IMG/VR virus record: IMGVR_UViG_3300008120_000879
Location: 1-24,884 of that record
Source: a virus
DNA: 24,884 bases
Strand: one strand, 5' to 3'
Part shown: one piece after another, positions 1-24,884 of the stretch
How the letters are laid out: each line of letters starts with the position of its first letter
Position numbering within the stretch: the first letter of the stretch is position 1
Program-made: the position numbers and the translations under genes
The notes under the pieces: model-generated
What the model saw: only the letters and a program-made list of their open reading frames with translations
The model's database searches: none
Told to the model about the DNA's origin: nothing

Positions 1-660
1 AAATCCATCTCTATTTCTGCGAACACGCATATTGGATGCTGGGATATGTCCAACATATCCTATTGTACCGTCAACTTTTCTGCCAATTTCCATATATCCA
101 TTGCCAGTTGCCTCATAATCAACATCTATTTTTTTCATCGTTTCGGTAAAACTCTCATCTTCATTTAAAGAGTCTATTACCTCATACATTCTAGACTTAC
201 CTCTGGAAATTTTTCTTCTTAAGAAATTTATTTTTTCTGTGTCAGAATCATCGATTTCTTCCAACTTTTCTTTAGTTTCTGAAGTTTCAATAAAATCGTA
301 TCCAAGGCCTACTGTGTTAGAAACCTTGGCGTCTACTGCGGCATGGTGGGGGGAAGAAACTTCATAAATTCTTGCAAGGTAGTCCATGTTATAGGGCGGC
401 TCAACGACCTCAAACATTACATATCCAGTTGCGTCTGGGTCTTCAATCTTCTTAGATTTTACGCCAGATACTCCCTGGTGAAACTTTTGTAATTGCCTAG
501 TATTCTTTCTTTTAAAGGAAGGTGATAGACCATCATATTTATTGATAGTCTCCATACTCTCTAGGAATGGGTCGGATGATGATTCAGAAGAGTATGTAAA
601 AAAGTCATTAGATGAAACTACATTAACTTCAGAAGATGAGTCTTCTATATATTCTGTCAT
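1..660 (-). CDS. Phage portal protein, PBSX-like family (N-terminal 220 residues; continues beyond the window)
   Basis: The frame starts with ATG at 660 and stays open to base 1, so the C-terminal part lies outside the window. Portal proteins form the dodecameric ring at the capsid vertex through which DNA is packaged and ejected and to which the neck attaches. The segment at residues 80-122 (VMFEVVEPPYNMDYLARIYE, then SSPHHAAVDAKVSNTVGLGY) is the typical N-terminal core of PBSX-type portals, where an N-terminal helix is followed by a 'V-x-A-K-x-x-x-x-x-G-x-G' element. Residues 186-218 (GNGYMEIGRK ... IGYVGHIPASNMRVRR) match the following conserved beta region. The first 60 residues are Ser/Glu/Asp rich and probably disordered. 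The start overlaps the upstream stop by 4 nt (ATGA), indicating translational coupling. Family assignment is from remembered motifs, not a search. Confidence 0.85.
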   Translation of the reverse strand, partial: MTEYIEDSSSEVNVVSSNDFFTYSSESSSDPFLESMETINKYDGLSPSFKRKNTRQLQKFHQGVSGVKSKKIEDPDATGYVMFEVVEPPYNMDYLARIYEVSSPHHAAVDAKVSNTVGLGYDFIETSETKEKLEEIDDSDTEKINFLRRKISRGKSRMYEVIDSLNEDESFTETMKKIDVDYEATGNGYMEIGRKVDGTIGYVGHIPASNMRVRRNRDGF

Positions 661-992
661 CTTAATCCCTTATTGTTTGACATAAGTTCATCTCTTGCAG
701 CGCCATAGTCAAGTTCATCTGGGATAAGTCCCCACTCCATGCGCTGCTTCTGATATTCGTATTCTTCATCTGTTACTCTTCTATTTCCTGCTAGAAAAAC
801 TGGTCGCCCTTCATTAATACCAAAGGACTTAACCGCGTCACGGAGAAGTTTAATCTTTTCTTGGTCTCCTTGTTTCGCTGGTATGTTTAAAAAGTTTTTT
901 TCATCATCAGCGACAAGCGCCCCGTCTGGCATTTCCCATAGATAGAGGCCGTAGTCAGTTTCTTGGACCTCTGTTATTTTAGTTTTTCCCAT
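657..992 (-). CDS. Conserved hypothetical phage protein, 111 aa, preceding the portal gene
   Basis: Small soluble acidic protein with no signal peptide or membrane segment. Its order is: a short variable N-terminus; a 'YLWEMPDG..VADDEKNFLNIPA' motif (residues 17-39); a helix 'KIKLLRDAVKSFGI'; 'GRPVFLAGNRRVTDEEYEYQ' (62-81); and an 'RMEWGLIPDELDYGAARDEL' end. I recall similar proteins with a 'MPDG-x-x-x-x-D..NFL.IP' and 'VTDEEYE.Q..R...GL.PD' pattern in phage head/terminase regions; none has a function I can state. ATG at 992 has no SD sequence, but a -10-like box (TATCAT) lies 6 nt upstream, so the gene may be translated from a leaderless mRNA. It overlaps the portal start by 4 nt, so the two are probably co-expressed and may work together in head assembly (inference). 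Confidence 0.75.
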   Translation of the reverse strand: MGKTKITEVQETDYGLYLWEMPDGALVADDEKNFLNIPAKQGDQEKIKLLRDAVKSFGINEGRPVFLAGNRRVTDEEYEYQKQRMEWGLIPDELDYGAARDELMSNNKGLR

Positions 993-998
993 ATGACT

Positions 999-1007
999 AT
1001 GATACCA
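999..1007 (-). promoter_or_regulatory. Candidate extended -10 promoter giving a leaderless mRNA for the head module
   Basis: On the minus strand, TGG-TATCAT is followed by 6 nt (AGTCAT) and then the ATG at 992. The TGn before the hexamer is the extended -10 element. A +1 about 7 nt after the box would fall on the A of ATG. No SD-like sequence exists between box and start. No good -35 is visible, with only a poor TTGTAG at 18-nt spacing. It lies in the 59-nt gap after the giant adhesin, where a new transcription unit for portal and head genes would make sense. Confidence 0.45.
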
Positions 1008-1051
1008 TTTTTTTAACCTAAACTACAAAAATGGGCTGCGTAGTGGACAAA

Positions 1052-4000
1052 TTAGTTCGCTAAGTCTATCTCTTCCCACGAAGATGTGACAAATTTTACC
1101 TTTGGAAGTTCCAACATTTCAAAATACTCGCTGTTTCTATAATATGTTTGAGGTGCTGCTGGCTCATCTGTTACAGATATAGTTCCTCCAGATATTGATC
1201 TAGAGACCCTTCCTATTAGGTCTTGATACTTATCTGAGACATATGATGCTGTATCTGTAGGAGTATTTTCATATACACATATTTTACCTATTGAACCATT
1301 AATCATATTCTGTGAAGATTTATTATTTCCTAGATGTATACTAGAGTCTATTTGTGCTGGCAAGACTACAAATATATGATAGATCTCTCCTACACTAATT
1401 TCGTAATTAGATGGATTAGTTATTAATTCACCATCTATATATAAATCATATGTTCCATATTTATTAAGACCGTCGTCTGAATATGAAAGCCCTGTAGAAG
1501 TTGCTCCAGATAAATCAAATATGTTATATGTTTCTGATGAATTGGGGTACTTTGTTACTTTAAATACTAATTCAAATGCATCGTAATCTGAAGAATTTTT
1601 AACAACCTTGCATCCAGTAGAAGCACCACGGTTAAACTTAATTCCTATATTTGAATCATGTGCCAATATATTAGTATTCCTACTTTTTATAACATATGAG
1701 TTATTCAAAAAGTTTGAACTTATATCTGTATTGGGGGTAAGAGTAAAGTTTGAAAGAGATGAAGTAATTGCATTTGAATTAAAAGATGAGGCGAACAGGT
1801 TGTTTATCTTAGGATTATCTGTATAGGAATCTTCTGTGACTACCTCCGCGTTTATAACAATTGGCTGCGGGTCAGAATAACTAATGCCAGGAATATTAGA
1901 AGGCTCAGTAACAATTGCATTGTTTACAAATAAGTGGGGCTTACTCGCGTCATTAAAAGTAATAATGCTATTGTTTGATTGATCCAGGCTCGTTGCTGTA
2001 TATTGCAATCTTCCAGTTTGAGAAACATTTAAGTCTCCATTAAATCTAAGCATATATAGTTCTGGAGAATACCAATTTATATCAGCAAAGTCTGTAAGTG
2101 AGTCTATCCCAAAGTTCCTTATCCTGTCTGGGAATGCATTCTCAGATGAAGGAAGGTTTCCTAAAAAGATATCTGTATATGATTCAACATTAGATATTTC
2201 TATATCATTAAATTCCTGAGAGCCCACTTTTGCAGATAATGAAAGTTCAGTAAAATTAAATGCTAAATTATATTGACCAGTAGTTAAAGTATTAGATTGA
2301 AAGAGTAGGTTTGGAGAGGGGTCTTCTGATTCATCTAAAATATACCCCGAAATTTTGTTACTTTCCTTTTTAATTATTAATGCATAGGCATTGCTAATAG
2401 GAGTTATAGAAAGTAAAACTCCATCTCCAGAGGTGGAATCTAGTCCAATCTGCATTCTTATTGTAGATGAATATGGATTGAAGTATTTGTCTACATTATC
2501 TATATTTATGTAACAATCTCCAGAAAAAGATATACCTGTAGAATCTAATTCATACGACCCGCCAAAAAGTCCGTATGAAATTGATGCTGGCTTGACGATA
2601 GGCATATAAAAACCGTTATTTGTATAAATCAAGTTTTGAGAAACTATTTGATCAGTCTTTGCTAACTCAGTTATATCTAGTTCCTTTGTAGAATATATTG
2701 AATTATAGTCAGTATTTATACTGTCTCCAGAATACCTAATGGATAAACTATCAGAAACATCATTCCTAGCATAGTCTAATCTTTTTAATATATGACTTCT
2801 ATTTACTGCAAATGGGTAGATGGCTACGGATGATATAAATAATGGATCACTTGAATATGATAGTTCGTCCCAGTAAACAGCATAGTTAGATTTTTCTAAA
2901 AGAACTGCGTCTACAAGAAAAGTTTGTCCCGCCGTCCCAGCAGTTGAATCGACAATAATTATTTCTGCATAGTTTTCATTGTATCCAGGGGTAAACTGAA
3001 GACTAACCTCCTGCCATCCATCAGAATTAGCAATAGTTAAAGAATCTTCATAAGTATTAATAACAGTAGTAGAAGATATTTCATCATAAGTTTTACAAAT
3101 CAATTTAATAGAAGAAGATTCTTGACCAGTGGGGACTCTCACCTGTGCAGATAGTTGATACGTCTGGTATTTTTGGACAGGTTGTTTATCTGATAGAGTT
3201 ATTCCAGAGTTTGCAAGTGCCGACTTTGATATAGAAACACTTTTATTACCTGAATAAGATTCTAAATTATTAGTAGAGATTGATGTTCCACTTCCATATG
3301 CAGACCAAAACTCTGTTCCCTCCTCAAACGACGGATTAGAAAGGATGTTCCTTGGAGTAGAGCAGGGTCCAAATACTACAGACGGTATGAGAGAAGTATT
3401 TATTAAATCATTAAACCTAAAGTCCTCATCAAGTGTTACTGATACAGGATCTCTATCGTCAAAGTACAAATCGATTTTCCTGTTCATATAGGATATCGCT
3501 ACATAGTGTTGGAGTTCCCAGTCAATCACCTGAATGCTTTCTGTCTTACCAGAAGATTCTATAAATACTCTATCTCTTTCTACATAGCAATTTAGGAATG
3601 TTCCTATCTTTAATAAATTATGTCTATATGCTGGAGGCTTCTCCACTGCGAACCAAAATTCAATGGTCGCTGGCTTGTTTTCAGTTCCAGAAATAAATAA
3701 TTTATATATGTTATCTAATGTGAGGGATGTTTGTTCTAGAAGTTTTACGCAACTTTCAGTTCCAAAAACTATGGGCTTTATATTATTATGATCGTATTCA
3801 AATACATTAATGTTATTAGTTAGCACATAGTCTTCTAATTGGTAGGCACTACCCTCATAAAATTGAATTCCATCTATTAAGAGTTCATCTCCTATAGATC
3901 CAGAATCGGTACTTGCTACCCCCCAAGAAATGAAATAATCATTATCGTTAGGAGTTGCTATTAAGTCGGTATGATATATTGTTGTCCACTCAGATGAAGA

Positions 4001-4405
4001 AATTTGAAATTCGTTAGAAAATCTAACGGGCTCTGAAAGTGTAGATCCACTCTGAGTTGTAAAATATTCGATTCTAATGCGAGCGTTTCGTGATCCCTGC
4101 CCCCTTTTGACTCGGGCAATCATGGTGTATCTTCTACCAGGATACACTTGAATCCTTGATCCAGAAGAAATTTTTGTAGATATTGCTTCTGTAGCAGAGT
4201 TAGCAACTGCTTTAAGACAGGCACTTCCCACATAGGAGTCTGAGGTAACTCTAGATATTGAAGTATTAGAGTCTACCGCTGACCATCCAGAGGTAGAAGT
4301 TTCTAGTGAATACTGATTCTGAGTCAATAAGTTTTCTACGCCAAAGGATGGGGATTCCCAGTAGCCTAGCGGCCTGTCTGACAGAACGAGTTGGGAATAG
4401 GACAT
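1052..4405 (-). CDS. Giant tail adhesin, 1117 aa, with carbohydrate-binding-module-like and LamG-like domains
   Basis: Largest gene of the window. The N-terminus 'MSYSQLVLSDRPLGYWE' is the usual opening of phage LamG/concanavalin-like tail proteins. Domains that can be seen: a CBM4/9-like jelly roll at about 25-192 (NLLTQNQYSLETSTSGWSAV ... LLIDGIQFYEG); a LamG-like beta sandwich at about 205-345 (ATIEFWFAV, HYVAISYMNRKIDLYFDD); a second CBM4/9-like domain at about 350-510 (NILSNPSFEEGTEFW ... FLVDAVLLEKSN); and two further LamG-like regions at about 600-770 and 880-1080. The repeated carbohydrate-binding folds suggest binding of host surface glycans as a receptor-binding or side-fibre protein. 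There is no catalytic signature. It is last in the tail/adhesin block and precedes the portal. Its ATG has no SD but has TATAAT 6 nt upstream. Domain boundaries are approximate and inferred by eye. Confidence 0.8.
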   Translation of the reverse strand: MSYSQLVLSDRPLGYWESPSFGVENLLTQNQYSLETSTSGWSAVDSNTSISRVTSDSYVGSACLKAVANSATEAISTKISSGSRIQVYPGRRYTMIARVKRGQGSRNARIRIEYFTTQSGSTLSEPVRFSNEFQISSSEWTTIYHTDLIATPNDNDYFISWGVASTDSGSIGDELLIDGIQFYEGSAYQLEDYVLTNNINVFEYDHNNIKPIVFGTESCVKLLEQTSLTLDNIYKLFISGTENKPATIEFWFAVEKPPAYRHNLLKIGTFLNCYVERDRVFIESSGKTESIQVIDWELQHYVAISYMNRKIDLYFDDRDPVSVTLDEDFRFNDLINTSLIPSVVFGPCSTPRNILSNPSFEEGTEFWSAYGSGTSISTNNLESYSGNKSVSISKSALANSGITLSDKQPVQKYQTYQLSAQVRVPTGQESSSIKLICKTYDEISSTTVINTYEDSLTIANSDGWQEVSLQFTPGYNENYAEIIIVDSTAGTAGQTFLVDAVLLEKSNYAVYWDELSYSSDPLFISSVAIYPFAVNRSHILKRLDYARNDVSDSLSIRYSGDSINTDYNSIYSTKELDITELAKTDQIVSQNLIYTNNGFYMPIVKPASISYGLFGGSYELDSTGISFSGDCYINIDNVDKYFNPYSSTIRMQIGLDSTSGDGVLLSITPISNAYALIIKKESNKISGYILDESEDPSPNLLFQSNTLTTGQYNLAFNFTELSLSAKVGSQEFNDIEISNVESYTDIFLGNLPSSENAFPDRIRNFGIDSLTDFADINWYSPELYMLRFNGDLNVSQTGRLQYTATSLDQSNNSIITFNDASKPHLFVNNAIVTEPSNIPGISYSDPQPIVINAEVVTEDSYTDNPKINNLFASSFNSNAITSSLSNFTLTPNTDISSNFLNNSYVIKSRNTNILAHDSNIGIKFNRGASTGCKVVKNSSDYDAFELVFKVTKYPNSSETYNIFDLSGATSTGLSYSDDGLNKYGTYDLYIDGELITNPSNYEISVGEIYHIFVVLPAQIDSSIHLGNNKSSQNMINGSIGKICVYENTPTDTASYVSDKYQDLIGRVSRSISGGTISVTDEPAAPQTYYRNSEYFEMLELPKVKFVTSSWEEIDLAN

Positions 4406-4411
4406 ATATTA

Positions 4412-4417
4412 ATTATA
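4412..4417 (-). promoter_or_regulatory. Candidate -10 box (TATAAT) for leaderless transcription of the giant adhesin gene
   Basis: Minus strand reads TATAAT-TAATAT-ATG, with the perfect hexamer exactly 6 nt before the start at 4405 and no SD sequence. The stop codon of the upstream gene (4420-4422) lies just before the box. No -35 element is recognisable. AT-rich composition raises the chance of a fortuitous match, but the same geometry recurs at two other SD-less starts (992 and 15413). Confidence 0.5.
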
Positions 4418-4419
4418 TC

Positions 4420-4914
4420 TTATTTGTGGGATAATCCTGTGTTTTCTAAGACACCTAGGTTTTTAAAAAATCTTTCTGAATCAAACCTTTGATTATCCTT
4501 AGAAAAAATTCTACCAATTTGTAAGGCTAGTTCCTCATATATTCTTACATCTAGATGATTTTTTATATTTTTTAGTGCATCTGATACTTCAATGTATGTA
4601 GATCTCATAAAAACTGGATCTATTCCTGGTGGTCTTTTTATTATTTTTTCAGACACTCTCCCCGATGGCTCATATAAAGTTACTTTTAGAAAATTTTTTG
4701 CGAATCCCCAATCTACATATGAATCATACACTCTTACTGCATCTATTGCATTATCGTAAGATATTATAGATCTAGGAGGATTCTCCCCGTCCCTTGAAAT
4801 AGATATTATGTAATGTCCAACAGTTCTTTCTTGAACCCCTTTGACATATTCATTTAATATTCTTTCATTTTCTGGATTGAGTTGTCCCCATTCATCTCGT
4901 ATAGTATCATTCAT
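4420..4914 (-). CDS. Hypothetical protein, 164 aa, between the hydroxylase block and the giant adhesin
   Basis: I do not recognise this family. The protein is soluble and mixed alpha/beta. The middle contains a small beta-rich unit (GHYIISISRDG, RSIISYDNAIDAVRVYDSYV, residues 33-67) that looks like a short domain for an appended argument of repetitive 'I-S-x-D-x-A-x-x-x-x-x-Y' type, followed by 'FLKVTLYEPSGRVSEKIIKR' (75-94) and a helical C-terminus (SDALKNIKNHLDVRIYEELA). There are no cysteines, no signal peptide and no membrane helix. Its ATG overlaps the stop of the upstream hydroxylase by 1 nt (TAATG), so it is translationally coupled to that gene. Position between enzymes and adhesin permits a chaperone or accessory role, which is speculation. 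Confidence 0.7.
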   Translation of the reverse strand: MNDTIRDEWGQLNPENERILNEYVKGVQERTVGHYIISISRDGENPPRSIISYDNAIDAVRVYDSYVDWGFAKNFLKVTLYEPSGRVSEKIIKRPPGIDPVFMRSTYIEVSDALKNIKNHLDVRIYEELALQIGRIFSKDNQRFDSERFFKNLGVLENTGLSHK

Positions 4915-5600
4915 TAAATATCTTTTTTCTTATATGCCTGTACATGCTCTGGATTAAATGGGTCGTATCCATCTACAAATATAAACGCTGTAGAGATATA
5001 CTTGTACCCAGATTTTACTGGATGTGATTGATGTAGATATGGATGGGTGGAGGGAAATATCAGCGCTGACCCTGCCTTTGGCTTAATCCAAAAATCCAGA
5101 TTGGGATCATCTAAATTAGTACCTGGCCTACTCTTTCCCTCTCTATCGATCATAAAGGAAATCTCTCCACCTTCACAGTCTTCATTAAAATATAAGACTA
5201 TAGAATATAGAAGATTCATATCCCCATCTTGAGTGTCATGATGCACACCCAGACCACCTCCTGGCGGGTACTTACACATATCTAAAGATGGAGAAATATT
5301 TGGTTCAATATCTAGACCCCTATCTGTTACAAATTGCTTGGCTACTCTTTCTATTGCACTTCTCATATTTTCTATGATTTCTTTTTCCAGCAATCGGTTA
5401 TCTCCCGTAGAGGAATCTCTTTTGTCAAAAAAGAGATCCTTTCTTTCTCTATGGCAGGAGTCCTGCTTCCACATTGAAATAGATTGATGAACTTTCTCAT
5501 CTTCGTTTATTCTTTCTAGATCATCTATAACTTTCTGCGGGTCTTCAATTACATCAGTGTAATAGAAAATATTGTCATAATAAATTTTTTCTAAATTCAC
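4914..5600 (-). CDS. 2-oxoglutarate/Fe(II)-dependent hydroxylase, prolyl-4-hydroxylase-like, 228 aa
   Basis: P4Hc-type dioxygenase. It should couple oxidative decarboxylation of 2-oxoglutarate to hydroxylation of a substrate, in this family often a proline or lysine side chain. The facial triad is visible: H120-x-D122 (GVHHDTQDGD) and distal H190 (PYLHQSHPVKSG). K200 (SGYKY) is the expected 2-oxoglutarate anchor. The core strand 'LLYSIVLYFNEDCEGGEISF' and 'KPKAGSALIFPSTHPYLH' are typical. An insertion between these (residues 150-172) lengthens the fold. Starts with GTG directly after the TAA of the upstream hydroxylase (0-nt gap) without a clear SD. Last of three hydroxylases in tandem. Substrate unknown; tail proteins are the local candidates. 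It could instead modify host proteins or a small molecule. Confidence 0.88.
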   Translation of the reverse strand: MNLEKIYYDNIFYYTDVIEDPQKVIDDLERINEDEKVHQSISMWKQDSCHRERKDLFFDKRDSSTGDNRLLEKEIIENMRSAIERVAKQFVTDRGLDIEPNISPSLDMCKYPPGGGLGVHHDTQDGDMNLLYSIVLYFNEDCEGGEISFMIDREGKSRPGTNLDDPNLDFWIKPKAGSALIFPSTHPYLHQSHPVKSGYKYISTAFIFVDGYDPFNPEHVQAYKKKDI

Positions 5601-6341
5601 TTATCCCAACTCCTCTATTTTATATTTTTCACCGTTTTCAGAAATTTTATAGCCCTCTTCTAAAAGAGTTTGCCATTCTTTTTTCTGAACATTCTGCTTT
5701 TCTCTAATACTTTTCATCTCTTCTTGCCATTGTTTTTTTAGTTCCTCTGGGTATGCAACTTCATCCCTATCGTCCCAAAACGATCCTATGGTATATCTAG
5801 TACCACTTTTTATTAAGGTAACCTCATGGATATTTTTAAATCCTCCTGAAAAGCAGGCAAGCATTCCTTTCTTGGGATATATTTCTATATCCTTATTTGT
5901 AAACTTTAAAGTTCCACCAACAAAGTCGTCATTCAAATATAAGAATGCTGCGTATCTACTTCTTTCAAACGGGCTTGGATTTCCTTCAAGGTCGGTGTTG
6001 TCTGAGTGTGGTCTGGCGTATGCACCTGGCTCCCATTTTTGACTATGAAATCCAATCTTGAATATTGAACTTTTATCTAGTCCATGAATAGATGCTACAC
6101 ACTCAATAAATCTATCTTCAAGTTCTGAGAAGAAATTATTATTCAAACCAAATTCTTTTACCTCTTCATCAGTGTCTCTTGGAGTTACAGAAGAATATGA
6201 CTCATAAAAAGATATTGGCATCCATTCAAGTCTCCCGTTTTCTGTTTGCTTGTCTAGAATCTTTATTACCTTTTCGCACTCTTCTTCTGTAATAAAATCT
6301 TCAAATACAAGTATGTCCTCTGTGATCCTTTTTTCTATCAT
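5601..6341 (-). CDS. 2-oxoglutarate/Fe(II)-dependent hydroxylase, 246 aa, with charged C-terminal tail
   Basis: P4Hc-fold dioxygenase. Counting from the chosen start, the iron ligands are H112-x-D114 (ARPHSDNTD) and H172 (KNIHEVTLIKSG), with R182 (SGTRY) binding the 2-oxoglutarate carboxylate. The intervening 'YAAFLYLNDDFVGGTLKF' is the usual central strand pair. Past the core there is an unusual extension of about 60 residues rich in Lys/Glu/Gln (KKQWQEEMKSIREKQNVQKK), probably helical and absent from its neighbours. The frame is open further upstream to 6377, but ATG 6341 is preferred: it has a strong SD (AAGGAGG, 5-6 nt upstream), gives the 4-nt ATGA overlap with the preceding gene, and the protein then begins with the expected 'DILVFEDFITEEEC' strand. 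Substrate unknown. Confidence 0.88.
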   Translation of the reverse strand: MIEKRITEDILVFEDFITEEECEKVIKILDKQTENGRLEWMPISFYESYSSVTPRDTDEEVKEFGLNNNFFSELEDRFIECVASIHGLDKSSIFKIGFHSQKWEPGAYARPHSDNTDLEGNPSPFERSRYAAFLYLNDDFVGGTLKFTNKDIEIYPKKGMLACFSGGFKNIHEVTLIKSGTRYTIGSFWDDRDEVAYPEELKKQWQEEMKSIREKQNVQKKEWQTLLEEGYKISENGEKYKIEELG

Positions 6342-6988
6342 GGCTGCCTCCTTCCAGTATGTTTTTTTATTGTCCAAAAGAACGGTACGGTATACCTAAT
6401 TCCTGATTTTATTTCGCTAACTCCATGAATATAGTTCATGTCTCCTGGGAAGAAGTATGCTGACCCAGCCTTTGGCTTGAACTGAATTCCTTGATTGGGG
6501 AAGTATAACTCCCCGCCCTCATAATCATCATTGATATAGAAAAGCCCTGCAATGTCGTACCACGGGAAATCATTTGGTTTGCCTGCGTCTGGACCAGAAT
6601 GCAATTCTTTATCCGCGTGTGGCATTTGAAATTGACCAGGAAGCCATCTTACCATGGCAGGGCTAGTAGGAGCGGCATCTACTGAAAAATATGAATCTAC
6701 TTCAATCTTAAGCCTAGCGACCATACCTTCAATAATATCTATTATTGATGTGTCTATTTTAGATATATTAGGATAGGTAATAACTCTGTCATCCCAGTAA
6801 TTTGAGTCATATATTACTGTTCCATTTTCGTTATAGTGAGTTTCAGTCACATCCCAGACTGTATTGCCTCTGATAAAAGAATTTAACTTATACAACTCTT
6901 CTCCAGTTATAAAGTTATCTAAAGAAATAATGTTTTCTGGAGAATCGCCAAAAAATCCCGATGGGGTTATAGATTTTGGATGCATCAT
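6338..6988 (-). CDS. 2-oxoglutarate/Fe(II)-dependent hydroxylase, prolyl-4-hydroxylase-like, 216 aa
   Basis: Complete P4Hc-type dioxygenase. The iron-binding triad is H124-x-D126 (FQMPHADKE) and H188 (MNYIHGVSEIKSG), and R198 (SGIRY) is the co-substrate anchor. The core 'DIAGLFYINDDYEGGELYF' and 'KPKAGSAYFFPGDMNYIH' are textbook for the phage branch of the family. Residues 21-40 (ISLDNFITGEELYKLNSFIR) are the usual N-terminal 'fixation' strand and helix. ATG 6988 overlaps the upstream stop by 4 nt (ATGATG, two possible Met starts). It begins a run of three hydroxylases. Sequence divergence from its neighbours outside the active site suggests that they act on different substrates or sites. Confidence 0.9.
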   Translation of the reverse strand: MMHPKSITPSGFFGDSPENIISLDNFITGEELYKLNSFIRGNTVWDVTETHYNENGTVIYDSNYWDDRVITYPNISKIDTSIIDIIEGMVARLKIEVDSYFSVDAAPTSPAMVRWLPGQFQMPHADKELHSGPDAGKPNDFPWYDIAGLFYINDDYEGGELYFPNQGIQFKPKAGSAYFFPGDMNYIHGVSEIKSGIRYTVPFFWTIKKHTGRRQP

Positions 6989-7701
6989 AAGTACTTTCTT
7001 CTAGACCAAACTTTATTCAAATAAACGCCTCCGCTTGGAACGCGAAACTTTGCGCTATTTTCTACATTATTATTATACATCACTTGCTCGTCAGGATACT
7101 CATATTCCTTCTCCCAATCATCCCTCTTAAACGGAAGCAATTGTAAGTACGGAGTTCCTTGTGGAATAGTACCCTCCCATCCATCTCTAATAAAAAATGG
7201 AACCGTACCTGGAAGACTAACTTTATCGTTATCCACAATTCCTGTAGTATTTAAAAATGGTAGGTCGAATCTATTAAATGGCTGTGACCATAAAACACTA
7301 TAGCCGTCTGGAGTTTTAATTCCCCAGTCAGGCCACCACGCAAAATGTTCTTTTCTGTAACCCTCTGGCTGCATAAAGTCAGGCATTTCGCTACGCTTGT
7401 GGACAAAATCAGCGTATCGGGGATGTGTTTTAACATCCAGAACATTATTAGAATAATAAAAGGTTATGTCGCATGGAGTCTTTAATACATATCCAGTTCC
7501 AAGAATGTCGTATATGGCTGGGCAGGCCTTCCATGATGGAACCTTTCCTCCATCTGGACCAATCACCTCTTCACCTTCATGATTCTTCAAGTACCTACTA
7601 GAATTCATATACCAATCAGGGATACTTTTTACAGATGGAGAAGGGTTGGTTTTGGTGCTGTCATTTAGCCATGGCCTATTGGCGAGGAACTTAATCTTCA
7701 T
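6985..7701 (-). CDS. Cupin-like conserved phage protein, 238 aa (paralogue A of three)
   Basis: Function unknown. It shares a clear ordered motif set with two other proteins here (16043-16783 and 17818-18570): 'SIPDWYMN' near residue 27; 'KACPAIYDILGTGYVLKTP' at 58-76; 'TPDGYSVLWSQPFNRFDLPF' at 130-149; 'GTVPFFIRDGWEGTIPQGTP' at 165-184; 'LQLLPFKRDDWE'; and a basic end 'RRKYL'. The central 'P-x-G-(T)-P-x-x-Q-x-x-P-F-K-R' beta pattern suggests a cupin-like or DUF6065-like beta barrel, which is inference. I recall homologues in cyanophage genomes next to 2OG-Fe(II) oxygenases. Its ATG lies inside the end of the upstream gene (11-nt overlap), so the two are coupled. No signal peptide or membrane segment. 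Confidence 0.75.
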   Translation of the reverse strand: MKIKFLANRPWLNDSTKTNPSPSVKSIPDWYMNSSRYLKNHEGEEVIGPDGGKVPSWKACPAIYDILGTGYVLKTPCDITFYYSNNVLDVKTHPRYADFVHKRSEMPDFMQPEGYRKEHFAWWPDWGIKTPDGYSVLWSQPFNRFDLPFLNTTGIVDNDKVSLPGTVPFFIRDGWEGTIPQGTPYLQLLPFKRDDWEKEYEYPDEQVMYNNNVENSAKFRVPSGGVYLNKVWSRRKYL

Positions 7702-8401
7702 CTGTAACCTTGATTAATATTTTTTTAGCCTCATGCTCTCCATAAGGATTATTGTTATGATCGACTGCGTTTCTGTAAAAATGAGTCCATTCCCCCTTAG
7801 AATTCAATTCTTGGGAGATTTCTCCACGCCTTTTAATTCGCTCGGTCCATGAATTTTCAGACATAAAATTAGGCTGTCCAGAAATTATAGATACCTCTGT
7901 ATTGTTTAATTCTGAAAGAGAAATGGGAAGAATTGATGCAACTATAGTTCCAGCGGGTATTGTAATTATTTCTTTTGCCTTAGTCACCATAATTGCTATT
8001 GGTAATGATCCTATTAATGCTGATGTACTTATTATTGTGCTAATACACTGTATGCCATCTAAAAATATATTTGGAGGGGGCGTTGTCATAATAGAAATAT
8101 TTTCTTCTGGAGAAAAATATAGCCCCGTTTCAAAACTGATGCTTCTATTTCCTCTATTTGTATGGGCAAAGTTTCCGCCCTTGATAATTTCTATGTGATG
8201 GTTAGAAGAAGTATTGACTCCATCCCACCTGAAAGAAAGATCTTCTTTGAACGCAACTCCTAGTCCAGCCCTATTTGCTAGTGAAACGGGAAAGCATTGA
8301 TAGGCATGTCTATCAAACGTGGCGTCCATCCAGTCCCTATTCATTGGTAATTGATCTAAAATAGCGGGAGAGCCTACATCCTTATACACTTTTATTTTCA
8401 T
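7691..8401 (-). CDS. DUF6065-like protein, 236 aa
   Basis: The opening 'NRDWMDATFDRHAYQCFPVS' (residues 21-40) followed by 'LANRAGLGVAF..DLSFRWDG' matches my memory of the DUF6065 family (bacterial and phage proteins with 'DWMDATP.RFAYRCLPL.IAN..GW'). Later elements are 'GNFAHTNRGNRSISFETGLY', 'IMTTPPPNIFLDGIQCIST', and a hydrophobic beta-rich section 'LPIAIMVTKAKEIITIPAGT' then 'VASILPISL'. The IPAGT...LP step parallels the IP-x-GTP...PFKR step of the cupin-like paralogues, which suggests a shared fold (inference). Hydrophobic runs are beta strands, not obvious membrane helices. It overlaps the upstream hydroxylase by 1 nt (TAATG) and the downstream paralogue by 11 nt. Biochemical role unknown. 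The family name is less sure than the conserved motif. Confidence 0.7.
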   Translation of the reverse strand: MKIKVYKDVGSPAILDQLPMNRDWMDATFDRHAYQCFPVSLANRAGLGVAFKEDLSFRWDGVNTSSNHHIEIIKGGNFAHTNRGNRSISFETGLYFSPEENISIMTTPPPNIFLDGIQCISTIISTSALIGSLPIAIMVTKAKEIITIPAGTIVASILPISLSELNNTEVSIISGQPNFMSENSWTERIKRRGEISQELNSKGEWTHFYRNAVDHNNNPYGEHEAKKILIKVTDED

Positions 8402-9099
8402 TATGCTCCAGTTTCTTGATAAAACTCTGGACGATGATATTTATCTGAATAATCTAACATAGTAACTATAGAGTACTTTGTTCCTGACTTTACTGGCATA
8501 GCGGTATGAGGATACATAAAGTTTGATGGAAATACAAACAAGTCTCCTGCCTGCGGCTTTACAGTAAGTTTTTGAAGACTAAAACTTAATTCTCCACCCT
8601 CATAATTATCATTTGGATATCCTACAAGGGACACTACGCAGTTATAAGAGTATCCGTGATCGTGATGCTCCCTAAAATGCTGACCTGGACCGTACTTTAC
8701 AAAGTTCATAGCCTCCCAATATCTTAACTCTCCTATATTGAAATACTTACAATACGCTTGGGCTGCTGGGAAGGCTCTTTTATAAACTGAGTCCCATAGT
8801 TTTTTTAGAACAGTACCTGACAAAGAGTTATCGTTTTCAATATCGCTTCTTTTATATTTAAAATCAAAGCAGTCCCTGTAGTCGGGGACTTTCATGCCAT
8901 ATCCAACCATTGCTTCCATAAAATCATATTGATTAGATTTGTCTTGAATAACATCTTCAAGCATATCTATAGATTTAGTAGGAATAGCATCTCTAAATAC
9001 GAAAATACCTGGCCCAAGTTCTTCTACTGATGACCAAGTTTGTTCTTCTACAGTATAGAAGTTTTCTATTTTTTTTGCTATATCTTCAATGCTATTCAC
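8401..9099 (-). CDS. 2-oxoglutarate/Fe(II)-dependent hydroxylase, prolyl-4-hydroxylase-like, 232 aa
   Basis: P4Hc-type enzyme with H145-x-D147 (FREHHDHGYS), distal H198 (FMYPHTAMPVKSG) and K208 (SGTKY). Central strands are 'CVVSLVGYPNDNYEGGELSF' and 'KPQAGDLFVFPSNFMYPH'. It is most similar in the window to the next gene upstream (9099-9827): both have 'E-x-x-N-F-V-K-Y-x-x-x-x-H-H/F' before the HxD and 'DY' after the last core strand. A recent or ancient tandem duplication is therefore likely. The start is GTG, overlapping the TAG stop of the upstream gene by 1 nt (TAGTG), with no strong SD, so translation is probably coupled. These two hydroxylases lie directly downstream of the Pro-Phe repeat protein. 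Confidence 0.9.
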   Translation of the reverse strand: MNSIEDIAKKIENFYTVEEQTWSSVEELGPGIFVFRDAIPTKSIDMLEDVIQDKSNQYDFMEAMVGYGMKVPDYRDCFDFKYKRSDIENDNSLSGTVLKKLWDSVYKRAFPAAQAYCKYFNIGELRYWEAMNFVKYGPGQHFREHHDHGYSYNCVVSLVGYPNDNYEGGELSFSLQKLTVKPQAGDLFVFPSNFMYPHTAMPVKSGTKYSIVTMLDYSDKYHRPEFYQETGA

Positions 9100-9827
9100 T
9101 AATATACCAATCTTTGATCTTGTTCTCTGTAAGGATAATATCGTAGATTTCCACGGGAGTTATAATCAGTCATCACTACTACTGAGTATTTTGTTCCAGA
9201 TATCATTGGCTTAGAGGCATGTTCATATATAAATGTTGATGGAAACATTACAACGTCCCCCTGATTTGGCTTAATTGTTAAATCAAATCTTGGAAAGTAA
9301 AGTTCTCCACCCTCATAGTTATCATTTAAATATGCAACAATTGAAACTGTAGTAACATATGCTGGACCATGATCAGCATGAATATTAAAATGGTGCCCAG
9401 GACTTTCATATTTAACAAAGTTAAATACTTCAAAATAGTTCACTCCTACGCCCCAATATGCTCCATAATCTTGTGAGCATTGGTATATACTTCTAAATAC
9501 TGACTCATGCATATCATAAAAGATAGAATTGCTTTCATCTCTATCTCCCAGATTATTTTGACCAATCTTAAAGTCTAGGCAATACCTCGCCTCTAATAGA
9601 GGTTCATTTGACTCTGTTACAATGGCTGGCTGCCAGTTGTATTTCGTTGATGGCCCTAGATTTTTTTCTAAAGTATCTATTGAATACTCGCATGTATCTT
9701 TTGGGATAGCCCTATTATATATATTAATTCCCAGGGCTGGATTGGTTACTGAAACATTCCCAATAAATTTTTCTGGCATTCTGTGGGCATCAGTTTCTTC
9801 CCGATTTTTATTAAGCCAATCGTTCAT
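9099..9827 (-). CDS. 2-oxoglutarate/Fe(II)-dependent hydroxylase, prolyl-4-hydroxylase-like, 242 aa
   Basis: P4Hc-type enzyme: H150-x-D152 (HHFNIHADHGPA), distal H203 (FIYEHASKPMISG) and K213 (SGTKY) are all present, so it should be active. The core reads 'VSIVAYLNDNYEGGELYF' and 'KPNQGDVVMFPSTFIYEH'. A 'NYFEVFNFVKYESPG' segment before the HxD matches its downstream neighbour. It is the first enzyme of cassette II and starts 17 nt after the stop of the FN3/Pro-Phe/Hint-like protein, with a weak purine-rich SD (AGAAGAAAGAA). That adjacency makes the Pro-rich linker a natural candidate substrate, which is inference only. Confidence 0.9.
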   Translation of the reverse strand: MNDWLNKNREETDAHRMPEKFIGNVSVTNPALGINIYNRAIPKDTCEYSIDTLEKNLGPSTKYNWQPAIVTESNEPLLEARYCLDFKIGQNNLGDRDESNSIFYDMHESVFRSIYQCSQDYGAYWGVGVNYFEVFNFVKYESPGHHFNIHADHGPAYVTTVSIVAYLNDNYEGGELYFPRFDLTIKPNQGDVVMFPSTFIYEHASKPMISGTKYSVVVMTDYNSRGNLRYYPYREQDQRLVY

Positions 9828-9844
9828 AAGTTTCTTTCTTCTAA

Positions 9845-10741
9845 TTATTCAAAGTAGCCGATGGTGCCTTGCACGACATAGAAATTATTTGGACTACTCA
9901 TTATATTGTACATTATTGAAGAAACCTCTTCAAGTTCTATGTTATTAATTTCTATAAACTCTGATTTTTCATAATTAAACAACTTATATGTTGTATCTAT
10001 TTCAGTAGGCTTTTTAAATGAAACTATTCCTTCATTTTCCACTAAGATATTTAGATTATCAGGGTACACTTCACCATCTATATACACAAAGTTCTGAGTT
10101 TCGGAATAGGAAGAAATACTACTTATTTCAGTGTTTACCTGATCTCCAATGCTTACACTATTAGTTCCTAGCCCATCTATATTTACTGAAACTAGAGAAT
10201 CGCTTTCAGTCAAATACTTAGCCTCTAAATATCCATAGTCAGATGTAAGAATCATTACTTTAGAATCATCTCTTAACTGATTGGATGGTGCAGTTTTAGA
10301 CGGAGGGAAACTTGGGAAGAACGGTGGAAAGAATGGGAAGAACGGAGGGAAGAATGGGAAAAATGGCGGGAAGAATGGAAAGAATGGAGGAAAGAATGGA
10401 AAGAATGGGAAGAACGGTGGAAAGAACGGTGGTGGTGCTGATGTTGTAGCACTTGCCGTACCAGATCTAAGTCCTCCTGCTCCAATAGCAGTAACTGTTA
10501 CAGTATATGCAGTGCTTCCCGTAAGACCAGTAACATTAACTGTAGCCCCGCTAAAAGAAACAGTTCCTCCTGCTGGGGAGGTGCTTCCTATATATTGCCA
10601 CCTTGCATCATAATTACTAATATTAAATGTTAAAGTATTAAATGTCGTGGCTGTATTAGAAAAGACAGGAATGGGTGGAGCCATTGGTTTATGAATTCCT
10701 GGAATTCTACCATGTCCAGAAAATTTTGAAACAAACGCCAT
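9845..10741 (-). CDS. Fibre-associated protein, 298 aa: FN3-like domain, Pro-Phe repeat linker, degenerate Hint-like C-terminus
   Basis: Three parts are visible. Residues about 25-100 form an FN3/Ig-like beta sandwich (FNTLTFNISNYDARWQYIG ... GLTGSTAYTVTVTAIGAGG). Residues 103-147 are a low-complexity linker made only of Pro and Phe apart from one Ser, mostly PPFFPFF units. Residues 157-298 resemble the Hint (hedgehog/intein) fold: 'KVMILTSDYGYLEAKYLTES' fits 'G-T-x-V-L-M-x-D-G-x-x-x-x-x-x-D-L', and 'YIDGEVYPDNLNILVENEG' with 'YNIMSSPNNFYVVQGTIGY' fits the blocks ahead of the splice junction. However, the catalytic N-terminal Cys/Ser and the terminal His-Asn are absent (it ends GYFE), so self-cleavage is unlikely. 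It overlaps the upstream 200-aa gene by 1 nt (TAATG). Confidence 0.75.
   Translation of the reverse strand: MAFVSKFSGHGRIPGIHKPMAPPIPVFSNTATTFNTLTFNISNYDARWQYIGSTSPAGGTVSFSGATVNVTGLTGSTAYTVTVTAIGAGGLRSGTASATTSAPPPFFPPFFPFFPFFPPFFPFFPPFFPFFPPFFPFFPPFFPSFPPSKTAPSNQLRDDSKVMILTSDYGYLEAKYLTESDSLVSVNIDGLGTNSVSIGDQVNTEISSISSYSETQNFVYIDGEVYPDNLNILVENEGIVSFKKPTEIDTTYKLFNYEKSEFIEINNIELEEVSSIMYNIMSSPNNFYVVQGTIGYFE
10301..10435 (-). repeat. In-frame tandem repeat encoding the PPFF/PFF linker
   Basis: About 135 bases made of purine-rich units on the plus strand of the kind GGGAAGAACGG(A/T)GG(A)AAGAATGG, repeated with small variations in length and synonymous bases. On the coding strand they give runs of CCx and TTC/TTT codons, i.e. 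Pro and Phe. Unit length varies in steps that keep frame, consistent with slippage or unequal exchange changing linker length. The extreme strand purine/pyrimidine asymmetry could also favour triplex formation. Confidence 0.85.
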
Positions 10742-11343
10742 TATGCAAACCTTGCTAAACTTCCAAGTACTATGAAGGTATTATTTGCTGTCTTTAATAT
10801 TGTAAATGTATAAATATCTGTACTATTAGCATTACCCGCTGCTGGGGCAAGGGCGTCTGCCCATCTTGGAGTTACAGAAATTCCGTCTATCTGAAATGCT
10901 GTAGCGCGATATGGTGTAGCCCCATTGCTTAAAAGTATTGTTACCGTAGCGGCCTGACCAATTAATAGATAAGAGTTTAAAGATACAGTAGAACTTGCGC
11001 GAAAGTTAAACGTCCAATTAGCCGCTGTAGTTGTTGTAAAATTATGTATACCAGAATTTGCAAAATCTATATTTAGAGTTCCAGTAGGGGTTGTAGTATT
11101 TGTTGTAAAATTTTCTATGACTTCATTTGTTACCAATGAAGATCCTGCCACAACATTACCAGTAAAAGTTGGAGATTCTAGAGAGGCCTTAGTTGCTAAA
11201 CCACTATTGAATGTTGCCAACAATGTATCATAGTTTTCCTCAACTGTATCGGCTAGACTATCTAAAGTCTGATTGATAAGAGTCGTAGTTGTAGTAATAT
11301 TACGAATATCAACATCGTCTAATCTAATTCTATTAATAGGCAT
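10741..11343 (-). CDS. FQIDG-PRW-type phage structural protein, 200 aa (paralogue of 20325-20870)
   Basis: The N-terminal 45 residues are coiled-coil-like (NQTLDSLADTVEENYDTLLA). The C-terminal domain, from about 80, has 'TTAANWTFNFRASSTVSLNS', 'QAATVTILLSNGATPYRATA', 'FQIDGISVTPRWADALAPAA', 'DIYTFTILKT' and a terminal 'LGSLARFA'. The same ordered motifs occur in the 181-aa protein of the first fibre cluster, and I recall close relatives in T4-like cyanophage structural gene clusters. 'SPTFTGNV' near residue 57 is half of a fibre-repeat motif. Good SD (AGAAGGGG) about 6 nt before ATG. The stop overlaps the next start (TAATG). Probably a small fibre or a head/tail decoration; its exact location in the virion is unknown. 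Confidence 0.75.
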   Translation of the reverse strand: MPINRIRLDDVDIRNITTTTTLINQTLDSLADTVEENYDTLLATFNSGLATKASLESPTFTGNVVAGSSLVTNEVIENFTTNTTTPTGTLNIDFANSGIHNFTTTTAANWTFNFRASSTVSLNSYLLIGQAATVTILLSNGATPYRATAFQIDGISVTPRWADALAPAAGNANSTDIYTFTILKTANNTFIVLGSLARFA

Positions 11344-11358
11344 TGAGTATCCCCTTCT

Positions 11359-13320
11359 TTATGCCTGAGCCTCTGTCCAAGAAATTCTTGCAGCAATATT
11401 AGATGCAGTGGATGCTGAAAGATTTCTTGCTGTGATCAATAGTACGTCTGGTCCTACTGGGAAACCAGGATTCAATGTTCCCGCCTGTCCATCTCCACTA
11501 AGAATAGATGTTCCTAGATCTCTAGCCCTTGACAAATCGAAGGAGGTGGCGGAGAAGTTAGCGCCTCCACCGTTTTCTGCGTAGAATGCAAAGGCCCTAT
11601 CTCCTCCAGTAAATGCACCTGTCGCAGTAGCGGCAATGGCATTGTAGGTAGCAGTGCCATCAAAGTATACGACCTGAGCCAAGGAGCCTGATCCAACAGA
11701 CACAGTATCCCAGTTTGTTGGGAATGTAAGGCCTCCTCCAGTAATTGTTTGTGGATTAAGAATTCCTTCAATAAGGAATAGTCCCTGTGAAGAAACCTCC
11801 ATGCTGTTGAGGGTCAACTGCATACGGTTTACAATTTCTCTAATACCAAAGTTCTTTCCTATTCCAGAATCCGCTGATGGAGCAATTCTGATGGCTAGTA
11901 GTGGTCTTTGTGCGCCTGCTGCAACGCTCATGTACCTATTCATACCAGCGGTGAAGATAATAGACTTATCATCGTCATATCTACCGTCCATGATAACTGA
12001 GACACCCCAATGGCTTACTACTGGGGCACAGTCACTATAAACATATTGAACAGACACTTGACCATTTGATCCTGCGCCAGACAATGATGCGTCAGGGGTA
12101 AATGTTACGTTAGAAGCCGTTCCACCTAACTGATATGCCGTTGATGCGAATGATCCAGAAGGATTAACTCCAGCATATGTCCATGTAGTTCTTCTTGTTA
12201 GTCCTGATATTGGGTATCCTCTAGCACTAGAATTGTATTCACCAATGCTTGTATACCTAATCATTTCACAATTTACATTGTCTTTTACTAAAATCCAGCC
12301 ACTTGAGGGCCAGTTGACAGCATCTTCAACATAAAGTGTTCCATCTGATGAACCAAGGGCGCTACCTCTAGCAATTGATGCTCCTGCCACTAATCTAGTA
12401 GTTGGACCATAGTTGATTGCTTCAAATCTTCCTGGTAGGTTTCCAGAACGCATATATGCAGAAGTATTCACATTGTTATTTGGCATCTTGTGGCAATAAA
12501 TAACATCTCCATTAGGTCCACGGAAGCCAAATCTAATATGTCCTGCGCCATACCATGTGTAATCAATATAGGCCATCTGCATCTTAGAGAAGTCCATATT
12601 GTATCCTGATGGACCATTTCCATCCATAGTGTCCATATTCCATGCAGACTGAGGAATTCTAAATGTTTGTGTCTTTAGGTATCTACAATTGCTTCTAGTT
12701 GCACCGCGATAAGCGGGGGCTATGGTTAAAGATGTATCTGAAGCAATGTTTGTAACTAAATAACTTTGACCCTTAATTACAATGTATTCTCCGACAACAA
12801 CCTGATCTAAAAATCTTGTGTTGGTTCCAGTAACAGTACTTGACGCATTTGTAACAGATACTCTTCCAAATAGTTCCTTAACGGAGTCTCTTCTACATGC
12901 ATAAATAGTCTGACCATCGTATTCAAAAAAGAATCCATTCTGATCATCATATAGTCCTGCTCTTACTGAAGAGCCCTTCCAGTTTACAGCGGTAACGAAT
13001 ATATTTGTTCCACCTGGGGTTGTGTCTGTTGGAATTGATGCAGTTGTGTAGGTAAAAGACTTTGATCCAGTAATACCACTAACAGTTGCAGTGATATTAT
13101 ACTTGTCACTATCTGCATTACCAGCAGAAGATACTACACCTTCAATTTTAATTGATGTTCCAACTTGAAGATTGTGGTCTTGAATTGTATTTACAGTAAC
13201 GGTATTACCGCTAGCAGAAATAGTATCAATATCGAACGTTGGAGTAAATTTCACACCAGTTGAATATTGAACACCCTTGCCAGATTGGTATCTAAAGTAT
13301 CTTCTTGTTTGTCTAATCAT
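11359..13320 (-). CDS. Large cyanophage-type structural protein, C-terminal part (653 aa from the first ATG); reading frame really continues upstream
   Basis: Virion structural (tail/adhesin) protein. 'MIRQTRRYFRYQSGKGVQYS' is a hallmark that in T4-like cyanophage proteins sits in the interior of a protein of more than 900 residues. It is followed by an Ig-like unit (TVNTIQDHNLQVGTSIKIEG ... KSFTYTT, 45-110), a beta-rich section (GQTIYACRRDSVKELFGRVS), 'RFGFRGPNGDVIYCHKMPNN' (about 265), 'DGRYDDDKSIIFTAGMNRYM' (about 450) and a C-terminal beta domain. The ATG at 13320 has no SD. The same frame is open upstream to 13455, and directly before the ATG it encodes 'SDGGVLITTGGPSNGSQ', which fits homologues. 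I therefore think this and 13353-14216 are one gene interrupted by a -1 frameshift near 13371. Confidence 0.85.
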   Translation of the reverse strand: MIRQTRRYFRYQSGKGVQYSTGVKFTPTFDIDTISASGNTVTVNTIQDHNLQVGTSIKIEGVVSSAGNADSDKYNITATVSGITGSKSFTYTTASIPTDTTPGGTNIFVTAVNWKGSSVRAGLYDDQNGFFFEYDGQTIYACRRDSVKELFGRVSVTNASSTVTGTNTRFLDQVVVGEYIVIKGQSYLVTNIASDTSLTIAPAYRGATRSNCRYLKTQTFRIPQSAWNMDTMDGNGPSGYNMDFSKMQMAYIDYTWYGAGHIRFGFRGPNGDVIYCHKMPNNNVNTSAYMRSGNLPGRFEAINYGPTTRLVAGASIARGSALGSSDGTLYVEDAVNWPSSGWILVKDNVNCEMIRYTSIGEYNSSARGYPISGLTRRTTWTYAGVNPSGSFASTAYQLGGTASNVTFTPDASLSGAGSNGQVSVQYVYSDCAPVVSHWGVSVIMDGRYDDDKSIIFTAGMNRYMSVAAGAQRPLLAIRIAPSADSGIGKNFGIREIVNRMQLTLNSMEVSSQGLFLIEGILNPQTITGGGLTFPTNWDTVSVGSGSLAQVVYFDGTATYNAIAATATGAFTGGDRAFAFYAENGGGANFSATSFDLSRARDLGTSILSGDGQAGTLNPGFPVGPDVLLITARNLSASTASNIAARISWTEAQA

Positions 13321-13352
13321 TTGCGAACCATTTGACGGCCCACCCGTAGTAA

Positions 13353-13455
13353 TCAGAACACCTCCATCGGAACTAGTCCATGCGCTGATGCAGTAGTTAC
13401 TGTAATAACTGTTCCAGCATATGTCATTGCTGAAGCAGATACTGCTAATGGAATT
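13353..13455 (-). other. Frameshift junction joining the two parts of the large structural gene
   Basis: The upstream frame (start 14216) ends at TGA 13353-13355 after 'TVTTASAHGLVPMEVF'. The downstream frame is open from the TAG at 13456-13458 and reads through 'SDGGVLITTGGPSNGSQM' into the YFRYQSGKG protein. The sense probably switches by -1 at about 13371-13373, where GTT CCG would become GTT TCC with one extra T. I see no canonical X-XXY-YYZ slippery heptamer in the overlap. Confidence 0.7.
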
Positions 13456-14216
13456 CTAGCACCGTCAAAGATTCCTCCTCCATAAACCGTGGTATATGTA
13501 GAGTCTTGTACTGATCCATTGACTACTCCAAATGCTGTGTATGTAAACGTAGTTGTTGATCCAACTGTATCTACTAAGAATGTTCCGTCAGTAAATGCAC
13601 TCGTTGAATCTTGAACAACTACAACATCTCCAACCGATAGTCCATGTACTGTATTAGTTGTTACTGTAATTGTAGACCTTGGGCTTTGATTTCCTCCTAC
13701 TATTGATGCTACGTCAAACGTGGTTGCACCAGTAGTACGAGAATAGAATGATGGATAATTTGCACTTAGGCTAAGACTCTCCCACTTAGATGGCTGTGGG
13801 GAGTACTCAAAATCTGTATCGATTAATGACTGTGGAGTTGAAACTCTAAATTTATCAACAGGATCTCTATATACCTCATCTGGTCTAAAAGTTTCTGATG
13901 GCTCATCTACAAGAATCTGCAATTTGTCTGTTGAAGACATACCAGCAGTATTGTAGTTAAGGACAATAGTGGTGGTTCCAGTAGAAGCAGAGTATACAAG
14001 GGTACTTCTATCTAATGTAGCGCCCTGCCGTGTATTTGTTGATACTGCTGAATATGATGTAGCAGTAAGTGCAGGATCAGAGAAGTTATAAATAACTTGG
14101 TTTCTGCTAACATTTGTGATAAGAGTAAGGTGTTCCTGTCTGATATAACGATTTACGACAATCGTTTTTGTAGATGGAGTAAATGTGTAATCCTCTACAA
14201 CTATTCTTCTAGCCAT
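13353..14216 (-). CDS. Large cyanophage-type structural protein, N-terminal part (287 aa before the frameshift)
   Basis: N-terminal portion of the protein that continues at 11359-13320. 'MARRIVVEDYTFTPSTKTIV', 'LTLITNVSRNQVIYNFSDPA' (30-49), 'SSTDKLQILVDEPSETFRPD' and especially 'VSTPQSLIDTDFEYSPQPSKWE' (about 124-145; quoted in part) match my memory of the large T4-like cyanophage structural protein. After this come Ig-like repeats 'ITVTTNTVHGLSVGDVVVVQ' (185-204) with 'TTFTYTAFG', then a second copy that breaks off after 'ITVTTASAHGLV'. The repeat is cut short exactly where the frameshift falls, so the last five residues (PMEVF) are probably out-of-frame translation. SD GGAG lies 8 nt before ATG 14216, and the gene follows the fibre gene with a 3-nt gap. 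Confidence 0.8.
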   Translation of the reverse strand: MARRIVVEDYTFTPSTKTIVVNRYIRQEHLTLITNVSRNQVIYNFSDPALTATSYSAVSTNTRQGATLDRSTLVYSASTGTTTIVLNYNTAGMSSTDKLQILVDEPSETFRPDEVYRDPVDKFRVSTPQSLIDTDFEYSPQPSKWESLSLSANYPSFYSRTTGATTFDVASIVGGNQSPRSTITVTTNTVHGLSVGDVVVVQDSTSAFTDGTFLVDTVGSTTTFTYTAFGVVNGSVQDSTYTTVYGGGIFDGARIPLAVSASAMTYAGTVITVTTASAHGLVPMEVF

Positions 14217-14219
14217 TAA

Positions 14220-15413
14220 TTAATCTCCTAAGTATATGTCTATTGCCTTGAATGGATAGATAGGTGGTCTTGCCTGTAAATCCACTCCCGGAAACAATCG
14301 TGCTTCAAAGTAAGATCCTGGTTCTGGTGGCTCTGGTAATACTATATATCCATCATCATCTATAAAGTACCCAAATGAAGCCAATCCAGATAGCCAGGTC
14401 GTGCTTGGCTTTTCTGCAACTATCTGAATTATACCATTGATATTCAATAAAAGCCTAAGTGGATGATCTATTTCTAATGGAGTTCCTAAATATGTTGGTT
14501 GGAATCTCGTAGTCCTTCCATCGAAGGTAAATGTATCAATTTGTGTTATTTCTAGTGCTTGTTGGACGAACTGTGTAGTTGCAACTTGAGTTGTATTAGT
14601 TCCTTGTGTGGCAGTGGGAGCGGTTGGTGTTCCTGTAAATGCTGGAGAATTTATATTAGCCTTAGAAGAAAGATCTAATGTTCCCCAGGATGCAGTAGTA
14701 CCATCAGTAGTAAGATACTTTCCAGAATTCCCCGTCTGTGATGGAAGCCCTTCTACAGAAGAGGTTGTTACTCCTGTAATCAAACCCTTGGAGTTTACGG
14801 TAATTACTGGAATGGCAGTAGATGATCCATATGTATTTGCAGAAACTCCAGAATTAGCAAGTGTTAGTGAGATAGATGTTGTGCCAGATCCAGAAGCGTC
14901 ACCTGAAATAGTTATAGATTGGTTACCTGTTAAGTAGGTATTTGTATCTAATGTCCAGGCGTCTGTTCCAGTTCTTTTTAAGAATCCCGTCCCAGTAAGC
15001 CCAGAAATAGCAGTAAGGTCTGCATCAAGTGGTTGCTTTTGGGAAAGTGAAGTTGCTATGGTAGATGCAAAATTTGCATCATCTCCTAGTGCTGCGGCTA
15101 ATTCGTCTAAGGTGTCTAATGCTCCAGGGGCGCTATTGATAAGATTACTTATTGCAGTGCTGACAAAGGATGTTGTTGCAATCTGAGTAGTATTAGTTCC
15201 AGCGCTTGCTGTAGGAGCCGCAGGGATTCCAGTAAATGTTGGAGAGTTTAGGTCTGCCTTTGCGGAAATATCTATAGTATTCCATGAGACTACCGCACCA
15301 TCTGTACCTAGGAACTTTCCAGCGTTACCAGTTTGTGATGGATATGGGTTTATGGTGGCGGGAGATAGAACGACCCATTGGCTACCGTCCCAAACTCTTG
15401 CTATTTTTGCCAT
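14220..15413 (-). CDS. Phage tail fibre protein with Phage_fiber_2-type repeats, 397 aa
   Basis: Starts 'MAKIARVWDGSQWVVL', a common fibre N-terminus that likely docks to the tail. Two fibre-repeat units follow: 'SPTFTGIPAAPTASAGTNTT' (57-76, then QIATTSFV) and 'SPAFTGTPTAPTATQGTNTT' (256-275, then QVATTQFV). A 'LDTLDELAAALGDDANFAST' repeat lies at 99-118, and two 'PSQTGN-(A/S)-GK-(F/Y)-L-x-T-D-G' modules at 25 and 224. The C-terminus (FDGRTTRFQPTYLG ... GYIVLPEPPEPGS) is a separate globular tip. An alternative TTG start at 15431 adds six residues (MGYNYT), but ATG 15413 gives the familiar N-terminus and has TATAAT 6 nt upstream. The frame ends three bases before the next gene. The role is probably trimeric receptor-binding side fibre. 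Confidence 0.87.
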   Translation of the reverse strand: MAKIARVWDGSQWVVLSPATINPYPSQTGNAGKFLGTDGAVVSWNTIDISAKADLNSPTFTGIPAAPTASAGTNTTQIATTSFVSTAISNLINSAPGALDTLDELAAALGDDANFASTIATSLSQKQPLDADLTAISGLTGTGFLKRTGTDAWTLDTNTYLTGNQSITISGDASGSGTTSISLTLANSGVSANTYGSSTAIPVITVNSKGLITGVTTSSVEGLPSQTGNSGKYLTTDGTTASWGTLDLSSKANINSPAFTGTPTAPTATQGTNTTQVATTQFVQQALEITQIDTFTFDGRTTRFQPTYLGTPLEIDHPLRLLLNINGIIQIVAEKPSTTWLSGLASFGYFIDDDGYIVLPEPPEPGSYFEARLFPGVDLQARPPIYPFKAIDIYLGD

Positions 15414-15419
15414 AGTATA

Positions 15420-15425
15420 ATTATA
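15420..15425 (-). promoter_or_regulatory. Candidate -10 box (TATAAT) for leaderless transcription of fibre cluster 2
   Basis: Minus strand reads TATAAT-TATACT-ATG: consensus hexamer, 6-nt spacer, then the fibre start at 15413. No SD is present near that ATG. The box sits in the 39-nt gap following the 193-aa hydroxylase gene. No convincing -35 is visible. Third instance in the window of the same box-to-start spacing. Confidence 0.5.
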
Positions 15426-15452
15426 ACCCAAAAACCCCTGTTTTATAAATGA

Positions 15453-16034
15453 CTATCTTCCACATGAACATCCAGATCCGTGACCCAACAAATCCTTAGG
15501 TTGCTCACTCATCCAGGTGACAATTATATACTTTATCCCCTTTGATACTGGCTCTGCTGCGTGTAAATACGGATAATTAGAAGGGAAAAGCACTAAAGCA
15601 GGACTATCTGGGTTTATAGTGTAATTAAAGTGCTTAAATGTCGTGCCGCCGCCATCATATTCTCCAGGATTTAGATAAATAAGTGCAGAAACATCCCTAG
15701 ATAATCCTGGTCCATGGTCGGTATGAAAATCATACTTGTCATAAGACTCATACTTTAGTAAACTAAGACCCTCATCCTTACTAACAGAAATATCATAATA
15801 ATTATTATATTTCTTTACACAATCATACATTATAGGTCTAATTTTTTCCTTGGATATTTCAAGCATATCTAGGTCAAATCCTGTACTAGATCTAATATGT
15901 TTAACTAGGTCTCCGCCGCCGACCATTGAATCTGACCATGACAACTTTGACTTATTTACAGACTTAATAGTTTGTTTTGCTATAGATTCTGGAAACTCAA
16001 ATTGAACTGCTCCAGGGAATATTTCAATAGCCAT
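15453..16034 (-). CDS. 2-oxoglutarate/Fe(II)-dependent hydroxylase, compact, 193 aa, Cys-containing C-terminus
   Basis: Shortest of the six dioxygenases. The triad H104-x-D106 (YDFHTDHGPG) and H158 (YPYLHAAEPVSKG) and the anchor K168 (KGIKY) are present. The core is 'VSALIYLNPGEYDGGGTTF' with 'NPDSPALVLFPSNYPYLH'; it has GGG-T where relatives have EGGEL. The N-terminal strand-helix is reduced, so the enzyme is close to the minimal fold. It ends 'GHGSGCSCGR', with two cysteines and a histidine that the other hydroxylases lack. A metal or disulfide role is possible but unproven. It follows the cupin-like paralogue B by 8 nt with SD GGAG and precedes a tail-fibre gene. Likely role: hydroxylation of a protein side chain, perhaps in a fibre. 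Confidence 0.88.
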   Translation of the reverse strand: MAIEIFPGAVQFEFPESIAKQTIKSVNKSKLSWSDSMVGGGDLVKHIRSSTGFDLDMLEISKEKIRPIMYDCVKKYNNYYDISVSKDEGLSLLKYESYDKYDFHTDHGPGLSRDVSALIYLNPGEYDGGGTTFKHFNYTINPDSPALVLFPSNYPYLHAAEPVSKGIKYIIVTWMSEQPKDLLGHGSGCSCGR

Positions 16035-16042
16035 AATGTCTC

Positions 16043-16783
16043 CTATAAATATTTCTTCTTTACTCTATACTTCTTTTTATATTCTCCGCCTGATACCTTG
16101 CCCTTATCATCATATCTAGTGGCATGAAACTCTGACTGTGCTAAAGAAATTTGTTGCCTATCTAAGTTAGTGGGTTCTGGTACAGAGAGTTCCCAATCAT
16201 CTCTTTTAAAAGGAATTATTTGAACAATGGGCGTGTTAGCCGGAATGGTTCCCTCAAAATTCTTAGCCATCAAAAAGGGGAACTGGACTGCTATTGGATG
16301 CTTATCTGTATCAACAACTCCAGTAAGAGTTAGAAATGGGGAAATTTGATTAAATGGATGGGTAAAAATACAACTGTACCCTGGTGGAGTTTTAATAACA
16401 TATGGATTACTAAATTTATATGCATATTCATTGTACACGCTACCAACATCTAATCCCCTCAACTGCTCCCATGGATGCATTGTAATTGGCTTTATGCCGC
16501 CGTCAACTAATTTAGCGGGGCATTGGCAGGAATGATTTCCTTCTTTATCTACACTCCATACTGATTCATATTTAGTTACTAAATAATACCCAGTAGTAAA
16601 AGCGTCAAGGATGGGTATACATTTTTTAGCAGTGAAGTCGGGCTGCTCATCTGGATTATTTCTATTATAGAGCCTTCTTACAGAAGGCAAGTTTTTATAC
16701 CACTTCGGTATTTCTTTATAGGCTGGCACAGGGTATAGGCAGCCGCCTCCGTATTTTTCTAGATCTAAAAACTCAATCTTCAT
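16043..16783 (-). CDS. Cupin-like conserved phage protein, 246 aa (paralogue B)
   Basis: Same family as 6985-7701 and 17818-18570. Ordered motifs: 'EIPKWYKNLP' (23-32), 'KKCIPILDAFTTGYYLVTKY' (53-72), 'TPPGYSCIFTHPFNQISPFL' (about 132-151), 'LTGVVDTDKHPIAVQFPFLM', 'FEGTIPANTPIVQIIPFKRD' and a strongly basic end 'KKYRVKKKYL'. The region between the first two blocks and the third is variable and contains 'SCQCPAKLVDGG'. No function is known to me; a beta-barrel small-molecule or protein-modifying role is inferred from company. ATG 16783 lies inside the end of the glycosyltransferase gene (11-nt overlap), the same arrangement and spacing as paralogue A with its upstream gene. Confidence 0.75.
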   Translation of the reverse strand: MKIEFLDLEKYGGGCLYPVPAYKEIPKWYKNLPSVRRLYNRNNPDEQPDFTAKKCIPILDAFTTGYYLVTKYESVWSVDKEGNHSCQCPAKLVDGGIKPITMHPWEQLRGLDVGSVYNEYAYKFSNPYVIKTPPGYSCIFTHPFNQISPFLTLTGVVDTDKHPIAVQFPFLMAKNFEGTIPANTPIVQIIPFKRDDWELSVPEPTNLDRQQISLAQSEFHATRYDDKGKVSGGEYKKKYRVKKKYL

Positions 16784-17825
16784 TTTCTCTCCGTGGTATG
16801 TAAAATGTATCTACAGATTCAAATTCTGGATATGATAATCCTGCGTAATCACAATATTCTTTAACTTTTAATTGATTATTAGGATTTTGTAAATATCTAT
16901 CCGTTCTTTCTATAGATTCTCTATACGAATTTATGCTTGGTTCTGGATTTTGTCTAGATTCTTCAGTATAAAAATCATTATACCAATCCATATATAGATG
17001 TGCTAGTGGTAATTCAAAATGCGGGAAAATCATATTATATCCACGGGACAGGGCTTCGATTGAACCAATAAACTCTTCCTCAAAAAATAGGTAGTGCCAT
17101 GGATATATATATTTATAATCATCGTATAGCCTATGGTCTGAAAAAATAAAATTTGCATTTATTTTTCTAGAATATACATATCCTTCGGGCAATAAATTAT
17201 CTACAATATTAGATTTTTTTATCACATATGGCAATCCTTTAGTGGTTAAATTATCTACTGATCTTACGGTAACCCACCTTGGTATATGTGGATACATGGG
17301 ATTTCTTATCAAATCTTCTGGATACAGACCTTGTTCAGTTCCTGTATTGTTTATGGAAGTCCAGCAGGGATACCTTGGCATATTTTCATCAGGTGAATTA
17401 CGAACATTATCTTTTAATAGTTCATATCCTGGAAGATAGGCAGTTAGCATATGCTTATCTCCAGCAAGGTCCTTAGGAACTGACTTATACATCTCCAAAA
17501 CTTTGCTGTCCCATGATTTAGCAAAATTTGTATGCCCGTCTATTTGAAGAATATAGTCCTGTCCAGAGTACATAGACATGGCATTTATTCTTCCGTAGCC
17601 AACGCCCTCGCTACGATAAAAATTAATAAATTTTTGTGAGATATTTTTACCAGTTATTTTCTTTTTAATTTCATCAATTCTTTTTTTATATTTAAAAGGA
17701 ACTGAATGGCAAATACCCATATATATATCATCAGGATTGTCTGCCTCATCAAATGCCTTTTCTGCAACATGAAAAATCTCTTGATCTTCCACAGAAGGAA
17801 CTGATATAAAAATACTATTAGTCAT
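16773..17825 (-). CDS. GlcNAc transferase of the Skp1/Gnt1-like glycosyltransferase family (PF11397-like), 350 aa
   Basis: The N-terminus 'SIFISVPSVEDQEIFHVAEK' followed by 'AFDEADNPDDIYMGICHSV' is the opening Rossmann strand and helix of the Gnt1-like family, whose Dictyostelium member adds GlcNAc to hydroxyproline of Skp1. 'GVGYGRINAMSMYSGQDYIL' (74-93) and 'QIDGHTNFAKSWD' (94-106) correspond to the family's acceptor-side block and metal-binding D-x-H/D motif (usually DSH, here D96-G-H98). Later 'FIFSDHRLYDDYKYIYPWHY' and 'FFEEEFIGSIEALSRGYNMI' (about 247-266) match the second catalytic block. Soluble, with no transmembrane anchor, so it acts in the host cytoplasm. It overlaps both neighbours (8 and 11 nt) and so is part of the enzyme cassette. 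Donor and acceptor are predicted, not shown. Confidence 0.8.
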   Translation of the reverse strand: MTNSIFISVPSVEDQEIFHVAEKAFDEADNPDDIYMGICHSVPFKYKKRIDEIKKKITGKNISQKFINFYRSEGVGYGRINAMSMYSGQDYILQIDGHTNFAKSWDSKVLEMYKSVPKDLAGDKHMLTAYLPGYELLKDNVRNSPDENMPRYPCWTSINNTGTEQGLYPEDLIRNPMYPHIPRWVTVRSVDNLTTKGLPYVIKKSNIVDNLLPEGYVYSRKINANFIFSDHRLYDDYKYIYPWHYLFFEEEFIGSIEALSRGYNMIFPHFELPLAHLYMDWYNDFYTEESRQNPEPSINSYRESIERTDRYLQNPNNQLKVKEYCDYAGLSYPEFESVDTFYIPRRENED

Positions 17826-18570
17826 ATTTTTTCTTGACCCAAATATTGTCCCTGTACCATCCCATTGGGACAGATCTAACCTTATCTGCTAGATAATTCT
17901 GTCTTTTAACACTAAATGTACTAATGGAGGAAATCCATGAACTTCTCTTAATTGGAATTATTTGAGCAATAGGTGTTCCCGATGGAATAATACCTTCAAA
18001 ATTTTTCTTAAAAAAGAAAGGTATGTTTCCGCCCGTCCACCACTCATCGGCATCCATAATTCCAGATGTTGTAATAAATGGTAAATCAAATCTATTAAAT
18101 GGATGTGTTATTAATGCACTCCAGCCTTTAGGTAATCTGGCCCCCCATTGTCCACTAAATGCCATATGATCAGAACAATATCCCTCTGGTCTTGGAATTG
18201 TGTGACCGATATCTCCATCTCTTCGTCTTAACATCTCTGGTCCATGAAAGTTAGTTTTTTCATGCTTATCTGTATATGGATTTATAGATACTGCATACAT
18301 CTCTTCTAGAGATTCAGATGTTTTTACATAATAATCTTGCCATGAACAAATAAGGTATCCAGAAATCATTGCATCTAGAAATGGCATACACGATTTAAGT
18401 CCACCAGATACATCTCTATCATTTACTCCTGCAACTTTTCCAGTTTTTTCAGAAATAGCAATTTCTGCGTCTTTATACCACCTAGGAATAAATTCTTTAG
18501 ATGGAATAGGGGCAGGAATATTTTTTAAAGCGTATGGATCTCCTGGCACAAATTTTATCTTTTTAGGCAT
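17818..18570 (-). CDS. Cupin-like conserved phage protein, 250 aa (paralogue C)
   Basis: Third member of the family. Motifs in order: 'EFIPRWYKDAE' (25-35), 'KSCMPFLDAMISGYLICSWQ' (58-77), 'LPKGWSALITHPFNRFDLPF' (about 142-161), 'ITTSGIMDADEWWTGGNIPF', 'FFKKNFEGIIPSGTPIAQII' and 'PIKRSSW', ending 'WVKKKYD'. It is longer between the first two blocks (EKTGKVAGVNDRDVSGG) and has a His-containing stretch 'CSDHMAFSGQWG'. I recall this type from cyanophages. Catalytic residues cannot be named. The conserved HPFN and GTP-x-x-Q pattern is where a binding site would be sought. Overlaps the upstream 68-aa gene by 8 nt and the glycosyltransferase start by 8 nt. Confidence 0.75.
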   Translation of the reverse strand: MPKKIKFVPGDPYALKNIPAPIPSKEFIPRWYKDAEIAISEKTGKVAGVNDRDVSGGLKSCMPFLDAMISGYLICSWQDYYVKTSESLEEMYAVSINPYTDKHEKTNFHGPEMLRRRDGDIGHTIPRPEGYCSDHMAFSGQWGARLPKGWSALITHPFNRFDLPFITTSGIMDADEWWTGGNIPFFFKKNFEGIIPSGTPIAQIIPIKRSSWISSISTFSVKRQNYLADKVRSVPMGWYRDNIWVKKKYD

Positions 18571-18769
18571 TAGGTATCACTACTTCTGACCCATCCATTT
18601 CAATATAGAACCCCCTTTGAGGATCATAGTTCCATGATTCGGTAATTTGATTATTTGTTATATCAACTACTTCTGGATTGGACATAAGTACAGAAGCGGT
18701 CATTTCATCAAGTCTCATGGTTAGGACTACTTTGCCATCTATAACGAACGCTAATGTTTTTTGATTCAT
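18563..18769 (-). CDS. Small conserved protein, 68 aa, paralogue of the 97-aa protein
   Basis: The segment 'LAFVIDGKVVLTMRLDEMTA' with 'SVLMSNPEVVDI' matches 'LALIIDGIVEDIIHCDERLG' with 'YLLMSEPLVIEL' in the protein at 18992-19285. The shared pattern is L-A-x-x-I-D-G-x-V ... D-E ... L-M-S-x-P-x-V, so they are paralogues with about 35 aligned residues. The rest reads 'NQITESWNYDPQRGFYIEM'. It has a two-beta-strand plus helix look and no cysteines. The ATG overlaps the stop of the zinc-ribbon gene (ATGA). No function is known to me; position between fibre and enzyme genes suggests a small structural or assembly role. Confidence 0.7.
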   Translation of the reverse strand: MNQKTLAFVIDGKVVLTMRLDEMTASVLMSNPEVVDITNNQITESWNYDPQRGFYIEMDGSEVVIPNA

Positions 18770-18999
18770 TTTGGCACCTCCTCTACATTAACCCTACCCC
18801 ATTTATTTAATGGGCAACCTGCATTTGCTAATTTAGTTTTTTCTTTCATAAAGCATCCACATTTTTTACACTGAAAGGTAAGTCTGATTAACTCTGGACA
18901 TTCTTTACAAATTTCAATTCTTTTATTATATGTATCAGAGTCAACCCTTCCCATTTTTTTATTAAATAGGTCCCATGGTCTTACTGGCTTATCAGACAT
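18766..18999 (-). CDS. Small zinc-ribbon-type phage protein, 77 aa
   Basis: Begins 'MSDKPVRPWDLFNKKMGRVD'. It has a cysteine cluster 'ICKECPELIRLTFQCKKCGC' followed by 'FMKEKTKLANAGCPLNKWG': C-x2-C, then C-x2-C-x-C and a last Cys-Pro, enough for one zinc site. I recall this small family (C-x-x-CP ... CKKCGC-x-M-x-x-K-(T/A)-KLA-x-x-x-CP-x-x-K-W) from many phages, possibly filed as DUF6171. The frame is open to 19038, but ATG 18999 is chosen: it has an SD (AGAGGG, 5 nt away), starts the conserved part, and shortens the overlap with the upstream gene from 47 to 8 nt. Role unknown. Confidence 0.8.
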   Translation of the reverse strand: MSDKPVRPWDLFNKKMGRVDSDTYNKRIEICKECPELIRLTFQCKKCGCFMKEKTKLANAGCPLNKWGRVNVEEVPK

Positions 19000-19285
19000 T
19001 TTTACCCTCTTTGTAGAAACTATTTGCTTCTTCATCATATAAATCTGAAATATTTACCTTTAGAGAATTATTATCCAATTCAATAACTAGAGGTTCACTC
19101 ATAAGTAGATATCCTAGTCTTTCATCACAATGAATTATATCTTCTACAATACCGTCAATAATCAAAGCCAGGTGCATTGGAGCATCCTTTGCCCTGCTAT
19201 ATTTTGGATTTGGTTTATAATATGTGCTATCTACGCCTAAAAGTTTTTTAATTAAATAGTTTTTGTAGGTATCTCTTTTTTTCAT
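18992..19285 (-). CDS. Small conserved protein, 97 aa, paralogue of the 68-aa protein
   Basis: Has a basic N-terminal extension 'MKKRDTYKNYLIKKLLGVDS' (1-20) and 'YYKPNPKYSRAKDAPMH', then the shared core 'LALIIDGIVEDIIHCDERLG', 'YLLMSEPLVIELDNNSLK' (about 39-76), and an acidic tail 'ISDLYDEEANSFYKEGKNV'. The core is that of the 68-aa protein two genes downstream. The pair brackets the zinc-ribbon gene. ATG overlaps the upstream stop by 1 nt (TAATG). The function is unknown. The basic N-terminus could bind nucleic acid or simply dock to a partner. Confidence 0.7.
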   Translation of the reverse strand: MKKRDTYKNYLIKKLLGVDSTYYKPNPKYSRAKDAPMHLALIIDGIVEDIIHCDERLGYLLMSEPLVIELDNNSLKVNISDLYDEEANSFYKEGKNV

Positions 19286-20325
19286 TAACTTACTCCGAAC
19301 TCATCTATTGTTGAACCCTGTTGAAAACTTGAAGTAGATTTTATTATACCATGTTGACTATTTTTTAATGGAGTAGTAATGGACTGAACAACTGAATTAC
19401 CAATTTGAGAGGTATATAATGTAGTAGAAAATGCTTGAATAGTTGCTTGATTTCCAGAAAGTATTGTTCTAAATGATTGTATGGCTGAACTAAATAAATT
19501 AGCACTAATTGTAGAAACAGTGTTTGCTAATGATCTTAGAATAGATACTCTATGCTCAGTCACACAATTACAAGAAAAAGAAGTAAATTGATTACAGTTA
19601 CCTGGAGCAGTTTGATTACAGTTTCCTGGGGTTAGATATGTACTAGTTGGAGCGCAGCAGAAAACTCCAGATACGTTACAATTTCCTGGTGCTACGTTTT
19701 GATTACCGCCAGTAGGTGTTCCATTACATACCCAGTTTCTTGACGGCCCCCAGGGAAATCCGTAGGGTGGCGCCCCATTACCACTATTTGCGCTATTATA
19801 AATATTAGCGGGACCATTTTGTGAATTTGGATTACATGTAATTGGATTAAATTGACCTGATGGATATGGAGACCACGTTGGGAAAAATCCATTGCAACAG
19901 TTAGCATTACATACTGGAGCATTTACATTTCCAATGCATGTCGGAGCATTAAAGTTTCCAGTGCAACTTACGCATGTTTGACAGACTTGAGTTTGTGTAT
20001 ATACAGATGCGTACCAATTATTTGCATCAGTAACCCAGAATGATGCTCCCATTCCTGGATCTGCGCCAGAAATGCTTACTGTAACATCTGTTTTAGTAAA
20101 TTTTAAGGTTGCTAGTGCATTGTCCCCTGCCGCGCTTGAAGAAGATGCTTTATTACTAACAATAGACCATACTCCGCGCCAGACTCTCCATCTTTGCCCC
20201 TTTATAGTGCCTAGGCCAGATTGATCAGCCCTAGTAAATAAATCAATGACCGAGGTTAGTGCGGATAAAACCGTTAGTCCAAACGCCCTTACTGATCCTG
20301 AGGCGCGTGACGAGAGAAGTGGCAT
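19285..20325 (-). CDS. Cys-rich fibre/tip protein, 346 aa: LamG-like jelly roll interrupted by a 16-cysteine insertion
   Basis: Residues about 28-112 look like the first half of a LamG-like phage domain (DLFTRADQSGLGTIKGQRWR, VWRGVWSIVSNKASSSS, ASFWVTDANNWYASVYTQTQ). The second half resumes at about 256 (EHRVSILRSLANTVSTI). Between them residues 115-254 carry 16 Cys plus many Asn, Gly and Pro, with a small repeat 'APGNCN'/'TPGNCNQTAPGNCNQ'. Cys positions are 115, 118, 121, 130, 139, 143, 144, 164, 200, 216, 223, 224, 236, 244, 252 and 254. This might be a disulfide-bonded or metal-binding tip. There is no signal peptide. The 1-nt TAATG overlap with the upstream FQIDG protein mirrors the arrangement of the 200-aa and 298-aa pair in fibre cluster 2. 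Function inferred: surface-exposed adhesin. Confidence 0.7.
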   Translation of the reverse strand: MPLLSSRASGSVRAFGLTVLSALTSVIDLFTRADQSGLGTIKGQRWRVWRGVWSIVSNKASSSSAAGDNALATLKFTKTDVTVSISGADPGMGASFWVTDANNWYASVYTQTQVCQTCVSCTGNFNAPTCIGNVNAPVCNANCCNGFFPTWSPYPSGQFNPITCNPNSQNGPANIYNSANSGNGAPPYGFPWGPSRNWVCNGTPTGGNQNVAPGNCNVSGVFCCAPTSTYLTPGNCNQTAPGNCNQFTSFSCNCVTEHRVSILRSLANTVSTISANLFSSAIQSFRTILSGNQATIQAFSTTLYTSQIGNSVVQSITTPLKNSQHGIIKSTSSFQQGSTIDEFGVS

Positions 20326-20870
20326 TACGCAAAACCTGCCATTGTTCCTATAGTTAAGTATGTTGGTGTGGCAGCGGTCTTAGTAATTGAGAAGGAGTAA
20401 ATATCAATGCCCGAAGCATTTCCTTCAGTTGGAGCAGATCCTCCCTGCCATCTTGGGGTATGAGATGATCCATCTATCTGAAAACCAGTTTGATAAAATG
20501 CTGTAGATCCCTGAGTAACCATAAATACGACCGTTATCGTGCTTCCAACAGGAAGGATTGAATTAAGGGTTGTGGAGGAGTTGCCACGAATATTTAAAGT
20601 CCAGTTAGCACTAGCATTAGAAGTAAAATAAAGTATAGACTGGGTTATTACATCAAGATTGATAGTTCCCGTTGCGGCAGTTGCAGAAATTGTAGTTATT
20701 TCTTCTGCGCTTAATATAGTCTTATTGGCTAGTGTGTCAGTTGTATTTCTTCCAACAACTGTATCTGTAGCGCTTGGTAAAGATAGTGTACCGCCAGGTG
20801 TTACTATTGATGCGGTTCCTAATTCAAGGGCATTTTTGACTTTAAAATTCTTGTCAGGCACCCAGTTCAC
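20325..20870 (-). CDS. FQIDG-PRW-type phage structural protein, 181 aa
   Basis: Paralogue of the 200-aa protein at 10741-11343. Motifs: 'SATDTVVGRNTTDTLANKTI' (33-52, a common fibre segment), 'GTINLDVITQSILYFTSNAS', 'ANWTLNIRGNSSTTLNSILP', 'TITVVFMVTQGSTAFYQTGF', 'QIDGSSHTPRWQGGSAPTEG', 'DIYSFSITKT' and the end 'IGTMAGFA'. I recall near-identical architecture in T4-like cyanophage structural proteins. The start is GTG 20870. The GGGGAG SD lies only about 1 nt before it, so the in-frame GTG at 20861 (about 10 nt from the SD) is a real alternative. An extended -10 promoter lies just upstream. Confidence 0.75.
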   Translation of the reverse strand: MNWVPDKNFKVKNALELGTASIVTPGGTLSLPSATDTVVGRNTTDTLANKTILSAEEITTISATAATGTINLDVITQSILYFTSNASANWTLNIRGNSSTTLNSILPVGSTITVVFMVTQGSTAFYQTGFQIDGSSHTPRWQGGSAPTEGNASGIDIYSFSITKTAATPTYLTIGTMAGFA

Positions 20871-20884
20871 TCTCCCCAGGATTT

Positions 20885-20905
20885 GATAGTTTTATTATAC
20901 CACGG
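20885..20905 (-). promoter_or_regulatory. Candidate extended -10 promoter TGG-TATAAT
   Basis: The minus strand carries TGGTATAAT overlapping the stop codon of the 554-aa fibre gene (the TAA of TATAAT is the stop at 20895-20897). Transcription would begin about 20 nt before the GTG at 20870, leaving a short leader that holds the GGGGAG SD. It matches the TGn-TATAAT form at 24361. No -35 is evident, which is usual for extended -10 promoters. Confidence 0.45.
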
Positions 20906-22559
20906 ATGTTCTTACAACCTTAACAGTTGCAGAAGTGGAATTGGCATCAGTTATTGTAATTAATAGTTTGTTAGTAACTGGTCCACCGCCTGGGATAAAA
21001 CTATCTGTAGTTATTGTATATGGGATAGTTCCTCCAGATTCTACTATTCCATACTGAACTATATCAAGGTCCACTGAAGTCATTAATGCTTTAAGTACTG
21101 TAACCTTAGACCCTTGCTTAATTTGAATTAAATATTCACAGGAGGAAAATTCTGATTGAACAAAAGAGTCTATGTCTGTAGCGCTTGTGGATGATACTGT
21201 TGTTGTTATAGTATCAATGTACGCTGTTGAGTCAACAGAAAGTCTCTCCGCATTTGCCGTTCCAGTAAATGTGGGACTGGCTAATCTTGCTATTGCTGAA
21301 TCAATATATGTTGATGATATAGAAGATCCTTGCCATGTGCCAGAGCCAATAGTTCCAAGTGTTGTGATATTTGAAGATCCCGCCCATGTTGATAGAGCCG
21401 TATTTTCAACATTTCCAAGGCCTACAGATGACTTATCTAATGTCTGCCATGACTTATCTCCCCGCCAATATTGGCTAGTTGTACCAGAAGTTATAGTTGG
21501 CTCTTTACCACTTAATGCCGTTGTAACCGTTGTTGCAAAATTGGCATCGTTTCCTAGTGCAGTTGCAAGTTCATTTAAAGTATCTAAAGTAGATGGAGCA
21601 GACGCTACAAGATTAGATATTTCGGTGCGAACAAAGGCTGTGGTAGCAATTTGTGTAGTATTAGTTGCTGCACTGGCGGTAGGTGCAGATGGAGTTCCAG
21701 TAAGTGTGGGGGATGATAAAGGTGCATATGTAGATAAGTCTATAGATCCCCATGAAACTACTGAACCATTAGTAGTTAAATACTTTCCTGAGTTACCGCT
21801 TTGGTTTGGAACTAATACGTCAATTGAAATATTGTCATAGTCTGGAAGATTTTCATTAGCGTCTACCCATATATCTCCTAGTTGTGGGGAGGCGGGTGCG
21901 TCGTTCTGGTAGAATACTTCAAATACCCCTCCCTCAACATTTTGATTTGTCCACAGTCCCGTGGCGGAATCATATTTTATAGACTGACCAGTAGTTGGGC
22001 TAGTTATTAATACATTGTGTAGTTCTTCTAACTCATATCCATTTTGTACTTTAACAAAAATTTTCCCAGAAGACGCATTACTTTTTAAACAGTATCCTAT
22101 AAATACAGAATGGTTTGGAGGAGTTGGTTTAGTTTGAGTAATTAATCCAGCAGTTGTTGATAGCCATAAAGCAGATCCTTCTGTAAAAGAAGACGTATCA
22201 ACATTTGAAACTGCCCCAAATGTCGTTACAAATCCTTCTGCACCGTTGGTAATATTTTCAGAAACGACTCCAAATGTTTTTGATGATGTTGTTTCAGAAG
22301 ATGCAGATGCCTTAGATATACTAGGTCTTTGTCCCTGGGCTCCAGAAATATATACAACGGTGCCTTTTGTTAAAGTAGACCCAGTTCCGTTATAGCATAA
22401 AGATACTTCTTCCTGACCAACAGGAAGTTTAACATTTCCACCTTTAAGACCTACCTCAAGGGTGCCCTCTCCATCGTTCCACGCTATTGCTCTTTCTGGA
22501 GTAGAAGCGGTACTAATAGTTCCAGTTAGGTCTATTGGGTTAAAGAATCTCTTAGCCAT
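20895..22559 (-). CDS. Phage tail fibre protein, 554 aa, with fibre repeats
   Basis: N-terminus 'MAKRFFNPIDL', shared in form with the 350-aa fibre (MAKRFLVSLDL). Residues 50-185 form a beta domain often found in phage fibres (STLTKGTVVYISGAQGQRPS ... VFIGYCLKSNASSGKIFVKV, then QNGYELEELHNV). 'FYQNDAPASPQLGDIWVDAN' (216-235) is a spacer, then 'QSGNSGKYLTTNGSVVSWG' (253-271), a Phage_fiber_2-type repeat 'SPTLTGTPSAPTASAATNTT' (283-302), a 'LDTLNELATALGNDANFATT' repeat (325-344) and 'TSQYWRGDKSWQTLDKSSVG' (about 360-379). The C-terminal 100 residues are a distinct beta domain ending 'SATVKVVRTSVV'. SD AAGGAG lies 5 nt before the ATG. Probably a trimeric fibre contacting the host. A long hairpin precedes the SD. 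Confidence 0.88.
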   Translation of the reverse strand: MAKRFFNPIDLTGTISTASTPERAIAWNDGEGTLEVGLKGGNVKLPVGQEEVSLCYNGTGSTLTKGTVVYISGAQGQRPSISKASASSETTSSKTFGVVSENITNGAEGFVTTFGAVSNVDTSSFTEGSALWLSTTAGLITQTKPTPPNHSVFIGYCLKSNASSGKIFVKVQNGYELEELHNVLITSPTTGQSIKYDSATGLWTNQNVEGGVFEVFYQNDAPASPQLGDIWVDANENLPDYDNISIDVLVPNQSGNSGKYLTTNGSVVSWGSIDLSTYAPLSSPTLTGTPSAPTASAATNTTQIATTAFVRTEISNLVASAPSTLDTLNELATALGNDANFATTVTTALSGKEPTITSGTTSQYWRGDKSWQTLDKSSVGLGNVENTALSTWAGSSNITTLGTIGSGTWQGSSISSTYIDSAIARLASPTFTGTANAERLSVDSTAYIDTITTTVSSTSATDIDSFVQSEFSSCEYLIQIKQGSKVTVLKALMTSVDLDIVQYGIVESGGTIPYTITTDSFIPGGGPVTNKLLITITDANSTSATVKVVRTSVV

Positions 22560-22570
22560 TATTCTCCTTA

Positions 22571-22606
22571 TGTGATTAGGTGGGGGCTTTTGCCCCCACC
22601 TTCACA
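22571..22606 (-). terminator. Very stable stem-loop between two fibre genes (terminator, attenuator or RNA-stability element)
   Basis: On the minus strand the arms AGGTGGGGGC and GCCCCCACCT pair over 10 bp around an AAAA loop. After a 2-nt bulge the flanking TGTGA pairs with TCACA for 5 more bp. It starts 4 nt after the stop of the 350-aa gene and ends 2 nt before the AAGGAG SD of the 554-aa gene. There is no U-run after it on the coding strand, so classical termination would be weak. Partial termination, mRNA 3'/5' end protection or setting fibre ratios are alternatives. Confidence 0.45.
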
Positions 22607-22609
22607 AAA

Positions 22610-23662
22610 TTATCCTACTATTACAGCCTTGTAGTTCACTCCTGTTGTTGGAGCAGAAACAAATCTGACTACTATAGCATTAGTAGTTGATCTTTCTATG
22701 TCTACTTCTACTGTGTCATAAGGTGATGCAGCATCGTATACTTGAACCTGTACTTCTCTTGTACCAAGGTTATGTGTAATTGTAAATGCTGTAGTAGAAG
22801 AATCTCCAGTAATGTCACCAGAAACTTTTCTAACCATATTATAGAATGCTGAACCATTGTTTGTAAATGTCCAGGAGTCTGTAGTTTCATTCCATAGAAT
22901 AGAAACATTTGCAGAATCTCCACGCTCTACTTCAAGACCCGCATCAAGGGATGGGGCTCCAGTAACGCCCTTGTTAAGAAGAACAACATTGTCTTCTACT
23001 TCAAGTGTGGCGGTATTAAGTGTGGTCGTTGTTCCATCTACTGTTAGATTTCCAGAAACAACTAAATTGTTGTTAACTGTAGTGTTTCCTGTAGCAGCAC
23101 CAATTGATAGTGTTGTTGCAGCACCACCGATATTCAATGTAGTTGCATTTGCATTAAACAATGATGCTGTGGTAGCAGTAGTTGTAACATCTCCACCATT
23201 AACAGCAGCATCGCCAGTTAATGTAATTCCTGCAAATGATGGTGAGTCAGAAGTTCCAACTGCCTGACCAATTGATACTGTAGGAGACCATCCCTCTCCA
23301 GCAGTACCAGTAACAGTTACGCCAGTTCCACCAGTTATATCGTTAACATAATTTCCAGTTGTATCTGTACCTAAGGCGACAGAATTAGCAGCAACAGTTG
23401 TTTCTATTGAAATAGTTCCACTAGAGACATTGCCTGTTCCAGTTACATCCCCCGTTAATGTAACAGTAGAAGCAGCGCTTCCTCCAATTGCTAATGGTTG
23501 CCATGCTGTACCATCGTAAATCTTTAATCTGTTATTAGTTGAATCAAAGTAGACCCGACCCTTTACGCCAGTAGGCTCTGAAGCCGCAGGCAAATTCTGA
23601 ATTACGGCATTCTGCAATTCATTGGTGCCGAGGTCTAAACTAACTAAAAATCTTTTAGCCAT
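22610..23662 (-). CDS. Phage tail fibre protein, cyanophage-like, 350 aa
   Basis: N-terminus 'MAKRFLVSLDLGTNELQNAV' with 'GVKGRVYFDSTNNRLKIYDG' (33-52) and 'TAWQPLA' is the typical docking section of cyanophage fibres. The shaft is repetitive and Thr/Gly/Val rich ('VTLTGDVTGTGNVSSGTISI', 'TATTASLFNANATTLNIGGA'), then 'NLTVDGTTTTLNTATLEVED', 'NVVLLNKGVTGAPSLDAGLE' and 'VERGDSANVSILWNETTDSW' (about 205-268). The C-terminal tip 'TAFTITHNLGTREVQVQVYD' ... 'VEVDIERSTTNAIVVRFVSA' is widely shared in T4-like cyanophages. SD GAGGTGG is 8 nt from ATG, and there is a 15-nt gap from the collagen-like gene. Function: receptor-binding tail fibre; exact position on the tail unknown. Confidence 0.87.
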   Translation of the reverse strand: MAKRFLVSLDLGTNELQNAVIQNLPAASEPTGVKGRVYFDSTNNRLKIYDGTAWQPLAIGGSAASTVTLTGDVTGTGNVSSGTISIETTVAANSVALGTDTTGNYVNDITGGTGVTVTGTAGEGWSPTVSIGQAVGTSDSPSFAGITLTGDAAVNGGDVTTTATTASLFNANATTLNIGGAATTLSIGAATGNTTVNNNLVVSGNLTVDGTTTTLNTATLEVEDNVVLLNKGVTGAPSLDAGLEVERGDSANVSILWNETTDSWTFTNNGSAFYNMVRKVSGDITGDSSTTAFTITHNLGTREVQVQVYDAASPYDTVEVDIERSTTNAIVVRFVSAPTTGVNYKAVIVG

Positions 23663-23677
23663 TTATTTTTCCACCTC

Positions 23678-23998
23678 TCATGATAAATATGCCTTTCCAG
23701 CGAAAGGATCTCTAAATGTTGCCACTAGAGTATTTGCGTTGATAAATTGGTAATTTCCGATTACCGCGCTTCCCGCAGAGTCAACGATCTCTACATTTGG
23801 GAAGAATCCTAAATTATGGTTTATTGTCCATGTATTTGAAGCAGTTCCTTGAACATGCGTATAGGCTCCAATTCCTGGGTCTCCCTGTGGACCTTGTATT
23901 CCCTGTGGACCTTGAACTCCTTGTGGGCCTTGAACTCCAGAGGCCCCAACAATAACATTGTTTTCAACTCTCTCTACAATTACTCTTTGCTCTGTCAT
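23678..23998 (-). CDS. Small collagen-like tail protein, 106 aa
   Basis: Residues 21-44 are eight Gly-X-Y triplets (GVQGPQGVQGPQGIQGPQ, then GDPGIG), which should form a short collagen-like triple helix. The N-terminal 18 residues (MTEQRVIVERVENNVIVG) would dock. Residues 50-106 are a small tip domain 'NTWTINHNLGFFPNVEIVDS' ... 'NANTLVATFRDPFAGKAYLS', the same fold signature as the tip of the 350-aa fibre. Pro falls in the X position of GPQ triplets and, in GDP, in the Y position that collagen prolyl-4-hydroxylases prefer. It overlaps the upstream gene by 4 nt (ATGA). Likely a minor fibre or adaptor. A collagen-like phage protein in a genome with six P4H-like enzymes is notable. Confidence 0.82.
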   Translation of the reverse strand: MTEQRVIVERVENNVIVGASGVQGPQGVQGPQGIQGPQGDPGIGAYTHVQGTASNTWTINHNLGFFPNVEIVDSAGSAVIGNYQFINANTLVATFRDPFAGKAYLS

Positions 23999-24336
23999 CG
24001 TACCACCGCTGCGGATACTGAAAGATATCCTTTAAGAATTGTAGTTTGCTGACCAGTTTGGCTTGTAATTTGCAACTGATATGCAGCACTTGGAGTAGTA
24101 AACTTTCTTGTTTGAGCAGGAGTGAATGTAATTGTCAATTCTCCATTTGGCCCATCTATTGTTATTCCACTGGATGTTGTTACCGATGCACAAAGAATCT
24201 TACCCGCTGGCTCGTTTCTTACGTCCATGCGAGCGGTATAATTAGTTAAATTTATATCTGTACCATTAGGATTTTGATACGTTACCTTTATTGAAAACGT
24301 ATCTCCCTGGACAACTTTAAAATTAACTTCTTCCAT
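23995..24336 (-). CDS. Ig-like/BppU-type phage structural protein, 113 aa
   Basis: Single beta-sandwich domain. 'FKVVQGDTFSIKVTYQNPNG' (6-25), 'TDINLTNYTARMDVRNEPAG', 'SGITIDGPNGELTITFTPAQ' (about 60-79), 'AAYQLQITSQTGQQTTILKG' and 'YLSVSAAVVR'. This pattern (QGD-T/S-F ... INLTGYTA-x-M-x-V-R ... G-x-x-x-L-x-G-x-x-x-V-x-x-x-V-x-R) is frequent in small phage proteins encoded at the start of fibre clusters and resembles the N-terminal domain of baseplate upper protein BppU. The attachment role is inference. First gene after the terminator and promoter at 24361-24410, with SD AAAGAGGTG 8 nt before ATG, so it begins the fibre transcription unit. Confidence 0.75.
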   Translation of the reverse strand: MEEVNFKVVQGDTFSIKVTYQNPNGTDINLTNYTARMDVRNEPAGKILCASVTTSSGITIDGPNGELTITFTPAQTRKFTTPSAAYQLQITSQTGQQTTILKGYLSVSAAVVR

Positions 24337-24344
24337 ATAATATG

Positions 24345-24353
24345 CACCTCTTT
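24345..24353 (-). promoter_or_regulatory. Strong ribosome binding site of the first fibre-cluster gene
   Basis: AAAGAGGTG on the minus strand, complementary to the 16S anti-SD, 8 nt upstream of ATG 24336. It contrasts with the SD-less starts elsewhere in the window. Confidence 0.75.
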
Positions 24354-24360
24354 ACAATAA

Positions 24361-24369
24361 ATTATAACA
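24361..24369 (-). promoter_or_regulatory. Extended -10 promoter (TGT-TATAAT) of fibre cluster 1
   Basis: A perfect TATAAT preceded by TGn on the minus strand. No -35 match to TTGACA lies at 16-18 nt. Transcription would start about 17-18 nt before the SD-bearing start at 24336, directly after the terminator at 24391-24410. That makes a clean boundary between the lysin gene and the tail-fibre operon. Confidence 0.6.
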
Positions 24370-24390
24370 TCTATCAGGTCTAATACAGAA

Positions 24391-24410
24391 AGCCCGTCGA
24401 TTGACGGGCT
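24391..24410 (-). terminator. Rho-independent-type terminator after the lysin gene
   Basis: Perfect 8-bp stem AGCCCGTC/GACGGGCT with a 4-nt loop. It is followed on the minus strand by TTCTGTATT, an interrupted U-tract that joins the last T of the stem. It sits 18 nt after the stop of the partial gene. The stem is palindromic, so it may also work in the other direction. Confidence 0.7.
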
Positions 24411-24428
24411 GACTGCATATTTAAGTAT

Positions 24429-24884
24429 TTATGGCTTATCTGCACCAAATAATTTAATCCATGTTGTCTTATTTGGAAGACCATCTTGTCTGTCTGGATT
24501 AATTCCAATTTGTGCTTGATACCTCTGAACTGCTTTTATTGGATACTTTTGAGTACCTAATGCTAATGGTTTTATTTTTAGCACTCCAACATCATATAGT
24601 CTACAGGCTACTCTCCAGGCTGCCTTATTAGCAATGCCATCAGTATAAGCCTTAAGCGCTGCGGTACGAGAAGGAATAGTTCCATCCCACATAACTGGCT
24701 TCATACGCAACTTAACTTGATTTCTCCAATATGGGGCGTTGTATGGAGACGGTGTTGAACTTCCTGGATATTCTTTCCAGGCACCATCTATTGTGTCATT
24801 CTTGCGGCCCACACTTGGAGATGGTCCATTAGGATTCCATCCATGGCATCCATCTGTGTAGCATTTATGCGTTCCAATTGACTT
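24429..24884 (-). CDS. C-terminal part of a probable endolysin/cell-wall-binding protein (151 residues; 5' end outside the window)
   Basis: The frame is open to the window edge. A GTG at 24812 could be mistaken for the start, but 24 codons before it stay in frame and encode 'CYTDGCHGWNPNGPSPS', so the gene begins outside. The last third, 'KYPIKAVQRYQAQIGINPDR' with 'DGLPNKTTWIKLFG', has the look of a peptidoglycan-binding repeat (AVQRYQ ... G-I-x-x-D-G-x-x-x-x-x-T-W-x-x-L). Before it lies 'RTAALKAYTDGIANKAAWRV' with 'ACRLYDVGVLK', a similar helical unit. The catalytic domain is not visible, so lysin is an inference; a virion cell-wall protein is the alternative. It ends just before a terminator. 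Confidence 0.6.
   Translation of the reverse strand, partial: KSIGTHKCYTDGCHGWNPNGPSPSVGRKNDTIDGAWKEYPGSSTPSPYNAPYWRNQVKLRMKPVMWDGTIPSRTAALKAYTDGIANKAAWRVACRLYDVGVLKIKPLALGTQKYPIKAVQRYQAQIGINPDRQDGLPNKTTWIKLFGADKP

Follow-up and report, generated by a model that had tools for sequence, protein, structure and literature searches.

The question raised by this viral locus is which protein serves as substrate for the prolyl-hydroxylase-like enzymes that aquatic phages often encode; the use of prolyl 4-hydroxylase (P4H) by viruses 'remains cryptic' according to one survey (PMC9301287). The DNA analysed, referred to here as the window, is the entire 24,884-nt viral stretch at positions 1-24,884 of IMG/VR record IMGVR_UViG_3300008120_000879. 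An initial annotation had placed enzymes of hydroxylation and glycosylation in two overlapping-gene cassettes interleaved with fibre genes, and this layout was borne out: in each of two runs (15453-18570 and 4914-9827) the genes abut or overlap, and tail-fibre genes lie between the runs. Both cassettes extend beyond those limits, 18563-20325 joining the first run and 4420-4914 the second; all genes given by coordinates below lie on the minus strand. The best explanation of the window as a whole, with a probability of about 0.75, is that it contains two adhesin-maturation modules, one for a repeat adhesin and one for a Cys-rich adhesin, and that in the former a repeat tip adhesin is matured by oxygenases of clades A1, A2, B1, B2 and B3/B4 together with two dUTPase-fold proteins. 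The initial annotation had merged these two adhesin-specific modules into one pathway.

In the repeat module the adhesin gene (9845-10741) is followed by the order ox-ox-DUF-DUF-ox-ox-ox. Its five P4H-type 2OG-Fe(II) oxygenases are ox5 (clade A1, 9099-9827, HAD...H...K, 46.8 bits to PF13640), ox4 (A2, 8401-9099, HHD...H...K, 54.5 bits), ox3 (B1, 6338-6988, HAD...H...R, 32.5 bits), ox2 (B2, 5601-6377, HSD...H...R, 38.3 bits) and ox1 (B3/B4, 4914-5600, HHD...H...K, 47 bits). A sixth, ox6 (15453-16034, HTD...H...K, 45.6 bits), belongs to the Cys-rich module and occupies the same position in the related loci L143 and L294-L299. The earlier count of six P4H-like hydroxylases with intact active-site residues was thus confirmed, all six matching PF13640 at 32.5-54.5 bits (curated cut-off 27) and keeping HxD...H with a basic 2OG-binding residue (K/R) at +10. 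Among 377 oxygenase relatives the catalytic triad was retained in 370. The paralogues are largely positional orthologues across loci, with a nearly invariant gene order, and synonymous change far exceeded non-synonymous change when the window was compared with L190 and L143. When the oxygenase profile was compared with the PDB, prolyl 3-hydroxylases, prolyl 4-hydroxylases and PHD2 came out as the best matches, and the lysyl hydroxylase LH3 ranked lower; from this relation to protein prolyl hydroxylases, the cassette oxygenases are predicted to hydroxylate peptidyl-proline.

The adhesin encoded at 9845-10741, the proposed substrate, consists of an FnIII-like N-terminal part, an (FFP/FFPP)n tract (10298-10435) with the unit [F/Y]F-P(P), and a degenerate Hint-like C-terminal part (about 9845-10255). 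Its homologues precede the cassette in other loci, and the Pro-Phe repeats reported initially recur in these relatives. Directly upstream lies a gene for a fibre protein with a phrog_5906-type C-terminal domain (10741-11343), and for 78 of 95 repeat adhesins the preceding gene ends in such a domain. Collagen-like triplets, also reported for the fibres, are present, but as a short G-P-Q stretch (23678-23998) about 14 kb from the repeat-module cassette; being short, distant and with Pro at X of G-X-Y, they are an unlikely substrate and were dropped as the main one.

The relation between repeat and cassette was investigated by a DNA scan of viral contigs in which the repeat was the only query, followed by a count of same-strand oxygenases within 3 kb downstream. 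Where the contig covered this distance, oxygenases followed 84 of 93 repeat genes, accompanied in 82 by a DUF6065 protein, as against 2 of 54 with oxygenases upstream. The corresponding Fisher p of about 1e-27 overstates the number of independent events, since the loci are related by descent (the first oxygenases form 53 clusters at 90% identity, 18 at 70% and 7 at 60%). In the reverse scan, starting from the first oxygenase, the repeat was found upstream in 44 of 52 loci, or 49 of 52 when PHF and PSF variants were included. Repeat and cassette are therefore linked from either starting point, and in many uncultured phages a Phe-Pro repeat adhesin is followed by a fixed set of at least five prolyl-hydroxylase-like enzymes and two dUTPase-shaped proteins. 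The linkage names a specific candidate substrate, a repeat nearly absent from cellular genomes: in about 85,000 of these the pattern occurred in seven stretches, and the cassette in only one, a phage-like contig. A tblastn search of a 50,697-record phage collection found no isolate with either the repeat adhesin or DUF6065 proper, a search in which low-complexity filtering may mask the repeat, and a literature search on the repeat string and hydroxylated phage adhesins returned nothing relevant. A few contigs with repeat proteins contain no PF13640 gene (G006, 38 kb; G024, 53 kb), indicating that repeats of this kind need not be hydroxylated by a phage-encoded enzyme.

Four proteins had been described as cupin-like or DUF6065-like, and the second term held. 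The cut-off of PF19541 (DUF6065) was passed by duf4 (7691-8401, 85.3 bits) and duf2 (16043-16783, 36 bits), and phrog_7084 was matched by duf3 (6985-7701, E 7.5e-35), duf1 (17818-18570, E 4.3e-38) and likewise duf2. Profile comparison joined the PF19541 and phrog_7084 groups, duf4 included, into one superfamily (98.4%); duf3 and duf1 reach DUF6065 only via phrog_7084 and this comparison. An AF2 model of duf3 built from a 101-row alignment (pLDDT 96.4) resembled dUTPase and dCTP deaminase in the PDB (Z 9.6 and rmsd 3.6 across 121 residues, with a Foldseek probability of 1.0), and the 50 matches listed in each PDB comparison were all dUTPases, dCTP deaminases or their relatives. A dUTPase-like (beta-clip) fold is confidently predicted from this model, giving DUF6065 a predicted fold as well as a genomic context, and the cupin reading was dropped, no cupin being among the matches listed in the fold search. 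What is shared with dUTPase and dCTP deaminase is the predicted fold; the DUF6065-type proteins are about 90 residues longer, show no significant sequence relation and have conserved motifs that are just partly alike, and their genes lie beside adhesins. None of the 101 members matched a dUTPase Pfam family, and the DUF6065 profile gave 2.1% probability against E. coli Dut, although the IDSD and GxxIAQ stretches nonetheless align. Found with both types of adhesin, the dUTPase-fold proteins probably bind the adhesin or modify it further.

The Cys-rich module contains, besides ox6, duf2 and duf1, the genes for a 68-aa protein (x68, 18563-18769), a DUF6171 zinc-ribbon-like protein (18766-19038, PF19668, 30.5 bits), a 97-aa protein (x97, 18992-19285) and a Cys/Asn/Pro-rich adhesin with a low-complexity insert in a conserved frame (19285-20325). 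Directly upstream of the adhesin is a phrog_5906 paralogue (20325-20870) of the protein at 10741-11343. The Gnt1-like GlcNAc transferase of the initial annotation (16773-17825) stands as a family match, reaching 96.1 bits to PF11397 (Skp1 GlcNAc-transferase-like; cut-off 21) with an IDGH motif near residue 96; a single-sequence query with it returned no matches in viral contigs. In locus L107 the DUF6171 protein is fused to the transferase. Among 45 loci with a Cys-rich adhesin, 42 have DUF6065, 22 the transferase and 7 an oxygenase, making the transferase an optional member.

The pathway first proposed for the window was a sequential one, in which a P4H hydroxylates a fibre proline and GlcNAc is then placed on that same residue by the Gnt1-like transferase, as on Skp1. 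Such a pathway is genuine in eukaryotes (PMC3515798), both enzyme families occur in the window with ox6 one gene after the transferase, and L163 has a Thr-rich plus PFF adhesin followed by an oxygenase and a PF11397-like transferase. Genetic coupling of transferase and P4H was nevertheless not found: just 5 of the 50 contigs with a repeat cassette encoded PF11397, oxygenase-free transferase cassettes are common, as the 22 against 7 of 45 loci indicate, and the near relatives L143, L294 and L295 keep the Cys-rich-module cassette minus the transferase. These observations leave a coupled pathway unsupported, and we regard it as quite unlikely. While the PhyA/Gnt1 system of Dictyostelium and Toxoplasma likewise pairs a P4H-type oxygenase with a PF11397-type transferase, it acts on one residue of a cytosolic regulator, and here both enzyme types are mostly found in separate modules (PMC3515798).

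Two other targets were weighed. Instead of or besides proline, the oxygenases might modify aromatic or other repeat residues, giving beta-hydroxy-Phe, Tyr or His; at least five distinct conserved paralogues seem many for a single residue type, an aromatic pair [FYH]F is found in nearly all repeat units, and the 2OG-binding residue differs by clade, being Lys in A1 and A2 and Arg in B1. The closest structural relatives, however, are prolyl hydroxylases, and Pro is invariant within the unit whereas the first aromatic position varies, leaving this a doubtful if serious possibility. Alternatively, the targets might be lipids, small molecules or components of the host surface, with adjacency to fibres reflecting only late-gene clustering; this would agree with the presence of similar oxygenases elsewhere in cyanophages, such as adjoining uvsX. 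We consider this very improbable, the linkage being directional, specific to one repeat type and found in both search directions, while clusters with DUF6065 only were not enriched beside low-complexity proteins (0 of 9).

The two-way linkage, the positional orthology, the retained triad and the prolyl-hydroxylase relatives make the repeat adhesin very probably the substrate of the oxygenases. The proposal that the phage hydroxylates its own adhesin is in this respect strongly supported by synteny, which strongly suggests that phages chemically remodel their own host-binding proteins post-translationally with dedicated enzyme sets. Most likely, the oxygenases would hydroxylate the repeat prolines during infection, each paralogue taking its own position or stereochemistry in the repeat, and an extremely hydrophobic Phe/Pro rod would thereby gain solubility and be able to serve as a receptor-binding tip; the location of the adhesin at the virion tip and a benefit to the phage are presumed. 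The Cys-rich module may do a comparable job on its own adhesin, with the PF11397 transferase as an optional glycosylation step. A wider picture can be offered tentatively, its parts taken jointly falling somewhat short of even odds: five or more oxygenases, each fixed to its own repeat position or chemistry, with dUTPase-fold enzymes of new activity, may form a phage-specific maturation system that builds a hyper-hydroxylated aromatic/proline receptor-binding rod, and sister modules may modify other repeat adhesins by glycosylation and perhaps by sulfation or methylation.

Extensins, hydroxyproline-rich proteins of the plant cell wall, are likewise repetitive Pro/aromatic rods matured by P4Hs, but are unrelated in sequence and pass through the eukaryotic secretory pathway. 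Among viruses, a chlorovirus review cites a characterised prolyl 4-hydroxylase of PBCV-1 (Eriksson 1999), reported active on proline-containing peptides, and its next reference is a personal analysis with no hydroxyproline in PBCV-1 particles, making this precedent ambiguous (PMC7019647). PBCV-1 is also a eukaryotic virus with one such enzyme, in contrast to the phages here, whose orthologous paralogues number at least five and are linked to DUF6065 proteins and to a Phe/Pro repeat adhesin of their own. The same oxygenase family is represented by PHROG 61, whose EGLN3-like fold is reported to be widespread in phages; in the part of that report consulted no substrate is proposed, whereas here a substrate gene is identified by linkage (PMC12774648). 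Hydroxylation of this kind would make phage adhesin chemistry dependent on oxygen, iron and 2-oxoglutarate.

A 164-aa protein is encoded at the end of the repeat-module cassette (4420-4914) and has homologues inside or right after the cassette at about 24 loci. The Hint/intein-like C-terminal part of the adhesin lacks both the N-terminal Cys and the C-terminal HN in the window copy, while relatives such as those at L059, L127 and L154 do have them.

The window is a 24.9-kb fragment of an uncultured virus record, and its minus strand carries nearly all of its genes, so that transcription proceeds towards lower coordinates. Besides tail-fibre and virion genes there are two stretches in which short genes overlap. 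The first (20325 to 15453) encodes a Cys-rich adhesin, three small proteins (one DUF6171), two phrog_7084/DUF6065-type proteins, a PF11397 transferase and one oxygenase; the second (10741 to 4420) encodes a Pro-Phe repeat adhesin, two oxygenases, two DUF6065-type proteins, three further oxygenases and an uncharacterised protein. Since all six oxygenases passed the PF13640 cut-off in a profile search and all six keep HxD...H...K/R intact, the gene content described in the initial annotation was confirmed.

The second cassette makes up one module with the repeat adhesin. The adhesin (9845-10741) combines an FnIII-like part with a 46-residue tract that is nearly all Phe and Pro (10298-10435). The viral collection was searched with DNA coding for the repeat FFPPFFP[F/Y]FP alone (at least 120 matches), identifying at least 125 loci with at least 131 repeat genes. 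Among the matches listed with at least 3 kb of downstream DNA, a same-strand oxygenase lay within 3 kb downstream of 84/93 repeat genes, accompanied by a DUF6065-type gene in 82/93, whereas among the matches listed an oxygenase lay upstream of only 2/54 (Fisher p about 1e-27, for loci related by descent, the first oxygenase forming 18 clusters at 70% identity). When the first oxygenase alone was the query, the repeat was found upstream in 44 of the 52 loci with enough upstream DNA, and five of the other eight have a PHF or PSF variant. The two scans overlap in many contigs and represent one linkage seen from two directions, not independent samples; two of the scans cover the best 80 loci only, and the contigs are metagenome fragments. 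The tracts consist almost entirely of FFPP, FFP, YFP and YFPP units (48% Phe, 41% Pro, 3% Tyr). In cellular genomes (257 billion bases) the pattern occurred in seven stretches, with the cassette beside only one, a phage-like 5 kb contig. A few repeat proteins sit in contigs without any oxygenase.

Several variants of the repeat adhesins were also seen. A histidine version (PHFPPHFPP) precedes the first oxygenase (clade A1) in the relatives L220, L223, L224 and L225, and two contigs of 38 and 53 kb (L136, L200) encode long fibre proteins with a Pro-Phe repeat and no PF13640 gene. A Hint/intein-like domain (Cys-xx-DT..., terminal HN) ends about a fifth of repeat adhesins (for example L059, L127, L154, L163, L048 and L052) and may serve in cleavage or attachment of the repeat; the window has a degenerate copy without the Cys or HN (9845-10255).

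The PF11397 transferase belongs to the Cys-rich adhesin module, not to the repeat cassette. With the Cys-rich adhesin (19285-20325) as query, 62 loci were found, and a DUF6065-type gene followed within 4 kb in 42 of the 45 with enough downstream DNA, usually accompanied by homologues of 18992-19285 and 18766-19038. Downstream of this adhesin, the transferase was present in 22/45 loci and an oxygenase in 7/45. L296-L299 share the window's gene order in this module, and L294, L295 and L143 share it minus the transferase; a PF11397 gene of any kind occurred in only 5/50 repeat-cassette contigs. Hydroxylation followed by glycosylation, as on Skp1, had been suggested for these adhesins and is therefore not a general rule. 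In L163, Thr-rich and Pro-Phe repeats are joined with an oxygenase and a PF11397-like transferase, so such coupling may operate in some phages. In L107 (930-2129) and L179 (13013-13627) a DUF6171 zinc-ribbon and a PF11397-like transferase are apparently fused in one gene adjoining an adhesin whose repeats are of the (PT)n and Pro-Phe types. Adhesins with (APVFSF)n and (TYYTAPV)n repeats in L048 (3069-4412) and L052 (3075-4436) are followed by DUF6065/transferase genes, with an oxygenase also in L048, so this kind of gene layout may reach past the Pro-Phe and Cys-rich types.

The phrog_7084 protein at 6985-7701 was modelled with a pLDDT of 96.4 (alignment of 101 homologues). In each PDB comparison the 50 matches listed were dUTPases, dCTP deaminases or proteins closely related to them, with Z 9.6 and an rmsd of 3.6 over 121 residues. 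Among viral models, unnamed phage proteins came nearest, then dUTPases. Among the matches listed, the predicted fold thus does not bear out the label 'cupin-like'; sequence methods did not support a dUTPase identity for DUF6065-type proteins. Because this family is the sole element common to both adhesin modules, its members probably act directly on the adhesin, either as enzymes or as chaperones, which is the least certain part of our reading. In about 16 loci the cassette is succeeded by a gene for class II ribonucleotide reductase, and the haloarchaeal viruses HRTV-22 and HF2 have a DUF6065-like gene with ribonucleotide reductase on one side and adhesin or virion genes on the other (loci showing one or other of these settings: L141, 2-1270; L007; L008).

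Two main gene orders were found, ox-ox-DUF6065-phrog7084-ox-ox-ox and ox-phrog7084-ox-DUF6065-ox-ox-ox-ox. In an oxygenase tree (n=175) the groups mostly follow gene position (A1, A2 and B1, followed by B2 groups and by groups that mix B3 with B4), with the window's enzymes in the expected groups. All four catalytic residues are present in 370/377 oxygenases, and the 2OG-binding residue is almost only Lys in A1 and A2 and only Arg in B1. When the window's oxygenases are compared with those of the nearest relatives, synonymous change greatly exceeds non-synonymous change, although synonymous sites are near saturation. The cassette is old, with every enzyme retained, as would be expected of paralogues with separate functions and not of a dosage effect. 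Against solved structures, the oxygenase profile best matched prolyl 3-hydroxylase 1, Bacillus P4H and PHD2; Chlamydomonas P4H ranked lower, as did lysyl hydroxylase LH3. Other phages place further enzymes at this position: in L231 and L257, genes resembling those for a sulfotransferase, an Asp/Asn beta-hydroxylase and a methyltransferase immediately precede the A1 oxygenase (Pfam matches for L231 only, that to methyltransferase weak).

A phrog_5906-like fibre domain ends the gene preceding the repeat adhesin in 78/95 loci, an arrangement reminiscent of a fibre gene with a gene for a distinct tip adhesin after it. Since a tract that is half Phe would be expected to be poorly soluble, hydroxylation would make the Phe/Pro tract more polar, and Pro-rich rods usually adopt extended shapes, we propose from linkage and enzyme family that the cassette hydroxylates newly made adhesin, before or during tail assembly.

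PF13640-type oxygenases are described as widespread in phages (PMC12774648), and their viral use as cryptic (PMC9301287). One review cites a chlorovirus P4H as characterised and, beside it, a personal analysis that detected no hydroxyproline in the particles of this virus (PMC7019647). In literature outside most subscription journals, no paper was found that connects these genes with adhesin repeats of phages. The portal of one cassette phage (L066, 10924-12549) shares about 46% identity with portals from Streptomyces phages (Daubenski and LukeCage, for example), which hints at actinobacterial hosts.

Follow-up and report, generated by a model that had tools for sequence, protein, structure and literature searches.

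The glycosyltransferase gene and its neighborhood

The window analyzed in this study is the whole 24,884-bp record of an uncultured virus of bacteria (IMG/VR IMGVR_UViG_3300008120_000879). Positions 16773–17825 encode a 350-amino-acid glycosyltransferase (GT) of the PF11397/GT60 type. The original prediction had placed an open reading frame (ORF) at this span without stating its strand; the span is correct, and the ORF lies on the minus strand, stops being found throughout the plus strand. The gene overlaps its downstream neighbor (16043–16783) by 11 bp and its upstream neighbor (17818–18570) by 8 bp. Such overlapping frames had been noted, as had hydroxylase-cassette genes on the flanks. Both observations hold, with one correction: the two direct neighbors encode DUF6065/phrog_7084 proteins rather than hydroxylases, and the nearest 2OG oxygenase is found one gene beyond (15453–16034). 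The assignment of the GT to a phage is supported.

These genes form part of a minus-strand cassette. Starting from the first gene transcribed, it encodes a candidate acceptor, namely a LamG-like scaffold protein whose variable insert (approximately residues 113–241) is rich in Asn/Cys/Pro/Thr (19285–20325); a small conserved ORF of 97 residues (18992–19285) that is related to the ORF at 18563–18769; a Cys-rich, 90-residue DUF6171/phrog_13558 protein (18766–19038); the latter small conserved ORF, of 68 residues and with no function assigned (18563–18769); a 250-residue phrog_7084 (DUF6065-like) protein (17818–18570); the GT; a 246-residue DUF6065/phrog_7084 protein (16043–16783); and a 2OG-Fe(II) oxygenase (15453–16034). 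The oxygenase matches PF13640 and harbors the HxD...H motif, marking it as a putative prolyl 4-hydroxylase-like enzyme; prolyl 4-hydroxylases are its best match (E = 7.7e-9). The high-confidence model of the DUF6065 protein (pLDDT 88.8) has a predicted dUTPase-like fold (Z up to 9.3), a likeness that we consider modest in view of its Foldseek E-value of 1.5e-3. DUF6065 relatives in haloarchaeal tailed viruses, such as that of HRTV-7 (gene 38, locus L364), are encoded beside a thymidylate synthase and a DNA polymerase, which hints at another role there. We found no description of the cassette in the literature that we searched, which covered only a minority of subscription papers.

The protein encoded at 19285–20325 had no match in Pfam, and its “LamG-like” designation is taken from its sequence pattern. 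Between related phages, its flanks are conserved and its low-complexity insert differs strongly in length and make-up. The insert is rich in Asn/Cys/Pro in the window, L481 and L482, in Asn/Cys/Gly in L483 and L484, in Thr/Cys in L055, and in Tyr/Thr in L021, L083, L124 and L532; Pro accounts for 17 of the 129 residues in the window’s version. We considered and rejected the notion that the insert changes with the presence of the GT, as no difference in composition was visible between cassettes with and without one. This result weakens the case for the LamG-like protein as the acceptor.

A second cluster on the minus strand (4914–9827) contains five 2OG oxygenases (4914–5600, 5601–6377, 6338–6988, 8401–9099 and 9099–9827) and two phrog_7084/DUF6065 proteins (6985–7701 and 7691–8401). 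Adjoining these five oxygenases is an fn3-like protein (9845–10741, minus strand; the fn3 match is below the cut-off) with FFPPFFPFF repeats, a candidate hydroxylase substrate. Similar FFPP stretches are found within the LamG-like proteins of L157 and L189, and PPGFF repeats occur in L074. A small tail-region protein (23678–23998) contains a short collagen-like Gly-X-Y stretch (GVQGPQGVQGPQGIQGPQGDPG) and has relatives in L055 and L109. The portal fragment at 1–660 is 57% identical to those of large Streptomyces phages, e.g. Bmoc and Riptide; an actinobacterial host is thus a guess only.

Family membership, active site and predicted fold

A profile search places the window GT in PF11397 (E = 3.9e-27; 96.1 bits vs. 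a cut-off of 21), in agreement with the Gnt1-family membership originally proposed. The sequence blocks GVGYGRINA...YILQIDGH, FSDH and FFEEE, which had been cited for that proposal, are all present. The N-terminal portion of the protein is covered by a match to PHROG 24687 (“glycosyltransferase”), and NCBIfam returned zero matches. The protein is not assignable to GT27, a family marked by PF00535 together with a ricin lectin domain: PF00535 scored 13.6 bits, below its cut-off of 23.3, and a Pfam scan of the 350 residues detected no ricin lectin domain. We regard PF11397/GT60 membership as well supported. The PF11397 family is best known from protists. The Skp1 Gnt1 family is PF11397 in Pfam and GT60 in CAZy, and GT60 also includes mucin-type polypeptide GlcNAc-transferases that act on Ser/Thr-rich domains (PMC8724618, PMC6939170).

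In the window GT, the DxH metal motif of the family (DGH at 96–98), its EE pair (250–251) and its third histidine (His 276) are intact. The unusual glycine in the first of these, noted in the original prediction, is a genuine and rare variant. Among the matches listed, 130 viral members have Ser (105), Ala (17) or Gly (3) at the middle position, with no call in 5; the D-G-H copies are those of the window, L013 and L041. In an alignment of 71 divergent viral members, R79, D96, H98, W105, D106 and F228 are invariant, and E250, E251 and H276 are conserved at 90% or more.

From this 71-member alignment, we generated an AlphaFold2 model of the GT (pLDDT 81.5, pTM 0.88), which is weak at residues 159–169 and 189–210. 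When the model was compared to known structures with VIA-align, the top 29 rows were all polypeptide GalNAc-transferases (Z = 17–19.9 over approximately 265 residues), headed by GalNAc-T2 (Z = 19.9, 268 residues, 9% identity). Enzymes of this class, which are the initiators of mucin O-glycosylation, also headed the Foldseek list; polymer synthases have the same GT-A fold and scored Z ~15. A phmmer search of PDB sequences with the window GT itself gave no match, and a profile of the 71 viral members alone succeeded: it detected Toxoplasma GalNAc-T3 (E = 1.2e-4), aligning the viral DxH with DAH and the late viral His with GHVFR. Structure prediction, which had been suggested as a check, thus yields a modeled GT-A fold related to polypeptide HexNAc-transferases, and the polypeptide-transferase-like fold of the window GT is well supported.

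Distribution of the family and its gene neighbors

Three of 50,697 records in a phage protein search contained a family member (XacN1, RAS14 and CM1). Because no close relatives of the window GT were found in viral contigs by GT sequence alone, a degenerate DNA motif ([LF]Q[IV]DxHxxFxxxWD) was scanned across IMG/VR instead. At least 120 loci were recovered, and all 120 of those listed encode a family member when judged with an HMM derived from these very loci; all five members sampled (L013, L042, L054, L055 and XacN1) passed the Pfam cut-off for PF11397. The same motif identified at least 116 loci in bacterial genomes, every listed one with a member. The family is thus widespread in uncultured viruses and bacteria. 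In a tree of 132 viral domains, a large clade of ~415-residue proteins that includes XacN1 and RAS14 stands apart from several divergent clades. The window GT falls in a 12-row clade (SH-aLRT 99) with L055 as its nearest relative; placements are approximate, as the tree was built quickly and its branches are long. Elsewhere in the family, GT60-type genes are accompanied by a 2OG oxygenase in genomes of SAR86 bacteria (L369, L372, L377, L384, L395, L428, L432, L441 and L444), and a single 917-residue viral protein (L042:7259–10009) combines PF11397 with a protein O-fucosyltransferase domain (PF10250) in one fusion.

Does the cassette travel with the GT? The window’s layout, including the GT, recurs in L483, L484 and L055, and cassette partners accompany 10 of the 12 rows of its clade. 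At 53 loci with a LamG-like gene, we found DUF6171 at 43, a 2OG oxygenase at 25, DUF6065 at 24 and a GT at 8. The loci nearest to the window by their LamG-like genes, L481 and L482 (60–62% identity), have the order DUF6065-DUF6065-2OG, uninterrupted by a GT. The cassette can thus do without the GT, which is optional, and the hydroxylase and GT activities are separable. Near 80 of 123 viral GT loci, cassette partners were absent (among the matches listed, and within the sequence around each locus). A 2OG oxygenase was present at 63 of 119 DUF6065 loci, which had been gathered by a motif scan.

As a control, we compared the 120 GT loci listed (1,083 kb) with 120 viral ThyX-motif loci (1,099 kb). 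The cassette genes were concentrated at the GT loci: 25 vs. 3 for the 2OG oxygenase, 20 vs. 1 for DUF6065 and 21 vs. 0 for DUF6171. Clustering by anchor left 63 GT clusters (from the matches listed) and 51 ThyX clusters, and the first members of these gave 21/63 vs. 0/51, 17/63 vs. 0/51 and 15/63 vs. 0/51, respectively. The ThyX loci are probably more often distant from tail genes, so this enrichment may partly reflect location in the tail region, which the control cannot separate from a direct functional link.

A different type of neighbor was prominent elsewhere in the family. Mucin-like ORFs, defined by a 60-residue stretch of at least 60% Thr/Ser/Pro, were present at 38 of the 120 GT loci listed, compared to 3 of 120 ThyX loci (p = 5e-10) and 2 of 119 DUF6065 loci. 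Among the matches listed, their commonest place was directly upstream of the GT: in its direction of transcription, they occupied rank −1 in 18 of 112 cases and −2 in 13 of 98, with none at +1 (0/113) or +2 (0/102). Counted by cluster in the same listed set, the association was 12/63 for GT vs. 1/51 for ThyX (p = 0.006), and clusters with such an ORF upstream only outnumbered those with one downstream only by 10 to 3 (p = 0.09). Entropy-based counts of low complexity were noisy in GC-rich bacteria, and the main claim was made without them. The TPTPTNTETPTNTPT repeats of L054, L082, L023 and L069 exemplify these sequences; in the mucin-bearing clade, Thr (42%) exceeds Pro (20%) in the repeats. 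Some mucin-bearing loci have extra glycosyltransferases, such as a GT25 in L112.

We scanned ten of the mucin-like or repeat neighbors. LamG_3 was above its cut-off in L058 and L069, and an S74 chaperone was detected in L074. Baseplate/tail or virion-structural PHROGs matched the neighbors in L040, L054, L058, L066, L069, L074 and L103, and those of L016, L060 and L115 matched solely PHROGs of unknown function. The repeat protein that adjoins the GT in L016 (7666–9027) has PASTA and weak intein/Hint matches. The mucin association is strongest in the ~415-residue clade, which is without the cassette and is not the clade of the window; the window itself lacks any Thr/Pro mucin-like ORF and has just the mixed insert of 19285–20325.

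Proposed role and comparison with known systems

The usual assumption is that phage glycosyltransferases target DNA or sugars of the host surface. In the present case, the family, the fold and the order of the genes suggest that mucin-type enzymes O-glycosylate virion proteins, joined in one branch by prolyl-hydroxylase-like partners. We propose, at a probability of roughly 60%, that the window GT is a metal-dependent phage protein O-glycosyltransferase acting on the phage’s own low-complexity virion proteins. The comparison across hundreds of related loci suggests a decoration resembling that of mucins in animals and protists. The family, the fold, the catalytic residues, the conservation of the cassette and the family-wide tie to mucin-like genes were computed here. 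The GT-A-fold enzyme would depend on a metal and probably retain stereochemistry, and its donor would likely be UDP-GlcNAc or a similar UDP-HexNAc. It would be made together with the modification cassette (the prolyl-hydroxylase-like 2OG oxygenases, DUF6065 and DUF6171), which follows a tail-type protein whose variable, low-complexity insert is presumably exposed. The side chains modified would most likely be Thr/Ser, and possibly hydroxylated Pro, in low-complexity regions of virion proteins; any benefit might lie in shielding, stability or altered host binding. That the window GT glycosylates protein is likely; from the gene order, we reasonably infer a virion protein as its target; and hydroxyproline is a possible acceptor.

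Two elements of the original prediction fared less well. The hydroxyproline-type label is not supported: GT60 also has Ser/Thr mucin-type enzymes, 80 of the 123 loci (among the matches listed) are without cassette partners, many members adjoin Thr/Pro-rich proteins, and L481 and L482 have the cassette without the GT. The “cytosolic protein” target was drawn by analogy with Skp1; the window’s neighbors point to virion (tail) proteins.

If a virion target is substituted, the original idea becomes a special case of the explanation that we prefer: a Skp1-like route of two steps, in which a prolyl-hydroxylase-like enzyme would first create hydroxyproline or another hydroxylated residue in a virion protein, to which the GT would then add GlcNAc. 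The nearest 2OG enzyme, with its affinity to prolyl 4-hydroxylases (E = 7.7e-9; family profile, 2.7e-21), the Pro-rich insert (17/129 in the window), the FFPP repeats, the cassette partners that accompany 10 of the 12 members of the window’s clade, the enrichment of 2OG genes beside the GT and the GT60–2OG pairing in SAR86 bacteria are all consistent with this route. We nonetheless consider it doubtful: most viral members are without a nearby hydroxylase (among the matches listed, within the sequence around each locus), L481 and L482 keep both hydroxylase and insert without a GT, and Thr predominates over Pro (42% vs. 20%) in the repeats of the mucin-bearing clade. Only tentatively would we speak of a modular phage system for post-translational modification, in which hypervariable, low-complexity loops of the phage’s own tail proteins are first hydroxylated and afterwards O-glycosylated. 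Such a system would parallel, in viruses of bacteria, both the Skp1 route and mucin O-glycosylation, and its GT would be an optional module subject to gain and loss.

The pairing of 2OG oxygenases with GTs is also known in phages for DNA. Virus glycosyltransferases that hypermodify DNA have been described (Pyle 2024, as cited in PMC12619734). A corresponding role here, with 2OG oxygenases hydroxylating bases and the GT adding sugar as in phage TET pathways, would accommodate the XacN1 family member near a DNA polymerase, and also DUF6065, with its dUTPase-like fold and its relative adjoining thymidylate synthase in HRTV-7. This role is improbable, however, as the 2OG profile is far closer to prolyl 4-hydroxylases (E = 2.7e-21) than to TET-like enzymes (E = 4e-4), the GT fold is nearest to polypeptide transferases, and the identifiable genes of the window are of virion type or belong to the cassette, none being replicative. 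Another role, commonly proposed for phage glycosyltransferases (PMC10202952), is to alter a glycan or LPS-like polymer on the host surface and so keep other phages out. Here it is very improbable: although the GT-A fold is also that of polymer synthases (Z ~15), polypeptide transferases are the better structural match, no membrane or flippase genes were identified in the window, and the GT is tightly coupled to tail-type genes and protein hydroxylases.

If O-glycosylation of virion proteins is indeed the function of the window GT, it would bear on our understanding of phage host range, particle stability and the recognition of phages, and it would offer candidate enzymes with which to glycosylate proteins in bacteria. 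With three phage genomes detectable vs. at least 120 loci in uncultured viruses, the system is common yet nearly unstudied.

Among known systems, Skp1 Gnt1 of Dictyostelium and Toxoplasma (GT60) shares its Pfam family, PF11397, with the window GT, a likeness seen via the profile. That enzyme is cytoplasmic and acts after a prolyl hydroxylase, whereas the acceptor of the window GT is probably a virion protein and most of its viral relatives are without a nearby hydroxylase (among the matches listed). The mucin-type polypeptide alpha-GlcNAc-transferase of Trypanosoma cruzi belongs to the same CAZy family, GT60, and its Ser/Thr-rich acceptors resemble the Thr/Pro proteins that adjoin many viral members; it operates in a eukaryotic secretory pathway, however, and the window’s candidate acceptor is rich in Asn/Cys/Pro/Thr and is not a classic mucin. 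The GT27 polypeptide GalNAc-transferases have the fold and the DxH...H layout in common with the window GT, which differs in having no C-terminal ricin lectin domain and in a sequence identity of only ~8–10%. PF11397 members from phages are already in databases, namely the “glycosyltransferase family protein” of Xanthomonas phage XacN1 and PHROG 24687. The XacN1 member belongs to the longer clade and has a different gene context, adjoining a carbamoyltransferase near a DNA polymerase; the part of its sequence that was read showed no hydroxylase cassette. This context is compatible with another role there. We know of no hydroxylase cassette in the glycosylated mycobacteriophages. Those phages, as cited in PMC12619734 (Freeman 2023), provide a reported instance of virion glycosylation that resembles the role proposed for the window GT.
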